Assembly: GCF_003860135.1 (NCBI RefSeq)
Contig: NZ_RQYN01000013.1
Span: forward strand, 1 to 62,826
DNA length: 62,826 nt
Origin: Tannerella forsythia
Lineage (GTDB): Bacteria; Bacteroidota; Bacteroidia; Bacteroidales; Tannerellaceae
Reading direction: 5' to 3'
Position numbers and translations under genes: made by a program. A model generated the notes under the pieces. The model was not told the origin of the DNA and made no database searches. It was given only the letters and a program-made list of their open reading frames with translations. Below are positions 1-62,826 of the stretch, in pieces; positions within the stretch are counted from its first letter, which is position 1, and each line of letters opens with the position of its first letter.

Positions 1-133
1 TAACTTTATGGATATGGTATACTACATAAACGGAGGAAGGAATTTCCATTACCCACTCAAATCAACATAGAGCCGGAAATCCATGGATTACGACCTTGTT
101 TCATCCTTCGTTTCTGTCTTGATGATACGATTA

Positions 134-190
134 AACCCGGATTCCGCAATAGAACAAATCATAATGAATTTCATTCAGGCCTTCAGCCCT
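134..190 (+). repeat. 57-bp dispersed repeat, left copy
   Basis: A 57-bp stretch beginning AACCCGGATTCCGCAATAG and ending CAGGCCTTCAGCCCT recurs at 62750-62806 in the same orientation with about six mismatches and no gaps. Neither copy lies in a gene, and the flanks beyond the repeat differ. It could be the end of a degenerate mobile element or a dispersed intergenic repeat; the sequence alone does not decide. Confidence 0.8.
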
Positions 191-377
191 TGTATGCCCT
201 GCGGACGTTGAAATGTTGAGATGTTTATTTGTTGATTCGTTGAGTTGTTTGATTGTTGAGTTATTGGCCGGCTGACCGCTGATTGCTGTAAAAGCCCTGA
301 AAGGGCATCTTAATTCAGCCCAATGCGAAGCGTTGGGGAAAAAGTCATTGCATCTCGGCGGAGGGCTGTAAGCCTGA
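175..377. repeat. Inverted-repeat-bounded intergenic element with REP-like double hairpin
   Basis: TCAGGCCTTCAGCCCT at 175-190 is matched in inverted orientation by AGGGCTGTAAGCCTGA at 362-377, with two mismatches. Inside are two short hairpins close together: GCCC-TGAAA-GGGC at 294-306 and CCCAATGC-GAA-GCGTTGGG at 319-337. Paired hairpins of this kind are typical of REP-like elements mobilised by RAYT (Y1) transposases; that link is inference and no RAYT gene is present here. The rest of 1-598 shows no convincing gene. Confidence 0.5.
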
Positions 378-598
378 CATATTCCAATTGTTAATGGTTA
401 ATTGTCAATGGTTATGCATGGTACCCGCCGAATCATATACCCGGTGTGACAATTAACATTAAATAATGGTAAACACCGAACCGTGTATCGCGTAATTTGG
501 GATTAAAAAAATCATGTGTATATCCACGAAAAAAAGAAGGATTGAAACGGAAAGAATCTCCTGTTTTGGTTTTTTTAACGGGTAGAGACATGTTTTAT

Positions 599-629
599 TT
601 TGAAAGACGCCTGAAAAATTCCATCTTTG
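599..629 (+). promoter_or_regulatory. Bacteroidetes-type promoter before the first gene
   Basis: TTTG at 599-602 is followed after 19 bp by CATCTTTG at 622-629, one mismatch from the TAnnTTTG consensus. Its position supports translation from ATG 677 and argues against a longer in-frame reading from 497. Confidence 0.5.
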
Positions 630-676
630 CAACTTCAAATATAATATGTATCGGATCAAATCGAATAATTAATATA

Positions 677-1915
677 ATGTTGAAAAATAGTAGATCAGGG
701 CTGATTTTTGTCATCCTTGTCAGCTTAAGTATGTCGCTGTTTGCGCAAAACAGCACGCGTTCACCCTATACGCGCTACGGGTATGGCATGCTGTCCGACC
801 GCTCGTTCGGAGCTGGCCGCTCCATGGGAGGGATAGGCTACGGATTGCGTTCTTCGAAGCAGATTAACCCGATGAATCCAGCCTCGTACACGAGCATGGA
901 CTCGCTCACGTTTCTTTTCGATGTGGGAGCTACGGCGCAAATGTCATGGCTCGATGACGGGCTACGCAAACAAAACGATTTGAACGGAAATTTTGAATAT
1001 GCTGCCATGCAGTTTCGGTTACATAAACGCTTAGCCGTTAGTTTTGGTATTCTTCCGTATTCATCTGTCGGATATGATTATATGGCTCCGAGCCAAGGTA
1101 AAGATGGCTATACGGATGTATTTTCCGGCACGGGCGGATTAAACGAAGTGTACGGAGGATTGTCTGTTGAAATATGGAAGAAGCGTCTTTCAGTGGGAGC
1201 GAACGTAAGCTATATGTTCGGAAATATAAACCATCGGAGTACAACGAATCTGAATGTTCCGGTATATCGGTTGAATAAAGTGGTTGTACATAATTTGAAA
1301 TACGATTTGGGGATGCAATACACTCATCCGCTGACGAAAACAGACCGGTTGACGCTCGGATTAGTTTATTCGCCGAAACGCCGTCTGAAAACGACAGCTT
1401 ACGATATGGTTAGCAACTCCGAGTATTTCGAACGGACGATACAGGGAGATACGTTGCGTAATCAGGGTTTCGATATCCCCAATTCGTACGGCTTGGGTCT
1501 CTCCTATACCAAAGATTACAAAATGATACTGGCTGCCGATGTTTCTTATCAGGAATGGTCGGGTGCAAAGTTCTTCAACCGTAATGACGATTTTAAAGAT
1601 CGTCTCCGTGTTGCTCTCGGAGGAGAGTATATACCGAACAACTTCACCCGTTCGTATCTGAACCGCATCCGTTATCGGGCCGGATTGCATTACAGCAATT
1701 CGTATCTGAAAGTGAACGGAAGCGGTTATAAGGAATATGGAGCGACATTGGGCGTAGGCTTCCCCATGTTGGATAATCGTTCGTTCATCAATGCTTCGTT
1801 CGAGTATGTGAAAATTGCTCCGGATAGCAAAGCCCTGATCAATGAGCAGTATTTGCGGTTTACGGTCAGCTATACATTTAACGAATATTGGTTCTTTAAA
1901 TTTAAACAAGATTGA
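677..1915 (+). CDS. Outer-membrane beta-barrel protein, Bacteroidetes-specific
   Basis: This 412-residue exported protein has a signal peptide ending in SLFAQ, directly followed by NSTRSPYTRYGYG, the kind of start seen on large Bacteroidetes outer-membrane barrels. The mature part alternates aromatic and polar residues and is rich in Gly, Tyr and Asn. It ends in a strand closing with FKFKQD, as expected of an outer-membrane beta barrel. I chose ATG 677 because it opens directly into the signal peptide and lies behind a promoter; the in-frame upstream reading is lysine-rich junk. It heads a run of envelope genes (TPR protein, lptC, ppiD-like). Its cargo or ligand is unknown, and a FadL-like fold is only a guess. 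Confidence 0.75.
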   Translation: MLKNSRSGLIFVILVSLSMSLFAQNSTRSPYTRYGYGMLSDRSFGAGRSMGGIGYGLRSSKQINPMNPASYTSMDSLTFLFDVGATAQMSWLDDGLRKQNDLNGNFEYAAMQFRLHKRLAVSFGILPYSSVGYDYMAPSQGKDGYTDVFSGTGGLNEVYGGLSVEIWKKRLSVGANVSYMFGNINHRSTTNLNVPVYRLNKVVVHNLKYDLGMQYTHPLTKTDRLTLGLVYSPKRRLKTTAYDMVSNSEYFERTIQGDTLRNQGFDIPNSYGLGLSYTKDYKMILAADVSYQEWSGAKFFNRNDDFKDRLRVALGGEYIPNNFTRSYLNRIRYRAGLHYSNSYLKVNGSGYKEYGATLGVGFPMLDNRSFINASFEYVKIAPDSKALINEQYLRFTVSYTFNEYWFFKFKQD

Positions 1916-1966
1916 TAGAGAGTTGTGGTTTCTTGATTTGTTGAACATAAAAAAAACAGTATAGAG

Positions 1967-3334
1967 ATGAAAATGAAAGGAATTTTAGTTGTCGCCGGTC
2001 TTTGGGCGGCAGTAGCAGGTGCCCATGCACAGAAAGGAGTGGATAACGGAACAAGATACGGTTCGGGCGAAGACAGCATTCGCTGCCTGACAAACATCAG
2101 CCTGTTTGTTCCTTATGCGAAGGTAAACAATTATCAGGATGCTTATCCGTCCTGGAAGATTGCGTACGAAGAATGTCCGGCTGCGACCAAAGATATTTAC
2201 CTTTACGGGGTTCGTATCGTGAATTGGCAGATCGAGCAGGAAAAAGACGCAACCAAGAGAGAGGCGCTCATTAACGACTTGATGGCCGTATACGATAAGC
2301 GTATCCAATATTTCGGGAACGACCGTAAGTATGGAAAAGACTGGATTACTGCCCGTAAAACGCAGGATTATCTGCGCCTCAAGGGGGATAAGGCCGACAT
2401 CCCGATGGTTTACGGTTGGTTGGGACAGGTGTTGGATGAATATAAAGAAAAGACGGACGAACTCGCTGTTTCGCAGTACATGTTTGCTTCGCATAAGATG
2501 ATGGAGAAAGATGAAGCCGGCCATAAGGCAAAATTTGTTCAGGACTTTCTCAAGTGCTCGTCGATCTTTGATACGCAGATCAAGGCTGCTCAGGCTGCCG
2601 GCAACCAGAAGCTGGTGGATAACCTGACTGCCATGAAAGTCGGAGTAGAAAAAGGTTTTTCGGGCAGTGGAGCTGCCGATTGCGAAACGTTGCAAAATAT
2701 CTATGCTGATCAGATCGAGGCCAACAAGGATAATCTGGAATTCCTTAAAGAAACGATTACGCTCATGAGAAGAGCCGGATGTCAGGAAATCGATGCTTAT
2801 TTTGCTGCTTCCGAGTATGCTTATCAGAAGGAAAAAACAGCGGAGATCGCATGGGGTATGGGTAAGCAATCCGTAAAAAAGAAAGATTATGATGCTGCCG
2901 AGCGCTATTTCACCGAAGCGGCTGAAATGGCAACCGACAATGAGATGAAGGAAAACGTATACTTTACGTTGGCGGCTATTGCACTTGAACAGCGGTCGTA
3001 TCAGAAGATGCGTAACTACTGCAACAAGACACTGAGCATTAATCCGAATAACGGAAAGGCGTATATCATGATCGGAAAGGCGTATGCTGCGACGGCTTCC
3101 AGCATCTTCCCCGATGATCCGGTGAAGAAGAAATGCGTGTATTATGCTGCCGTAGATAAGTTCCAGAAGGCTCGCTCGGTCGATTCTTCCGTAGCCAGTG
3201 AAGCTGCATCGCTGATCGCCACTTACAGTTCATACTTCCCCACGACGGAAGAAGTGTTCATGCACCCCGACCTGAATAAAGGTCAAAGCTTCATGATCGG
3301 AGGCTGGATCGGTGAGCAGACGACGGTAAGATAA
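1967..3334 (+). CDS. Exported tetratricopeptide-repeat protein
   Basis: A 455-residue protein with a signal peptide (cleavage near AGAHAQ) and a helical body. TPR-like repeats are clear in the C-terminal half: GKQSVKKKDYDAAERYFTEA, then a segment around NVYFTLAAIALEQRSYQKM, then INPNNGKAYIMIGKAYAA. It starts 51 bp after the upstream barrel gene and ends 9 bp before lptC, so it is probably co-transcribed with both. The layout (barrel, TPR, LptC, PpiD-like) suggests a periplasmic scaffold in outer-membrane biogenesis. No enzymatic motif is visible. The exact role is unknown. Confidence 0.8.
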   Translation: MKMKGILVVAGLWAAVAGAHAQKGVDNGTRYGSGEDSIRCLTNISLFVPYAKVNNYQDAYPSWKIAYEECPAATKDIYLYGVRIVNWQIEQEKDATKREALINDLMAVYDKRIQYFGNDRKYGKDWITARKTQDYLRLKGDKADIPMVYGWLGQVLDEYKEKTDELAVSQYMFASHKMMEKDEAGHKAKFVQDFLKCSSIFDTQIKAAQAAGNQKLVDNLTAMKVGVEKGFSGSGAADCETLQNIYADQIEANKDNLEFLKETITLMRRAGCQEIDAYFAASEYAYQKEKTAEIAWGMGKQSVKKKDYDAAERYFTEAAEMATDNEMKENVYFTLAAIALEQRSYQKMRNYCNKTLSINPNNGKAYIMIGKAYAATASSIFPDDPVKKKCVYYAAVDKFQKARSVDSSVASEAASLIATYSSYFPTTEEVFMHPDLNKGQSFMIGGWIGEQTTVR

Positions 3335-3343
3335 ACACTCGGA

Positions 3344-3964
3344 ATGACGCATTCGCGCTCAAACAAGAAATCTCGCATAGCAATCCTCTTCGGAGTGATT
3401 GCTATGCCTCTTTTATGCGCCCTGGTTTCATGCGGCGGCGAGAAGAAAGAAATCGTAGATGTCGGGTTCGATCCGGACAGCTCGTACACGATGAAGGCGA
3501 CTCAAATCGTGACGATGGTCTCCGATTCGGGGATTACCCGGTATAAAGTCGTAACTGCAGAATGGCTGATGTTCGACGAAGCGGAGGAGCCGTACTGGTT
3601 CTTCCCGCAGAAGGTACATCTGGAAAAGTTCGACTCCCTTTTTCAGGTCGAGGCGAGTGTCGATGCCGATACGGCTTATTATTATAGAGAGAGAGAGCTT
3701 TGGAAGCTGTCGGGGAACGTGCGGGTCAAGAATATTGAAGGCGAACAGTTCGAAACCGCACTTTTGTTTTGGGACGATCAAGGAAAGAAAATTTATTCCG
3801 ATCGTTTTATCCGCATTACCAAAGGCGATTTTGTAAACACCGGCATGGGCTTCGAATCCAACCTCACCCTTACACAATACCGGATTTTCAAGGCCGGGGC
3901 AGAGATACCCTTAGAAACAAACAAGGCGGATACGACGCAATCGGAACCGCCGCTTTCGCCGTAA
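3344..3964 (+). CDS. lptC: LPS export ABC transporter periplasmic protein LptC
   Basis: A 206-residue protein in the LptC/OstA-like family, which anchors the periplasmic LPS-transport bridge to the inner-membrane LptBFG machine. The N-terminus has a hydrophobic helix ending in a lipobox-like ALVSC, so in this group it may be a lipoprotein rather than a single-pass protein. The middle contains the expected beta-jellyroll pattern, with DADTAYYYRERELWKLSGNV followed by the segment leading into QGKKIYSDRF and GFESNLTLTQYRIFKAG. It follows the TPR gene by 9 bp. The C-terminal tail after ETNKADT is low-complexity. Assignment rests on these motifs; lptB, lptF and lptG are not in the window. Confidence 0.85.
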   Translation: MTHSRSNKKSRIAILFGVIAMPLLCALVSCGGEKKEIVDVGFDPDSSYTMKATQIVTMVSDSGITRYKVVTAEWLMFDEAEEPYWFFPQKVHLEKFDSLFQVEASVDADTAYYYRERELWKLSGNVRVKNIEGEQFETALLFWDDQGKKIYSDRFIRITKGDFVNTGMGFESNLTLTQYRIFKAGAEIPLETNKADTTQSEPPLSP

Positions 3965-3985
3965 AAATAAAAAAAGAAGGAAATA

Positions 3986-4016
3986 ATTGGGTCATTTCTT
4001 TTTTTTTGTACCTTTG
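3986..4016 (+). promoter_or_regulatory. Promoter before the ppiD-like gene
   Basis: ATTG at 3986-3989, a 19-bp spacer and a perfect TACCTTTG at 4009-4016 fit the Bacteroidetes housekeeping promoter. The ATG at 4066 is 50 bp downstream. Confidence 0.65.
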
Positions 4017-4065
4017 TGCCCCTAAATAAAGGATAAATAAATTAAAAACATAGAAAATAGATTAG

Positions 4066-6240
4066 ATGGCTACGTTAGAAAAAATTAGAGGTCATGCTCC
4101 GCTTCTTGTTATCGTGGTGGGGCTTGCTTTACTCGGATTTATTGTAGAGGACTTTTTGAATTCCGGATCCACGTATTTCCGGCAATCACAAAATCAGGTG
4201 GTGACGGTAGACGGCACCCCGGTCGATTATCAGGATTACCAGCAACGTATTGAGGAAATGACCGAAGTATACAAGCTGCAGTATGGTCTGCAAAGTCTTA
4301 CGGAAGATCAGACTACACAGTTGCGTCAGAGCGTATACAACTCGATGGTACACGAAATCGTGATGAAAGACGTGTTGGATAAAATCGGTATCGATGTGAC
4401 CTCAGACGAACTGTTCGACATGATTCAGGGAGACCATGTGCCGCAAATCGTTCAACAGAATCCTTTGTTTATCGACCCTCAGACGCAGCAGTTCAGCAAA
4501 ACGCGCGCATTGAGCGTGCTCAAAACGCTTGAAAACATAGACGCCGTCCCCGAAGCACAACGTGAGGAAGTATTGCGCATGCGCGATTTTTGGTTGTTCT
4601 GGGAACGGAGCATGAAAATGCAGCGGATGCAGGAGAAATATACGAATCTGCTCTCTAAAGCTATCGTGGCCAACCCGCTTGATGCGAAAGATGCGTATGA
4701 AGGAGCAACCGAAAGTTCGGATATCGTGTATGCCATGCAGTCGTACGCTTCCATTCCCGATTCGACGGTGAAAGTCAACGATTCCGAAATCCGGAAGATA
4801 TATGACCGTCGCAAAGAGCAGTATAAGCAAAAAGAAGCGAGAATAGTTGACTATATTGCCGTTGACGTTCGTCCCAGTCAGGACGATTACGAGCAGGTAA
4901 GCAAAGAAATCGAAGATGTGAGAACTCAATTGATGGGGACCGACAGCATCGAGCATATCGTGTCCAGATATTCCAGAAATCCGTACATGGATTTCTTCGT
5001 GTCGGAAAAAGACATGCGAGACGAAGATTTGAAACGTTTCGTTTCGACAGCCGAAATCGGCGCTGTAGAAGGTCCTATATTTAAAGACGAAAGTTATCGC
5101 GTGTATAAACTCGTGGATAAGAAAACCGCTCCGGATTCCGTAAAGATCAGCGATATTTTTCTGGCGTCGCAGGGTGTGGTGACAGACGAACTGACTCGTT
5201 TGGCCGACAGCTTGATGACACTTCTGAAAGGTGGAGCCGACATGGACGAACTGGCCAAGAAGTATTCGTCCTTCGGTGCGGCCGAAACGGGTGCTGACTT
5301 GGGATGGCTTACCGAGGCTGCCATTGCACAAAGCAATATCGGCGCCGAGTTTCAGCGCGAGGCTTTTTCGGCTCCGCTGAGTCAGCCGGTGATGGTTAAG
5401 ACGCAGAACGGGTATCACCTGATGAAAGTTACGGAACGTACGGCCAGTGTACCGAAATATAAGGTTGGTTATGTGTATATGGACGTTGCCCCGAGCAATA
5501 AGACATACAGCCAGATATTCAACGACCTGAACAGCTTTGTGGCGAAAAACAACACCGCCGATAAGATAACGGAAGCCGTGAAGGAGAGCAATTACGAGTT
5601 GGTTCAGAATGTAACGGTGACGACCGAAGAACATCATCTCGGCGGTATTCAGGATGCCCGTCAGGTGGTTCGTTGGGCTTTCGAGCACGAAAAGAAAGGT
5701 GAAGTTTCGGATATCAAGGAGTGCAAATCGAGACTGTCGAATACCGACGGTTTCCAAACGACTTACGTCGTGGCCATACTTCGCGACGTGCTGGAAGAAG
5801 GGTATCAGCCGATGCAGTCGGTAGCTCCGATGATTCGTATGGAATTGTTGGCGCAGAAGAAAGGCGAGCAGATTGTCAATGAACTGAAGGCCAAAAATCT
5901 GACATCGATCGATGCTTACGCCCAAGCGATGGGTTCGCGTATCGACACGGTGAAATACATCACGATGAATACGCCGCGCATTTCGGGTATCGGTATGGAA
6001 CCCGTACTGAACGCCGGTGTAGCGTATGCCGCACAGAACGAATTGGCCGGTCCGATGGCCGGAAACAATGGCGTGTACGTCTTCAAGGTGTATAATCGCA
6101 CGAAAGAGAACGTGACGTACGACGAAAAGGAGCAGATGCGTTCGTTGGAAGAAAACATGGGACCGCGTGTCGGTTACTTTGCTATCCAGAAACTGATGGA
6201 AGAAGCCGAGGTGAAGGACAACCGGATTCGTTTCGAATAA
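4066..6240 (+). CDS. PpiD/SurA-like periplasmic peptidyl-prolyl isomerase
   Basis: A 724-residue membrane-anchored foldase. One N-terminal transmembrane helix (LLVIVVGLALLGFIVEDFL) puts the rest in the periplasm. It is followed by a SurA-N-like helical domain and a parvulin rotamase domain at roughly residues 350-450, recognisable from GAAETGADLGWL and QNGYHLMKVTER. A second, less conserved parvulin-like or chaperone region follows to the end. Size and layout match the Bacteroidetes PpiD-like proteins, which help fold outer-membrane and exported proteins. It has its own promoter just upstream and a hairpin terminator downstream, so it can be transcribed apart from lptC. Confidence 0.85.
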   Translation: MATLEKIRGHAPLLVIVVGLALLGFIVEDFLNSGSTYFRQSQNQVVTVDGTPVDYQDYQQRIEEMTEVYKLQYGLQSLTEDQTTQLRQSVYNSMVHEIVMKDVLDKIGIDVTSDELFDMIQGDHVPQIVQQNPLFIDPQTQQFSKTRALSVLKTLENIDAVPEAQREEVLRMRDFWLFWERSMKMQRMQEKYTNLLSKAIVANPLDAKDAYEGATESSDIVYAMQSYASIPDSTVKVNDSEIRKIYDRRKEQYKQKEARIVDYIAVDVRPSQDDYEQVSKEIEDVRTQLMGTDSIEHIVSRYSRNPYMDFFVSEKDMRDEDLKRFVSTAEIGAVEGPIFKDESYRVYKLVDKKTAPDSVKISDIFLASQGVVTDELTRLADSLMTLLKGGADMDELAKKYSSFGAAETGADLGWLTEAAIAQSNIGAEFQREAFSAPLSQPVMVKTQNGYHLMKVTERTASVPKYKVGYVYMDVAPSNKTYSQIFNDLNSFVAKNNTADKITEAVKESNYELVQNVTVTTEEHHLGGIQDARQVVRWAFEHEKKGEVSDIKECKSRLSNTDGFQTTYVVAILRDVLEEGYQPMQSVAPMIRMELLAQKKGEQIVNELKAKNLTSIDAYAQAMGSRIDTVKYITMNTPRISGIGMEPVLNAGVAYAAQNELAGPMAGNNGVYVFKVYNRTKENVTYDEKEQMRSLEENMGPRVGYFAIQKLMEEAEVKDNRIRFE

Positions 6241-6267
6241 GCCCCCATCGGGCATGAATGATAAAGG

Positions 6268-6305
6268 GAGGGTGTGTCAAAAACAAAAAGTTTTGGCACA
6301 CCCTC
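6268..6305 (+). terminator. Hairpin terminator after the ppiD-like gene
   Basis: GAGGGTGTGTCAAAA pairs with TTTTGGCACACCCTC across a short A-rich loop with one G-T mismatch. The same GAGGGTGTG motif heads hairpins at 36030 and 50362. Confidence 0.65.
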
Positions 6306-6393
6306 TTAAGGTGTGTAAGAAAGGGTAAGATGCAAGAAAATCGGCAATTCGCCTGTTATTGTACACTTCTTTTTATCGTTTTATAGATAAATA

Positions 6394-7440
6394 ATGGAAG
6401 TAAAAAAACGTTTGTTGGGCATGACCCTCGCACAATTGCGCGAGGTAGCCGCCGAAGTCGGTCTGCCGGCTTATGCCGCCGGACAGATGGCCGACTGGCT
6501 GTATCGGAAACAAGTCGGGGCGATCGCGGAGATGACGAACATCGCCGTGGCGAAACGGCAGTTGCTCGAAACGCACTACGAGGTGGGAGCGGTAGCACCT
6601 GCGGAATCGGTACGTTCGGTCGACGGGACGGTCAAATACCTCTTTACCGCCGGCAAGAGACGTGCGGTCGAGTCGGTCTTTATTCCGGCCGAAAACCGGG
6701 CGACGCTTTGTGTCTCGTCGCAAGTAGGATGTAAGATGGGCTGCCTGTTTTGCATGACGGGTAAGCAGGGATTCTCGGCCAACTTGACGGCGAACGAGAT
6801 CTTGAATCAGATCCGGTCGGTTCCCGAAGCAGACAAGCTCACGAATGTCGTCTTTATGGGCATGGGCGAACCGTTCGACAACGCGAACGAGCTGTTCAAC
6901 GTGCTTGAAATACTGACCGAACCGTACGGTTACGGCTGGAGCCCCAAGCGAATCACGGTATCGACCGTCGGGGTACCCAAAGGCCTGCGCCGTTTTCTCG
7001 ACGAAAGCACCTGTCATCTGGCCGTCAGTCTGCATTCGCCTTTCCCCGAAGAGCGTCTCTCCTTGATGCCGGTCGAAAAGGCTTATTCGCTCACCGATTT
7101 GGTCGGGCTGTTGCGGCAATATGATTTTGCACACCAGCGGCGCGTCTCGTTCGAATACATCCTCTTCGAAGGGCTGAACGACACACCCAAACATGTCAAG
7201 GCGCTGGCGGCTTTACTGAAAGGTATTCCGTGCCGCGTGAACCTGATCCGTTTTCATGCCATCCCTTCGGTGCCGCTCAAAAGCTGTACGCCGGCCAAGA
7301 TGGAGCAGTTTCGCGATGCCCTCAACGCGAAAGGCATCGTCTGTACGATTCGTGCTTCGCGAGGAGAAGATATTTTCGCGGCTTGCGGGATGTTGTCGAC
7401 CGCCCGTTTGAACGACGAGAAAAAAGATAAACGCTTGTAG
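6394..7440 (+). CDS. rlmN: 23S rRNA (A2503-C2) / tRNA (A37-C2) methyltransferase RlmN
   Basis: A 348-residue radical-SAM methyltransferase that methylates C2 of adenine 2503 in 23S rRNA and A37 in some tRNAs. The [4Fe-4S] motif is CKMGCLFC (Cys 113, 117, 120). It is followed by the family signature FMGMGEP, and near the C-terminus by RASRGEDIFAACGML, which carries the second catalytic cysteine of the RlmN/Cfr mechanism. Length matches RlmN. Next comes the DUF4837 gene, a common Bacteroidetes arrangement. Nothing suggests the resistance variant Cfr. Confidence 0.95.
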   Translation: MEVKKRLLGMTLAQLREVAAEVGLPAYAAGQMADWLYRKQVGAIAEMTNIAVAKRQLLETHYEVGAVAPAESVRSVDGTVKYLFTAGKRRAVESVFIPAENRATLCVSSQVGCKMGCLFCMTGKQGFSANLTANEILNQIRSVPEADKLTNVVFMGMGEPFDNANELFNVLEILTEPYGYGWSPKRITVSTVGVPKGLRRFLDESTCHLAVSLHSPFPEERLSLMPVEKAYSLTDLVGLLRQYDFAHQRRVSFEYILFEGLNDTPKHVKALAALLKGIPCRVNLIRFHAIPSVPLKSCTPAKMEQFRDALNAKGIVCTIRASRGEDIFAACGMLSTARLNDEKKDKRL

Positions 7441-7490
7441 AGAAGCAAAATTTTATCGGGCATACGGGTTATACAATCAAATTTTTTATG

Positions 7491-7498
7491 TACGTTTG
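7491..7498 (+). promoter_or_regulatory. Candidate -7 element before the DUF4837 gene
   Basis: TACGTTTG at 7491-7498 matches the -7 consensus and lies 22 bp before ATG 7521. No good -33 TTTG is present at the usual spacing. Confidence 0.35.
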
Positions 7499-7520
7499 TG
7501 AACAAAAAAATTTTTATACG

Positions 7521-8561
7521 ATGAAAACTCCGATTTTAACATTTATGGCGGGGCTTCTGTTGGCGTTACTCGGCGCCTGCCATTCAACCCCGTCCGTTAT
7601 AACGGCTACCGGTATGCCGTATGAGGTGGTGGTGGTCGCCACACCTGTGGTTTGGAACGATACGCTGGGTACAGTCTTGAAAGAAGAGCTGCGCCAGCCC
7701 ATACGAGGGCTTCCGCAGCCTGAACCGACCATGCGAATCACTTACGTTGAACCGAATGATTTCAGTGGTCTGATGACGTATGTCCGCAATATCTTGATCG
7801 TCGACGTAGACGGAGGCAAATATACGAGACTCTCGCTGCGTACGGAAAAAAATCGCTGGGCGGCAGGACAGACCGTCGTCTATCTTACGGCTCCGAACGA
7901 AACGGTGCTGACCGACTATCTGAAGTTGCATCAAGAGGTGCTGACCGGTTACTTCACCCGTGTGGAGATGGCACGCATGGCGCAAGTGATGCAGGAAACA
8001 TACAGCTCTCATGTGATGGATAAGGTGAAAAGCAAATTCAATGTGATGCTCAATGTGCCTTCCGATATTGTTTCGGACAAGGATACGACCGACTTCTACT
8101 GGGCATCGAACAATGCCAATACCGGTCGCATGGATGTCGTTGTATATACATTTCCGTATACCGATGCCAACACGTTCTCGCAGGAATATTTGAAAATGAT
8201 GCGCGATTCGATTCTGGGGGCAAATATTCCCGGAGCATATCCCAACTCGCACATGACGACGGTACCTTTCGGCCTGTCGTATGAAGCAAAGAAAATACAA
8301 GGCAAATATTGCGGCGTGTTGCGTGGCTTGTGGAAGATGGAAGGCGACATGATGGGCGGGCCCTTCGTCAGCTTCGCACGTCTCGACGAAGCCAACAACC
8401 GCATCGTGGTAGCCGAAGGGTTTGTCTATGCGCCCGAAACGGACAAGCGGAATTATATCCGCCGGCTTGAGGCCTCGTTGCACACCTTGCGTTTGCCGGG
8501 CGAATTCGACAATCCGCTGGATGAGGTCGGAGAGATAAGTGAAAAAGAAGAAAACGAATGA
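7521..8561 (+). CDS. DUF4837 family lipoprotein
   Basis: A 346-residue lipoprotein: signal sequence with lipobox LLGAC (Cys 20), then a soluble domain that fits the Bacteroidetes DUF4837 family, of unknown function. I chose ATG 7521 because it opens into the signal peptide; the in-frame start at 7488 would overlap the likely promoter. It lies 80 bp after rlmN and 22 bp before pdxA, so co-transcription with pdxA is likely. The last residues (GEISEKEENE) are an acidic tail. No catalytic motif is visible. Confidence 0.8.
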   Translation: MKTPILTFMAGLLLALLGACHSTPSVITATGMPYEVVVVATPVVWNDTLGTVLKEELRQPIRGLPQPEPTMRITYVEPNDFSGLMTYVRNILIVDVDGGKYTRLSLRTEKNRWAAGQTVVYLTAPNETVLTDYLKLHQEVLTGYFTRVEMARMAQVMQETYSSHVMDKVKSKFNVMLNVPSDIVSDKDTTDFYWASNNANTGRMDVVVYTFPYTDANTFSQEYLKMMRDSILGANIPGAYPNSHMTTVPFGLSYEAKKIQGKYCGVLRGLWKMEGDMMGGPFVSFARLDEANNRIVVAEGFVYAPETDKRNYIRRLEASLHTLRLPGEFDNPLDEVGEISEKEENE

Positions 8562-8583
8562 TAAAGCATAAACGGGAAGAAAA

Positions 8584-9684
8584 ATGATGAAGGTCGGTAT
8601 TACGCACGGCGATATCAACGGCATAGGGTACGAAGTGATCCTGAAAACATTCGCCGAAGACCGCATGATGGAACTTTGCACGCCGGTGATTTACGGCTCG
8701 CTCAAAATCGCTCTTGCGTATCAGAAAACGTTGGGCATCGAACCTTTGAGTTTTAAGGTGATTCAAAAGCCTCAAGAAGCGGTAGAAGGAAAGCTGAATA
8801 TCATCAATTGTGTGCCGGCCGAACTGACGGCCACCCCCGGCGAATCGACCGAGGAGGGTGGTCAGGCAGCCTTCAAATCTCTTGAGGCGGCTGTCGAAGA
8901 CCTCAAACGCGGCGCGATCGACACGCTCGTGACGGCGCCGATCAACAAACACAACATACAGAGTGAAGGCTTTCGCTTTCCCGGTCATACGGAATACCTC
9001 GAAGAGTGCTTCGGCGAAAACGGGGTACACCGATCGCTCATGATCTTGATGAACGACAACCTGCGCGTGGCGTTGGTGACAGGTCATGTGCCGCTAACGG
9101 AAATTAAAGACAGCCTCACACAGGAGACAATTGTGCGTAAACTCGTACTTTTCAACACTTCGCTCAAGCAGGACTTCGGCATTGTTCGTCCGCGCATCGC
9201 CGTGCTCGCGCTCAATCCGCACGCCGGCGAAGCCGGTTTGCTGGGGCACGAGGAAGAGACGATCATCGTGCCGGCCATCAACGAGGCCGAGAACAAAGGT
9301 GTCATGTCGTTCGGGCCTTATGCGGCCGACGGCTTCTTCGGTTCGAAGATGTATCAACATTTTGACGGAGTATTGGCCATGTATCACGATCAGGGACTGG
9401 CTCCGTTCAAGACGCTTGCCATGGACAACGGCGTGAACTATACCGCCGGCTTGCCCATTGTCCGCACCTCGCCCGATCATGGAACAGCCTACGACATTGC
9501 CGGTCGCAACGAAGCCTCCGAGACCTCGTTCCGCCATGCCATCTATGCTTCGATCGATATCTTTCGCCACCGCGAAATCTACCGTGAGATGACGGCCAAT
9601 CCGCTACGTAAAGAATACGTAGACAAAGGTGGGCACGATAACGTCAAACTCGATCTCACGAAAGACGATATGGACGAATCGTAA
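8584..9684 (+). CDS. pdxA: 4-hydroxythreonine-4-phosphate dehydrogenase PdxA
   Basis: A 366-residue enzyme of the DXP-dependent pyridoxal-phosphate pathway, oxidising 4-phospho-hydroxy-L-threonine. Family signatures are GITHGDINGIGYEV at the N-terminus, TAPINKHNI, FPGHTEYLEE, LNPHAGEAG and the metal and substrate segment YHDQGLAPFKTL. The C-terminus is slightly longer than in enterobacterial PdxA, with a charged tail. It is followed by 560 bp without a gene that hold the first 41-bp repeat array. Confidence 0.95.
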   Translation: MMKVGITHGDINGIGYEVILKTFAEDRMMELCTPVIYGSLKIALAYQKTLGIEPLSFKVIQKPQEAVEGKLNIINCVPAELTATPGESTEEGGQAAFKSLEAAVEDLKRGAIDTLVTAPINKHNIQSEGFRFPGHTEYLEECFGENGVHRSLMILMNDNLRVALVTGHVPLTEIKDSLTQETIVRKLVLFNTSLKQDFGIVRPRIAVLALNPHAGEAGLLGHEEETIIVPAINEAENKGVMSFGPYAADGFFGSKMYQHFDGVLAMYHDQGLAPFKTLAMDNGVNYTAGLPIVRTSPDHGTAYDIAGRNEASETSFRHAIYASIDIFRHREIYREMTANPLRKEYVDKGGHDNVKLDLTKDDMDES

Positions 9685-9750
9685 CGAGGCGTTCGCGTGG
9701 AATCGGGCGAACGCTTCCTGTTCGGTTTTATCGCAAACAACGCTGCGGCG

Positions 9751-10122
9751 AATCAATCGCTACAGGAATTTTAACTACCCAAGTTGCGGCAAATAAATTC
9801 CGAAAGGAATTTTAACCACTCGATTTGTGGGAAATAAATCGTTACAGGAATTTTAACTACCCGGTTTGCGGCGAATAAATTCCGAAAGGAATTTTAACCA
9901 CTCAATTTGTGGGAAATAAATCGCTACAGGAATTTTAACCAAACAGCGTTGTGGCTAATAAATCTTCACACAGATTGATTACAATCAAGTTGCGGGGAAT
10001 AAATCTTCACGCAGATTGATTAGAATCATCGATGCGGGGAATAAATCTTTACGCAGATTGATTACAATCAAGTTGCGGGAGATAAATCTTCACACAGATT
10101 GATTAAAATCGTTATTGCGGCA
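9751..10122 (+). repeat. Tandem array 1: nine ~41-bp repeats of three sub-types
   Basis: Nine contiguous units of 41 or 42 bp begin at 9751, 9792, 9833, 9874, 9915, 9957, 9998, 10040 and 10081, with partial copies on both sides. Order is A-B-A-B-A-C-C-C-C. A and B units share GGAATTTTAAC; C units carry AGATTGATTACAATC. All end in a G-rich box such as AAGTTGCGG. B units contain the hairpin ATTCC-gaaa-GGAAT and C units AATCT-tcacgc-AGATT; A units pair poorly. The array sits between pdxA and the cytidylyltransferase promoter. There is no spacer, so it is not CRISPR. It shares period and core motif with the arrays at 22369 and 40562. Confidence 0.95.
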
Positions 10123-10191
10123 ACGAAATCGCTGCATCGTTTCCTTGAAAAGGCCAATGCGCCTCTCTTTCGCGTGCGAAGGGGAGTATAA

Positions 10192-10223
10192 ATTGTAAAA
10201 ATTGAAAAAAAGCTGTATCTTTG
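10192..10223 (+). promoter_or_regulatory. Promoter of the lipid head-group-like cluster
   Basis: ATTG at 10192-10195, a 20-bp spacer and TATCTTTG at 10216-10223 match the Bacteroidetes consensus. ATG 10248 follows after 24 bp. The promoter lies just past the end of repeat array 1. Confidence 0.65.
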
Positions 10224-10247
10224 CCCTTCCAGTAAGCTAAAGGAATT

Positions 10248-10769
10248 ATGTTCAAAAATAAAACGATTGTGTATACATCGGGAACATTCGATATGTTCCA
10301 TTACAATCATCTTCGCATGATCAACTATGCACGCAGTCTGGGCGATATCCTCATTGTCGGGGTAAGTACCGATGAGTTGGTTTCTTCATACAAGGCGCCC
10401 CCCATTATTCCGTTCAACGAGCGGATGCAGATTATCGAGGCGCTCAAAACGCCCGATATCGTCATCCCGCAACATACCCTCGATCATACCGAGATTGTCA
10501 AGAAACTCAATATCGACGCTTTTGTGGTAGGCGACGACTGGTACGGGAAATACGACTATCTGAAAGATGCCGACGTACAGGTCTTTTACTTCCCCTACGG
10601 CACGGGCGTTTCCTCGTCTTCGTTGCGCAAGACGATTCACGATTCGTACGAAAAGCATCTGCAAGACGAGCGCAAGGCCAAACCCGTATCGGTAAAAACG
10701 ATGGAAGTTGCTCCGGTAGCGGCCGAGAATACCGCTCCGAAGAAAGCCGCGTCGAAAAAAACAAAGTGA
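10248..10769 (+). CDS. Glycerol-3-phosphate cytidylyltransferase-like nucleotidyltransferase
   Basis: A 173-residue protein of the HxGH nucleotidyltransferase superfamily, closest in look to TagD/GCT enzymes that make CDP-glycerol or a similar CDP-polyol. The first motif is TSGTFDMFHYNH (His 18, His 21), where the usual HxGH glycine is Asn. The second is GVSSSSLRK, in the place of the GxSTT/SSR loop that binds the nucleotide phosphates. The C-terminal ~40 residues are Lys/Ala-rich and look disordered. It is the first gene of a tight cluster with an SDR, a CDP-alcohol phosphotransferase and an acyltransferase. It probably supplies the CDP-activated head group, but the substrate is not readable from the sequence. 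Confidence 0.75.
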   Translation: MFKNKTIVYTSGTFDMFHYNHLRMINYARSLGDILIVGVSTDELVSSYKAPPIIPFNERMQIIEALKTPDIVIPQHTLDHTEIVKKLNIDAFVVGDDWYGKYDYLKDADVQVFYFPYGTGVSSSSLRKTIHDSYEKHLQDERKAKPVSVKTMEVAPVAAENTAPKKAASKKTK

Positions 10770-10771
10770 CG

Positions 10772-11500
10772 ATGGCAAAACAAGCACTGATAACAGGCGG
10801 GACAAAAGGCATCGGGAAAGCGGTGGCCGTATGTCTGGCCAAGGCAGGATATGATTTGCTGCTTACCTACGCATCGGACGAAACAACAGCCGCGAGCCTC
10901 GCAGCCGCGTTGCGCAAAGACCATGCGGTGACGGTCGATGTGTTACAGGCCGATATCACGCGAAAGGAATCGATCGACCGTATCGAGAACCGCCTGAATG
11001 AGGCGGGCATGAAACTCGATGCCGTTGTGCTGAATGCCGGAACGACGTATCGCGCCACGTTCGAAGAGATGAACCTCGCCGAATGGGAACGGCAATTCTT
11101 CGCCAATGTGCATTTTCCGGTGTTCCTGCTTCAGCGCGTCGTGGGACGTATCGAACGGGGAGCGGCCGTCGTGTTCACCGGCTCGTTGATGGGGGTCGAA
11201 CCGCATGCCACGTCGTTGTCGTATGGCGTGACCAAATCGGCCGTTCATGCCCTGACGAAGAACCTTGTCAAATTCCTCGCGCCGTATGGCGTTCGGGTCA
11301 ATGCCGTAGCGCCCGGCTTTGTCGATACCGACTGGCAAAAGAACAAACCGGCCGAAATTCGCCGCAACATCGAGGCCAAAGTGGCGCTGGGGCGTTTCTG
11401 CCGTCCCGACGAAGTGGCGGAAATCTATCGTATGTTGATTGAAAACAGTTATATGAATGGCTCGGTGGTCGTTGCGGACGGCGGCTATGCGTATCGATGA
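10772..11500 (+). CDS. Short-chain dehydrogenase/reductase (FabG-like)
   Basis: A 242-residue SDR. The Rossmann motif TGGTKGIG is near residue 8, the NAG motif follows near residue 90, and the catalytic Ser (TGSLMG) and YxxxK (YGVTK) are intact. The C-terminal GGYAYR fits FabG-like reductases. It starts 2 bp after the cytidylyltransferase stop; ATG 10772 is preferred to the GTG at 10766 because it begins the beta-strand directly. A true FabG usually sits with fatty-acid genes. Here the neighbours point to reduction of a sugar- or polyol-phosphate or a lipid intermediate. Substrate unknown. Confidence 0.8.
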   Translation: MAKQALITGGTKGIGKAVAVCLAKAGYDLLLTYASDETTAASLAAALRKDHAVTVDVLQADITRKESIDRIENRLNEAGMKLDAVVLNAGTTYRATFEEMNLAEWERQFFANVHFPVFLLQRVVGRIERGAAVVFTGSLMGVEPHATSLSYGVTKSAVHALTKNLVKFLAPYGVRVNAVAPGFVDTDWQKNKPAEIRRNIEAKVALGRFCRPDEVAEIYRMLIENSYMNGSVVVADGGYAYR

Positions 11501-11503
11501 AAA

Positions 11504-12415
11504 ATGAGTGAAAAAGAATATGAAGCATCCCTGAAGTCGATCGAGACGGAGAATATCATCGATTTGTACTTCTACCGTCCCATTGGTTTCCGGATAGCCC
11601 GCATGCTCTGCCCTACGGGGATTACCCCCAATATGATTACCGTTCTTTCTATTTTTGTCGGGGCCGGGGCGGGATGGTTGTTCTATTTTACGAATAACCT
11701 CACGTATACGCTGCTCGGTATCCTGCTGCTCGTCTTTGCCAACATACTCGACTGTGTAGACGGACAATTGGCGCGTCTGACCGGCATCAAATCCGAAATC
11801 GGACGTATCCTCGACGGCATAGCCGGCGATATTTGGTTTACCGTTATTTACGTGGCACTGGCTTTGCGCCTCACGCACCTCTACGGAACGGCATGGTTCT
11901 TCGTGCCTGCCGTCGCGGCCGGACTGTCGCATCTCCTCCAAGCCGGCATCACCGATTATTACAAAACGCTTCATCTCTATTTTGTCAGCAAAGAAAAAGG
12001 CAAAGAATTTCAGCGTACCGAGCAGGTCAAGGCGCAACGAAAGGAGATCAAGAAACGCGTAAACAAATTTTTTTATGTGTTATACGGCTCATACACTTGG
12101 GTGCAGGAACGGTTGACTCCCGCTTTGCAGGCCATGCTGCGTACCTTGCATGCCCGTTACGGAGACGATATCCCCGAATCCATCCGGCTGCGCTTCCGCC
12201 GGCAAAGCCGCCGGCTGATGAAACGAACCATCGACTGGATGACGTTCAACGGTCGTACTTTCGTGCTCTTCGCTGTGATGCTTCTCAGTGTTCGATGGAG
12301 CGGGCTGGTATGGGTTTATTTTGCATACGAAATCGTCGTTTTAAATACGGTACTTTACGTATCCGTCCGCAAACACGAGCGTATGTGTGCCGCCATCTTG
12401 AAAGAGGAAGCATGA
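11504..12415 (+). CDS. CDP-alcohol phosphatidyltransferase family protein
   Basis: A 303-residue integral membrane enzyme of the CDP-alcohol phosphotransferase family. The signature lies at residues 83-109: DCVDGQLAR, then G100, then LDGIAGD. In the canonical pattern the last two Asp residues are four apart; here they are five apart (D104 and D109), as if one residue were inserted. Several hydrophobic helices surround it. A charged, KEKGKEFQRTEQVKAQRKEI-like cytoplasmic loop of about 60 residues splits the membrane part. It starts 3 bp after the SDR stop and overlaps the acyltransferase start by 4 bp (ATGA). The likely role is transferring an activated alcohol onto, or from, a CDP-lipid; donor and acceptor unknown. 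Confidence 0.85.
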   Translation: MSEKEYEASLKSIETENIIDLYFYRPIGFRIARMLCPTGITPNMITVLSIFVGAGAGWLFYFTNNLTYTLLGILLLVFANILDCVDGQLARLTGIKSEIGRILDGIAGDIWFTVIYVALALRLTHLYGTAWFFVPAVAAGLSHLLQAGITDYYKTLHLYFVSKEKGKEFQRTEQVKAQRKEIKKRVNKFFYVLYGSYTWVQERLTPALQAMLRTLHARYGDDIPESIRLRFRRQSRRLMKRTIDWMTFNGRTFVLFAVMLLSVRWSGLVWVYFAYEIVVLNTVLYVSVRKHERMCAAILKEEA

Positions 12416-13239
12416 AAAAAACAGTACTCGACATACGCGATTTACAGCAGTTGGCGCCCGTTTTCAAAAAAAAATGGGCGGCTTTTTTGGGGAAACGGCT
12501 CATGAAATGGCTCAACATCGGCAAGGTCAATACGATTCACGCCCGGTACAGCCACCTGCGTGGAGCCGAATTTACCTCGGCCATACTCGCCGACCCCATG
12601 ATGGACGTGAAATACAGGATTCATCACCCCGAACGCCTGAAAACACTCCCCGAAGGAGCGTTTATCACCGTTTCCAATCACCCCATCGGATCGATCGACG
12701 GAATCGTACTGATCGATCTTTTCGCCTCGCGGCGAAAAGACTTCTGCGTGATGGTCAACGGCATCTTGGAAAAAATCGGAGCGATGGCCGACAATTTCAT
12801 TGCCGTTACGCCGAGGACGGGCGGACAGACGGAAACGAATCCGGCCAATGTGAATGGCGTGCGTGCTTCGCTCGAGCGCATCAAAAACGGTCATCCGATG
12901 GGATTCTTCCCGGCCGGCGCCATGTCGTTCCGCAACAAAGAAGGAAAGATTCGCGACCTCCCGTGGACACACAGCGTCATTCGTCTGATACGTAAGGCCG
13001 GCGTGCCGGTGTATCCCGTCTACTTCGATTGCCGAAATTCGAAATTCTTCTATTGGCTCGGACAAATCAGTTGGAAAATCAGGCTCCTGCGCGTGCCTAC
13101 CGAAGCATTCAACAAACAGGGCCAAACGCTCGACGTACATATCGGGCAACCGATTGCGCCCGAAACGATCCGGAGCTATACCGATGATAAAGCGCTGGCC
13201 GATTTTCTCTATCGTACCACGTACGGTCAGAAAGGGTAA
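12412..13239 (+). CDS. Lysophospholipid acyltransferase-family protein
   Basis: A 275-residue member of the LPLAT/PlsC superfamily. The acyltransferase block 1 reads SNHPIGSIDG (His 90, Asp 96), the NHPxGxxDG form seen in many Bacteroidetes proteins rather than the plain HX4D box. Block 3 is GFFPAGAMSFR. ATG 12412 overlaps the upstream stop as ATGA, which indicates translational coupling. An in-frame reading extends much further upstream through the phosphotransferase gene, but that part is an out-of-frame shadow. With its three neighbours it suggests acylation of a lipid that carries the head group made by this cluster. Confidence 0.85.
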   Translation: MKKTVLDIRDLQQLAPVFKKKWAAFLGKRLMKWLNIGKVNTIHARYSHLRGAEFTSAILADPMMDVKYRIHHPERLKTLPEGAFITVSNHPIGSIDGIVLIDLFASRRKDFCVMVNGILEKIGAMADNFIAVTPRTGGQTETNPANVNGVRASLERIKNGHPMGFFPAGAMSFRNKEGKIRDLPWTHSVIRLIRKAGVPVYPVYFDCRNSKFFYWLGQISWKIRLLRVPTEAFNKQGQTLDVHIGQPIAPETIRSYTDDKALADFLYRTTYGQKG

Positions 13240-13291
13240 ACACCTATCTGTTTGGCCGGCTTCTGCCGATGCGGGGATTTTCAGATGTTTT

Positions 13292-13323
13292 TTTGGTCAT
13301 CTCCCGAAAATAAGGTAATTTTG
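13292..13323 (+). promoter_or_regulatory. Promoter before the sigma-54 activator gene
   Basis: TTTG at 13292-13295, a 20-bp spacer and TAATTTTG at 13316-13323 match the consensus fully; ATG 13353 follows after 29 bp. Confidence 0.7.
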
Positions 13324-13352
13324 TCAGGTCAAACTGAAAAAATTACAGCATC

Positions 13353-14534
13353 ATGATGACAGAAGGTATACAACAAATCAAACAACGATTTGGCATCATC
13401 GGCAATAGTCCGGCGCTCAACCGGGCGATTGACGTAGCGCTTCAGGTTGCGCCCACCGATCTCTCCGTGCTGATTACCGGCGAGAGTGGCGTCGGCAAGG
13501 AAAACTTTCCGCAAATCATTCATCAGAATAGTCCGCGTAAGCATGGACAATACATTGCTGTCAACTGTGGTGCCATCCCCGAAGGGACGATCGATTCCGA
13601 ATTGTTCGGACACGAAAAAGGATCGTTTACGGGCGCGTTGGCCGACCGGAAAGGCTATTTCGAAGTGGCCGACGGCGGCACGATTTTCTTAGACGAGGTC
13701 GGCGAACTGCCTATCCCCACTCAGGCGCGTTTGTTGCGGGTGCTCGAAAGCGGCGAATTTATCAAGGTCGGCTCCTCGAAGGTGCAGAAGACGGATGTGC
13801 GCATCGTGGCCGCCACGAATGTCAATCTGACAGAGGCCGTAGCGCAAAATCGTTTTCGGGAAGATTTGTATTACCGGCTCAACACCGTGCCCATCGTTAT
13901 TCCTCCGTTGCGCGACCGGCCCGAAGATATCTTGCTGCTGTTCCGCAAATTCGCGAGCGACTGTGCCGAGAAATACCGGATGCCCGCCATTCAGCTCGAA
14001 GAAAATGCTCGCCGCCTGCTGCTCAGTTACCGCTGGCCGGGTAACGTCAGAGAGTTGAAGAATGTCACGGAGCGCATTTCCGTCATCGAGCGTGATCGCA
14101 CCATCACGGCCGATGAACTGCGTCAGTACCTGCCCAATCTCGAAATGCAAAAACTCCCGGTGCTGGCGCATCAGAAAGAAGACCAGAAACTCTTTCATTC
14201 CGAACGAGAAATTCTGTATCAGGTGTTGTTCGATATGAAGAAAGATGTGAACGAACTAAAAAAACTCGTGCACGACATTATGGGCGGGAACATCCAGATG
14301 GCCGTACCCGTCGAACAGCCCGATGCACCGACCTATACGACGCATCCCATTGATACGTCGCCCATTCAGGAAGCCGAAACCGTAGAAGAGCTACTGGCGC
14401 TCGACGATGTGGAAAAAGAAATGATTCGCCGGGCATTGGAGAAACATAACGGTCGCCGTAAAAATGCCGCGGCCGAGCTTAAAATCTCGGAACGTACCCT
14501 GTACCGAAAAATTAAGGAATATGGTCTCGACTAA
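13353..14534 (+). CDS. Sigma-54-dependent transcriptional activator without receiver domain
   Basis: A 393-residue bacterial enhancer-binding protein. It opens straight into the AAA+ domain: Walker A GESGVGKE (43-50), sigma-54 contact loop GSFTGA (90-95, the Ser variant of GAFTGA), Walker B IFLDEVGE (111-118) and the arginine-finger region FREDLYYRLN. A Fis-type helix-turn-helix ends the protein (NAAAELKISERTLYRKIKEY). There is no N-terminal receiver, PAS or GAF domain, so input must come through a partner or the central linker. It overlaps lptE by 14 bp, tying it to an envelope operon. Confidence 0.9.
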   Translation: MMTEGIQQIKQRFGIIGNSPALNRAIDVALQVAPTDLSVLITGESGVGKENFPQIIHQNSPRKHGQYIAVNCGAIPEGTIDSELFGHEKGSFTGALADRKGYFEVADGGTIFLDEVGELPIPTQARLLRVLESGEFIKVGSSKVQKTDVRIVAATNVNLTEAVAQNRFREDLYYRLNTVPIVIPPLRDRPEDILLLFRKFASDCAEKYRMPAIQLEENARRLLLSYRWPGNVRELKNVTERISVIERDRTITADELRQYLPNLEMQKLPVLAHQKEDQKLFHSEREILYQVLFDMKKDVNELKKLVHDIMGGNIQMAVPVEQPDAPTYTTHPIDTSPIQEAETVEELLALDDVEKEMIRRALEKHNGRRKNAAAELKISERTLYRKIKEYGLD

Positions 14535-15057
14535 GAAAATCACCGCAACTCTGTTGACGCTTGCCACGCTGCTTATGCTCGAGGCCTGCTCGATCTCCTA
14601 CAAATTCAGCGGGACATCGATCGATTATACGGTCGTGAAATCTATTTCCATCAAGGATTTTCCCAATATGGCGCCGCTTGTCTACGGTCCTTTGGCTCAA
14701 AGATTCACCGACGAGCTGAAAGACCGGTATGTGCGTCAGACGAAGCTGAGCGTACTGCGCGAGAACGGAACACTCGACTTGGAAGGCGAAATCACGGGCT
14801 ACGAACTGACGCCGCAGGCGGTGAAAGATACACCCGACGGAAGAGCGTCGTTCGCCACCTTGACGCGTCTGACGGTTACCGTCAGGGTGCGTTATGCCAA
14901 TCAGGTGAAACCGGAGGAAGGATTTGAACAGTCTTTCTCTTCGTATCGCGACTTCGACAATACGAAAACCATCGATCAGGTACAGGATGAATTGTGTAAG
15001 GAGATTATCAATGATCTGGTCGGACAGATTTATAACGCAACGGTAGCCAATTGGTAG
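14521..15057 (+). CDS. lptE: LPS-assembly lipoprotein LptE (Bacteroidetes type)
   Basis: A 178-residue lipoprotein with lipobox MLEAC (Cys 23), then CSISYKFSGTSIDY, typical of Bacteroidetes LptE. This protein plugs the LptD barrel at the outer membrane. Predicted alternation of strands and helices continues through QRFTDELKDRYVRQTKL and the C-terminal amphipathic helix CKEIINDLVGQIYN. ATG 14521 lies inside the end of the sigma-54 activator gene (14-bp overlap), so the two are probably translationally coupled. lptD is not in the window. Confidence 0.85.
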   Translation: MVSTKKITATLLTLATLLMLEACSISYKFSGTSIDYTVVKSISIKDFPNMAPLVYGPLAQRFTDELKDRYVRQTKLSVLRENGTLDLEGEITGYELTPQAVKDTPDGRASFATLTRLTVTVRVRYANQVKPEEGFEQSFSSYRDFDNTKTIDQVQDELCKEIINDLVGQIYNATVANW

Positions 15058-15060
15058 ACG

Positions 15061-15822
15061 ATGACGTGTGAGGAATTATATCAACTGATGGAGGCGCCGG
15101 CCATGTTGTCGGAGAAAACGCTACCCGAACTCAAACAAATCGCGGAAGATTTTCCCTACTTTCATGCCGTTCAGATGCTTTATCTCAAAAATCTGCAGGC
15201 AACGAACGATCTTCGCCTCAATATTGAACTGAAAAAAAGAGCCGTTTGTGTCCCCGACAGGACGCAACTCTTCCTTTGGCTCGAAGGGGCACGTTACGAC
15301 AAGCAACCCCGTACCCAAACCGTGGAAGATCAAGAGGGGGAAAAGCAACCTTCGCGGATCGATGAATTTTTATCCGTCCCGATGGACGGAACGGAAACGA
15401 AATCGTCGAAGCCTCTTTTTGAACCGTCTGCTTCGTTGGATTATATGCGCTGGCTGACCGAGAAAGATACCGATGCCGCTGCTTCGAAAAATAAATTGCG
15501 TCATCAAGACCTGATCGATTCTTTTATCGAAAGCGGAAACGAACGGATCGGAAGACTTACGCCCGATCAGGTTGCAAAAGACCATGCCGTAGATAGCGAA
15601 GAGCCTGAGCAGCAGCATGCGACCGAATCCGATCATAGCACTCTGGATAACTCGTATTTTACTGAAACACTGGCTCATGTTTATATTCGCCAGAAACGTT
15701 ACGAGAAAGCGCTCGAGATTATTAAAAGTTTAAGTTTGAAATATCCGAAAAAAAATATTTACTTTGCAGACCAAATCCGATTCTTGGAAAAATTGATTAT
15801 TCATTCTAAACAAAAAATATAA
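15061..15822 (+). CDS. Conserved Bacteroidetes protein with C-terminal TPR-like helices
   Basis: A 253-residue cytosolic protein I cannot name. The N-terminus (EELYQLMEAPAMLSEKTLPE) and the following DFPYFHAVQMLYLKNLQ look like a helical domain. The middle is acidic and low-complexity. The C-terminus (ETLAHVYIRQKRYEKALEII and the residues after it) forms one TPR-like repeat. It starts 3 bp after lptE and its stop overlaps the secG start (TAATG), so the lptE-this-secG run is a single transcription unit. Its conserved place beside lptE and secG suggests an envelope or secretion support role. Confidence 0.75.
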   Translation: MTCEELYQLMEAPAMLSEKTLPELKQIAEDFPYFHAVQMLYLKNLQATNDLRLNIELKKRAVCVPDRTQLFLWLEGARYDKQPRTQTVEDQEGEKQPSRIDEFLSVPMDGTETKSSKPLFEPSASLDYMRWLTEKDTDAAASKNKLRHQDLIDSFIESGNERIGRLTPDQVAKDHAVDSEEPEQQHATESDHSTLDNSYFTETLAHVYIRQKRYEKALEIIKSLSLKYPKKNIYFADQIRFLEKLIIHSKQKI

Positions 15823-16190
15823 TGTACGTATTTTTATCGATTTTGATTTTTATTGCATCCGTATTCCTGATATTGATTGTATTGGTGCAAAACTCAAAAG
15901 GAGGCGGGCTGGCTTCCGGATTCTCTTCGTCGAATCAGATTATGGGCGTTCGTAAAACGACGGACTTCCTTGAAAAAGCGACATGGGCATTGGCCGGCAC
16001 AGTCGTTGTCTTGAGTATTCTCATTACTTCGTTCATTCCTCATGGTGAGTCGACGATGCAACAACAGCAGTCCGAAATACAACAGCAGGTGAACGATGCG
16101 GTGATGGTAGACCCCAATGCGGTAGGACCGAACTTCGGAACAGCGCAACCGGATGCTGCACAGCAACAACCCGAAACACCGGCCGAATAA
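15822..16190 (+). CDS. secG: Preprotein translocase subunit SecG
   Basis: A 122-residue membrane protein with two transmembrane helices separated by the SecG signature QNSKGGGLASGFSSSNQIMG, a cytosolic loop. The second helix is WALAGTVVVLSILITSF. A Gln-rich tail follows, common in this phylum. SecG assists SecYE in protein export. The start codon overlaps the upstream stop by one base. A hairpin terminator follows at 16240. Confidence 0.95.
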   Translation: MYVFLSILIFIASVFLILIVLVQNSKGGGLASGFSSSNQIMGVRKTTDFLEKATWALAGTVVVLSILITSFIPHGESTMQQQQSEIQQQVNDAVMVDPNAVGPNFGTAQPDAAQQQPETPAE

Positions 16191-16239
16191 GAGCGGAGAA
16201 GCGTAACGAAACGCTTTGTATCTGAATTTTTCGTATAAG

Positions 16240-16283
16240 CGAGGCTGTCCGGAAAGTCCCACCAGACTTTGCCGACAGCCTCG
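16240..16283 (+). terminator. Hairpin terminator after secG
   Basis: CGAGGCTGTC pairs perfectly with GACAGCCTCG, extended inward by GGAAAGTC/GACTTTGCC. Only a short, mixed T stretch follows, so it may act in either direction. Confidence 0.55.
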
Positions 16284-16360
16284 TTCGCATTATCTATCAA
16301 GACATCTTCATGAAAGATCAACCCTGACAACTTCGTTTCACGTCTATTCATAAAACTTCC

Positions 16361-17017
16361 ATGAAACAAATCTATGGCATGATTTTCTTTTTACTGTTTT
16401 TTGCTGTTGCCGGTATGGCACAGAACGACAGTATCAGCATCCGCTTTATTTCGCTGAACCGTCAATTGACTCTGCTCAATGACTTGAACAGCATTCAGTA
16501 CACCGGATTTACGTGCACCGATACTCTGGCGCACGGCAAACAATTCCTGTTCTACATCGAAGAATACGAGAACGGCGAGAGAGTGCGTCCCGACTCAACG
16601 GGTCTGGAATGTAAGGAACAGCGGATACCGATGGAAGTAAACGGGAAAACCGTCGAATATCGGTATGACCCTTGCCGTTACAGAACGTTTTTGCCGGGCG
16701 ACAGTGTTTTTACGGTGATGCTTGCCGGAAAGCTCGAAGCCGATACCTTCCGCCTGCTGATGGATTATCCCGCTATCCGTCTGACGAAAAAACTCAGAGG
16801 AAATGCGGCTTATTCCCTTCGAACGATTTCTTGCAATAGTGATGGAGGAATGAGACTTCCTGTGGCTAAACTTACTCCCGTTTTTACATATACTCCTCCT
16901 TACGATACCGGAAAAGGCATGGCTTCGTACTGTGTCCTCGATGCGGGAAACGCGAAGGAGCGTTACGCGACATTCGGCATCAAACATTACTATATCATTT
17001 ACCTCATCATACGATAG
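16361..17017 (+). CDS. Exported hypothetical protein with shared signal peptide
   Basis: A 218-residue secreted protein of unknown function. The signal peptide (MKQIYGMIFFLLFFAVAGMA, cleavage before QND) is almost the same as those of the next two genes, although the mature sequences differ. The mature part is beta-rich and holds several cysteines (near residues 48, 85, 103, 158 and 190) that could form disulfides. No catalytic motif is seen. It precedes two thioredoxin-like proteins, so it may be one of their substrates or partners; this is only context. Confidence 0.65.
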   Translation: MKQIYGMIFFLLFFAVAGMAQNDSISIRFISLNRQLTLLNDLNSIQYTGFTCTDTLAHGKQFLFYIEEYENGERVRPDSTGLECKEQRIPMEVNGKTVEYRYDPCRYRTFLPGDSVFTVMLAGKLEADTFRLLMDYPAIRLTKKLRGNAAYSLRTISCNSDGGMRLPVAKLTPVFTYTPPYDTGKGMASYCVLDAGNAKERYATFGIKHYYIIYLIIR

Positions 17018-17068
17018 AATTCGTATGGTAGATGATTTTTTTATTTATTCATTAAATACCCTCATTTT

Positions 17069-17893
17069 ATGAAACGAATTTACATCATCACCGGTTTTCT
17101 GTCGGTCTTTGTTGCGGCCGGCATGGCGCAGGAAATAACGGAAGAGAATTACCTGAAACTGGACAAAGAAATCTGGGAAGCTTATGAACGGCAAAACGAT
17201 TCGATCTATGCCCTGATGAAGCGTGAACCGGAGCGGAAAGAAGCATTGAAACATGAATTTAAAAAGAATCTCGAGGATGCACAGCGACGGAATGAGCAGG
17301 CGGCTTTGCGTTTCGCATCCGTGCCGAGTGGCCTGCAACGGTTGTTTTGGGTACGTCTCAATCTGCCGAAAGATACCGTCGAGGCTGTCTGGAACCGTCT
17401 TCCTGACGAAATGAAAACGTCGCCTTATGGGAAAAGTATCCGCATGCACTTGGATACGCATCAGATAGAAGAAGGAGCCCGCTATGCCGATTTCGAAGCT
17501 ACCGCTGCCGACGGCCGGCCGTTTCGCTTATCATCGCTCGAAGGCAAATACATTGTATTACTCTATGACGGGCTCAGTTGCATGGGCGAAGAGGGACGAA
17601 ATGAGTTGAAGCAGCTGTACGAGTCTACCTCGCGTGACGACTTGGAGATTGTCGTTTACTGTATTTCGAGCAGTCCGGAGCAATTACGGGAAGATTACGT
17701 AGAGAAGATGAACCTTCCTTTTACGCTTGTGTCCGATTTCAAAATGGATCATACGCCGTTTAAAATCATATACGGCGCCCAAGCCCGACCGACGGTTTTT
17801 GTGATTGATCCGACCGGTACAGTCGTACTGAAAACGACCGGAGTCAATCCGCGAGATTTGAACAACATCAAATTGAAACTTCGGAAACCATAA
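17069..17893 (+). CDS. Exported redoxin-like protein with a single active-site-region Cys
   Basis: A 274-residue exported protein: signal peptide MKRIYIITGFLSVFVAAGMA, a helical charged middle, and a C-terminal AhpC/TlpA-like redoxin fold from about residue 135 (GARYADFEATAADGRPFRL, LSSLEGKYIVLLYDG). The thioredoxin CxxC is not intact. The site reads LSCMGEEG, one Cys (171) with the second position lost. The cis-Pro region ARPTVFVIDPTG is conserved. It may act as a one-Cys redoxin or have lost redox activity. It lies between an exported hypothetical gene and a CxxC-containing paralog. Confidence 0.75.
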   Translation: MKRIYIITGFLSVFVAAGMAQEITEENYLKLDKEIWEAYERQNDSIYALMKREPERKEALKHEFKKNLEDAQRRNEQAALRFASVPSGLQRLFWVRLNLPKDTVEAVWNRLPDEMKTSPYGKSIRMHLDTHQIEEGARYADFEATAADGRPFRLSSLEGKYIVLLYDGLSCMGEEGRNELKQLYESTSRDDLEIVVYCISSSPEQLREDYVEKMNLPFTLVSDFKMDHTPFKIIYGAQARPTVFVIDPTGTVVLKTTGVNPRDLNNIKLKLRKP

Positions 17894-17933
17894 TACATAA
17901 CATAGATATTTACCAATAAAACAATCTCATCTT

Positions 17934-20003
17934 ATGAAACGAATTTACATGATGATCGCTTGGGTATCGGTCTTTATTGCGTCCGGCATGCAGGCGCAAA
18001 CGAAGACGGTGGAGCGTCCGCCGGTGATGTATGGCAACACGCATTTGGTCGAATTCAGTAAGGTTACGCTTTCGGATACGGCTACTGTGCTCGATGTCGA
18101 AACCACTTATCAGCCGGGATATAGCATCAAAATCGCCTCCGACACGTACCTGAAAGCGGGCGACAAGAAGTACATGGTCCGTCACGGCGAAGGCCTTACG
18201 CTCGATTCGCTCTTCTGGATGCCACAGTCGGGACAGGCGTCGTTCAAACTTGTTTTCGAGCCGTTACCGCTTAATACGCCGATGTTCGATTTTATGGAAG
18301 GCGATTGCGAGAGCTGCTTTAAAGTCTACGGCGTAGACTTGGTGAACCCGCGCCTGCAACTGCCTCCCATCCCCGAAGAATTTGCGCGGAAACATCAGCC
18401 GGAAGAAAACTTCGTGCCGGGCTTTGAAGAGGGCGAAGCACGTATCAGCGGAAAGCTGTTGGGTTATATGTCTGATCCGGACGAAATAAAACTGCTATAT
18501 ACCGATCCGCTCATTGGAAACAAAGTCGAGCTGTCGATGCCGATCGCGCCCGACGGAACTTTTGGTACGTCTTTCCGCCTTCATTCGCCCGTTCACGTTT
18601 ACTTGCTGTCGAGTACCAGACTGTTTCCGATCAAGGTTGCGCCAGGGAAGGAGTCGAAGGTATTGATTCATCTGCCGGAACTCTACCGTCGCAACTCGCG
18701 TTTGTTCAAGGATAGCGAATCGTATGGAGAGCCGTTCTATTACGCCGGCTATCTGGCCGGACTGAATACCGAACTGAACGATCCTCGTATCTCGCGTGCC
18801 GTCGAAGAGCAGCAGATCGATTCTATTATCGATATGGATATTCACGCGTACAAACAGTATGTCATACGTAAATACGAAGAGGCCGTCGCACATAACGACG
18901 CGCTTGACATTAGTCCGTTGGCCAAAAACGTGTTGAGAGCGGAGGCCGCATTCCAAGTGCAGAACAAGCTCACTTTTCCCGATGTTGCGCTTAGCGAGGC
19001 TTATGCGAAAAAGCACAACTTGTCGCCTAGGGAAGTCACCAAACAATATACCCGTGCGGTCAAACCTCAAGGCTACAATGAATTTCTGCGTCTACTCCCG
19101 TACGACCGTAGCGAATTGCTGCTCGTACCTAACGTTTGGTATGGAATTCAGAATCTGGCCTATGCTTCTCCCGAAAATGTCGGCCTGCTCGACGCGTTGC
19201 GTTATCTGACTGCGCATGAAAAGGTAGCCGCCGAGGATCGCAACGTGCTGAATGCCTATATCGAAGCGATGGAAAAGAACGAAAAATTCACGGATCAACA
19301 ATCGCTCGAAGCGGTTTATACGAAATATAAAAAGTTAGTAGATGCTTACAATAAGGAATATCTGGGCCCCCGCTATCTGACCAAAATGTGGAATACCGAT
19401 AAGGCTTTCCTGCTCGACCTTGTCAGCGCACAGCAGATCTGTGCCGGACTGAAGGACTTCGAGCTGCTTACCGACGAACAAAAAGCCGAACTGGAAACTT
19501 TACCGCCGGCTATCGCCCGAATTATTACCGACGAGAACTCCCGATTGCTGGCACGCATTGAGGAGAACAAGCGCAAGACGGGATTCACGATTCTCGATGT
19601 GCCTCAAAGCCCCGACGAAACGCTTTTCGTTGAGATGCTCAAGCAGTTTAAGGGAAAAGTCGTACTTGTAGACATGTGGGCGACGTGGTGCGGCCCGTGC
19701 CGTATCGCCAACAAGGAGATGGAACCGATCAAGGCGCAACTGGCCGATAAAGATGTCGTATTCCTCTACCTCGCCAGCGAAAACTCGCCCGAAAACACGT
19801 GGAAAAACATGATTGCCGACATCAAGGGACAGCATTACCGAGTCAACAAGGCACAGTGGGACTATCTGAGCAAGAGTCTTAACGCAAGAGGCGTGCCGAC
19901 GTACGTAATCATTGACCGCGAGGGTAATCATGCTTACCACTCGAACGGTTACCCGGGAGCTGAGGTCATTAAAAGCGAACTGCTCAAAGCGCTCGAAAAG
20001 TAA
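17934..20003 (+). CDS. Exported TlpA-like thiol-disulfide oxidoreductase (long form)
   Basis: A 689-residue exported protein. After a signal peptide (MKRIYMMIAWVSVFIASG, cleavage near MQAQ) comes a long N-terminal region of beta-sandwich then helical character. A C-terminal TlpA/thioredoxin domain begins near residue 560, with active site WATWCGPC at about 586-589 and cis-Pro segment ARGVPTYVIID. Large proteins of this type are common in Bacteroidetes and are thought to reduce or isomerise disulfides in the periplasm. A perfect 19-bp inverted repeat follows as terminator. Upstream gene spacing is 40 bp. Confidence 0.85.
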   Translation: MKRIYMMIAWVSVFIASGMQAQTKTVERPPVMYGNTHLVEFSKVTLSDTATVLDVETTYQPGYSIKIASDTYLKAGDKKYMVRHGEGLTLDSLFWMPQSGQASFKLVFEPLPLNTPMFDFMEGDCESCFKVYGVDLVNPRLQLPPIPEEFARKHQPEENFVPGFEEGEARISGKLLGYMSDPDEIKLLYTDPLIGNKVELSMPIAPDGTFGTSFRLHSPVHVYLLSSTRLFPIKVAPGKESKVLIHLPELYRRNSRLFKDSESYGEPFYYAGYLAGLNTELNDPRISRAVEEQQIDSIIDMDIHAYKQYVIRKYEEAVAHNDALDISPLAKNVLRAEAAFQVQNKLTFPDVALSEAYAKKHNLSPREVTKQYTRAVKPQGYNEFLRLLPYDRSELLLVPNVWYGIQNLAYASPENVGLLDALRYLTAHEKVAAEDRNVLNAYIEAMEKNEKFTDQQSLEAVYTKYKKLVDAYNKEYLGPRYLTKMWNTDKAFLLDLVSAQQICAGLKDFELLTDEQKAELETLPPAIARIITDENSRLLARIEENKRKTGFTILDVPQSPDETLFVEMLKQFKGKVVLVDMWATWCGPCRIANKEMEPIKAQLADKDVVFLYLASENSPENTWKNMIADIKGQHYRVNKAQWDYLSKSLNARGVPTYVIIDREGNHAYHSNGYPGAEVIKSELLKALEK

Positions 20004-20020
20004 CACGCCTTATATTCAAC

Positions 20021-20059
20021 CTCTCCGCGCAACTTTTTTCAAAAAAGTTGCGCGGAGAG
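20021..20059 (+). terminator. Perfect 19-bp inverted-repeat terminator
   Basis: CTCTCCGCGCAACTTTTTT and its exact complement surround a single C. The T6/A6 inner part can open as a loop, leaving a 13-bp GC-rich stem. It sits between the TlpA-like gene and the eptA-like gene. Confidence 0.75.
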
Positions 20060-20078
20060 AGATTCAAAACATAATTTG

Positions 20079-21599
20079 ATGCAAAAATTTAAACAATACC
20101 TATCTGTCTGGCTATTCACCGGAGTTACTACCTTATTTGTCGGTCTTGCCTATACGGCTTCCGACTTCTTGACGGCTCCCACACATGCTCTCACCGACCG
20201 TTTGGTTCTTTTCTCCCAATGGCTGGCCATCCTGATCGGGATATTTCCGGTTTTTTATTTGCTTTCGATCAATAAATATGTTTTTGCGGGCATTTATCCT
20301 CTCGTATGCGTGTTGTCCGGTGTATTGGCTTATTTCCGATACACGACCGGCACTATTTTTACGACGATGATCTTTGATGCGGCCCTCGATAACGACCATA
20401 AAATCACACAGGAGTTGATCAGCGTTTGGCTTATCCTGACGATGATCGCCAGCTTATTGGCCGGAGTCGGCTTTGCGGTATATCGCTTTCGCAAGTTACG
20501 GGTTGTGCCTTTGCCGGTTTTACATACCGCTCTGGCTGTGATATTGACGATTGTGGTCTTTCAGTTACCCCGTATCGGACGTCCGATGACGGAACGTATC
20601 CCGATGAATCTGTACTTTATTCCTCAGCGTTATTTTGCCGAGAAGAAAACAGCCCGGAGTTATCGCGAACCGCTTCCCGGAAAAGTTACCGCGCCTGTTG
20701 ATAAGCCCTTGGTCGTACTGATTCTCGGAGAGTCATTGCGCGCCGATCATTTGGGATTGAACGGCTATGCGCGTAACACGACTCCTCTGCTTGCGACTGA
20801 AAGCGTCGTTTCGTTTCCCAACATTTATTCCCCCTATACGTATACGAATCCGAGCATCGCGCATATCATGACCCGTGCCGACAGTCTGGCGCCCGAACGT
20901 GCCGACAGCGAACGCTCTTTCGTCGATCTGTTCAAACGTTGCGGTTTTCCTTCTGTCTGGCTGGGCAATCAGGAGCCGGCCAAAACGTATGTTTATTTTA
21001 TGGAAGAATGCGACCGGTTGATTTATGGGAACATCAACAAATCGTATTACGTGTTCGATCACTGGACGGATGAGTTGTTGCTTCCGCCTCTCGATACGGT
21101 ATTGCCCGATATGACGGACGGAGGATTGGTGATTCTGCACACCATAGGCTCGCACTGGTATTATAATGCGCATTATACGGACGAGTTTCGGCGGTTCGTA
21201 CCTGAAACGAAAAGTCGTATCGTTACGGCCAATACACCGGAAGAAATGATTAACTCTTATGATAATACGGTCGTTTTTACCGATTATTTTATCTCCTCTA
21301 TCATCAATCGACTTCGTGACCGTAAGGCACTGATGATTTATCTGTCCGATCACGGCGAAGCGCTCGGAGAGGATGGTTTGTGGCTTCATGCAAACACGGT
21401 CGATGCCGCTCATAATCCGGCTTGTATCGTCTGGCTTTCCGATGCCTATCGCGAGGCGAAGCCCGGAATGTACGAACGACTGCTACAAAACAGAAACAAA
21501 CGTTATCATACCGATTTTCTTTTTCATACCATACTCGATGGCGCGGGTATAGAAGCCGAGATTTTGCAAAACTCGCAAAGCCTCTTTGCGTCGGAATGA
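20079..21599 (+). CDS. Phosphoethanolamine transferase, EptA-like
   Basis: A 506-residue inner-membrane enzyme of the alkaline-phosphatase superfamily. Five hydrophobic helices fill residues 10-175. They are followed by a periplasmic sulfatase-like domain: ILGESLRADHLGLNGYARNT (metal site and family signature), YTNPSIAHIMTRA (likely nucleophile Thr) and YLSDHGEALGE (metal ligands). Related proteins transfer phosphoethanolamine to lipid A, lowering its negative charge. ATG 20079 is taken; a TTG three bases earlier is in frame. It has its own space behind a strong terminator. The lipid A role is inferred from the family. Confidence 0.85.
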   Translation: MQKFKQYLSVWLFTGVTTLFVGLAYTASDFLTAPTHALTDRLVLFSQWLAILIGIFPVFYLLSINKYVFAGIYPLVCVLSGVLAYFRYTTGTIFTTMIFDAALDNDHKITQELISVWLILTMIASLLAGVGFAVYRFRKLRVVPLPVLHTALAVILTIVVFQLPRIGRPMTERIPMNLYFIPQRYFAEKKTARSYREPLPGKVTAPVDKPLVVLILGESLRADHLGLNGYARNTTPLLATESVVSFPNIYSPYTYTNPSIAHIMTRADSLAPERADSERSFVDLFKRCGFPSVWLGNQEPAKTYVYFMEECDRLIYGNINKSYYVFDHWTDELLLPPLDTVLPDMTDGGLVILHTIGSHWYYNAHYTDEFRRFVPETKSRIVTANTPEEMINSYDNTVVFTDYFISSIINRLRDRKALMIYLSDHGEALGEDGLWLHANTVDAAHNPACIVWLSDAYREAKPGMYERLLQNRNKRYHTDFLFHTILDGAGIEAEILQNSQSLFASE

Positions 21600-21702
21600 A
21601 AAGCTTTGTCTGTCGAGCAGAGGAGATAAATTCTCCGTTTTTGTTGATGAAACACAATAAAAAAGTTTTTGCTGTGACGTCCGGTTTTCAGTTTTCTTTT
21701 TC

Positions 21703-21710
21703 TACCTTTG
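21703..21710 (+). promoter_or_regulatory. Candidate -7 element before a small membrane protein gene
   Basis: TACCTTTG at 21703-21710 is a perfect -7 match 46 bp before ATG 21757; no TTTG occurs at the expected -33 spacing. Confidence 0.4.
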
Positions 21711-21756
21711 TCACGAGAATATATAAAAAGCTGTTTTCTAATTAAAAAAACGAGTC

Positions 21757-22137
21757 ATGAACATGAAGAAAAAATCGGAAGAAAAGAAAAAGGGAGGGCT
21801 TGGTCGTACCTTGACGGTTGTGATCGCGTTGGTTTCGCTCGTGGTGGTAGGAGTGTTTTCTCTTGGGATTGCCGCGGTCAGCTCGACCGAGAGCAGATGC
21901 GAGGAATATGTGATGGACGAGATTTATTCGGGAGGAGTGAAAGACATTGTTTTTCAAGACTCGGCAAACGGTATCTGCCTATACATCAATCGAGGAGAAG
22001 ATCGTCATTCGATAGAAGACCTTCGCTCGGCTTTGCTTGGAAAGAAGGCGGTATACACTTTTACCCGTTGCGGGTGGGCAAAGGCTCATCCTCTCCGCCG
22101 AATCGTATGCGAAGGGCGCGTAGTCTACGAGTCTTAA
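21757..22137 (+). CDS. Small single-pass membrane protein, unknown function
   Basis: A 126-residue protein. A highly basic start (MNMKKKSEEKKKGGLGR) precedes one transmembrane helix (TLTVVIALVSLVVVGVFSLG). A ~80-residue extracytoplasmic domain follows, with two cysteines (near residues 48 and 70) and a third near 107. By the positive-inside rule the N-terminus is cytosolic. I do not recognise the family. The gene stands alone with its own -7 element and runs towards the second 41-bp repeat array, which begins 230 bp beyond its stop. Confidence 0.6.
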   Translation: MNMKKKSEEKKKGGLGRTLTVVIALVSLVVVGVFSLGIAAVSSTESRCEEYVMDEIYSGGVKDIVFQDSANGICLYINRGEDRHSIEDLRSALLGKKAVYTFTRCGWAKAHPLRRIVCEGRVVYES

Positions 22138-22236
22138 GCCAAACAGGAAGTACCGGCATATCTTTCACATTTCCAAGCGGGTGTATCAAAACGAAAAATT
22201 GGGTACATCCGTTTGCGTTTAACGGACTCCGCGTTA

Positions 22237-22301
22237 GGAGCGGAAACGTAAATAAAATGATGAAGCAGCATTTCCATTTACGTCGTGAGCGAATGCGGAA
22301 T
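22237..22301 (+). repeat. Left copy of direct repeat flanking array 2
   Basis: Sixty-five bases from GGAGCGGAAACG to GCGAATGCGGAAT are repeated at 22725-22791 in the same orientation, with a few substitutions and a 2-bp length difference. Each copy carries an internal dyad, ACGTAAAT ... ATTTACGT in this one, able to form a long hairpin. Confidence 0.9.
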
Positions 22302-22368
22302 TCGGGTTAAACCCGATTTTGTTGAGCTGCTTCATCTCGAATCGTTAATAGAATGAAAAATGGGAACG

Positions 22369-22614
22369 CTTCGGGCAATCGCCCGAATGTTAAAACAAAG
22401 TGCGGGAGCCTTCGGGCAATCGCCCGAATGTTAAAACAAAGTGCGGGAGCCTTCGGGTAATCGCCCGAACGTTAAAACAAAATGGGGGAGCTTTCGGGCA
22501 ATCGCCCGAATGTTAAAACAAAGTGCGGGAGCTTTCGGGCAATCGCCCGAACGTTAAAACAACATGCGGGAGGCTTTTCACGGCTCTTAATTCGTTCAAA
22601 CATGATGCGGCGGC
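22369..22614 (+). repeat. Tandem array 2: five 41-bp repeats plus one decayed copy
   Basis: Units start at 22369, 22410, 22451, 22492 and 22533, each exactly 41 bp and nearly identical. A clearly related but decayed sixth unit fills 22574-22614. Each unit contains the perfect hairpin TTCGGGC-AATC-GCCCGAA, then TGTTAAAACAAAGTGCGGGA. The array lies between a plus-strand gene and the minus-strand sigma factor, so it is 3' to both. It is bracketed by a 65-67 bp direct repeat. The whole interval 22138-22859 has no convincing gene. Confidence 0.95.
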
Positions 22615-22724
22615 CTTTTCAGGGTGGTTCGATACGCTGCAAAAAACAACGAGCATCGGTTCGAAGCATAAGGTTAGTCTCCAAGCATGGCGATAGAAAC
22701 GTTTTTATCCCGGCTTCCACGTCC

Positions 22725-22791
22725 GGAGCGGAAGTGTAAATAAAAGGATGCAAAGCAGCATTTCCATTTACGTCGTGAGCGAATGCGGAAT
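22725..22791 (+). repeat. Right copy of direct repeat flanking array 2
   Basis: Sixty-seven bases matching 22237-22301. The stretch AGCAGCATTTCCATTTACG and the bases after it to GCGGAAT are identical in both copies. The internal dyad is weaker here because the left arm reads AGTGTAAAT. Confidence 0.9.
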
Positions 22792-22859
22792 CTGTTTTTA
22801 TTTTTCAGGCAGCGATAATTTCCGGCCGGTATTGTCTTGTTCATCGGGGTAGGCGATCG

Positions 22860-23423
22860 TCAAGTACCGAGCAGCACGAGCAAAGCGGGGAAATAATCTT
22901 TAAGGGCTTGGCGAAGGATTTTAAGGGTTTTCGTGATATGATACTCGATGCTTTTGATTGAAAGTCCGAGATCATTCGCGATTTCGCGATGACTTTGGCG
23001 TTCGTACTTGCTGCGGATAAATATTTGACGCGACTGTTCCGAAAGGGAGTTGAGCGTCTTTTGTATGATGGACTGTATTTCTTCAGAGAAGAGCTGCTCC
23101 GGATTACAAGCTTCGAGGGTGGAGATGCGCACATTCAGTTCCCAGGCCTCATACTCCGAAATAAAACGTTCCACTTCCTCACGTTTTTGCTCACGTCTCA
23201 GGTAATTGATACATCTGTTCTTTACGATGGTCAGGACATAAGCCGGAATATTCGTTTGATGCGGCAGCACGGAGCGGTTTTCCCAATAGTACATCAGACT
23301 GTCCATTACGATATCTTCCGCTGTGGCCGTGTCGCGTACATAGGTACGGGCAAAACGGATGTATCGTTGACGGTAGTCGTGATACAAACGGTTGAAATCA
23401 TATATATCCGTTCTCTTTTCCAC
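22860..23423 (-). CDS. ECF-type RNA polymerase sigma factor, orphan
   Basis: A 187-residue ECF sigma-70 factor of the Bacteroidetes type. Region 2 reads FARTYVRDTATAEDIVMDSL and region 4 reads LGLSIKSIEYHITKTLKILR, with a helix-turn-helix. Most such sigma factors in this phylum sit beside a FecR anti-sigma gene and a SusC/SusD pair; none of these is adjacent here. Its upstream neighbour on the same strand is a DUF3127 gene and downstream lies repeat array 2. How it is held inactive is therefore not visible from the locus. Confidence 0.9.
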   Translation of the reverse strand: MEKRTDIYDFNRLYHDYRQRYIRFARTYVRDTATAEDIVMDSLMYYWENRSVLPHQTNIPAYVLTIVKNRCINYLRREQKREEVERFISEYEAWELNVRISTLEACNPEQLFSEEIQSIIQKTLNSLSEQSRQIFIRSKYERQSHREIANDLGLSIKSIEYHITKTLKILRQALKDYFPALLVLLGT

Positions 23424-23570
23424 AGTTCAGGTTAAAGATTGCAGTATCCGTAGGGGAGAGGGCGGGTATGGTTTATTACCGGCCCCCTCTTACGGGTACT
23501 TCTACCGATTTCATCGCACGTAAGGAAATGACGCATCGGAGCGAAGTGTTTCCTGACTCTCTCTCCGTTT

Positions 23571-23927
23571 TCAGAAAGGCAGATCGTCTGCCGGATCGGA
23601 AGGGGGGATTTCCGGCGGAGGAAGCGGTTGATCGATCGGTTGCATTCCGCCCGATTCGTTGTCCGGCTCCACTCGCCAGGCGCGTATATCGTTATACCAG
23701 CGTCCGTTGTATTCACGGCAATCGATGTCGAACGAAATTTTCAGATCCTGTCCTTCCTGAATGTTAAACTGGTCGATCCGGTCTCCCCAAAGGTTGAACA
23801 TCATTTTTCGCGGATACTGAGCATTCCGGTCGTATTCGATCACGTATTCCTGTTTTCTCCATGTTCCGTTCTTTCCTTCGCCCGTCTGAATCGGCTGAAC
23901 GACGATGATTTTTCCTCTTACTTCCAT
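23571..23927 (-). CDS. DUF3127 protein with SSB-like C-terminal tail
   Basis: A 118-residue protein. Residues 1-90 form a compact beta-rich domain (MEVRGKIIVVQPIQTGEG, EYVIEYDRNAQYPRKMMFNL) matching DUF3127, which has an OB-fold look. The tail is Pro/Asp-rich and ends exactly in DDLPF. That is the acidic-hydrophobic tip by which single-stranded-DNA-binding proteins recruit repair and replication partners. I infer an SSB-like or SSB-partner role. It sits 49 bp downstream of proS on the same strand. A weak GC-rich inverted repeat lies beyond its stop (23448-23495). Confidence 0.75.
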   Translation of the reverse strand: MEVRGKIIVVQPIQTGEGKNGTWRKQEYVIEYDRNAQYPRKMMFNLWGDRIDQFNIQEGQDLKISFDIDCREYNGRWYNDIRAWRVEPDNESGGMQPIDQPLPPPEIPPSDPADDLPF

Positions 23928-23975
23928 ATTTCTTTCACTTTATGATATTTCTAACATCTATTAGCATGGGACTTA

Positions 23976-25454
23976 TTAATACGCTCGTGCGAAAAGAACG
24001 CGTTGGGCGGACGGTTTGCCGGTTACCATACATTGTCCGGGCGTTGTATCGTCGAAAGGAATGCAGCGAATGGTTGCTTTCGTTTCGTTTTTGATGCGTT
24101 CTTCCGTTTCGGGTGTACCGTCCCAATGAGCCAGAATGAAGTTGCCTTCTTCGAGTTTTTCTTTAAATTCTTCATACGTATCGACTTTGACCGTATGCTT
24201 CTCACGGTTATCCAACGCTTTCCGGAAAATATTCTTCTGAATTTCTTCAAGCAGATTCTTCACGTATGCCTCGATTCCGTTGCAGGTAACCGTTTCTTTT
24301 TCGAGCGTATCGCGACGCATGACCTCGATCGTGTTGTTTTCGAGATCGCGTCCTCCCATAGCCAGACGTACCGGTACTCCTTTCAGTTCGTATTCGGCGA
24401 ATTTCCAGCCGGGTTTCTTCGTGTCACGATTGTCATATTTCACGCTGATGCCTAAGGCTTTCAGACCGGCGATGATTTTATCGACCTTCTCGCTGATTTG
24501 CGTCAATTGCTCGGCAGAGCGGTAAATCGGTATGATCACGACTTGTATCGGTGCCAGACGGGGGGGCAGCACCAGCCCGTTGTTGTCGGAGTGCGACATA
24601 ATCAGCGCCCCGATGAGCCGTGTGGAAACGCCCCACGAAGTGGCCCACGCATAGTCGGTCTTTCCTTCTTTATCGATGAAAGTCACATCGAAGGCCTTTC
24701 CGAAATTCTGTCCGAGGAAATGCGACGTACCGGCTTGTAAGGCTTTCCCGTCTTGCATCATCGCCTCAATGGTGTATGTATCGACGGCACCGGCAAACCG
24801 TTCGCTTTCGGTCTTTACGCCTTTGATTACAGGCATAGCCATATAGTTTTCGGCAAAATCGGCATAGACATCCTGCATCTTCCGTGCTTCGATTTCGGCT
24901 TCTTCGCGTGTGGCATGTGCCGTATGCCCCTCCTGCCAGAGGAATTCGGCCGTACGCAGAAACAGGCGCGTACGCATTTCCCAGCGCATCACGTTCGCCC
25001 ACTGGTTGATGAGCAGCGGCAGATCGCGATACGACTGAATCCAGTTTTTATAGGTGTTCCAGATGATGGTTTCGGAGGTGGGGCGGATGATGAGTTCTTC
25101 TTCGAGGCGGGCGGCCGGATCGACGATGACTCCGCTACCTTCCGGGTCATTCTTCAGACGGTAGTGCGTCACAACGGCGCACTCTTTGGCGAACCCTTCG
25201 ACGTGGTCAGCTTCGCGGCTCAGAAACGATTTCGGGATCAGCAGCGGAAAATAAGCATTGTGGTGTCCTGTTTCCTTAAATTTATCGTCGAGAATGCGTT
25301 GCATCTTTTCCCAGATTGCATACCCGTAGGGCTTGATGACCATACAGCCGCGCACAGCCGAATTTTCAGCCAAATCGGCTTTTACGACCAAGTCCTGATA
25401 CCATTGCGAATAATTTTCGTCCTGTGAAGTAAGTTCCTTTAGTTCTTTTGCCAT
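23976..25454 (-). CDS. proS: Prolyl-tRNA synthetase, archaeal/eukaryotic type
   Basis: A 492-residue class II aminoacyl-tRNA synthetase charging tRNA-Pro. It is the short form without the bacterial editing insertion. Motif 2 is in the segment [19 protein letters not shown], then [16 protein letters not shown], then [16 protein letters not shown]. The C-terminal zinc-binding-type extension ends in a Tyr (VLFARAY), as in archaeal-type ProRS. It is the normal form for Bacteroidetes. panB lies 27 bp upstream on the same strand. A tRNA-Pro gene is also in the window (51672) but far away. Confidence 0.95.
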
Positions 25455-25481
25455 TGTAATTTATTTTCGTTTCTTTTTTCT

Positions 25482-26303
25482 TCAATATTGTTCGTTCTCG
25501 TTCGGGAAATCGCCTGCTTTGACATCTTCGATGTAGGCGTGAAGCGCCTTTGTCATCTCTTCGTAAAGATTGGCGTAGCGACGCAGGAAGCGAGGCGAAA
25601 AGTCTTGATTGATCCCGAGCATGTCGTGCATCACCAGCACCTGACCGTCTACACCGCCCCCGGCACCGATGCCGATCACGGGGATTTTCAGCTCGGAAGC
25701 TACCTGTGAAGCCAAGGCTGCGGGAATCTTTTCGAGTACCAGCGCGAAACATCCCCACTCTTCGAGCAGATGCGCATCTTCGAGCAGTTTGCGGGCTTCT
25801 TCTTCTTCTCGGGCGCGGACGGCGTAGGTGCCGAACTTGTTGATCGATTGCGGAGTCAATCCCAAATGTCCCATGATGGGAATGCCTGCGCACAAAATAC
25901 GTTGTATGGATTCTTTGATTTCCGATCCGCCTTCCATTTTGATGCAGTCGGCATGAGTCTCTTTCATTACGCGGATGGCCGAGGCGAGTGCCTCTTTCGA
26001 ATTGCCCTGATACGTTCCGAAAGGCAGGTCGACGACGACAAGCGCGCGTTTGACGGCCTTCATCACCGATTTACCGTGATAAATCATCTGATCGAGTGTG
26101 ATGGGAAGCGTCGTCACATTCCCTGCCATTACATTCGAGGCCGAATCGCCGACGAGAATCACATCCATGCCTGCCCGATCGATGATTTGTGCCATCGAAT
26201 AATCGTAGGCGGTAAGCATCGAAATCTTTTCGCCTCGCTGTTTCATTTCAAAAAGGCGGTGTGTCGTTACCTTACGGTTGTCTTCTGATATTGCTACTGA
26301 CAT
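25482..26303 (-). CDS. panB: 3-methyl-2-oxobutanoate hydroxymethyltransferase
   Basis: A 273-residue PanB, which adds a hydroxymethyl group from methylene-THF to alpha-ketoisovalerate, the first committed step of pantothenate synthesis. Signatures are [43 protein letters not shown] and [10 protein letters not shown]. Length matches the family. A minus-strand TACCTTTG lies 21 bp before the start. panE, the next enzyme, is at 44752 in another operon. Confidence 0.95.
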
Positions 26304-26323
26304 CTCCTAAACTTAAAACGTGG

Positions 26324-26331
26324 CAAAGGTA
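26324..26331 (-). promoter_or_regulatory. Candidate -7 element before panB
   Basis: Read on the minus strand this is TACCTTTG, a perfect -7 match, 20 bp upstream of the panB ATG. No clear -33 element is seen. Confidence 0.4.
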
Positions 26332-26382
26332 GTTATTTTTTATTGCAGGAAAAAACGCGGTAGACTGTGTTGTAGCGAGGTT

Positions 26383-26889
26383 TTATCTGCGTCCGAAAAT
26401 CTCGTGCAGTTTCTTTTCCAACCCGCGTCCGTTGATATCGGCATATGCCACCCGCCCATCGGGATCGATCAGATAGACGGTGGGAATCCATCGGATGCCG
26501 TACTGCCCGGAAATGGTCGTTTCTTTCCATTTTTTCAGTTCGCTCACATGTGTCCACGTAAGTTGATCGTGCTTTACGGCGTTCTCCCAGTTTTCGCGTT
26601 TGTCGTCGAACGATACGCCGAGAAACGTGATGTTCTCCTTGCCGTATTTCGCGAATAGCGCCACCATTTCAGGACTGGCCTTCCGACAGTCGTGACACCA
26701 TGAAGCCCAGAAATCGATCAGTACATAACGCCCCTTGAAATCGGAGAGACTGATCGTTTCACCTTCGATTGAGGTCAACGTAAAAGCAGGCGCCTGCGTG
26801 CCGACTTTTAATAATGCTGAGTTGTCTTGGCCGTGCATCGTTTCAATGGTTAATGCAGCCAGAAATGAAATCCAAAACATTACTTTCAT
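26383..26889 (-). CDS. Exported TlpA-like thioredoxin
   Basis: A 168-residue exported thioredoxin-fold protein: signal peptide (MKVMFWISFLAALTIETMHG), APAFTLTSIEGETISLSDFK, active site WASWCHDC (Cys 65 and 68) and the cis-Pro region YGIRWIPTVYLIDPDGR. The CHDC dipeptide differs from the common CGPC and suggests a different redox potential. The product probably reduces disulfides in the periplasm. It starts 23 bp after the S41 protease stop on the same strand, so they may be one unit. Confidence 0.88.
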   Translation of the reverse strand: MKVMFWISFLAALTIETMHGQDNSALLKVGTQAPAFTLTSIEGETISLSDFKGRYVLIDFWASWCHDCRKASPEMVALFAKYGKENITFLGVSFDDKRENWENAVKHDQLTWTHVSELKKWKETTISGQYGIRWIPTVYLIDPDGRVAYADINGRGLEKKLHEIFGRR

Positions 26890-26912
26890 AATTTCACTGT
26901 TTTAAATATGTT

Positions 26913-28187
26913 TCACTGATTCTTTAAAATCTTGATGCCTTCCTTTGTAAGCTCTTCTTTATCTTTCGTTTTCTTTACGGTGTGATTCGGCTCAATTCCG
27001 TAACCGACAAATTCCTTGCCATTGGCCAGATAGTCTCTTTTCGAACATATTTGAAGCCAGCCTTCTCCGGGAAGTTCGAAGCCGATTGGATTACCCGTTG
27101 TGCCAGCTGTCGGTCTGCCGATTAAGACTCCTCTTTTCGTATTCAGAAATAAAGATGCAAAATCCTCTGCAGCAGAATATGTTTTCTCACTAATCAAAAC
27201 AACGATTGGCTTCGTGAAACGTAATGATTCACGCACCGGCTTAATCATGCTTCCACTATTGTCTTGCCATTGCGTATTCCATCCCCACGAGGCATAAGCC
27301 GGCATATACATCAATGTTTTCCATCTCGACGACAAAACAGGTTCTTCAATCAGATGACTGATAACATAATTGGAGTATCCACTGTTGCCTCCCTCGTTAT
27401 CCGATATGTCGATAATCAGTTTCGAGGTCTTTGTTATTTCACGATAAAGACTGTCGAACTCGCTTTTGAAGCGATCCCCCCAAAAACGGTTAATTTTCAG
27501 GTAGCCGATATTATCGTCCAATACCTTAAACTCAAATATCCGTACCGGTTCGTCCGGCTTTTTCAATCTTCTGCTCACCGAAAATTCTTTATTATCCTTC
27601 GTCCGTATCCTCAATGGCTTGTCGATATGTCCGTTCAGCAGATTGTGTTCGTAAACCTGTACTTCCATATCCTGCTTCGTGGAATAAAACACGAATGGCT
27701 GAATGTGCTTCATTGCATACTCATGCACTTCCATCCCATCTATTGCTACAATCTCCATACCGGCTGAGAGTCCTTGCCGTCCAAGCGTATCATTCAGAAT
27801 ACGAGTTATGAAAACTTTGTCATCGATCAGTTCCGTAACAATGGGCGGGGATACTTCGAAAACTTCTCTGAGTTCCCACGGGATAACGACCCGCGTATGT
27901 CCGTCGTTCAGCAAAGAGCAAAACTCCTGCAATATGCGATAGTATTCGTACGTCGTTTGGGTTTTCAGGACTTTCGGAATAAATGTCTGATATGTTTTGT
28001 CCCAATCCAGATCGGGTACCTGATCGAAGAATACAAAATTTTTGTCGGCCTCTTTCCAGACGGTCGACAGACCGTATATCTTCTCCTCGTCCGATAAGCG
28101 ATCGGTGTTTTCTTGAATTCTCGTTCCTGCAGATGTTAGCATGGTGACTGCAATCATCAAGCTAAAAGGTAAAATGATTTTTTTCAT
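26913..28187 (-). CDS. S41 family C-terminal-processing-like peptidase
   Basis: A 424-residue exported serine protease of the S41 (tricorn/CTP) family. After a signal peptide comes a helical N-domain, then a PDZ-like region (LSAGMEIVAIDGMEVHEYAM), then the protease core: NIGYLKINRFWGD, IIDISDNEGGNSGY and the nucleophile segment EKTYSAAEDFASLF (Ser 338). The Gly-rich TAGTTGNPIGFELPGEG is also conserved. The role is probably turnover or processing of periplasmic proteins or peptides. A 271-bp intergenic region separates it from lemA. Confidence 0.88.
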   Translation of the reverse strand: MKKIILPFSLMIAVTMLTSAGTRIQENTDRLSDEEKIYGLSTVWKEADKNFVFFDQVPDLDWDKTYQTFIPKVLKTQTTYEYYRILQEFCSLLNDGHTRVVIPWELREVFEVSPPIVTELIDDKVFITRILNDTLGRQGLSAGMEIVAIDGMEVHEYAMKHIQPFVFYSTKQDMEVQVYEHNLLNGHIDKPLRIRTKDNKEFSVSRRLKKPDEPVRIFEFKVLDDNIGYLKINRFWGDRFKSEFDSLYREITKTSKLIIDISDNEGGNSGYSNYVISHLIEEPVLSSRWKTLMYMPAYASWGWNTQWQDNSGSMIKPVRESLRFTKPIVVLISEKTYSAAEDFASLFLNTKRGVLIGRPTAGTTGNPIGFELPGEGWLQICSKRDYLANGKEFVGYGIEPNHTVKKTKDKEELTKEGIKILKNQ

Positions 28188-28458
28188 GATGTTAATTTTA
28201 TGTCTGATTAATAATGTTGAAATTCAGAATTGAGTTTACTTCTTATCCTATATTCCCGCCGGCAAATATAGAGTAGAAATGCAAAACATCGAAATTTTAC
28301 CTGATACTTTTATAGTCGTATGGTAATTCCATGCGCGTTGGTTATTCATTTGCTGTCAAGGCCTCTTTGTACATGACAGGGTTTGTTTCGCAAGGAGAAT
28401 GGGATTATGGAAAAAATATCTATCTTTGCCGCATGTTCAATTTTTTATTCAAACAAAA

Positions 28459-29025
28459 ATGAGTGTAGGATTAATCATTACGATTGTCATCGTCGTAGTT
28501 TTGTTTCTTTTTTTTATGTCGGTGTACAACCGGCTGGTACGTTTCCGCAACAATCGCGAAAATGCGTTTGCCGATATCGATGTGCAGTTAAAACAGCGAC
28601 ATGACCTGATACCGCAGCTGGTCGAAGCCGTTAAAGGCTATATGAAGCACGAAGGTGAAACGTTGAAGAGTATCACACAGGCTCGTTCCGCTGCCATGTC
28701 GGCGCAAAGTATTGATCAGAAAATTGCGGCTGAAAATCAGTTGTCTGCCGCACTACGGGGGCTGACCGTGTCGGTCGAAGCTTATCCCGACTTGAAAGCT
28801 AACACCAGCTTTATGCAGTTGCAGGAGGAGATGGCCGATATCGAAAACAAACTGGCAGCCGTGCGTCGTTACTTCAATTCGGCAACGAAAGAATACAACA
28901 ATGCCGTCGAAACGTTCCCGGCTAATCTTATCGCAGGTATGTTCGGTTTCCGTCGGGAGACGATGTTCGATCTCGGCCAGCAACAACGCGCGCAACTGGA
29001 CGAGGCTCCGAAGATAAATTTCTGA
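28459..29025 (+). CDS. LemA family protein
   Basis: A 188-residue LemA-like protein. One N-terminal transmembrane helix (GLIITIVIVVVLFLFFMSVY) is followed by the family's coiled helical body with VQLKQRHDLIPQLVEAVKGY and NAVETFPANLIAGMFGF. I prefer ATG 28459: the in-frame upstream start at 28399 would precede the -7-like TATCTTTG at 28421. The next gene starts 4 bp later and encodes an M48 protease; LemA-M48 pairs are a recurrent arrangement. Function in the family is poorly defined. Confidence 0.88.
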   Translation: MSVGLIITIVIVVVLFLFFMSVYNRLVRFRNNRENAFADIDVQLKQRHDLIPQLVEAVKGYMKHEGETLKSITQARSAAMSAQSIDQKIAAENQLSAALRGLTVSVEAYPDLKANTSFMQLQEEMADIENKLAAVRRYFNSATKEYNNAVETFPANLIAGMFGFRRETMFDLGQQQRAQLDEAPKINF

Positions 29026-29029
29026 TCTG

Positions 29030-30001
29030 GTGAAATACCTCGGAATACAGACGCAGCAACGGAGAAACAGCATCCGCTCGATGATGATGTTATTGCTTTT
29101 CCCTTGCGTCATCCTTTTTCTGACATGGGTTTTCTTCGTGATTATCCATGTCTTTCTCGTTTCGGACGATGTGGCGGCCGTTTCTTCTTGGGAAGACCTC
29201 TGGTTAATCGCGAACGAATCGTTTCTCAACGCCGCGCCATGGGTAGTGGGTGTTTGTTTCGTCTGGTTTCTCGTCGCTTACTTCTCCAATACGGCCATCA
29301 TCCATGCTGCGACCGGGTCGCATACTCTGGAACGACGGGACAATAAACGCGTTTATAATCTGGTCGAGAACCTTTGCATGGCCAACGGGATGCCGATGCC
29401 GAAAATCAACGTGATCGAAGACTTGTCGATGAATGCCTTTGCCAGCGGATTGAATAAACAGACGTACACCGTCTCGCTTTCGCGCGGAATTATCAACCGT
29501 CTGAGCGATGCCGAGCTGGAAGCCGTTATCGCGCACGAGCTGATGCATATTCGCAATCGTGATGTACACGTACTGATCGTTTCCATTGTCTTCGTCGGCA
29601 TCTTTTCGTTTCTCACCCAGATTGTTTCGCGCAGCTTGTTGCACGGAAGTGTACGAAGTAGCAAAAACGACAAAAACGGAGGAGGGCTCGCTATTCTGTT
29701 AGTCATTCTGGTACTGGCTGTCATCGGCTATTTTATTACGATTCTGATGCGCTTTGCCATCTCCCGCAATCGGGAATACATGGCCGACGCCGGAAGCGCC
29801 GAGATGACGAAGAATCCGCAGGCGCTGGCTTCGGCCTTACGTAAAATATCGACCGATCCGCTGATCGAAGCCGTTGAACAAAGCGATGTCGCGCAACTCT
29901 TTATCGAGAACCCGATGAAGAAAGGCGCCTCGTTCGTCAACGAGTTATTTGCGACCCATCCGCCCATCGAAAAAAGAATCCGGGTGCTCGAACAGTTTTG
30001 A
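29030..30001 (+). CDS. M48 family zinc metalloprotease, HtpX-like
   Basis: A 323-residue membrane protease. Two early hydrophobic helices (to about residue 92) and a later pair (near 182-200 and 220-245) flank the zinc site AVIAHELMHIRNRD (HExxH at 169-173). A third ligand Glu lies in SRNREYMADAGSAEM. It starts at GTG 29030, 4 bp after lemA; a later ATG would cut the first helix. HtpX-like enzymes degrade damaged membrane proteins. Coupling with lemA indicates a shared function. Confidence 0.88.
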   Translation: MKYLGIQTQQRRNSIRSMMMLLLFPCVILFLTWVFFVIIHVFLVSDDVAAVSSWEDLWLIANESFLNAAPWVVGVCFVWFLVAYFSNTAIIHAATGSHTLERRDNKRVYNLVENLCMANGMPMPKINVIEDLSMNAFASGLNKQTYTVSLSRGIINRLSDAELEAVIAHELMHIRNRDVHVLIVSIVFVGIFSFLTQIVSRSLLHGSVRSSKNDKNGGGLAILLVILVLAVIGYFITILMRFAISRNREYMADAGSAEMTKNPQALASALRKISTDPLIEAVEQSDVAQLFIENPMKKGASFVNELFATHPPIEKRIRVLEQF

Positions 30002-30041
30002 TCGTCCCGAACTTCTTTTCTTCAAAACGTAAATCAGAGTA

Positions 30042-30506
30042 ATGGAACAAGAAAGCCCGTTATTAAACGAACACCATAAAACGGAACATCCCCCGATGCA
30101 CACGGCCGAGCATATACTGAACCAAACGATGGTGAGGATGTTCGGTTGTCCGCGCTCCCGAAATACGCACATCGAACGCAAGAAATCGAAATGCGACTAT
30201 TTGCTTTCCTCCGCTCCGACAGACGAACAGATCGCGGAGATCGCAGAGCGTGTGAACGCGGTGATCGACCGGCATCTGCCCGTCACGAGCGAATACATGT
30301 CGCACGAAGAGGCGGCGGCGCTTGTCGATCTGAGCAAACTGCCCGAAGACGTTTCCGAAACATTGCGCATTGTCCGCATCGGCGACTACGACGCCTGCGC
30401 CTGTATCGGACAACATGTTTCGAACACTTCCGAAGTCGGCCATTTTAAAATCATTTCGCACGATTACGAAAACGGACGGCTCCGTATTCGCTTTAAGCTG
30501 ACGTGA
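30042..30506 (+). CDS. AlaX-like free-standing tRNA-editing domain protein
   Basis: A 154-residue protein resembling the editing domain of alanyl-tRNA synthetase. The zinc motif HTAEH (His 20 and 24) and the paired CIGQH (Cys 121, His 125) match the HxxxH ... CxxxH arrangement of AlaX. AlaX proteins hydrolyse Ser- or Gly-mischarged tRNA-Ala in trans. The protein is short and lacks the Gly-rich N-terminal strand region of longer AlaX forms. No alaS is nearby. It is separated from the M48 gene by 40 bp. Confidence 0.78.
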   Translation: MEQESPLLNEHHKTEHPPMHTAEHILNQTMVRMFGCPRSRNTHIERKKSKCDYLLSSAPTDEQIAEIAERVNAVIDRHLPVTSEYMSHEEAAALVDLSKLPEDVSETLRIVRIGDYDACACIGQHVSNTSEVGHFKIISHDYENGRLRIRFKLT

Positions 30507-30575
30507 CGCGGCTTGACACGACTAGCCGCCGGCCGCATCTCTTTCTTCCGCAGGCGTAAAAATTATGTGCTGCCG

Positions 30576-30606
30576 GTTGTCGGTTGGCAATTATTTTATA
30601 CCTTTG
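30576..30606 (+). promoter_or_regulatory. Promoter of pgk
   Basis: GTTG at 30576-30579, a 19-bp spacer and TACCTTTG at 30599-30606. ATG 30673 is 66 bp downstream. Confidence 0.65.
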
Positions 30607-30672
30607 CAGATGGCTTGTAAAAACAAGCTGATAAACATTCGCAACATTTAATATTCGATAAATTCAATCATT

Positions 30673-31959
30673 ATGCAGACGATCGATTCCTTTAATTTTG
30701 CCGGAAAAAAGGCATTTGTACGGGTAGATTTCAATGTACCCTTAGACGAACAATTCAACATCACGGACGATACGCGTATCCGTGCTGCCTTACCCACCCT
30801 GAAAAAAATACTGAGCGATGGCGGCAGCGTCATCATCGGTTCACATCTGGGACGTCCCAAAGGCGTTACCGATAAATATTCACTGAAACATATTCTCAAA
30901 CACGTATCCGACTTGCTTGGCGTCGATGTACAGTTTGCCAACGACTGCGTTGGCGAAGAAGCCAAAGTGAAAGCCTCTGCCCTCCAACCCGGCGAAGTCT
31001 TATTGCTCGAAAACCTGCGCTTTTATGCCGAAGAAGAAGGCAAGCCCCGCGGATTGGCCGAAGATGCTTCGGACGAAGAAAAGGCGGCCGCCAAGAAAGC
31101 CGTGAAAGAAAGTCAGAAGAAGTTTGCCGAAACGCTGGCTTCTTATGCCGACGTCTATGTGAACGACGCATTCGGAACAGCCCATCGCGCGCATGCTTCA
31201 ACGGCGTTGATGGCCGCTTATTTCGATGCCGATCACAAGTTGTTCGGTTATCTGATGGAGAAGGAAGTGACTGCCGTAGAGAAAGTGCTCAACGACATCA
31301 ACAGACCCTTTACCGCCATTATGGGAGGCTCGAAAGTATCGTCTAAGATTGAGGTGATCGAAAACTTGCTCAATAAGGTCGACAACCTGATTATCACGGG
31401 GGGAATGACGTATACGTTTATGAAGGCGCTGGGTGGAAAAATCGGAAAGTCGATCTGCGAAGACGATAAATTAGACCTCGCCCTCGAACTGCTGGCCAAA
31501 GCCAAAGAAAAAGGAGTGAACCTCGTATTGGCCGAAGATTCGAAGATTGCCGACGATTTCAGCAACGATGCGAAAACGGCTTATGCGGCCAGCAATGAGA
31601 TCCCCGACGGCTGGGAGGGCATGGATATCGGGCCTAAGACAGAGAAAAAATATGCCGAGGTGATTCGCGCTTCCCAGACGATTCTTTGGAACGGTCCGAC
31701 GGGCGTGTTCGAATTCGAAAACTTTACCCACGGATCGCGCTCGGTAGCCGAAGCCATCGTCGAAGCCACGAAGAACGGCGCTTATTCGCTGATCGGAGGA
31801 GGCGACTCGGTGGCGTGTATCAATAAATTCGGATTGGCAGACGGGGTATCGTACGTATCGACCGGAGGCGGCGCGCTGCTCGAAGCCATCGAAGGAAAAA
31901 CGCTTCCCGGAATCGAAGCGATTCGCGGGGTATTGAGAGCAAAAAACGAAGCAAGATGA
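30673..31959 (+). CDS. pgk: Phosphoglycerate kinase
   Basis: A 428-residue glycolytic enzyme making ATP from 1,3-bisphosphoglycerate. Signatures are [49 protein letters not shown] and the C-terminal [13 protein letters not shown] and STGGGALLE. Slightly longer than typical because of an acidic/basic insertion after [11 protein letters not shown]. It is monocistronic, with its own promoter and a GC-rich hairpin about 85 bp after the stop. Confidence 0.97.
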
Positions 31960-32042
31960 TTCAAAAAAACAAATCGGAAGTTGTTATGTTAATTAATTGT
32001 TTAATTAGTTAGTTATTTAGGCGGAAAGAAACGCTGAGTTTC

Positions 32043-32080
32043 CAAGCGCGGGGGGATGACCTTCGCGCTTGTCTTTTCTT
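32043..32080 (+). terminator. Hairpin terminator after pgk
   Basis: CAAGCGCG at 32043-32050 pairs perfectly with CGCGCTTG at 32064-32071 and is followed by TCTTTTCTT. The rest of 31960-32347 is AT-rich near the start, then GC-rich and structured, with no gene I can support. Confidence 0.6.
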
Positions 32081-32347
32081 GGGGTAAAACGCGGGCGTCT
32101 CTGCCCCGATTCAGATACCTTACTAATAAGGGGGGCTTTACGTGCGCTCCCCTCTTCTCGAAATCATGAAAATCTGCACGAACAGTCCGTGTAACGGTGT
32201 ACGGATCGCAATCGGGTTTGTCCATGCAATCCTTATGGATAACCAGATCATCCATCTTCACTTCTATTGTTAAAATAATAAAATACAACGGGGATCAAAC
32301 CGGCAGCTGCCGTTTTATATTACTTTTGTGCGAAAATACAAAACAAG

Positions 32348-33748
32348 GTGAGAATAAGCGAACGATGGAAATATCTGGGCATGCTGACAGGGCTTTGTTT
32401 GTGCGCGTGCATGTCGGAAAGCCTCTCTGCCGCAGATGGCGAAAGCTACTGTTTCCGGGTGTATTTGAAAGATAAGGGCGTGGAGGCTCCGAGCGAAATG
32501 GATGCGGGGCTTTACCTTTCGGACGAGTCGGTCGAACGGCGAACGAAGCGTGGGATTGAACTGTCGGTTTCCGACATCCCGATCTCATCGGAGTATATTC
32601 GCACGGTCACTGCTACGGGCGGACAGGTAATCACGCAAAGCAAATGGATGAACACTGTCGTGGTGGAACATACCGACAGTCTGATCGCCGATCGCCTGAA
32701 AGCCTTGCCGATCGTCGATTCCGTCCGGTGTGTATGGAATGGGAGAAACCGTTTGCAACGAGTCGATTGTCCCGACGATACGAGCACCTTCGAGTCGTAC
32801 GATACCCAAGTGATGCAAGCGCATTACGGACATGCCACGACACAGATCGAGATGCTGAACGGAGTACGCTTGCACGAGGCCGGCCGACACGGGAAGGGCA
32901 TGCGTATTGCCGTTATCGATGCCGGTTTTCTGCATGTAGACAAGATCGCGGCGTTTGCCTCGACCGACATTATCGGAACACGCAACATGGCCTTTCCCGA
33001 CAATAGCGTCTTTTGTGAAGATGACCACGGAACGAAAGTCTTATCGTGTATGGCGGCCAACCTGCCCGGCGTGATGGTCGGCACGGCTCCCGACGCGTCT
33101 TACCTGCTCATCAAAAGCGAAGATACAAGAGGCGAATATCCGATCGAAGAAGATTTCTATGCTGCCGCTTTGGAATATGCCGACAGTGTCGGGGTCGATC
33201 TCATTACCTGCTCGCTGGGCTATTTTCAGTTTGATGCGGAACCCGTCTATACTCACTCCGACCTGAACGGAAGAACGGCCTTCATTACCCGTGTGGCACA
33301 GGAGGCCGCCCGAAAAGGGATGCTGATCATTTGCAGCGCCGGCAACGAAGGGAGTAACGAATGGCAGAAGATCACGTTTCCGGCTGACGCGCCCAACATA
33401 CTTACCGTAGGCGCCGTGACCACCGAAAAGAGAAAAAGCGTATTCAGCTCCACCGGACTGACGGCCGACTATCGCGTGAAACCCGATGTCGTCGCTTTGG
33501 GTACGAACGTCTGCGTGATCAATGCGGCCGGCCAGATACAATGGGTCGACGGCACATCTTTTTCTACGCCCACGCTGGCGGGACTCTGCGCGTGCCTCTG
33601 GCAGTCGCTCTCGTGGCTCAAAAGCGAGGAACTGATCGACCTGATCCGGCAAACGGCCTCCCGCTCGAAGCGTCCGGATGCCGAACTGGGCTATGGCGTG
33701 CCGGACATGTATAAAGCATACAGAAAGGAGATGAATGGACTTCTTTAA
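32348..33748 (+). CDS. Exported S8 (subtilisin-like) serine peptidase
   Basis: A 466-residue subtilase with intact triad: Asp 191 (AVIDAGF), His 227 (DDHGTKV) and Ser 404 (DGTSFSTP), plus oxyanion-hole Asn in CSAGNEG. A signal peptide (GMLTGLCLCACMSESLSA) and a ~150-residue N-terminal propeptide-like region precede the catalytic domain. The GTG at 32348 gives a basic start; ATG 32381 would also leave a signal sequence. A TACTTTTG -7 element is at 32321. It overlaps xseA by 14 bp. Its substrate is unknown. Confidence 0.88.
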   Translation: MRISERWKYLGMLTGLCLCACMSESLSAADGESYCFRVYLKDKGVEAPSEMDAGLYLSDESVERRTKRGIELSVSDIPISSEYIRTVTATGGQVITQSKWMNTVVVEHTDSLIADRLKALPIVDSVRCVWNGRNRLQRVDCPDDTSTFESYDTQVMQAHYGHATTQIEMLNGVRLHEAGRHGKGMRIAVIDAGFLHVDKIAAFASTDIIGTRNMAFPDNSVFCEDDHGTKVLSCMAANLPGVMVGTAPDASYLLIKSEDTRGEYPIEEDFYAAALEYADSVGVDLITCSLGYFQFDAEPVYTHSDLNGRTAFITRVAQEAARKGMLIICSAGNEGSNEWQKITFPADAPNILTVGAVTTEKRKSVFSSTGLTADYRVKPDVVALGTNVCVINAAGQIQWVDGTSFSTPTLAGLCACLWQSLSWLKSEELIDLIRQTASRSKRPDAELGYGVPDMYKAYRKEMNGLL

Positions 33749-35066
33749 CGACACGCGAAGCGAACGGACGGACGCCCTCTCGCTGACGGAGCTGAACCGG
33801 TTGGTGAAGACCGTTATCAACGAGGCACTGCCCGAAACGTATTGGGTACGTGCCGAAACGAGTGACGTGCGCGTCAACGCGGCTTCCGGACACTGCTACC
33901 TCGAATTCGTGGAAAAAGACGAGACTTCGGGACAACTCGTCGCCAAGTCGCGCGGCACGATCTGGGCGCGCAATTTCGCGATATTGAGAACGTATTTCGA
34001 GCAGGAAACGGGGCAAACCTTTATCTCCGGCCTGAAGGTATTAGTCAATGTCTCCGTCGAATATCACGAGCTGTACGGACTTTCGTTGACGGTACACGAC
34101 ATCGATCCGTCCTACACGGTGGGCGACATGGTCAAAAAGCGCATGGAGGTGATCCGCCGTTTGCAGGAAGAAGGCGTATTCGACCTGAATAAAGAACTTA
34201 CATTAGCCATACTTCCTCAACGTATCGCCGTGATTTCCTCCCCGACGGCAGCCGGATACGAAGACTTCGTCAACCAACTGACCCATAACGACTACGGCTT
34301 TCCGTTCTACGTCAAACTTTTCCCGGCACTGATGCAGGGCGAGAAGACGGAAGAGAGCGTGATCGCCGCATTAGACCGGATTTATGCGCATCGCGAGCTG
34401 TTCGACGCCGTCGTACTGATTCGCGGCGGAGGATCGGCGGCCGATCTAAGCAGCTTCGACTCGTACGCGCTGGCAGCCAACTGCGCGCAATTTCCCCTGC
34501 CCATCCTCACCGGTATCGGGCACGAACGCGACGATTCGATCGTCGACAAGGTAGCCCATACGCGCATGAAAACGCCGACGGCCGTGGCCGCGTTTCTCAT
34601 CGGTCGCATGGCGGAGCAACTTGCCCTGCTCGACGAGCTGCGGGAAACCGTCTGCGAAGCGACACGCAACCAACTGACAGCCAAGAAAACGATATGGCAG
34701 ATGCTGGCCACGCGTTTTCCGGTGTTCATCACCGGACATCTTGAGCGTCATCGGACGGGTTTACACACACTGGTAGCCCGTCTGTCGTCCGTGCCACAGC
34801 TCCTCGAGAAGCACGCGGAACAACTCGAACAGGCTCCCACGCATATTCAAAAGGCGGTCCATGCGATGCTGATCCGTCATACGCACGAGCTTTCGCTCAG
34901 CGAACAACATATCAGGCTGGCATCGCCGGATCATATCCTGAAACGAGGCTATACATTGACGCTCAAGGATGGAAAAATCGTCAAACATGCGGCCGACTTA
35001 TCAGCAGGCGACGAGATATCCGTCAGGTTTACTGACGGCGAACGAAAAGGAAAAATAGTTACATAA
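33735..35066 (+). CDS. xseA: Exodeoxyribonuclease VII large subunit
   Basis: A 443-residue catalytic subunit of exonuclease VII, which degrades single-stranded DNA. The N-terminal OB fold (LTELNRLVKTVINEALPETY, AETSDVRV) is followed by the nuclease core: LPQRIAVISSPTAAGYEDF, VVLIRGGGSAADLSSFD and ILTGIGHERDDSIVD. The C-terminal coiled part is shorter than in E. coli. It begins 14 bp inside the protease gene and is followed by xseB after 15 bp. Confidence 0.95.
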   Translation: MDFFNDTRSERTDALSLTELNRLVKTVINEALPETYWVRAETSDVRVNAASGHCYLEFVEKDETSGQLVAKSRGTIWARNFAILRTYFEQETGQTFISGLKVLVNVSVEYHELYGLSLTVHDIDPSYTVGDMVKKRMEVIRRLQEEGVFDLNKELTLAILPQRIAVISSPTAAGYEDFVNQLTHNDYGFPFYVKLFPALMQGEKTEESVIAALDRIYAHRELFDAVVLIRGGGSAADLSSFDSYALAANCAQFPLPILTGIGHERDDSIVDKVAHTRMKTPTAVAAFLIGRMAEQLALLDELRETVCEATRNQLTAKKTIWQMLATRFPVFITGHLERHRTGLHTLVARLSSVPQLLEKHAEQLEQAPTHIQKAVHAMLIRHTHELSLSEQHIRLASPDHILKRGYTLTLKDGKIVKHAADLSAGDEISVRFTDGERKGKIVT

Positions 35067-35081
35067 ACAGATAAAACGACC

Positions 35082-35285
35082 ATGGCAGAAAAAAAGGAGT
35101 CATACAATAAAGCGATAGAAAAGCTTCGGGGCATCATTCAAGATATCGAAAGCGGTGAACTGGATGTGGACGTGCTTTCGGAAAAGGTGAAAGAAGCCAG
35201 CCGGCTGATTAAGCTGTGCAGAGAAAAGCTCTTCAAAGCCGACGAAGAAGTGAAGAAGATTCTCGATACATTGGAGCAGGCATAA
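35082..35285 (+). CDS. xseB: Exodeoxyribonuclease VII small subunit
   Basis: A 67-residue helical subunit. The sequence YNKAIEKLRGIIQDIESGEL followed by DVDVLSEKVKEASRLIKLC is the XseB signature. It sits between xseA and ispD, 15 bp and 3 bp away, so the three form one unit. Confidence 0.93.
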   Translation: MAEKKESYNKAIEKLRGIIQDIESGELDVDVLSEKVKEASRLIKLCREKLFKADEEVKKILDTLEQA

Positions 35286-35288
35286 TAG

Positions 35289-35990
35289 ATGAAACGCACG
35301 GTCATTCTTGTGGCAGGCGGCAAAGGCCTGCGTATGGGCGGCGAGCTGCCGAAGCAGTTCATCCCGCTGCACGGTCGCCCGGTTCTGATGCACACCATGA
35401 ACGCTTTCTTCCGCTGGGATGCGACGGCCGAACAGGTCATTGTCCTTCCCGAGGAACAACAGGCTTACTGGCAGATGCTCTGTCGCGAATTAAACTGCGC
35501 GATACCGCACCGTGTAGTGCATGGAGGAGAGACCCGTTTCCATTCGGTACGTAACGGATTGCAAACGGTCGATGGAGACGGATGGATCGCTGTACATGAC
35601 GGTGTACGCCCTTTCGTTTCGGAAGTTGTGATCGACGCGTGCTTCGCAGCAGCCGGGCAGTTCGGAGCGGCAGTTCCTGTCCTTCCCATGATCGACTCCG
35701 TGCGCGAAGTCGACGGGACGCAAAGCCGTCCGTTCGACCGGGAACGATTGCGCATCGTGCAGACACCACAAGTCTTTCGCGCCGACTGGTTGCGCGATGC
35801 CTACGAACAACCTTACCAACCACACTTTACCGACGACGCTTCACTCGTCGAAGCAGCCGGATATCCCATTCATTTAGTCGACGGTAACCGTGAAAATATC
35901 AAAATCACCACCCCCATCGACCTGCAATGGGCGCAAATACTGACGACAGAAGAAACAGAATTGCATACGTCAGCGCTCCCTCGTCCTTAA
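35289..35990 (+). CDS. ispD: 2-C-methyl-D-erythritol 4-phosphate cytidylyltransferase
   Basis: A 233-residue enzyme of the MEP isoprenoid pathway making CDP-methylerythritol. Nucleotide-binding loop VAGGKGLRMGGELPKQFIPL; VHGGETRFHSVRNGL; VHDGVRPFV; and QTPQVFRADWL are all as expected. It starts 3 bp after xseB. The last ~10 residues are nonconserved. A bidirectional hairpin terminator follows. Confidence 0.95.
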   Translation: MKRTVILVAGGKGLRMGGELPKQFIPLHGRPVLMHTMNAFFRWDATAEQVIVLPEEQQAYWQMLCRELNCAIPHRVVHGGETRFHSVRNGLQTVDGDGWIAVHDGVRPFVSEVVIDACFAAAGQFGAAVPVLPMIDSVREVDGTQSRPFDRERLRIVQTPQVFRADWLRDAYEQPYQPHFTDDASLVEAAGYPIHLVDGNRENIKITTPIDLQWAQILTTEETELHTSALPRP

Positions 35991-36022
35991 CGCCCCCCTA
36001 TTTCACCCATTCTTACACACCT

Positions 36023-36066
36023 AAAAAAAGGGTGTGCCCAAACATCGCGCTTTGACACACCCTCTC
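36023..36066. terminator. Bidirectional hairpin terminator between ispD and the nlpE-like gene
   Basis: GGGTGTGCCCAAA pairs, with one bulge, with TTTGACACACCC. A run of seven A before it acts as the T-tract for the minus-strand nlpE-like gene, while CTCTCTATAT follows on the plus strand. Convergent genes end on both sides. Confidence 0.7.
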
Positions 36067-36208
36067 TATATCTCTCTCCAGCCGTTTTATCGGAAATCAA
36101 TGTTCACATATAAAAGATTAATCCGAGAGGTAAAATGAATTCTTTCTTCTTGTAAACATCCGATATAGACAAAAGCGAGAGATTCTACAAAAGTCACTCA
36201 ATCTATTC

Positions 36209-36643
36209 TTACTTCTTGGTAAGCACATATTGATCGGCCAATTCGCCGACAGGCTTGTTGCCTTCTTTATCCAGCATAGTAACCTTGTCGCCTTCGATCA
36301 GCCACTTTGTCATATCTTCTCCTTCTCCTAAAGTTACGATGTTGCTGGCAGCGTCCCACATAATCGTTCCTGACGATTCGAAGCGCCCATCTTCTTTTTC
36401 CTGATAAACTTGCGTCAGCTTATACGTCTGGTCGCTCATGAGTTCAAGGGTCGTTTCGATGCCGCTGCAATCGGCACACGGAAGAACGCCGTAATATACG
36501 CCGGCCTTGTCAAAAGCGGGTGCTTGTACGGTTTCAATCATCTGATCGTTCTCGCTGGTTTCCGTATTTTTGTTACCGGGTTTGCAAGATACGAGTCCAA
36601 ACAGGAGTGCTGCGACTCCCCAAAAAAACAAATTCTTTTTCAT
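36209..36643 (-). CDS. NlpE-like copper-resistance/envelope-stress lipoprotein
   Basis: A 144-residue lipoprotein: lipobox GLVSC (Cys 20), a short linker, then an NlpE N-terminal domain with YYGVLPCADCSGIETTLEL (CxxC at 56-59). NlpE of E. coli senses surface and envelope stress; Bacteroidetes homologues hold only this domain, as here. Single gene, with a shared terminator beyond its stop. Function in this phylum is inferred. Confidence 0.85.
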   Translation of the reverse strand: MKKNLFFWGVAALLFGLVSCKPGNKNTETSENDQMIETVQAPAFDKAGVYYGVLPCADCSGIETTLELMSDQTYKLTQVYQEKEDGRFESSGTIMWDAASNIVTLGEGEDMTKWLIEGDKVTMLDKEGNKPVGELADQYVLTKK

Positions 36644-36775
36644 ACGATATAATAATTATGTTGAGTTAATCCAAAAACTAAAACAAACTTGCTGGTAAAA
36701 TGTTCACTACACCGCCGAAAAGACGTAAACATTTCACATCTTTTCGACCATTTAAACACTTTTGGCCATTAGGTG

Positions 36776-38251
36776 TTATTCATTCGAAGGCCTGAGTTCC
36801 CGATCCATGGCAGCGGCAGCCCTGCGACCGTCGCCCATGGCGAGGATGACGGTGGCTCCGCCACGCACGATATCGCCTCCGGCATATACATCGGGTAGAG
36901 AAGAACGCATATCGTCTTCATGAACGATGATGGTGCCTTTCGATGAGATCTCCAATCCTCCGAATGCTCTTGGGATTAATGGATTAGGGGATACGCCTAC
37001 ACTGACAATAACCTCGTCGACTTCAAGCGTTTCTACAGCGCCTTCGATCGCTACGGGTCGGCGCCGTCCGGAGGCATCGGGCTCTCCCAGCTCCATCTTC
37101 TGCAGGCGCATCTGTTTCACCCGCCCATTTTCGTCACCCAGATACTCGATCGGGTTATGTAGTGTCAGAAATTCGATTCCTTCTTCTTTGGCATGCTTCA
37201 CTTCTTCCAGTCGGGCCGGCATTTCTTCTTCGCTGCGACGGTAGACGATCATGGCACGCGAAGCACCTAAACGGCGTGCCGTACGTACCGAGTCCATCGC
37301 CGTATTCCCTCCGCCGATCACCGCCACACGTTTACCCTGCAACACCGGCGTATCGGAATCTTCGGATGCCGCATGCATCAGATTGACGCGAGTCAGGTAC
37401 TCGTTCGACGACATGACTCCGATCAGGTTCTCGCCGGGGATATTCATAAAATTCGGCAAGCCGGCGCCACTGGCCACGAAAATCCCTTTGAAACCGTCGG
37501 CATGGAGATCATCGTAGCTGATCGTTTTTCCTACGATGCAATTTGTAATGAAGTGAACGCCCATGCGCCGCAGACCGTCGATTTCGAATTCGACGATTTG
37601 GTTAGGAAGACGGAATTCCGGTATCCCGTATTTCAATACACCGCCGATCTCGTGCAATGCTTCGAACACGGTCACCTCATATCCGCGCTTGGCCATATCG
37701 CCGGCAAACGAAAGTCCGGCAGGCCCGGAGCCGACGACGGCGATACGTATGCCGTTGGCCGGCATCATCTCCGGAGTCGACGCCTGACCACTCTCACGTT
37801 CGTAATCCGCCGCGAAGCGTTCAAGATAACCGATGGCTACGGGTTCTTTTTTCATTTTCAGATGTACACACTGTGCCTCGCACTGTTTCTCTTGCGGGCA
37901 GACACGACCGCAGACAGCCGGCAGGCTGCTCGTTTCTTTCAGCGTCTGAGCGGCCTTCAAGAAATCACCCGCTTCGATATATTTAATAAACGTAGGGATA
38001 TTGATGCTGACCGGACACCCGCTCATACATGTGGGATTGGGGCAGTCGAGACATCGCTGTGCTTCTTGCATGGCTTCGTCGGCCGTAAGCCCGAGGTTGA
38101 CTTCTTCATGATTACCGCTACGGTAGTCGGCATTAAGCTCATTCATCCGTACACGCGGAATATCGGTGCGCTCTTTGTTTTTCTTCGTTTTGCGTAAGGC
38201 TTCTCTCCAAGGTTCGGCACGCCGTACCGTAATGAGTTCTTGTGTTGTCAT
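36776..38251 (-). CDS. nfnB: NADPH-dependent glutamate synthase small-subunit-like / NfnB flavoprotein
   Basis: A 491-residue FAD/NADPH-binding iron-sulfur protein. The N-terminal ferredoxin-like cysteines read CLDCPNPTCMSGCP, then CGRVCPQEKQCEAQC. The FAD site is AVVGSGPAGLSFAGDMAKRG, the NADPH site AVIGGGNTAMDSVRTARRLG, and the C-terminal signature YAGGDIVRGGATVILAMGDG. Alone it could be a glutamate-synthase beta subunit, but its start overlaps nfnA by 4 bp. The pair therefore fits electron-bifurcating NADH-dependent ferredoxin:NADP oxidoreductase. Confidence 0.9.
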   Translation of the reverse strand: MTTQELITVRRAEPWREALRKTKKNKERTDIPRVRMNELNADYRSGNHEEVNLGLTADEAMQEAQRCLDCPNPTCMSGCPVSINIPTFIKYIEAGDFLKAAQTLKETSSLPAVCGRVCPQEKQCEAQCVHLKMKKEPVAIGYLERFAADYERESGQASTPEMMPANGIRIAVVGSGPAGLSFAGDMAKRGYEVTVFEALHEIGGVLKYGIPEFRLPNQIVEFEIDGLRRMGVHFITNCIVGKTISYDDLHADGFKGIFVASGAGLPNFMNIPGENLIGVMSSNEYLTRVNLMHAASEDSDTPVLQGKRVAVIGGGNTAMDSVRTARRLGASRAMIVYRRSEEEMPARLEEVKHAKEEGIEFLTLHNPIEYLGDENGRVKQMRLQKMELGEPDASGRRRPVAIEGAVETLEVDEVIVSVGVSPNPLIPRAFGGLEISSKGTIIVHEDDMRSSLPDVYAGGDIVRGGATVILAMGDGRRAAAAMDRELRPSNE

Positions 38252-39060
38252 ACTGATTCCGGTTGTTTTTTATCGATTCCTTTATAGGCATTTAAACGCA
38301 TCATCATCTCGTCGAAATCGACCTGATGTGCGTCGAATTCAGGCCCGTCTACACAGACGAACTTTGTCTGTCCGCCTACTGTCACGCGGCAGGCGCCGCA
38401 CATGCCTGTTCCGTCGACCATAATTGTATTTAGCGAGGCCACTGTCGGTACCTGATATTTCTTGGTCAGTTCGGAGACAAATTTCATCATGATGGCCGGG
38501 CCGATGGTCACACATAAATTGACGGGTTCACGGTTGATTACCGATTCGACCCCGTTCGTTACCAGTCCTTTCGTTCCGTATGATCCGTCGTCCGTCATGA
38601 TCAGCACTTCGTCCGAGCAGGCACGCATCTGTTCTTCCAGGATGACCAGCTCTTTCGTTCGTGCGGCCAAAACGACAATCACGCGGTTTCCGGCACGATG
38701 AAAGGCTTCGACGATAGGGAGTAAGGGAGCAACGCCGACTCCTCCGCCGGCACAGACTACCGTTCCAACTTTTTCGATATGGGTGGCTTGTCCTAATGGA
38801 CCGACTAAATCCGTAATCGATTCGCCGGCATTCAGCTCGCACAATTTTTTGGACGAACGACCGATGGCCTGAACGACCAACGTTATCGTGCCTTTTGATG
38901 TGTCGGAGGCTGCAATCGTCAGCGGAATGCGTTCTCCCTTTTCGCCTACACGGACAATCACAAAGTGTCCAGCCTTACGCGAACGCGCAATCAAGGGCGC
39001 TTCCACCTCCAGCTTTACGACGTGAGGAGAAAAATACTCTTTACTTACAATTTTGTTCAT
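38248..39060 (-). CDS. nfnA: NfnA: ferredoxin:NADP oxidoreductase FAD/[2Fe-2S] subunit
   Basis: A 270-residue flavoprotein of the dihydroorotate-dehydrogenase electron-transfer type. FAD site ERIPLTIAASD, NAD site CAGGGVGVAPLLPIVEAF, and [2Fe-2S] cysteines in TGMCGACRVTVGGQTKFVCV. I start it at MNKIVSKEYF, which matches the conserved N-terminus; an in-frame ATG eight codons upstream is less likely. It overlaps nfnB by ATGA. The complex couples reduced ferredoxin and NADH to NADPH formation. Confidence 0.9.
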   Translation of the reverse strand: MNKIVSKEYFSPHVVKLEVEAPLIARSRKAGHFVIVRVGEKGERIPLTIAASDTSKGTITLVVQAIGRSSKKLCELNAGESITDLVGPLGQATHIEKVGTVVCAGGGVGVAPLLPIVEAFHRAGNRVIVVLAARTKELVILEEQMRACSDEVLIMTDDGSYGTKGLVTNGVESVINREPVNLCVTIGPAIMMKFVSELTKKYQVPTVASLNTIMVDGTGMCGACRVTVGGQTKFVCVDGPEFDAHQVDFDEMMMRLNAYKGIDKKQPESV

Positions 39061-39076
39061 GATATTTTTCCGTTTG

Positions 39077-39460
39077 TTATTCAAATAATTCTTTGTCTCT
39101 GACTAACATTAGAATGGCCGAATGCGGAAGGATCAGGTATTTCTCGTCGTTCAGGCTGACCTCGTAAGCCGAACTTTGCAGATAGACGGCCAGATCTCCT
39201 TCCTTGGCTTGTAAAGGCAGATAAGAGCTTTTTTCGTCTTTCTTCTTCCATGGCTCATCTTCGTCGGTGGGCAAGGGCAGAGGATAACCCGGACCAATAC
39301 GGATAACGTAGCCTGTCTGTAGTTTTTCTCCTTCCTGTACTAAGGGAGGGAGTAATAAACCCGATTTGGTTTTTACCTGCGGATTGGTGGGTTTAACCAA
39401 TACCTTATCTCCCACCATCAAAAACTTGTCAAACGCTTTATGGTCTATTGACAGTTGCAT
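39077..39460 (-). CDS. GroES-like co-chaperone family protein
   Basis: A 127-residue GroES-fold paralog. The N-terminal part VGDKVLVKPTNPQVKTKSGL with LLLPP and the C-terminal KYLILPHSAILMLVRDKELF are GroES-like. A charged insertion (LPTDEDEPWKKKDEKSSYLP) replaces the region around the mobile-loop to roof. It is not the groES of a groESL operon: groEL is absent. It lies first in a unit with nfnA and nfnB, 16 bp upstream of nfnA. Function unknown. Confidence 0.8.
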   Translation of the reverse strand: MQLSIDHKAFDKFLMVGDKVLVKPTNPQVKTKSGLLLPPLVQEGEKLQTGYVIRIGPGYPLPLPTDEDEPWKKKDEKSSYLPLQAKEGDLAVYLQSSAYEVSLNDEKYLILPHSAILMLVRDKELFE

Positions 39461-39485
39461 TTCTTTTCTTTTTTTATAACAGACG

Positions 39486-39517
39486 CAAAAGTAATATTTA
39501 TATGTAAAGAAGCCAAA
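39486..39517 (-). promoter_or_regulatory. Promoter of the GroES-like/nfnA/nfnB operon
   Basis: On the minus strand TTTG (39517-39514), a 20-bp spacer and TACTTTTG (39493-39486) match the consensus exactly, 25 bp before the ATG. It lies wholly between the neighbouring genes. Confidence 0.75.
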
Positions 39518-40447
39518 TTAATCCTTTACCAGTGCGCGAAAGGTGGATGGGATAGGTGTTTCGAAAGTCTCCTCACGTCCTGTGACCGGATGGATGAACG
39601 AGAGCCGGAAAGCATGTAGCATGAGGCGTTGCGCCGGGTCGGTCTTTGCTCCGTATTTCGGGTCGCCGGCGACCGGATAGCCGGCTTCTTCCATTTGGGC
39701 GCGTATTTGATTCTTACGACCCGTTTCCAACTCGCACTCCACAAGCGAGTAGCGGTCGTTGCTCTGTAATACGCGATACTGCATTACGGCCTCCTTGCCG
39801 CGCGAAGCATCGGTGCAGAACACTTTCATACGGCTGTTTTCGGCCAGATAGGAGACAAGCCTGTCCTGTGCAGGATCAGGTCTGCCTTCGACCACGGCTA
39901 CGTACGAGCGGCGCGTAATCATGGTCGACCAATCGTTGCGCAGTTTCTCCTGTACGCCTTTGTTACGTGCGAACATCATCAGCCCCGAAGTGCCCTTATC
40001 TAAACGATGAAGCACGAATACCCGATTACGCGGATCTTGCTCGCGCACATAGCCCGACAGGAAGGCATAGGCGGTGCGCTCTTGCGCTTGTGATTCGGAA
40101 ACTGACAACAGACCGTCTTTCTTCTCAATGACGATAAGCGATTCGTCTTCCCAAACAATACGCAAATAAGGATTATTGAACGTTGTCTTGGCGCGTTCAT
40201 GGCTGATCAACACCTCATCACCCGGACGCAAGGGGGTGTCGAAGTGTGTTTTTACTTTACCGTTTACCCATATCTGCCCGTGTTTGAGCAGGCTTTTAAC
40301 CGAGCTTTTGCTGCGGTCTTTAAGCAGGTCGAAGAGGTAAGGAAGTAGCGTGGTGTCTTGTTTGACCGTTGCACGCTGTCCGCGCGGAAGTGTTTTGTTG
40401 CTTGACGAGAAGCGGTTACCACGACCATATTTCCGTTGTGATGTCAT
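39518..40447 (-). CDS. RluA-family rRNA/tRNA pseudouridine synthase
   Basis: A 309-residue pseudouridine synthase. The N-terminal S4 RNA-binding domain (SVKSLLKHGQIWVNGKV) is followed by the RluA core with active-site Asp in VLHRLDKGTSGLMMFA. Next come RRSYVAVVEGRPDPAQ, CELETGRKNQIRAQ and AGDPKYGAKTDPAQR. The N-terminus before the S4 domain is basic and low-complexity. I use ATG 40447. The exact target uridine (RluC- or RluD-like) cannot be told. Upstream lies repeat array 3. Confidence 0.9.
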   Translation of the reverse strand: MTSQRKYGRGNRFSSSNKTLPRGQRATVKQDTTLLPYLFDLLKDRSKSSVKSLLKHGQIWVNGKVKTHFDTPLRPGDEVLISHERAKTTFNNPYLRIVWEDESLIVIEKKDGLLSVSESQAQERTAYAFLSGYVREQDPRNRVFVLHRLDKGTSGLMMFARNKGVQEKLRNDWSTMITRRSYVAVVEGRPDPAQDRLVSYLAENSRMKVFCTDASRGKEAVMQYRVLQSNDRYSLVECELETGRKNQIRAQMEEAGYPVAGDPKYGAKTDPAQRLMLHAFRLSFIHPVTGREETFETPIPSTFRALVKD

Positions 40448-40561
40448 CTTTACTTTTATTTTACAGCCGCCAAAGTTACGCAATTATCCGCGAATCGGGC
40501 GGAGATCGCGTTTTTTGTCACAGGCTGGCGCGTTAAAATGACTTTGTTGCAACGGTATTCT

Positions 40562-40980
40562 CCGGAAGTCTCCGCACGGTTCATTAAGATTTCCGACGAG
40601 GCACGAAAGTCTCCGCGAAACTCGCTAAGTCTTCCGTCGATGTCCGGAAGTCTCCGCACGGTTTATTAAGATTTCCGACGAGGCACGAAAGTCTCCGTGA
40701 AACTCGCTAAGTCTTCGGTTGGTGTCCGGAAGTCTCCGCATGGTTCATTAAGATTTCCGACGAGGCACGAAAGTCTCCGTGAAACTCGTTAAGTCTTCCG
40801 TCGGTGTCTGGAAGTCTCCGCACGGTTCATTAAGATTTCCGACGAGGCACGGAGGTCTCCGCGAAACTCGCTAAGTCTTCCGTCGGTGTCCGGAAGTCTC
40901 CGCATGGTTCATTAAGATTTCCGACGAGGCACGAAAGTCTCCGCGAAACTCGCTAAGTCTTCCACCAGTGTCCGGAAGTC
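40562..40980 (-). repeat. Tandem array 3: ten 41-bp repeats in an 82-bp higher-order pattern
   Basis: Ten contiguous 41-bp units alternate between two diverged types: one with GGAAGTCTCCGCACGG (starts 40562, 40644, 40726, 40808, 40890), the other with GAAAGTCTCCGCGAAAC (starts 40603, 40685, 40767, 40849, 40931). A 9-bp piece of another unit closes the array. The two types agree at roughly two thirds of positions. Read on the minus strand a unit contains CGGAA.. then CTTAATGAACCGTGCGGAG, the same core as array 2. Junctions form the hairpin CTTCCG-gacatcga-CGGAAG. The array lies 5' of the RluA-type gene and 3' of a decayed activase. Confidence 0.95.
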
Positions 40981-41047
40981 AAACGTTCTCACCGATTTTT
41001 CTCCACTTCTGATTGAGAAAAAAGGAATTGTTTATGTTGGATGTTTG

Positions 41048-41302
41048 TTAGAAAGGAGTTTTATAGCCAATATAACAGAGTAGGTCTTTACTTTTTATCA
41101 ATGATTGCAGATGCTTCATTCGTTCTTCGGTGGGACTTTCCTGTTCATCGAAGACATATTTTTGGCCTAACTGACGATATTTGGATTCTCCTAATCGATG
41201 AAAAGGCAGGATGTTAATGACTTCCAAACCGATCTCGCGGACAAATTCCGCTGTCCGGATTATATTTTCATCATCATCATTAAAACCGGGTATAATAATA
41301 AG
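41048..41302 (-). pseudogene. Remnant of a glycyl-radical-enzyme activating protein (PflA-like)
   Basis: On the minus strand, 85 codons read IIIPGFNDDDENIIRTAEF, then EVINILPFHRLGESKYRQLG, then an acidic helix and a stop at 41048. This is the C-terminal third of a radical-SAM activase such as pyruvate formate-lyase activating enzyme. An in-frame TGA lies just upstream (41305-41303), and no radical-SAM CxxxCxxC half is found before it. So only the tail survives. No pflB-like gene is nearby. The 41303-41671 stretch is AT-rich with nothing I can name. Confidence 0.85.
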
Positions 41303-41671
41303 TCAAATAAGTTTGTCAGAAAAACAAACCACATAGATACGCCATAAGAAGCGGCATAGGTAACATATCAATATTTTATTCCCTCCAAAACCCGTCAAGG
41401 TATTAGTTGAAATATATCACATTTCAAAGAATCAAAGTCTCGGTTGCAAATAAATAAAAAGAGAGTGCGAAAAGCAAATAATATCGATTTATTTATAAAA
41501 GATTAACGTTTTGGTGATGTAATTAAGAAATATAAAAGAAATTGCAGCAAATTGTGCGATAGAAGTTTTACTAAAAACCTTTTTGAGGAATTTGGGTTTA
41601 TCTGTATACGATCTCCATCTCGTACTTCCTCTTTCTCTCCATTTTGAAAAAAAGCAGAAAACGTTTTTGAG

Positions 41672-42271
41672 TTAATCTATTAGATGAATGGCGCTGATGG
41701 GCAAACGCAGACCATTCTTAAGGTTTAACATGGCATTGATCAGGATGAGTTCGTCGTATTCTTTCAGAGTTGTGATATGTACCGGAGCTTCTTTGATGCG
41801 GCCGGATTTTAGCAGAAGTTGTCTTTGGGTTCCGTTTAAAAGATAAGTCTCCGGGGTGATGTATTCATTTCCTCTTCTGAGCACGATGTTGGAAAAGGAG
41901 CTATCGGTGAGGAAGCCGTCTTTTAAAAAGACGACCTCATCGAAGCCTTTGCGCTTCCATTCCTCATATTCCAGAACTCTCCTGTCGGCGTATTTGAAAG
42001 CGTAATCGAGTTTGTCGGCATTTACGGCAATCAAGGAAGTAATCTTTCTGGGTGTATAAAGCTCAAAAGTGATGTCGCGGATAAGCTGGTCATAAAGCAG
42101 TCTGCACTTTACCGGACCGGACTTCAGCGAAGGCGGCATGATGCGTGCAAGGTTAGGGAAATTAGGTGAAGAGAAACCGAAATGTGCGGCTGTTTCGCGC
42201 ATTCGTTTCAGATGACCGTCCCGATTGATCACACGACCGTCTCGGATAGCGATTGTTTCGATAAATTCCAT
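41672..42271 (-). CDS. pabC: Aminodeoxychorismate lyase-like class IV aminotransferase
   Basis: A 199-residue PLP enzyme of fold type IV. Features are FIETIAIRDGRVINRDGHLK, the presumed catalytic Lys in ADKLDYAFKYADRR, then EVVFLKDGFLTDSSFSNIVL and TPETYLLNGTQRQ. It is short for the family (usually 230-280 residues), as small Bacteroidetes PabC forms are. It releases pyruvate from aminodeoxychorismate to give p-aminobenzoate for folate. It lies 27 bp after pabB on the same strand. Confidence 0.88.
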   Translation of the reverse strand: MEFIETIAIRDGRVINRDGHLKRMRETAAHFGFSSPNFPNLARIMPPSLKSGPVKCRLLYDQLIRDITFELYTPRKITSLIAVNADKLDYAFKYADRRVLEYEEWKRKGFDEVVFLKDGFLTDSSFSNIVLRRGNEYITPETYLLNGTQRQLLLKSGRIKEAPVHITTLKEYDELILINAMLNLKNGLRLPISAIHLID

Positions 42272-42298
42272 CGTGTTTGTTTTGTGGGCTTGTGTCGT

Positions 42299-43267
42299 TT
42301 AAAACGGTAGATATACTTTTTTTACCACCTCGTCGTACTCGTCTTCCATCTTGCTGTTTACGGTAATTCCTCCTCCGCTGCGGTACACATACGGCGAACT
42401 CTCCAGATCGATGAAACGGATAAGCACGGCAGAGTCAAGACTCCTGCCATCGAAATAGCCGGATACGCCGGTGTAAAATCCACGGTGAGCTGCCTCCGCT
42501 TTCCTGATCAGCTTGAGAGTCGCTTCTTTGGGAGCGCCGGAGATAGAACCGGCAGGCAAGAGCGTTCGAATAATCTCTCCCAAACGACCTTTCCAATCGC
42601 TCGGCAGGTCTCCTTTTATCTCGGAGCTGACTTCGAGGATGGGGCCATTCGACGTTTCGATACGGTCGATGTAGCGGAATCGTTCTACCCGCACCTGAGA
42701 GGCCACCATGGATAGATCGTTCCGTATCAGGTCGACAATAGTGTAATGTTCGGAAAGTTCTTTGTAATCACTTAATATCTTTGTCTCTGCGTCGGGAATG
42801 CGTGCATCGATCGTACCTTTCATCGGGTTGGATGAGATGCTGCCTTCTTCTATTTTTACAAACCGCTCGGGAGAAAAGCAGACAAAAGCGCCGGGAACAT
42901 ATACCTTATATAAGGCATCGGATCGATGAAAAATTTCCTCGGGAGATAGATTGGTCTCGATGGGCGTTTGGACTGTCAGATTGGTCAGAAAGGAATCGCC
43001 CCGAAGCAGACCTTCACGTACGATGGAGAAACGGCGAGCGTATTCTGTTTGCGTTTCGGGGTATTTATCAAACCGATAGCTGGAGGAGTCTGTTGTTTTC
43101 GGTTGGCAATTCGAAAAACCCTGAAAATCGAAAAGCACATCCTGCTGTTCGAGTGGGTTGGGGATAAAGAATCCCCGGCACAGCTCAAAGTTGAGCCCGA
43201 AAACAAACGGGCTTCCTTCAGCCCCTGCCTGATTCATCATCCGAATGACTTCTTCCGCTTTTTTCAT
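42299..43267 (-). CDS. pabB: Aminodeoxychorismate synthase component I
   Basis: A 322-residue chorismate-binding enzyme, a compact PabB. Signatures are LLRGDSFLTNLTVQTP, FVCFSPERFVKIEEGSISSN with PMKGT, DLIRNDLSMVA, LLPAGSISGAPKEATLK and GFYTGVSGYFDG. It aminates chorismate with ammonia from PabA. Its partner pabA lies just across a 58-bp divergent region but is separated from pabB by a KilA-N gene. It starts 1 bp after that gene's stop. Confidence 0.92.
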   Translation of the reverse strand: MKKAEEVIRMMNQAGAEGSPFVFGLNFELCRGFFIPNPLEQQDVLFDFQGFSNCQPKTTDSSSYRFDKYPETQTEYARRFSIVREGLLRGDSFLTNLTVQTPIETNLSPEEIFHRSDALYKVYVPGAFVCFSPERFVKIEEGSISSNPMKGTIDARIPDAETKILSDYKELSEHYTIVDLIRNDLSMVASQVRVERFRYIDRIETSNGPILEVSSEIKGDLPSDWKGRLGEIIRTLLPAGSISGAPKEATLKLIRKAEAAHRGFYTGVSGYFDGRSLDSAVLIRFIDLESSPYVYRSGGGITVNSKMEDEYDEVVKKVYLPF

Positions 43268-43268
43268 G

Positions 43269-44090
43269 TTATTCTTTCAAATATTTTCGTTCCTCTAAAT
43301 TTTCCAGTATTTGCATCTGTTGAATCGCTATTTGATTTAGTTTTATAAGTCGTTCGTGCTGTGGCAATCCCTCATTTATTAGAACAGCATTGATATTTTC
43401 CATGTTCGAGAGGCAAATCAGTTCGTTGATGGTAGCATAATCACGGATATTTCCTTTTAATTTGGGGTTAATCTCTCGCCATCGTTTAGCCGTTATGCCA
43501 AACATGGCAACATTGAGCACATCCGCTTCTTCTGCATAAATGATATTTGTTTGTGTCGGAGTAATCTTTTCGGGAATCAGATGCCGTTTGATAGCATCTG
43601 TATGAATACGATAGTTTATCTTGGCAAGTTCTCTTTTCGCACTCCAGCCTAATAGTTTTTGTTCCTCCGATTTAAGTCGTTGAAATTCTTTGACCAAATA
43701 TAGTTCAAACTCGACCGAAACCCAACTTGCAAACTTAAATGCAATATCATGTTGAGCATAAGTGCCTCCACCGGCACCTTTCTGTGTGATAATACCTATA
43801 GATGCAGTTAATTCAATCCATCGAGAGGGACTCATCGTAAATGCGTTGCTACCGGCATCTGCCAGAAGGGGGTCGAATTCGACCCCTTTAAATTGAGGGT
43901 TGTTCAATTTTTCCCACAAACCAAGGTATTCTAACGTATTCTTCTGTCGCATCCAGTTTTTTACGACATCTTTTGGCTCGGCAGGATTTTTTTGCCGGGC
44001 AATATCCGTAATACAGATATAGTCCATGCCATCTTTCTGCATAGTCTTGATGACAATCTCTTTGACAATGATTCCAGAAGTTATTTTCAT
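43269..44090 (-). CDS. KilA-N domain protein between the pab genes
   Basis: A 273-residue protein with an N-terminal KilA-N domain: DYICITDIARQKNPAEPKDV, then KNWMRQKNTLEYLGLWEKLN, and TYAQHDIAFKFASWVSVEFE with LYLVKEFQRL. The C-terminal half is helical, rich in Asn, Leu and Ile. KilA-N domains come from phage and virus DNA-binding proteins and are scattered in Bacteroidetes chromosomes. It lies between divergent pabA and pabB, with its stop 1 bp from the pabB start, so pabB is probably read from its promoter. Likely an acquired gene; function unknown. Confidence 0.85.
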   Translation of the reverse strand: MKITSGIIVKEIVIKTMQKDGMDYICITDIARQKNPAEPKDVVKNWMRQKNTLEYLGLWEKLNNPQFKGVEFDPLLADAGSNAFTMSPSRWIELTASIGIITQKGAGGGTYAQHDIAFKFASWVSVEFELYLVKEFQRLKSEEQKLLGWSAKRELAKINYRIHTDAIKRHLIPEKITPTQTNIIYAEEADVLNVAMFGITAKRWREINPKLKGNIRDYATINELICLSNMENINAVLINEGLPQHERLIKLNQIAIQQMQILENLEERKYLKE

Positions 44091-44111
44091 GTTGCAAAAA
44101 TATTGAAAAAA

Positions 44112-44144
44112 CTTGGACTTGTAGACGTTTTAGTTTTACTTTTG
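44112..44144 (+). promoter_or_regulatory. Promoter of pabA, implying a leaderless transcript
   Basis: CTTG/TTGG around 44112-44116, a 20-21 bp spacer and TACTTTTG at 44137-44144. The GTG start of pabA is only five bases downstream, where transcription itself should begin. A minus-strand TATTTTTG (44102-44095) facing the KilA-N gene is equally close to its ATG. Confidence 0.6.
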
Positions 44145-44148
44145 CGCA

Positions 44149-44739
44149 GTGGAAGCGATAGAACCGAAACATCTGTTGATTGTCGACAATCACGATTCGT
44201 TTGTGTATAATCTTGTGCAAATGGTCGAAGAAAACGGGCATTGCACGTTCGATATCGTGCGGAACGACTGCCTTGTTCCGGAGAGTATCACCGGGTATAA
44301 AGGCATCTTGCTTTCGCCCGGTCCGGGACTTCCCGGTGAGGCCGGTAAACTCTGTCGCCTGATCGAAGAAACACACAGGCATACGCCGATACTCGGCATC
44401 TGCCTCGGACATCAGGCCATTGCCGAAGTGTTCGGTGCGCGGCTGACAAGGCTTGACCAGCCGCTTCACGGACACAGGTCAGCTCTCCTTATTACCGAAC
44501 CTGACGAGTTGCTGTTCCGGGGTGTTGAGGATGGAAGTCCGATCGGACACTATCATTCCTGGGTCATCGAACGAGAGAGTTGTCCCGAAGAATTACTGAC
44601 GACAGCCGTAGATGACAAGGGTTTGATCATGGCTATCCGTCATCGCTGTTATCCTGTTCGAGGTCTTCAATTTCATCCCGAATCGATCATGACGACGGCG
44701 GGGAAAAATATGATTGATAATTGGATTTTATCTTTATAA
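44149..44739 (+). CDS. pabA: Aminodeoxychorismate/anthranilate synthase component II
   Basis: A 196-residue class I glutamine amidotransferase that hands ammonia to PabB. Signatures are LLIVDNHDSFVYNLVQM, LLSPGPGLPG, nucleophile motif LGICLGHQ (Cys 85) and FHPESIMT with catalytic His/Glu. The conserved N-terminus begins 10 residues in, so the start is GTG 44149 or TTG 44176; no ATG fits. The promoter -7 element ends at 44144, so the mRNA is probably leaderless or nearly so. panE follows after 12 bp. A role in anthranilate synthesis cannot be excluded, but pabB and pabC adjacency favours folate. Confidence 0.92.
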   Translation: MEAIEPKHLLIVDNHDSFVYNLVQMVEENGHCTFDIVRNDCLVPESITGYKGILLSPGPGLPGEAGKLCRLIEETHRHTPILGICLGHQAIAEVFGARLTRLDQPLHGHRSALLITEPDELLFRGVEDGSPIGHYHSWVIERESCPEELLTTAVDDKGLIMAIRHRCYPVRGLQFHPESIMTTAGKNMIDNWILSL

Positions 44740-44751
44740 TACATTTATTCT

Positions 44752-45693
44752 ATGGTAAATATCTTGATTTCTGGGCTGGGAGGCGTTGGCGGTTACTACG
44801 GAGGGAAATTGGCGCAGGCCTACGCTACAAGCGAAGAAGTAGCCATTTATTTCATTGCCCGTGGTGAACATAAGGAGGCGATTGAGCGGAACGGCCTGCG
44901 TATCCAATCGATCTGGGAAAATTTTACCGTTCGACCCAAAGGATTATCGGATAAAGCGGAAGAGCTGGGTATTAAGGCGGACTATATCCTCTGCTGCACG
45001 AAAGATTACGATCTTGAGGAAAATATCCGTTCCCTCCTGCCAGCCATCGATAAGAATACGATCATCGTACCTCTGCTTAACGGAGCGAATATACGGGAGC
45101 GGATCGCTGCCGTAGTTCCCGATAACGAGGTCTGGTGCGGGCTGACTTATATCGTGGCGATGAAAGCCGGTGCGGGTGTGATTGAAAATGCACTGGAACA
45201 CCCGAAACTGTATTTCGGAAGTCCTGTCGGTCGCCATCGGCGCGAAAAAGAGTTGGAAGAGATCCTGCAAGCGGCAGGGATTAACGGCGAATGTCGGGAG
45301 GATATCCTTTATCAGGTGTGGAAGAAATACATTTTGATTTCGGCTTCGGCGAGTTCGACTGCGTATTTCGACAAACCTACACGAGTGGTGATCGAGACAG
45401 AAGCGGAAACGTTCCGCTCACTGCTCAGAGAAGCTATTGCAGTGGCTCAAGCTAACGGTATCGATATTTCGGAGGAGATGTGTCAGCATGTGCTCGACCA
45501 TTTCTGGAAAAACGATTTGACGACAACGACTTCCATGCACCGCGATTTTATGGCAGGTGGAAAAACGGAACTCGAAAGTCTTTGCGGATATCTCGTTAGA
45601 GAAGGGGAACGAATGGGAATCCCTGTCCTGACGTATCGTAAAATTTATGAGGCGCTTCTGTCGAAAGAGAAAGGGGCGAAAAACGGAGTGTAA
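44752..45693 (+). CDS. panE: 2-dehydropantoate 2-reductase
   Basis: A 313-residue ketopantoate reductase. NADPH site ILISGLGGVGGYYGGKLA; ICCTKDYDLE-like region YILCCTKDYDLEENI; substrate-binding KYILISASASSTAYFDKPT; and C-terminal TTTTSMHRDFMAGGKTELE. It makes pantoate from the PanB product. It is co-transcribed with pabA (12-bp gap), linking folate and pantothenate synthesis, which share methylene-THF through PanB. It converges on the Dcu gene 33 bp away. Confidence 0.92.
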   Translation: MVNILISGLGGVGGYYGGKLAQAYATSEEVAIYFIARGEHKEAIERNGLRIQSIWENFTVRPKGLSDKAEELGIKADYILCCTKDYDLEENIRSLLPAIDKNTIIVPLLNGANIRERIAAVVPDNEVWCGLTYIVAMKAGAGVIENALEHPKLYFGSPVGRHRREKELEEILQAAGINGECREDILYQVWKKYILISASASSTAYFDKPTRVVIETEAETFRSLLREAIAVAQANGIDISEEMCQHVLDHFWKNDLTTTTSMHRDFMAGGKTELESLCGYLVREGERMGIPVLTYRKIYEALLSKEKGAKNGV

Positions 45694-45726
45694 AAACGTT
45701 CGGCAGACTGGTTCCCGCAGGCTTTG

Positions 45727-47031
45727 TTACAATACGATCAAGAGGCCAAGTCCGACGGATACGCCTGTTGCGATCAGTCCGGGAATCATAAAGGAATGAT
45801 TTAGCACATATTTTCCGATACGTGTCGTGCCGGTGCGGTCGAAGCTGATGGCTGCCACTACCGTCGGGTAATTCGGGATAAAGAAGTAACCGTTGACAGC
45901 CGGGAACAAGGCGATCAGCATCCACGGCGACAGGCCCAATGCAATTCCGAGCGGAAGCATGGCACGAACGGTAGCCGCTTGACTAAAAAGCAGCACGGAC
46001 ATCACGAACAGCGCCAATCCGAACAGCCATGGCATCGTTGTCACATATTGTTCGATGCCGCCTTTCAGTGCGGCCATGTTGCCCGAAATAAATGTGTCGC
46101 CCATCCAAGCGATACCGAATATGGCGATGACCGCCTGCATCCCTGCCGAAAAGACTGAACCTTGCACGGCTCGAATCCCGTCGGTGCGAGTCCCGATAAG
46201 TATCAGGGCAGCAGCCGAAAGCATTAGAATCTCAATAATATGGGCCATTTGCATCGAGACTGTCCCTTCGTCGGTATGAAATACGGGCCTCAATGTTGCG
46301 GACGAACCGAAAACGACAATGCCGACCGTAGCCAGCAGGAACAGAACGACCGAAAGCAAAGCTCCACGGGGATTCCCGACTTCGCGTGTTTGATGATGGC
46401 TTCTTTCGAAAGCACCTGCTGCAAGCCGGTGCTGATACTCCGGATCGTCCGCAAGCTCTTTCCCTATCTTCATCGAATAGAGGGCGCCGATCAAGACCCC
46501 TGCCAGTGTACAGGGAACGGCGATCATCATAATGTCAGTTAAGGTGATGTCATATCCCGCCAACATGCTCAACAGTGCTACCGTTGCGGCGGAGATGGGG
46601 CTGGCTGTGATGGCCTGCTGCGAGGCGATAACAGCGATGCCGAGCGGCCGTTCCGGACGTATCTTGGTCTCTGCCGCCACTTCGGCAATCACCGGCAGTA
46701 CAGAGTATGCGACGTGCCCCGTGCCGGCAAGAAACGTGAACAGATATGTCACAAAAGGACTTAGCAGGGTGATATGTTGCGGATGACGCCTCAGTAGACG
46801 CTCGGCCCATTTGACCATCAGATCTAACCCGCCCGCAGCCTGCATACAGCTTGCCGCCGCAATAACTGCGGCAATCATCAACATCACGTCGATGGGGGGC
46901 GAGGTCGGACGAAGCCCGAAACCGAACGTTAGTACCGCCAGTCCTAGACCGCCGGCAACTCCCAGACCGATCCCTCCTTTGCGTGCTCCTATGACAATTG
47001 CTGCCAATACAATAAGTAACTGAAGAATCAT
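45727..47031 (-). CDS. Anaerobic C4-dicarboxylate transporter, DcuA/DcuB family
   Basis: A 434-residue membrane protein with about ten helices. Typical segments are GAGHVAYSVLPVIAEVA-like FLAGTGHVAYSVLPVIAEVA, SQQAITASPISAATVALLSM and NGYFFIPNYPTVVAAISFDR. Dcu carriers exchange fumarate or aspartate for succinate in anaerobic fumarate respiration, which fits a succinate-producing Bacteroidales cell. Whether it is DcuA- or DcuB-like is not clear. A TACATTTG -7 element faces it at 47064-47057. It converges with panE. Confidence 0.92.
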   Translation of the reverse strand: MILQLLIVLAAIVIGARKGGIGLGVAGGLGLAVLTFGFGLRPTSPPIDVMLMIAAVIAAASCMQAAGGLDLMVKWAERLLRRHPQHITLLSPFVTYLFTFLAGTGHVAYSVLPVIAEVAAETKIRPERPLGIAVIASQQAITASPISAATVALLSMLAGYDITLTDIMMIAVPCTLAGVLIGALYSMKIGKELADDPEYQHRLAAGAFERSHHQTREVGNPRGALLSVVLFLLATVGIVVFGSSATLRPVFHTDEGTVSMQMAHIIEILMLSAAALILIGTRTDGIRAVQGSVFSAGMQAVIAIFGIAWMGDTFISGNMAALKGGIEQYVTTMPWLFGLALFVMSVLLFSQAATVRAMLPLGIALGLSPWMLIALFPAVNGYFFIPNYPTVVAAISFDRTGTTRIGKYVLNHSFMIPGLIATGVSVGLGLLIVL

Positions 47032-47279
47032 CGTATGCTTTTTCTATCCGAAAGCGCAAATGTACATGATATTTTGCTTATATGCATGTCTGAATGTACA
47101 TTTTCTACAGGGCTGACGCATTAAAAACAGCTTTCTATGTATTTTTATAGTCGTTAAAACTCCGTTAGTTATGTATCATTCTCTATTTGAAAGTCTCTGC
47201 ATGGTCTCAGACCCACGGATAGAGTGTAAAAAGTTTATCCTTTTGACTTTTTACTCCTGATCGTTTTCCTCTCTACTCT

Positions 47280-47940
47280 CTCAGGCAATACCCCCTGGTA
47301 TGAGATTGAAGATTATGCCGAGGAATACGAAGAAGAATTGAAAATTTTGTGCGAAATGCTTATCGGTTAGCGGTTTCCGTATACCATGTCCTCTCATGAT
47401 ACCTTCAACAGGTGCATCAGTCTCTTGGATGTGCTTGACTTGGGAGGGACTGTTGTCTCCATTGATGCCATAGGCACGCAAACAGCCATTGCCGAACAAA
47501 TCATCGATAAAGGTGGAGACTATGTATTGTGTGTTAAAGCGAATTAAAGTTTGAGCTTGCAAGAGATAGAAGCCTATTTCTGCCCTCTGTTTCAGAAATA
47601 TATCCTCCTTAACGAGCAGACGGAACTATCTTATGGACGCATAGAAACACGTCTCTATCAAAGTATTCTCAATCCCTTGGAGATAGAAGCCAACGAGGTA
47701 TTAACTCGCCGGAAAGGCTTGAGCTCGATACACAAAGTTGTACGCAAACGAAGGGATAAAAAGAGCGACAAAACGAGCGAAGAAGTGGCCTACTATATTT
47801 CGTCATTGACAGATCTTTCTTTATTGAAGCAGGCTATTCGTGGGCATTGGGCGATAGAGAACAAGTTGCATCACTGTTTAGATGTCTATTTCGGACACGA
47901 TGCCTCGCACAAGCGAACGCCATTGTTGCAATGGTATTAA
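47280..47940 (+). pseudogene. Decayed ISAs1-family transposase
   Basis: One reading frame holds recognisable pieces of an ISAs1 (H-repeat-like) transposase: WYEIEDYAEEYEEELK, SSHDTFNRCISLLD, VVSIDAIGTQTAIAEQIIDK with GGDYVLCVKAN, and the C-terminal GHWAIENKLHHCLDVYFGHD. It carries in-frame TAG at 47368 and TAA at 47545, where a Gln codon is expected. The segment between LLD and the VVSIDA block, including a catalytic Asp region, is deleted. It ends before the normal C-terminus. It is therefore a dead element; I found no clear terminal inverted repeats. Confidence 0.88.
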
Positions 47941-48053
47941 AAAGTAGGAGTTATTGGTCTATTTTTGTATTTGCAAACATCTTTGTGTAATTTCCGAAAC
48001 AGAACACTCATAAAAAGACAGGAGAACGAATGAAGCAAAAAAATCCGCCCAAC

Positions 48054-48098
48054 TGTCACATAGGTTACATTTTCAGGGTAAGGGTCGAGCTATCTTTG
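48054..48098 (+). promoter_or_regulatory. Crp/Fnr-type dyad and -7 element before the cupin gene
   Basis: The 16-bp dyad TGTnACnTAnGTnACA (48054-48069) is perfect at its 12 defined positions. A TATCTTTG -7 element lies at 48091-48098. With transcription starting near 48102-48103 the dyad is centred at about -41, the class II activator position. It replaces the missing -33 box. An Fnr/HcpR-like factor is inferred; it is not in the window. Confidence 0.6.
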
Positions 48099-48129
48099 CG
48101 CTTGTAAAACGAATCATAAAATAAATACG

Positions 48130-48459
48130 ATGACAACTTTCGACAAAGCGACCGTGATAGCTCTTGAGGCTTCGGTCGATTACACGCAAGGCGGTGTGAT
48201 CAGTAAACAGGTGACAAAAAACCGAGCGGGAAACATCACGATTTTCTCGTTCGATAAAGGACAGGGATTAAGTGAGCACACGGCGCCCTTCGACGCGTTT
48301 GTGCAAGTCTTCGACGGTGAAGCCGAGATACGCATCGATGGTGCGCCGCACATTTTGAAAAAAGGCGACTGCATCATCATGCCGGCCCATCGTCCGCACG
48401 CACTGAAAGCCATTGAGCGCTTCAAGATGTTATTAACGATGATCCGCGGCGAAGAGTAA
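48130..48459 (+). CDS. Cupin-domain protein
   Basis: A 109-residue single-domain cupin. Motif 1 (GLSEHTAPFDAFVQVFDGEA) keeps one His and acidic residues. Motif 2 (GDCIIMPAHRPHALKA) keeps its His, so a metal site is possible but incomplete. Such small cupins often travel with DUF438 and hybrid-cluster-protein genes in anaerobes. It leads a three-gene unit behind a Crp/Fnr-like dyad, suggesting a redox- or nitric-oxide-related role. Substrate unknown. Confidence 0.85.
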   Translation: MTTFDKATVIALEASVDYTQGGVISKQVTKNRAGNITIFSFDKGQGLSEHTAPFDAFVQVFDGEAEIRIDGAPHILKKGDCIIMPAHRPHALKAIERFKMLLTMIRGEE

Positions 48460-48516
48460 CTTAACTTTTCGACACAGAGCATTATATGAAACTGTTTAAA
48501 TATCCGAAGAAAAATC

Positions 48517-49752
48517 ATGAGTGAATTGATTAATAATTCGTCGCAGCGCAAAGAGATGTTGCGGCATTTACTCCTTCGGTTGCACGAAGGAGACAACCCC
48601 GAGGCGTTACGTAATCGTCTCGTAGAAGTACTGAGCTCGATTCCGTACAACGAAGTGGTGGAAGTGGAACAGGAATTGATTGAAAGTGGCGCGTTGAGCG
48701 AGGATGAGATTCTCGCGTTTTGCGACCTGCATACAGCCGTACTCGATGGAAGTATCGACCAGCGCGGCGCTAAGCCGATTCCTGCGGGACATCCCGTCGA
48801 CACGTTCAAGCGCGAGAACCGTGCCATCCGCGAACAGCTCGACCGGTACGGGGTGCTGAAGAACGAAGTTGAACAGCTGACGGACGCGCAAGCGGCCGAG
48901 TATGCCTTGAAACTGCGTGCCGTCTTCAACAGTCTGGCCGACATCGACAAGCATTACAAACGAAAAGAATACCTCGTGTTTCCGTATCTGGAAAAGCATC
49001 AAATCACCGGACCTCCCAAGGTAATGTGGGGTAAGCACGACGAGATACGTTCTTTACTTAAAGGCGCCTTCGAAGCGCTGGCCGGTTCTTTCCAAAACGC
49101 CGCGGAATTGAATTCGACCGTACAGCTCGTACTTGATCCGGCGGTCGAGATGATTTCCGGCATGATCATGAAGGAAGAAGAAATTCTCTTACCCATGGCC
49201 ATGGACACGTTTACCGACGAAGAATGGTATAAGATTTATCAGGAAACGCCCGAATTCGGTTACTGTCTGTTCGATCCTTCCGACGAGTGGAGACCCGACG
49301 GCGTACAGATTGAGAAGCAGGAATACGTCTCGGCCGATGCCATCCGCCTCTCGTCCGGGCTGTTTAGCCTCGAAGAGTTGGAAGCCCTCTTCATCCATTT
49401 ACCTGTCGATATTACGTTCGTCGATAAAAATGATAAAGTCGGTTTCTTCTCGCACAGCCCCAATCGGGTCTTTGAGCGTAATCGTTCAATCATCGGACGC
49501 GACGTGCGTATGTGTCATCCTCCCGGAAGCGTACACATCGTCGAACAGATTCTGACCGATTTCAAGAGCGGCAAAGAGAACAAGGCCGTTTTCTGGCTCT
49601 CGAATTTTATGGGACGATTCATCTACATCGAATATACTGCCGTGCGAAACAAAAACGGCGACTATCTGGGTGTGGTGGAAGTAACGCAAGATATTACGCA
49701 ACTGCGCCGTCTCGAAGGCGATCAACGGCTCTTGTCTTATGCTCAAAAATAA
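48517..49752 (+). CDS. DUF438 protein with hemerythrin-like and PAS domains
   Basis: A 411-residue cytosolic protein. The N-terminal DUF438 region (RKEMLRHLLLRLHEGDNPEA) is followed by a hemerythrin-like four-helix segment with His/Glu pairs (DKHYKRKEYLVFPYLEKH, WGKHDEIR, KEEEILLP). A C-terminal PAS-like domain follows (DITFVDKNDKVGFFSHSP to GVVEVTQDIT). Hemerythrin-type sites bind diiron and can sense O2 or NO. It starts 57 bp after the cupin gene and overlaps the next gene by 14 bp. A role in nitrosative or oxygen stress is inferred from the family and context. Confidence 0.88.
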   Translation: MSELINNSSQRKEMLRHLLLRLHEGDNPEALRNRLVEVLSSIPYNEVVEVEQELIESGALSEDEILAFCDLHTAVLDGSIDQRGAKPIPAGHPVDTFKRENRAIREQLDRYGVLKNEVEQLTDAQAAEYALKLRAVFNSLADIDKHYKRKEYLVFPYLEKHQITGPPKVMWGKHDEIRSLLKGAFEALAGSFQNAAELNSTVQLVLDPAVEMISGMIMKEEEILLPMAMDTFTDEEWYKIYQETPEFGYCLFDPSDEWRPDGVQIEKQEYVSADAIRLSSGLFSLEELEALFIHLPVDITFVDKNDKVGFFSHSPNRVFERNRSIIGRDVRMCHPPGSVHIVEQILTDFKSGKENKAVFWLSNFMGRFIYIEYTAVRNKNGDYLGVVEVTQDITQLRRLEGDQRLLSYAQK

Positions 49753-50281
49753 GCCGCCGATTACGCCGGATACGAAAGTGGGCGAGCTGCTAAAGCATTA
49801 TCCCGAACTGGAGGAGTCACTCCTTCAGTTCTCTCCCGCTTTCGCGGCGCTGAAGAATCCCCTCCTGCGCCGCACGGTTGCTCAAGTTACTTCGCTCCGA
49901 CAAGCGGCCAACGTAGGGAACGCGAATATTATAGAGATGATTGATACGCTGCGTCAGGCGGTAGGGCAATCCACTTTGGGCGAAAGCGCATTGATCGAAA
50001 GCGGAAGCGTCCGTATGCCGTTAACCGGAAAAGCGCCCGCGGCAATCGCTTTTATCCTCGATGTACGTCCCGTGCTCGAAAAAGGAGAACATCCGAAAGA
50101 ACTCGTACTGAACGAAGCCGACCGCTTGCAGACCGGCGAATGTATGGAACTCCTCACCCCTTTCCCACCCGTTCCGCTCATCGAACTGCTCGAAAAGAAA
50201 GGCTTCGCCGTAACCATGACCGAACCGGAGGACGGGGGTGTACGGACGTTTATCTGTCGGAAAGAAGGAGAGATGAAATAA
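49739..50281 (+). CDS. DUF1858/DUF2249 two-domain protein
   Basis: A 180-residue protein: an N-terminal DUF1858 helical domain (ITPDTKVGELLKHYPELEES, then SPAFAALKNPLLRRTVAQVT) and a C-terminal DUF2249 domain (ILDVRPVLEKGEHPKELVLN, ELLTPFPPVPLIELLEKKGF). DUF2249 resembles the TusA sulfur-carrier fold, but no obvious catalytic Cys is at the usual place; the only cysteines are near residues 135 and 173. It overlaps the DUF438 gene by 14 bp. It probably works with it. Confidence 0.88.
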   Translation: MLKNKPPITPDTKVGELLKHYPELEESLLQFSPAFAALKNPLLRRTVAQVTSLRQAANVGNANIIEMIDTLRQAVGQSTLGESALIESGSVRMPLTGKAPAAIAFILDVRPVLEKGEHPKELVLNEADRLQTGECMELLTPFPPVPLIELLEKKGFAVTMTEPEDGGVRTFICRKEGEMK

Positions 50282-50361
50282 AAAGCAAACGACATTGTAT
50301 CGGTTCAGATATCCTTACAAGCATCTCGGAAATAAATAGGCCCATTCTCTAAATAAAACAA

Positions 50362-50388
50362 GAGGGTGTATCAAAGCGCACGCCCTCA
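50362..50388 (+). terminator. Hairpin after the DUF1858/DUF2249 gene
   Basis: GAGGGTG pairs with CGCCCTC across TATCAAAGCGCA. It belongs to the GAGGGTGTG hairpin family also seen at 6268 and 36030. The rest of 50282-50622 is AT-rich with no gene. Confidence 0.5.
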
Positions 50389-50622
50389 TTGATATACTGA
50401 AAAACACAGGTAAACTCGTACACCCAAGACATCAATCAATAACTTCATCATGAATCTAATCTTATTTATAGGTGCATACTGTTTTTACGACAACAAACCT
50501 GAAGTTATTTATAGATAACCATACAACAAACTAAACAGATAGTCTTATTCTAATAAAGATGATTCCGAACTCGCGTCATTTTTGATGGTGATTAATAGCT
50601 TTACTGTAGAATCTATAAAAAA

Positions 50623-50655
50623 GTTGCCCGGATATGAGTAGATATCTCGGGCAAC
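50623..50655 (-). terminator. Terminator of the outer-membrane barrel gene
   Basis: GTTGCCCGGATAT and ATATCTCGGGCAAC form a stem with one mismatch. On the minus strand it is followed by TTTTTTATAG, a typical intrinsic terminator 58 bp past the stop codon. Confidence 0.8.
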
Positions 50656-50713
50656 AGTTGTTTTGCGAAATAAAAACGGTCTTTATTTGCAAAACATCAG
50701 AAAGGAGAAATGA

Positions 50714-51364
50714 TTAGAATACGAAACCTAATTTAAATCCGGCATTGGCTCCTACCGAAATAGCATTTGAGCTTCCTGCTTTCTGGCCTGTGGTAGAAGT
50801 ACCACCGCTAGTGTGAGTTACTGAACCAACCGATGCGGTACCAAAATCCAGTCCGGCTTCTACACCCAGATACACATTTTTTACAAAATAGTAGTCTGCA
50901 CCAAAGAATAATCCCATTGCAAAACCAAAGGTGCTCGGTCCTTCTACTTTGGTCTTGTCTCCATGTTTAGGTTCTGAAGAGGAAGATTTCGTGTGATATG
51001 CGATACCCATATCACCACCGATATATGGAGAAAGTCTGTCCGTACCGCTGAAATGTTTTTCCACACCGAAACGCATGCCGATCTGACTTTTGCTTTGTTT
51101 GTTCGTCACATCTTCGTTCGATGTGTCTTTTTGTGAGTCAGTCATTAAGGAGAAAGCACCTCGCAAAGCCATCCCATCAGAGATGAAATAACGTCCTTTC
51201 AACATGCCGCTGTTAAGCATCACGGGACTTTCAGTCGCGAAAATACCTTTAGAGAAAAGTGACAAGTCGGCGGTTACACTCCCTTTTCCAGGTTTAAATT
51301 CCTGCGCGTTTACTGCGCCCCAAGCAGAGACTAACGCTACTGCTGCAATCAATAATTTTTTCAT
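50714..51364 (-). CDS. Outer-membrane beta-barrel protein (OmpA-barrel/OprF-like size)
   Basis: A 216-residue protein with signal peptide MKKLLIAAVALVSAWGAVNA and a mature part of about eight amphipathic strands, ending in VGANAGFKLGFVF with the C-terminal Phe expected of outer-membrane barrels. A Ser/Thr/Gly-rich loop (THTSGGTSTTGQKAGSS) is probably surface-exposed. I use ATG 51364; an in-frame ATG 12 codons upstream would put charged residues before the signal sequence. A minus-strand TAAGTTTG lies at 51405-51398. It has its own terminator. Ligand unknown. Confidence 0.82.
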   Translation of the reverse strand: MKKLLIAAVALVSAWGAVNAQEFKPGKGSVTADLSLFSKGIFATESPVMLNSGMLKGRYFISDGMALRGAFSLMTDSQKDTSNEDVTNKQSKSQIGMRFGVEKHFSGTDRLSPYIGGDMGIAYHTKSSSSEPKHGDKTKVEGPSTFGFAMGLFFGADYYFVKNVYLGVEAGLDFGTASVGSVTHTSGGTSTTGQKAGSSNAISVGANAGFKLGFVF

Positions 51365-51602
51365 TTGTTCTTTTAACTTTGTTATTAAAATCGGCGGCAA
51401 ACTTACATAAAAAATATGACTTCGTTGTTTTTTTACCCAAATTGCTGTTGTTGAGAATATAGATCTTTGTCGAATGTGGCCAGGCTGTATCGTTGAACGC
51501 GGCTTTCAACGGAAGAAGTACTTTATTTCATCCATCGAATTCGGCTTACAAGAAGTAAAAAACATCTTTTTTGCATTGTCCCGATGAATGTGTCGTTATT
51601 TT

Positions 51603-51634
51603 TTTGATGGTCTTCATTTCTTTTTGTACTTTTG
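51603..51634 (+). promoter_or_regulatory. Promoter of the tRNA-Pro gene
   Basis: TTTG at 51603-51606, a 20-bp spacer and TACTTTTG at 51627-51634 match the consensus exactly, about 38 bp before the tRNA 5' end. Confidence 0.8.
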
Positions 51635-51671
51635 CAGCCGCAATAAAAAGAACAACTTATTGTATTGATTT

Positions 51672-51749
51672 CGGGGTGTAGCGCAGTCCGGTTAGCGCAC
51701 CTGCTTTGGGAGCAGGGGGTCGCAGGTTCGAATCCTGCTACCCCGACCA
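51672..51749 (+). tRNA. tRNA-Pro (anticodon TGG)
   Basis: A 78-base cloverleaf: acceptor CGGGGTG pairs with TACCCCG, the D arm holds GTAGCGCAGTCCGGTTAGCGC, the anticodon stem is CCTGC/GCAGG around loop TTTGGGA (anticodon TGG), and the T arm holds GGTTCGAATCC. CCA is encoded. It is a single tRNA gene with its own promoter and terminator. Confidence 0.97.
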
Positions 51750-51754
51750 TCCGG

Positions 51755-51802
51755 AAAAGCCTTTAAAAGTCATAGCAGTAGAGACTTTTGAGGCTTTTTT
51801 TA
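51755..51802 (+). terminator. Intrinsic terminator after tRNA-Pro
   Basis: AAAGCCTTTAAAAGTC pairs with GACTTTTGAGGCTTT across an 11-base loop and runs into a T7 tract, six bases after the encoded CCA. Confidence 0.85.
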
Positions 51803-51934
51803 TACCCGAAATAGATTTTTCGGGTATACTGATGCGATGGTTTTTGGGATTGTTTTTCCCTAAAAAACTTTTTTGGCCGTTCGTTCGGGCATTCGCCATT
51901 TGGCAGATTCGACAATCTTTCCTACTTTTACGAC

Positions 51935-53275
51935 ATGAAACCGAAACACGATTTAACGCAAGGGGCGGTCTGGAAAGTCATCTTGACGTTTGCTTTTCCC
52001 TTGCTTATCGGCAATCTGATTCAGCAAGTTTATAACCTTACCGACAGTGTCATCGTCGGGCGGTTTTTGGGCAAGGAGGCATTGGCGGCCGTTTCGGCTT
52101 CGTTTTTCATCTACTATTTCATCATCTCGTTCGTGATCGGTATAGGAAGCGGTATCACGGTCATTGTTTCGCAATATTTCGGGGCGCGGCAGTACGAGAA
52201 AGTACAGCGCGCTTTTTCGTCGTTTTGCGGTTTCACGCTGATTGCCGGTCTTTTTCTGTCGGTGTTCGGTATCGTATTTACCGAAGATTTTTTTCGGCTG
52301 ACCCGCACGCCTGAAGATGTCATTCCGCAAGCCGTCCGCTATTTTCGTATTTATGTGGGCGGGACCGTGCTGTTTATTACGTTCCACAGCATGTCGTCCG
52401 TTTTGCGGAGCATGGGTGATTCGGCGCGTCCGATGGTTTTCGTCCTCATCACCGCCGTGCTGAACATCCTGTTCGATTTGCTTTTTATCATCGGGTTCGG
52501 GTGGGAGATTGAAGGAGCTGCTCTTGCGACCGTCGCGGCGCAGGGTGTTGGAGTATGTATTGTATTGGTATACATCTACCGGCTTCATCCGTTGCTGTCC
52601 ATTCGTCGGAGGGATTGGGTCTTCGACGCCAAACTCTTTATGCAGGGGTTGCGTATCGGTATCCCGACGAGCATACAGCAGGTCTCCATCGCCATCGGTC
52701 TGGTGGCGCTTCTGGGGATTGTCAACCGGTTCGGAACCGACACGTTGACGGCCTACGGGGCAGCCGGAAAGGTCGATTCGTTCATCACGCAGGCGCTCCT
52801 GACCGTTTCCAGCGCTCTGGCTGCTTTTTGCGGACAGAATATCGGCGCGCAACGGTTTGACCGTGTACGTGAAGGCGTACGTTTTGCCTTGACGTTTAAT
52901 CTGCTCTTTTGCGCAATGGTGTTTGTCGCCGTATGTTGCTTCGGTAAAGCGATGATGCGGGCTTTTACACACGATGTGGACGTGATTGCCATCGGTTACG
53001 AGTATCTGTTGATTCTCGGAGGTTTTCTGGTGGTTCACGGAGCGTTGGGGATCTTCAACGGCGTGATGCGCGGAGCCGGTGATACGCTGTTTGCGATGGT
53101 GACGACGATCGTTACCTTCTGGCTGATCCGTATCCCGTTAGCTTACGGTCTCAGTCATGCGTGGGGACACGTAGGCATCTGGTGGGCGATTGTACTGAGT
53201 ATCTCACTCGGATTCGTCGCCACATACATTTATTATCATACGGGGCGATGGAAAAAGAGGAGGGTCGTTTCCTGA
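51935..53275 (+). CDS. MATE family efflux transporter
   Basis: A 446-residue, 12-helix multidrug/toxin extruder. N-terminal FAFPLLIGNLIQQVYNLTDS-like segment (VIVGRFLGKEALAAVSAS following) is the MATE signature. The second half repeats it with GIPTSIQQVSIAIGLVALLG and CGQNIGAQRFDRVREG. The NorM/DinF-like subfamily uses H+ or Na+ gradients; which is not clear. ATG 51935 follows a short TACTTTTA element at 51922. Convergent with ribE, 23 bp away. Confidence 0.92.
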   Translation: MKPKHDLTQGAVWKVILTFAFPLLIGNLIQQVYNLTDSVIVGRFLGKEALAAVSASFFIYYFIISFVIGIGSGITVIVSQYFGARQYEKVQRAFSSFCGFTLIAGLFLSVFGIVFTEDFFRLTRTPEDVIPQAVRYFRIYVGGTVLFITFHSMSSVLRSMGDSARPMVFVLITAVLNILFDLLFIIGFGWEIEGAALATVAAQGVGVCIVLVYIYRLHPLLSIRRRDWVFDAKLFMQGLRIGIPTSIQQVSIAIGLVALLGIVNRFGTDTLTAYGAAGKVDSFITQALLTVSSALAAFCGQNIGAQRFDRVREGVRFALTFNLLFCAMVFVAVCCFGKAMMRAFTHDVDVIAIGYEYLLILGGFLVVHGALGIFNGVMRGAGDTLFAMVTTIVTFWLIRIPLAYGLSHAWGHVGIWWAIVLSISLGFVATYIYYHTGRWKKRRVVS

Positions 53276-53298
53276 CTCCTCCTCTCTTTTCTTACGTT

Positions 53299-53901
53299 TT
53301 ATTGAAATGTCATCAGTTTGCTGAGATATTTCCCGATGATGTCGAATTCGAGGTTCACGACCGTTCCCTGCTCGATTTGCCCGAAGTTCGTATAATCGTG
53401 CGTATAGGGAATGATGGCTACCTCAAAACGGTTGGTCTGTGAGTTGCAGACGGTCAGACTGACGCCGTTCACACAGACGGAGCCTTTCTCGACGGTCATG
53501 TATCCTTGTTTGGCCATCGCCGGGTCGATTTCATATTCGAAAGCGTAGTACCAGCTGCCGTCGGCTTCCGTCACGCGTGTGCAAATCGCGGTCTGATCGA
53601 CGTGCCCCTGCACGATGTGTCCGTCCAGCCGGCCGTTCATCAGCATGCTGCGCTCCAGATTCACCTTGTCGCCCACCTTGAGCAGCCCCAGATTCGAACG
53701 TTCGAGCGTCTCTTTGATGGCCGTTACGGTGTAGCTCTCCGGCGTTTTCTTCACTACGGTCAGGCACACCCCGTTGTGCGAGATGCTCTGATCGATTTTC
53801 AACTCGTCGACAAACGAGCAATGCAGCGTAAGATGCAGGTTGCCCTTGTCTTGCTCCAGCGCAACGACGGTTGCGGCTTCTTCTACGATTCCTGAAAACA
53901 T
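53299..53901 (-). CDS. ribE: Riboflavin synthase alpha chain
   Basis: A 200-residue enzyme that dismutates two lumazines to riboflavin. It has the duplicated lumazine-binding domain: MFSGIVEEAATV and ISHNGVCLTVVK in the first half, GHIVQGHVDQ at the hinge, and EKGSVCVNGVSLTV in the second. MFSGI at 53901 is the conserved start; readings further upstream belong to another frame of pfp. It follows pfp by 20 bp on the same strand. No FMN riboswitch is visible. Confidence 0.95.
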   Translation of the reverse strand: MFSGIVEEAATVVALEQDKGNLHLTLHCSFVDELKIDQSISHNGVCLTVVKKTPESYTVTAIKETLERSNLGLLKVGDKVNLERSMLMNGRLDGHIVQGHVDQTAICTRVTEADGSWYYAFEYEIDPAMAKQGYMTVEKGSVCVNGVSLTVCNSQTNRFEVAIIPYTHDYTNFGQIEQGTVVNLEFDIIGKYLSKLMTFQ

Positions 53902-53921
53902 AATAATATAATGTGGGATGA

Positions 53922-55568
53922 TTATTTTTGTTGTTCCAGCTGCAACGTCTTCGTCGGTTGGTCGCATACGCTCGACGGCCCGAAGTACTGTATCGGACCT
54001 GGGTAGACATAATCCGTGCTCAATGCCCACTCTTCGCGACGTGCGGCATACGCTTTGAACGGAGCGCCTTCGAGTTTGACGAGCGCTTTCTGAATCACCG
54101 GTTTCATTTCTCCGTGACGACGCTCCATGTTCATCATCATCGTCACCGGAATACCGCCCGCAATCCATTGGTCGGCCGATGCAGTCGTATTGCGTACCGA
54201 CGACATATAACCCGTTTTACCCGCATGAATCAGGCAGGCTGCCGCGTATCCGAGCGAGTAGCAATAGTCGGCGTCGTAGTTCGACGGAGCGGCACAACGG
54301 CCTTCGTAACCGAAGAAGTGCATCTGAGTGGCGAATTTGCCGGTATATTTTCCTTCCGCTTTCCATTCGGCCAGACGGTTACCTACCATCTCGGCCAGTA
54401 GTTTCTCTGTTTCGATGAGCGAAACCTGTACGTTGCCGTGCGGGTCGCGTTCGAGGGTGAGCTGACGGGCTACGCCTTCGGGCAAGCTGGCATACAGCTC
54501 CGAGTTTTCTTTCGTCAGCTTCGCGATGATGTAGCTGCGCTGCTCGCTCTTCTTGATCATCTTGAATTCCGTTTCGTGCTTGGCGAGGAAATCGTTCAGT
54601 TCGGCGATCAGCCGTTTCATGGCCGGGATAAATTCTACCAGTCCTTCGGGGATCAGCACCGTGCCGAAGTTGTTGCCGGCTTCCGAGCGTTTGAGGACAA
54701 CCGTTGCGATCTGGTTCACGATATCGTCGAGCGTTTGGTTTTTGGCTTCCACTTCTTCCGAAATGATGCAGACGTTCGGGTGTGTTTGCAGGGCACATTC
54801 CAAAGCGATATGCGAGGCCGAGCGTCCCATCAGTTTGATGAAATGCCAGTATTTACGTGCCGAGTTACAGTCGCGCTGGATATTTCCGATCACCTCCGAA
54901 TAGACCTTACATGCCGTATCGAAGCCGAACGACGTTTCTACCTGCTCATTTTTCAAGTCGCCGTCGATCGTTTTCGGACAGCCGATCACTTGTACGCCGG
55001 CTCCGATCGATTTGTAATACTCCGCCAGTACGCAGGCATTCGTATTCGAGTCGTCACCACCGATGATCACGAGCGCCTTGATGTCGAGCTCTTTCAGGAT
55101 TTCTAATCCTTTGTCGAACTGTTCTTTCTGTTCCAGCTTCGTACGTCCTGAACCGATCATGTCGAATCCTCCGGTGTTACGGTATTCGTCGATGATATCG
55201 GCCGTTAGCTCCATATATTTATGCTCGATCAGACCGCTCGGGCCTAAAATAAATCCGTACAGACGGGAATCTTTGTTTCCCGACTTCAGTCCGTCGAACA
55301 GTCCGGCAATCACGTTGTGGCCGCCCGGCGCTTGTCCGCCCGACAAAATCACACCGACGTTGATCGGCGGCATCGCTTTCTTTTCGTTGCTTTTCTCGAA
55401 CGTCACAACCGGCATGCCGTACGTGTTCGGGAACAATTTCTTGATATCTTCCTGATCGGCTACCGATTCGGTGTATTCGCCATCTACGGCCTTTACGGCT
55501 CCTTTCAGTGCGGTGGGCATCTTGGGAACATAGTGTGCCCGCTCAATTTGTAATGCGCTCTTTGTCAT
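53922..55568 (-). CDS. pfp: Diphosphate-fructose-6-phosphate 1-phosphotransferase
   Basis: A 548-residue PPi-dependent phosphofructokinase of the long, plant/spirochaete-like type. Signatures are [40 protein letters not shown] (the GGDD that selects PPi over ATP), [20 protein letters not shown] and [17 protein letters not shown]. It phosphorylates fructose-6-P reversibly with pyrophosphate, saving ATP in fermentation. A TATCTTTG -7 element is on the minus strand at 55627-55620. Confidence 0.95.
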
Positions 55569-55913
55569 GATGTATTGCTTTTTTTAGTAAATCTTTTTGT
55601 CTCTTGTTTTTTGCGTCCGCAAAGATAATATTTTTCCGCAAACCGCCTACCGTACAGGTCGGCCTTTTTCGCGTAGCTCATCCATTTGCGACCTTTTTGT
55701 CGGTTATGTTGCAGCGAGGTAGAGAATCCGGTTGCGATCATTTGTTTTCTGCGGTGCTACACGATCGGAAGGTCCCGACACCTTATCCATGTACTTTTGG
55801 AAGATTTTCCCCAATTTGGGGACGTTTTTCAGGATGTTTTTATACATCGGGATTTCTTTGCTAACGTGCTTTTGGATAGTAGAGAAGAAAGAAAATGCGG
55901 AGAAACTACTCCT

Positions 55914-55956
55914 TTTAGTTATATTTAACTATGAAAATTAGTTTGAAAACTAAATT
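55914..55956 (+). promoter_or_regulatory. Twin TTAGTT/AACTAA dyads before blaI: candidate BlaI operator
   Basis: TAGTTATATTTAACTA is a near-perfect dyad within 55914-55931. AATTAGTTTGAAAACTAAATT at 55936-55956 is a second with the same half-sites. They lie 45-87 bp before the blaI ATG, where a self-regulating BlaI/MecI repressor would bind. The rest of 55569-55913 shows no gene. Confidence 0.55.
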
Positions 55957-56000
55957 ATCTCGTTATTTGTGGCCGTAATTTGAACAATGAAGATACACGT

Positions 56001-56381
56001 ATGCAAAAGTTAACGGCTAAAGAAGAAGAATTGATGCTCTTTTTTTGGGAAAAAGGAGCGTTGTTTGTCAGGGAAATACTCGATTTTTATCCGGCTCCGA
56101 AGCCTCATTTCAATACGCTCTCGACCATTGTGAGAGGGCTGGAAGAAAAAGGGTTTCTGGCGCATAAGACGTTCGGGAATACGTATCAGTACTACGCCGT
56201 CATCAGTAAGGAAGAGCATCGGCGCGGTACGTTGCGGAGTGTCATCCGTAAATATTTCGATAATTCGTATCTGCACGCCGTTTCGTCGCTTGTGCAGAGC
56301 GAAAATATATCGGTCGAAGAATTGAAGGCTTTGATCCGTGAAGTGGAAAAAAACTCACCGCCGGCAGGCAATAAATCTTGA
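56001..56381 (+). CDS. BlaI/MecI/CopY-family transcriptional repressor
   Basis: A 126-residue winged-helix repressor: LTAKEEELMLFFWEKGALFV, then the recognition helix region HFNTLSTIVRGLEEKGFLAH and wing TFGNTYQYYAVISKEE, then a dimerising C-terminal helix. ATG 56001 is used; an in-frame TTG at 55980 would add seven residues. It is followed after 6 bp by a BlaR1-like sensor protease, the normal pairing. Twin dyads lie upstream. Confidence 0.92.
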   Translation: MQKLTAKEEELMLFFWEKGALFVREILDFYPAPKPHFNTLSTIVRGLEEKGFLAHKTFGNTYQYYAVISKEEHRRGTLRSVIRKYFDNSYLHAVSSLVQSENISVEELKALIREVEKNSPPAGNKS

Positions 56382-56387
56382 TGTATC

Positions 56388-57824
56388 ATGGGAGCATTTT
56401 TTTCTTATTCGCTGCAATCTGCGTTGTGCCTCGCGGTATTCTATTTGTTTTATACCGTGGTGCTAAGCCGTGAAACGTTTCATCGGCTCAATCGCTACAC
56501 GCTACTTGCTATCATGGCGCTGTCGTGGATGATACCGCTACTCGCCGGTGCGTTGTCGTTCCGTACAGGCGCGAATGTGGTGCCGGAAATGATCGTTGAG
56601 CAACCGCTCGCAGCTCTTTCCGCAGGTACTGTGACGCCATTTGAGTCGTCTGTCTGGCATTCTGTCTTTGTACCGATTTTTACGTTATATCTCATCGGCA
56701 TCGTTGTTTGCGTGTTTTATCAGGCAGTGTCTTACTTACGGTTATGGCGGTTGCTCTATAAAGGAAAGCGTATGGTGTTGAATAACGATATCCGGCTGAT
56801 TCTGCACACCGACACGCGCATAGTTCCATTCAGTTGGATGAAGTATATTGTGCTTTCCGAGGATGATTATACCGAAGACGGGGCTGCGATCATCGCACAC
56901 GAAACGGCGCATATCCGCCTCCGCCACTCGTGGGATCTGATGGCTGCGCATGTTTTCGTCATCTTGCAATGGTTCAACCCTTTCGCGTGGATGGTATACC
57001 GCGACTTGCGGAATACGCACGAATATGAGGCCGATAAATCCGTCCTCGACGCAGGGTTCGAAGCGCAACATTATCAATTATTGCTTATAAAAAAAGCCGT
57101 CGGCACACGACTCTACTCTATGGCCAACGGCTATAATCACAGTAATAACCTCAAAAAACGTATCACTATGATGTTACAAAAAAAATCGAATGCATGGGCA
57201 CGGTTGAAGTACGCGCTTGTACTCCCGTTGGCAGCTACGACTGTTGTTGCCTTCGCCCGCCCGGAAATCTCACGTCCGTTCGACGAGATTTCGAGTGTCA
57301 AAGTTAGCTATTTTGCTCCGACCGCCCAACCCGTCGAAGCAAAAAGTGTAGAAAAAGTCGTTGCTCCGCCTCGACAGGAAGTTGCCGCACCCGTTGAAAC
57401 GGTAGCAGAAACACCCGCTCCTCGTGAAACGAAAGCGCCTACCGCTAAACCTAAACCTGCGCCGACAACGCCTAAGGATACCGTGGTGTTTATGGTGGTG
57501 GAGGAAATGCCTGAATTTCTGGGTGGAATGAGTGGTTTGATGGAATATCTTAGAGACAATCTTAAGTATCCCGTCAAAGCTAAGGAGAAAAAAATAGAAG
57601 GACGGGTCACCGCTGCGTTTGTTGTAAGCCGGGATGGAAGTATTCGGGATGTTCAGATTGTAAGAGGTGTTGATCCGGATTTGGATGCGGAAGCGATCAG
57701 GGTGATCAAATCGATGCCGAACTGGAAACCCGGTAAGCAAAGAGGAAAGAATGTAGCAGTAAAATATACTCTTCCGATTAATTTCAGATACCCTCAAGCG
57801 AAAGATTCGCTTCAAACGAAATAA
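56388..57824 (+). CDS. BlaR1-like M56 metalloprotease fused to a TonB C-terminal domain
   Basis: A 478-residue membrane protein. Residues 1-130 hold three hydrophobic helices, then the M56 protease with zinc site IIAHETAHIRLRH (HExxH at 171-175) and a third ligand Glu in NTHEYEADKSVLD. A further helix lies near residue 275. A Pro/Ala/Lys-rich spacer (about 330-365) leads to a TonB_C domain (GGMSGLMEYLRDNLKYPVKA, GRVTAAFVVSRDGSIRDVQI). There is no penicillin-binding sensor domain. This Bacteroidetes architecture links BlaI control to a periplasmic TonB-like domain; the signal is unknown. Confidence 0.92.
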   Translation: MGAFFSYSLQSALCLAVFYLFYTVVLSRETFHRLNRYTLLAIMALSWMIPLLAGALSFRTGANVVPEMIVEQPLAALSAGTVTPFESSVWHSVFVPIFTLYLIGIVVCVFYQAVSYLRLWRLLYKGKRMVLNNDIRLILHTDTRIVPFSWMKYIVLSEDDYTEDGAAIIAHETAHIRLRHSWDLMAAHVFVILQWFNPFAWMVYRDLRNTHEYEADKSVLDAGFEAQHYQLLLIKKAVGTRLYSMANGYNHSNNLKKRITMMLQKKSNAWARLKYALVLPLAATTVVAFARPEISRPFDEISSVKVSYFAPTAQPVEAKSVEKVVAPPRQEVAAPVETVAETPAPRETKAPTAKPKPAPTTPKDTVVFMVVEEMPEFLGGMSGLMEYLRDNLKYPVKAKEKKIEGRVTAAFVVSRDGSIRDVQIVRGVDPDLDAEAIRVIKSMPNWKPGKQRGKNVAVKYTLPINFRYPQAKDSLQTK

Positions 57825-57853
57825 GGTTTCGTTTGCTTTAAGAAGTGATAGAC

Positions 57854-57891
57854 GCTGCCTCACAATGTTGGGATTGTGGGGCGGCTTTTTA
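57854..57891 (+). terminator. Terminator after the blaR1-tonB gene
   Basis: GCTGCCTCACAAT pairs with ATTGTGGGGCGGC (two G-T pairs) across GTTGGG, followed by TTTTTAT. The remaining bases to 58182 are AT-rich, with a TGTTAA-N10-TTAACA dyad at 57968-57989 and a TATCTTTG at 58011-58018. Confidence 0.75.
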
Positions 57892-58182
57892 TGTGTAATG
57901 ATAGATGTTTTTGGGTAAATACGTGAATGACGATCGCTTCATCCGAAAGCCGGATATATAAATCTGTTGTTAAAAAATAAGAATTAACATCTTTGTGTTT
58001 GTTTGTAATATATCTTTGTAAAAAAAAAGAAAAGAAATAGGGCTTCGGGATTTTATTCTTCGTTTTTCGGATAAGGTACGTTATCAAAGGGGGAGTCGAA
58101 GGATGTGATGCCTGATTTATGAGAAAAGTATGTGCAAGTGAGTGTGAATTATTACAAAGAATAAAAAATAACTGCGTACACC

Positions 58183-58770
58183 ATGAAAAAGTTTTTGACG
58201 ATGATACCGGACTGGTTTGTCTTGCCGCTCTTCATTCTCGGAGGCGTGATCACAGGACTGGGAGGATATGCCGTTTATATGTCGAGGGTGCATGTTTACC
58301 TCTCGGACGATCCGGCCGCGTGCATCAACTGCCACATCATGACTCCCTATTATCAGACGTGGGATCACAGTTCGCACGGACGCAGGGCTACGTGTAACGA
58401 TTGTCATGTGCCGCACGACAATGTCTTCAAACAATATGCTTTCAAAGCGAAAGACGGCTTGCTGCACGCGTCGGTGTTCACGCTCAGGGCCGAACCCTTG
58501 GCTATCCGGCCGCGTGAAGAGAGTTACGAAGTGATTATGAACAACTGTATTCGTTGTCATACGCAATTGAATACGGAGTTCGTGAAGACAGGGATGATTT
58601 CGTATACCGAAGCGAAGGAGGGCAAAGGGTTGACTTGCTGGGACTGCCATACCGACATACCTCATACGAAGGTGAGCAGTCTGGCGGCTTCTCCCCATGC
58701 CATTGTACCGTTGCCGAAATCTCCGGTTCCCGAATGGCTGAAGGAAATGATGGGAAGGAAAAGGCAGTAG
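58183..58770 (+). CDS. nrfH: Cytochrome c nitrite reductase small subunit NrfH
   Basis: A 195-residue membrane-anchored tetraheme quinol dehydrogenase of the NapC/NirT family. One N-terminal helix (WFVLPLFILGGVITGLGGYA) is followed by four CxxCH sites: CINCH, CNDCH, CIRCH and CWDCH. It passes electrons from menaquinol to NrfA in the periplasm. nrfA starts 142 bp later. An upstream dyad and -7 element may mark anaerobic or nitrite control. Confidence 0.95.
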   Translation: MKKFLTMIPDWFVLPLFILGGVITGLGGYAVYMSRVHVYLSDDPAACINCHIMTPYYQTWDHSSHGRRATCNDCHVPHDNVFKQYAFKAKDGLLHASVFTLRAEPLAIRPREESYEVIMNNCIRCHTQLNTEFVKTGMISYTEAKEGKGLTCWDCHTDIPHTKVSSLAASPHAIVPLPKSPVPEWLKEMMGRKRQ

Positions 58771-58912
58771 AGAAGCAGTAAGGTAGCAGAAGTAGTAAAG
58801 GAGTAGGAGGGGAGCGGACTTGATCCGTATTACTTTATGAGGGGGTAATAACCACTCCTTACAGACAGATACATAATAATCAAGAATCGTTAACATTTAA
58901 AATAAATTGGAT

Positions 58913-60418
58913 ATGTTTAAGAAGCTAACACAGATCATCAAACGTAAACCCGTCGTAGGGTGGGTAATTTTTTTCGTTGTCATGGCCGGAGTGTTTATGC
59001 TCGGACTGTTGGCTGCCTCAATTACCGAACGGAGAGCGGAAATCGCCACGTTATATAATAACAAGAAGGTAGAAATCGGTCCTTTCGAGGCAAGAAACGA
59101 AATTTGGGGTGAAAATTATCCGCGCGAGTACGATACATGGACTCGCACGGCCGATACGAGTTTCGTGTCCGAGTTTAACGGCAGCCGCGCGGTCGATGTA
59201 CTTGCCGAACGTCCTGCCATGGTTATCTTTTGGGCCGGGTATGCATTTTCCCGCGAATATAACTCGCCCCGCGGACATAAACATGCCATCGAAGATATGA
59301 TTCATATCTTGCGTACGGGAAATCCGGGTGTGGATGGCGAGAAAGACATTCAGCCGTCTACGTGCTGGGTGTGTAAGGGGCCGGATGTTCCCCGTATGAT
59401 GCATGAGGTAGGGATCGCGAACTTCTATAAGACCCCTTGGAGTCAGATGGGAAGCGAAATTGTGAATCCGATCGGATGCGGCGACTGCCACGATCCGAAA
59501 ACGATGAACCTGCATATCTCACGTCCTGCATTAGTCGAAGCCTTTGAACGCAGAGGAATGGATATTGCCAAAGCGACCCCGCAGGAGATGCGTTCGCTCG
59601 TATGCGCTCAATGTCATGTTGAATATTACTTCAAAGGAGACGACAAATACCTGACTTTTCCGTGGGATAGAGGTATGACCATGGAAGATGCCGAACGGTA
59701 CTACGATGAGGCCGGATATTACGATTACATCCATACCCTGAGTCGTGCGCCGATTCTGAAAGCACAACATCCCGACTACGAATTGGCTATGCAGGGTATT
59801 CATGCCCAGCGAGGCATATCGTGTGCCGACTGCCACATGCCCTACACGAGTGAGGGAGGCATTAAATACAGCGATCATCATATTACGAGTCCGTTGCAGT
59901 ATATCGACCGTACGTGTCAGGTCTGTCACAGGGAGAGTGAAGAGACGTTGCGGCAGAATGTATATGACCGTCAGCGGAAAGCTAACGAAGTACGGAACCG
60001 GCTTGAAGAAGAGCTGTTGCGGGCGCATCTTGAAGCAGAGCATGCTTGGAAAGTGGGAGCGACCGAAGCGGAGATGGCGCCGGTATTGAAGCTGATCCGT
60101 CAGTCCCAATGGCGCTGGGATTATGGAGTCGCTTCTCATGGCGCTTCGTTCCATGCACCTCAGGAAGTAACCCGTATCCTGAGTGCCGGATTGGATCGTG
60201 CCATGCAGGCACGTCTGGCCGTGGCGAGGGTGTTGGTGAAACATGGCTATACCGATGAAGTACCGATACCGGATATTGCGACGAAGGAAAAAGCGCAGCG
60301 TTATATCGGTCTCGATCCTGATGCATTGAAGGCTAAGAAAGCGAAATTCGTTGATAAGATTGTCCCTCAGTGGATCGAAGAAGCCCGTAAGAAAAACCGG
60401 CTGGCTTCCGTGAGTTGA
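58913..60418 (+). CDS. nrfA: Ammonia-forming cytochrome c nitrite reductase NrfA
   Basis: A 501-residue pentaheme enzyme reducing nitrite to ammonium. The catalytic heme site is the CxxCK form, CWVCK; four CxxCH sites follow (CGDCH, CAQCH, CADCH, CQVCH). An N-terminal helix (VVGWVIFFVVMAGVFMLGLL) is an uncleaved anchor or signal. The active-site HMPYTSEGG/DHHITSPL region is conserved. ATG 58913 is preferred to the TTG at 58907. It works with NrfH and is followed by its own cytochrome assembly genes. Confidence 0.96.
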   Translation: MFKKLTQIIKRKPVVGWVIFFVVMAGVFMLGLLAASITERRAEIATLYNNKKVEIGPFEARNEIWGENYPREYDTWTRTADTSFVSEFNGSRAVDVLAERPAMVIFWAGYAFSREYNSPRGHKHAIEDMIHILRTGNPGVDGEKDIQPSTCWVCKGPDVPRMMHEVGIANFYKTPWSQMGSEIVNPIGCGDCHDPKTMNLHISRPALVEAFERRGMDIAKATPQEMRSLVCAQCHVEYYFKGDDKYLTFPWDRGMTMEDAERYYDEAGYYDYIHTLSRAPILKAQHPDYELAMQGIHAQRGISCADCHMPYTSEGGIKYSDHHITSPLQYIDRTCQVCHRESEETLRQNVYDRQRKANEVRNRLEEELLRAHLEAEHAWKVGATEAEMAPVLKLIRQSQWRWDYGVASHGASFHAPQEVTRILSAGLDRAMQARLAVARVLVKHGYTDEVPIPDIATKEKAQRYIGLDPDALKAKKAKFVDKIVPQWIEEARKKNRLASVS

Positions 60419-60455
60419 TTCAGACTCCTTGTTGTTGTGAAAATCCGATAAGTAG

Positions 60456-61718
60456 ATGAAGCACCATACACGTACGATGTGGCAACCCCCTTGGCGTTAT
60501 CGGGAAAGCATCGCCTTTGTTGCGGGTATTGTCATTGTGGGTATGCTGTTGCAACTTACAACGGGTGAGTTCACCTTTGACCTACTCCGTTATCCCGTGA
60601 ATCTGATACTGGGGGCCGGGATCGTGGTTATCGTAGCGATGGTGGCTGTGTTTCGCCGAAATCCCGTTTTCGGATGGTTTACAGGCGTACCGTTGTCTGT
60701 GACTCTCATTGCTTCGTTGTTACTATTGGGAATCATCATGGGGCTGACGCCACAGGCCTCAAGCCCTCTGTCGGGAGAGCGGCCTCTGCCGTCTCTATTG
60801 GGCTTTGACCGGATGACGCACTCGTGGCCGTTCGTTCTCGTTTATCTGACGACTTTGCTTTCACTGGGAGCACTTATTGTAAAGAGACTGATTCCTTTTC
60901 GCAAGCGTGATTACGGATTTTATCTGAATCATATCGGATTGTGGCTTCTGCTGTTTGCGTCCGGGTTGGGAGCCGCCGATATGGAGCGTTATCTGATGAA
61001 AATTTATGAAGGCGAGGTCGAATGGCGTGCTACCGACTCTCGCAACCATCCGGTGGAACTGCCCATTGCCGTCGAACTGAATGATTTTTATATGGAGGAA
61101 TATCCGCCCGGCTTGACGGTTATTGATCGGCAGACGGGAAACCGTATGCCGGAAGAGCATCCGGAATTCTTACCGTTGGATGTAAAGCGTCCGAAAGGTA
61201 TGCTTTTCGGGTGGGAAATCGAACTGAAGTCGTATATTCACGATGCCGTACGTAACAGCGACAGTACGTATCATGAAGTACACATGCCGGGTTCTTCGCC
61301 CGCGGCGTATGTTTCGGCCTATCATCCGCAGACCGGTGAGAGGCGGACGGGTTGGGTTTGTCCGGGTAATGTTTCTCAACTGTATATGGTGCTGAATCTC
61401 GATAGCGCTTATTGCATTGCGGTCACACGCCCCGAGCCGAAGCGTTTCGTTTCCGATATCCGGGTGTATCGTAAAGGAGAAGGAGCGGTCGATACGCAAT
61501 TGGAGGTAAATAAGCCGTACCGTGCCGGGGCATGGATGATTTACCAGCATGGTTACGATAATCTCGCCGGAAAAATGTCGAATTTTACCACGGTCGAACT
61601 CGTTTATGATCCTTGGCTTCCTGCTATCTATATCGGTATCGGGATGCTTGCGGCCGGATCGGTATGTATGCTGTGGCTTGGGAACAGGACGAGGCGAAAG
61701 GAGGAAGAAAACGCATGA
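60456..61718 (+). CDS. ResB-like cytochrome c biogenesis protein
   Basis: A 420-residue membrane protein with four N-terminal helices, a large periplasmic domain (about residues 175-385) and a C-terminal helix, the ResB/Ccs1 layout. Motifs such as YGFYLNHIGLWLLLFASGLG and GAWMIYQHGYDN are seen in Bacteroidetes ResB-like proteins. ResB and CcsA form the system II machine that attaches heme to c-type cytochromes. It starts 37 bp after nrfA and overlaps the ccsA-like gene by ATGA. Assembly for the adjacent NrfHA is implied. Confidence 0.85.
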   Translation: MKHHTRTMWQPPWRYRESIAFVAGIVIVGMLLQLTTGEFTFDLLRYPVNLILGAGIVVIVAMVAVFRRNPVFGWFTGVPLSVTLIASLLLLGIIMGLTPQASSPLSGERPLPSLLGFDRMTHSWPFVLVYLTTLLSLGALIVKRLIPFRKRDYGFYLNHIGLWLLLFASGLGAADMERYLMKIYEGEVEWRATDSRNHPVELPIAVELNDFYMEEYPPGLTVIDRQTGNRMPEEHPEFLPLDVKRPKGMLFGWEIELKSYIHDAVRNSDSTYHEVHMPGSSPAAYVSAYHPQTGERRTGWVCPGNVSQLYMVLNLDSAYCIAVTRPEPKRFVSDIRVYRKGEGAVDTQLEVNKPYRAGAWMIYQHGYDNLAGKMSNFTTVELVYDPWLPAIYIGIGMLAAGSVCMLWLGNRTRRKEEENA

Positions 61719-62494
61719 CATGGAATGAATTTTTGTGGTTTGCCTTACCGGCCATGTTCTGCTGGTCTTCGGCCGGTGTATTGGTTTATTTTTGTAACAG
61801 ACGGATCAGCCATCTGTTGATGCTTGCAGGAATCGCTTTTTTTACGGTGTTTATTGTCGGTCTGTGGATCGGGTTGGAACGTCCGCCGTTGCGTACCCTC
61901 GGCGAGACCCGACTGTGGTATGCTTTTTTTCTTTCGGTTGTGGGATATCTTACCTACCGGCATTGGCGATATCCATGGCTGCTTTCTTTCTCGGCGTTAG
62001 TGGCTATCGTATTTACGTGCGTCAATATTTTCAAGCCGGAGATTCATTCCAAGCATTTGATGCCGGCGTTGCAAAGTTACTGGTTTGTGCCGCATGTAAC
62101 GGTTTATATCTTGTCGTATGCCATGCTTGGTGCGGCCACCATCGCTTCGTTGATCCAACTGAACAAACTGAAGAAAAGGGCCCCGGAAGAACGTTTATAT
62201 CATTTGATGGACAATCTGGTTTACGTAGGATTCGGGTTCCTGATGTGCGGTATGCTGATGGGATGTATTTGGGCGAAAGAAGCATGGGGACATTACTGGT
62301 CATGGGATCCCAAAGAGACATGGGCTTTTGTCACTGCTGCTTCATATTTGGTGTATATCCATATGCGGCTACGGCGAACACATCCTTGTGTGACTTTATG
62401 GATGCTGCCCGTGTCGTTTATTTTGCTGATGATAACGTGGATCGGGGTGAACTATCTGCCGGCGGCACAAGGGAGCATTCATGTGTATGGATGA
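61715..62494 (+). CDS. CcsA/ResC-like cytochrome c assembly protein
   Basis: A 259-residue membrane protein with about eight helices and the heme-handling WWD-type motif WGHYWSWDPKETWAF. Conserved His residues flank it (VPHVTVYIL and the C-terminal VNYLPAAQGSIHVYG). ATG 61715 overlaps the ResB-like stop. It is the partner of the ResB-like protein in system II cytochrome maturation. The genes nrfHA-resB-ccsA form one module. Remaining sequence 62495-62826 holds repeats only. Confidence 0.9.
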   Translation: MTWNEFLWFALPAMFCWSSAGVLVYFCNRRISHLLMLAGIAFFTVFIVGLWIGLERPPLRTLGETRLWYAFFLSVVGYLTYRHWRYPWLLSFSALVAIVFTCVNIFKPEIHSKHLMPALQSYWFVPHVTVYILSYAMLGAATIASLIQLNKLKKRAPEERLYHLMDNLVYVGFGFLMCGMLMGCIWAKEAWGHYWSWDPKETWAFVTAASYLVYIHMRLRRTHPCVTLWMLPVSFILLMITWIGVNYLPAAQGSIHVYG

Positions 62495-62718
62495 ACGGAA
62501 TATAAAAACATTTTCTTCCGTGTGCTTTTCCGATGTTCACATAAAAGAGGGTAGTCTGCGTTGGATTGCACAGACCGACCTGCCTCATTGTGTCCGCCGA
62601 CTTGTTTGAGCCGTTCGGCCGACTTATGATGTTGCCCCGGCCATCCGGCTGTATCGGGTCGGCGGTTTTGAAGATACGGAACGTCCGGCTTCTTCTTTTT
62701 CTTTTTCTTGGCCCGATA

Positions 62719-62770
62719 AACCCAGATTACGCGATAGGAGCTTTATTTTAACCCAGATTCCGCAATAGAA
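62719..62770 (+). repeat. Two tandem ~31-bp AACCCAGATTnCGCnATAG motifs
   Basis: AACCCAGATTACGCGATAGG begins at 62719 and AACCCAGATTCCGCAATAG at 62750, a period of 31 bp. The second is the start of the 57-bp repeat shared with 134-190. A reverse-oriented ATGCGGAATTCGGGTT at 22294 resembles the same motif. Confidence 0.6.
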
Positions 62771-62806
62771 GAAATAGGAATGAATTTAATTCAGGCCTTC
62801 AGCCCT
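62750..62806 (+). repeat. 57-bp dispersed repeat, right copy
   Basis: This matches 134-190 over 57 bases with about six mismatches and no gaps, in the same orientation, ending CAGGCCTTCAGCCCT in both. Confidence 0.8.
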
Positions 62807-62826
62807 CCGAACAAGTTCCGGATGTC

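Follow-up and report, generated by a model that had tools for sequence, protein, structure and literature searches.

Three tandem repeat arrays lie within the window, by which we mean the whole analysed stretch of 62,826 nucleotides from Tannerella forsythia. Although they look different from one another, the original prediction regarded them as one repeat family with an exact 41-bp period, a conserved core and a preserved hairpin. This raises the question of what unites the three arrays and to which genetic system they belong. By TRF and unit chaining they were delimited as follows:

Array 1: 9744..10130, plus strand, about nine units of 41-42 bp.
Array 2: 22369..22614, plus strand, about six units of 41 bp.
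Array 3: 40561..40980, minus strand, about ten units of 41 bp.

Array 1 is flanked by pdxA (stop at 9684) on one side and a cytidylyltransferase-like gene (start at 10248) on the other. In its first block, reaching to about 9949, the right arm GGAATTT is combined with the left arms AAATTCC and AAATCG in alternation; the block after about 9949 consists of AAATCT/AGATT units. Some of its units pair poorly, as predicted. In array 2, the first units carry the dyad TTCGGGC/GCCCGAA, and in array 3 two alternating unit types form an 82-bp higher-order repeat. According to unit chaining, the steps are 41 bases throughout arrays 2 and 3, whereas 3 of the 9 junctions of array 1 show steps of 42, so that the exact 41-bp period holds for the former two only. 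Common to all three arrays, and in the same register, are a GCGG element and a dyad. To detect such arrays uniformly, we required a self-identity of at least 0.6 over 82 nt with the best lag at 40-43 or 80-86, within 1 kb up- or downstream of a gene. Applied to 156 overlapping tiles of the window, this test gave 7 positives, and the self-similarity of the window at the test lags was strongest within arrays 1-3. An Rfam scan of the window at the gathering score returned tRNA only and left the arrays unmatched. CRISPR loci also place an array beside a protein gene, with unique spacers between the repeats. The present arrays have no spacers of this type, as the whole unit repeats head-to-tail, which rules out a CRISPR identity.

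DNA searches, pattern searches and a model search revealed about 20 further array places in the same genome, several of them at contig ends, and when the model was run on 40 other genomes of the genus, 4 of them also had arrays, as the original prediction had anticipated. At three of the own-genome places, the next gene encodes a DUF6261 protein (PF19775). One relative of array 2 (L012) is located inside a coding sequence, which we take to be the tail of an RlmL-like methyltransferase; here the period of 42 corresponds to 14 residues and stays in frame. We then scored the window arrays against the regions upstream of the 15 DUF6261 genes of this genome, using 15 shuffles each. Array 1 was best matched by the array preceding L110 (z 24.7 for the second block and 6.8 for the first), array 2 by those preceding L116 and L112 (z 17.1 and 14.1), and array 3 by those preceding L111 and L113 (z 16.5 and 11.1). 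In addition, a piece of the L112 array matched positions 22549-22636, overlapping array 2. The corresponding proteins, L110, L116/L112 and L111/L113, belong to one clade of eight own-genome paralogs (support 99/92), which explains why the three arrays looked like one family and bears out that claim. Since the units resemble arrays in front of DUF6261 genes of the same genome, and no DUF6261 frame occurs anywhere in the window, the sequence comparisons support the view that arrays 1-3 are orphan members of DUF6261-linked array families.

How general is this link? None of 14 control genomes has a DUF6261 match. When the upstream regions were read, nearly all 15 DUF6261 genes of the own genome were found to be preceded by 41/42-bp arrays, each with its own sequence. 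The complete same-genus genome G002, a 3-Mb chromosome in one contig, harbors at least 51 DUF6261 genes (51 of 61 candidates were scored). Across all loci, the uniform test detected a 40-43-bp array upstream of 88 of 112 DUF6261 genes, compared to 7 of 110 downstream flanks:

Own genome: array upstream at 10/15 loci, downstream at 0/15.
G002: array upstream at 44/51 loci, downstream at 6/51.
Other same-genus loci: array upstream at 19/25, downstream at 1/23.
Loci outside the genus: array upstream at 15/21, downstream at 0/21.

The 25 same-genus loci are those returned by the search, about one per genome, rather than every match among the relatives. The 21 loci outside the genus (one from the set of relatives and 20 from the phylum sample) come from 11 genomes, over 7 of which the 15 positives are spread. 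One further locus, L280, was excluded from the 112 as it fell below the Pfam cut-off. Of the five own-genome misses, three (L109, L110 and L112) are truncated at the end of a contig. The unit of L106 measures 42 bp but its best lag is 104, and L115 gives a weak signal (0.48, lag 82). For two of the seven misses in G002, L169 and L170, the array is located downstream. DUF6261 is patchily distributed, as 12 of 395 sampled genomes of the phylum have a match (11 above the cut-off, the own genome included); among the relatives, 28 of 61 do. Named carriers are a Tannerella MAG, with L198-L200, and, from another genus, Prevotella nigrescens (NZ_CP082843.1). In the latter, an exact 41-bp array with TGCCGAggtTCGGCA (self-identity 0.95 at lag 41) precedes a gene annotated as 'DUF6261 family protein'. 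The annotated start of this gene lies inside the array, and a start agreeing with the relatives follows it. At 18 of 50 loci, the distance from the array end to the start codon is at most 60 nt, and a promoter scan of array loci yielded eight forward and five reverse matches. In the same-genus genome G001, arrays are present without DUF6261.

The sequences of the arrays are mostly unrelated between loci; what recurs is the period and, in about half of them, a dyad. The period of the 88 upstream arrays is 42 in 49 cases, 41 in 36, 40 in two and 43 in one. Plotting the 41/42 label on the protein tree, in which 44 of 61 rows could be labelled, required 12 changes, of which well-supported branches make 9 unavoidable; among 500 label shuffles, 45-56 gave values as low, indicating that the choice between 41 and 42 is hardly inherited. 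An inverted repeat at p<=0.05 against the unit's own shuffles was present in 27 of 57 consensus units, where about three are expected. In 27 DUF6261-linked dyad arrays, the substitution level is 0.133 within the arms and 0.202 outside.

Pairing was further analyzed on a gapless alignment of 26 dimers from 13 own-genome arrays, the rows of which were picked by hand from 53 non-redundant ones of 68. Within the dyad columns (9-17/22-30 plus the repeat), 64.3% of the cells are paired compared to 42.7% after shuffling, and the covariation score is 0.488 compared to 0.194 with its maximum at slide 0; as the rows are related and hand-picked, the finding that 0 of 500 shuffles paired as highly is not read as a probability. 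The arms thus change in sequence from array to array and keep their pairing, in line with the predicted covariation. The predicted core fared less well: the GCGG element is common to the arrays, but GAA-n-TTAA is not family-wide, and the final GG of GCGG is all that stays the same in the 26 rows.

The pairing had been interpreted as a hairpin, and one explanation would indeed be that the arrays act as RNA, with a hairpin-containing leader or trailer that is a target of binding or cleavage or brings ribosomes to a stall, and with DUF6261 as either the regulated or an RNA-binding product. The covariation in the orphan dimers agrees with this, as does the proximity of 18 of 50 arrays to the start codon, which would allow a promoter to precede the array. 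However, selection at the RNA level should favor G-U pairs, and no such preference is seen: transitions giving G-T and A-C number 75 and 77 in the 27 dyad arrays, and 33 and 38 in the 26-row orphan alignment. Moreover, the loops measure 0-3 nt in 19 and 0-2 nt in 17 of the 27 dyads. B-DNA has 10.5 bp per turn, and 42 bp equal four turns. The G-T/A-C parity and the short loops fit dyads in duplex DNA about four helical turns apart, unlike RNA; of the proposed hairpin, the conserved pairing is supported and the RNA reading is not. Sites lined up on one helix face would be expected to keep a narrow spacing and dyad symmetry while their sequence changes.

The core had been proposed to read in the direction of the gene lying 5' of the array. 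This applies to the three window arrays, and in this genome array 1 and seven relatives near enough to an upstream gene sit behind its 3' end in the same orientation in 8/8 cases, as an RNA function would suggest. It does not extend to a rule, as several GC-rich relatives face other ways and a gene 3' end occupies that side in 9 of the 18 listed G002 orphans. At these 18 places, the four possible arrangements occur 6, 5, 4 and 3 times, a mixture that argues against an RNA function, as does the outcome of the Rfam scan. Taken together, we consider it unlikely that the arrays act as RNA.

The orphans were found in both genomes surveyed. For at least 9 of the 15 own-genome DUF6261 genes (40 of 64 first-look candidates scored), the array family has further copies away from the gene; both copies of the L103 family are situated at contig ends. 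In G002, 20 array pieces were queried, and among the matches listed at least 18 orphan places from seven families were identified, 18/18 of them intergenic according to gene calls by a codon-score script. No DUF6261 frame was present among 3,893 frames in the window and 43 orphan loci, and the positive controls were found in 5/5 cases; for the own-genome copies that emerged solely from the array-family search, the gene-less status rests on the 15-gene genome survey instead. Dispersed palindromic intergenic units, as in REP/RAYT systems, are hence seen here, with a dyad above shuffles limited to 27/57 units.

Over 50 loci, the similarity of the arrays shows a weak correlation with that of the proteins (r 0.193, 0/2000 permutations). 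The seven closest protein pairs, which are 60-77% identical, have array similarities of 0.34-0.57, where the background is about 0.40, so that turnover seems to be faster in the units than in the proteins; the measure is ungapped and understates similarity, and the closer copies L155-L157 and L172/L173, among which arrays are shared, were left out. A comparison of the pdxA-coaD-like site across nine same-genus genomes showed the following occupancy:

Window: 563 bp, array 1.
G004: 401 bp, array 1 family with fewer units.
G002: 449 bp, an unrelated 42-bp array.
G001: 369 bp, a unique spacer and no array.
Six other same-genus genomes: a short gap only, about 10-55 bp where read.

At the array 3 site, about five to six units of the same type were counted by eye in G004, and none are present in G001. 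Similarly, the orthologs L111 and L198, the proteins of which are 93% identical, are preceded by about nine and, counted by eye, about four units.

DUF6261 is an uncharacterised family, and the array link is its first genomic context. Prediction gives a bundle made of helices throughout, with no evident catalytic residues, and no known DNA-binding fold was recognised in it. All 61 partner proteins analyzed match DUF6261 in Pfam; the other matches are DMP19 (two members), SPO22 (one) and CCDC39 (one), and none of the 61 matches a transposase, replication or partition family. Only R76, L154 and R184 are conserved at 90% in the 61 sequences, which lack any set of near-invariant His, Tyr or acidic residues.

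At the sequence level, our data demonstrate a link of gene and array in several Bacteroidota genera, with a narrow period and mostly unrelated sequences, as well as dyads in roughly one unit in two, dispersed copies of the same families that lack the gene and copy-number differences at orthologous sites. Very probably, a DUF6261 gene and its upstream 41/42-bp tandem array form a two-part system, with the window arrays as its orphans. Each unit would then be a binding site in duplex DNA, one per about four helical turns, and the bound proteins would line up along one helix face. From the gene-array linkage we infer that DUF6261, or a complex containing it, may recognise dyads both in its own array and in related orphans, by which it might control its own gene and mark or insulate the orphan sites; slippage would build new arrays, retaining only spacing and symmetry. 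Several observations speak against DUF6261 as the reader, namely the lack of a recognised DNA-binding fold, unlike arrays beside similar proteins, the roughly one half of units without a clear dyad and the G001 arrays without DUF6261. We give the whole explanation, including binding of the dyads by DUF6261 or its complex, an even chance. More doubtful is that a new class of many parallel protein-array pairs in Bacteroidota acts in trans on orphans and divides the genome into addressable sites.

Alternatively, the array might serve as a promoter element of variable copy number to which a common host factor binds, and DUF6261 would merely be the switched gene that does not bind. The unlike arrays beside similar proteins, the copy-number difference between L111 and L198 and the period near 4 x 10.5 bp would agree with such an element, which is nonetheless similarly improbable to an RNA function, as it leaves unexplained why DUF6261 has arrays in several genera and why each family retains its sequence in trans. 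A REP-like selfish nature, with the arrays as non-autonomous DNA and DUF6261 as a maintenance or mobilising protein, is less probable still. It would account for copies being both gene-linked and orphan and for a pdxA-coaD-like site that is occupied, differently occupied or empty among same-genus genomes, but DUF6261 is devoid of the near-invariant His, Tyr or acidic set. That neutral minisatellites reside near DUF6261 by chance is very improbable: tandem arrays do grow by slippage, and some are decayed or absent (24/112 misses), but the strong upstream bias, a period held to 40-43 across mostly unrelated sequences and the dyad excess all stand against it.

The two-part system accounts for a set of repeats at which the assembly of its own genome breaks, and it raises the question of how a DNA array replaces its whole sequence yet holds a 41-42-bp period. 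If DUF6261 proteins bind the arrays, this would be the bacterial equivalent of a satellite DNA that comes with proteins dedicated to binding it, and dozens of parallel protein-array pairs could be compared within one cell. If the arrays are addressable sites, they would exchange their sequence quickly but hold on to spacing and symmetry.

Among known systems, REPs occur singly or in pairs, whereas the present arrays are long, run in a single direction and keep one period. The TnpA-REP (RAYT) transposase is of the HUH kind, and DUF6261, unlike this partner, is without the residues of an HUH tyrosine transposase; with 61/61 partners being DUF6261 and no near-invariant His or Tyr, a partner of that kind is ruled out. 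As far as the accessible parts of the sources describe it, the REP/BIME partner is the tyrosine transposase TnpA-REP (RAYT), and REP/BIME elements share with the present arrays that they are intergenic palindromic units, both gene-linked and dispersed, with the class tied to a resident gene (PMC2817692, PMC8266576). The original prediction had considered kinship to the BrickBuilt MITE of Porphyromonas gingivalis, which in the accessible part of its description has a leader and a tail whose terminal inverted repeats closely resemble those found in insertion sequences (PMC4596501). BrickBuilt likewise forms intergenic head-to-tail repeats in many genome copies, in another genus of Bacteroidales, but its unit of 23 nt, compared to 41/42 nt here, rules out that the window arrays are BrickBuilt, and that part of the source makes no link to DUF6261 (PMC4596501). 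In the open-access literature we found no description of such a system, whether under DUF6261, Tannerella repeats or 42-bp Bacteroidetes arrays, and the accessible part of PMC13298647 mentions neither DUF6261 nor 'tandem'. The DUF6261-array system is apparently undescribed. Iterons and partition-site arrays are direct repeats at helical spacing beside the gene of their binding protein, and in this they resemble the present arrays. However, a replicon has one or few of them, whereas here at least 51 genes occur in one chromosome, most with their own array.

In G000, the genome from which the window derives, nine contigs (C2, C125, C169, C172, C173, C182, C183, C199 and C216) have ends within or beside arrays of the 41/42-bp type, and the assembly therefore seems to be broken by these arrays. 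At L106 (G000:C161:99.3k), one of the loci carrying a gene of the uncharacterised DUF6261 family, 42-bp steps are intermixed with 20/62-bp steps, and the dyad TTTCAGAA/TTCTGAAA at times occurs as two copies in succession.

A repeat related to the array-2 unit was also found inside a coding sequence (L012:1441-1716; G000:C205:33813-34000), where it lies in frame within the C-terminal tail of a methyltransferase gene, presumably RlmL-like. Here, the period of 42 corresponds to 14 residues, SGxYPKGENKxKxP. A gene at L067:3844-4344, which adjoins another array-2 relative, gave weak Pfam matches to AAA_33/Zeta_toxin. Within the window, array 3 is adjoined by a gene remnant (40981-41460, minus strand), which we take to be pyruvate-formate-lyase-activating-enzyme-like and which keeps a single reading frame in its C-terminal part only.

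In G001, a 99% complete genome of the same genus, nine matches to the model built from array units were obtained, while a family match search of this genome did not find DUF6261. Its array-2 site holds about one unit, which is of the array-1 type. In G002, also of this genus, the same gene pair flanks an orphan array, that is, one without a DUF6261 gene, at both 2.26 Mb (L244) and 1.61 Mb (L245), as if the segment had been duplicated together with its array.
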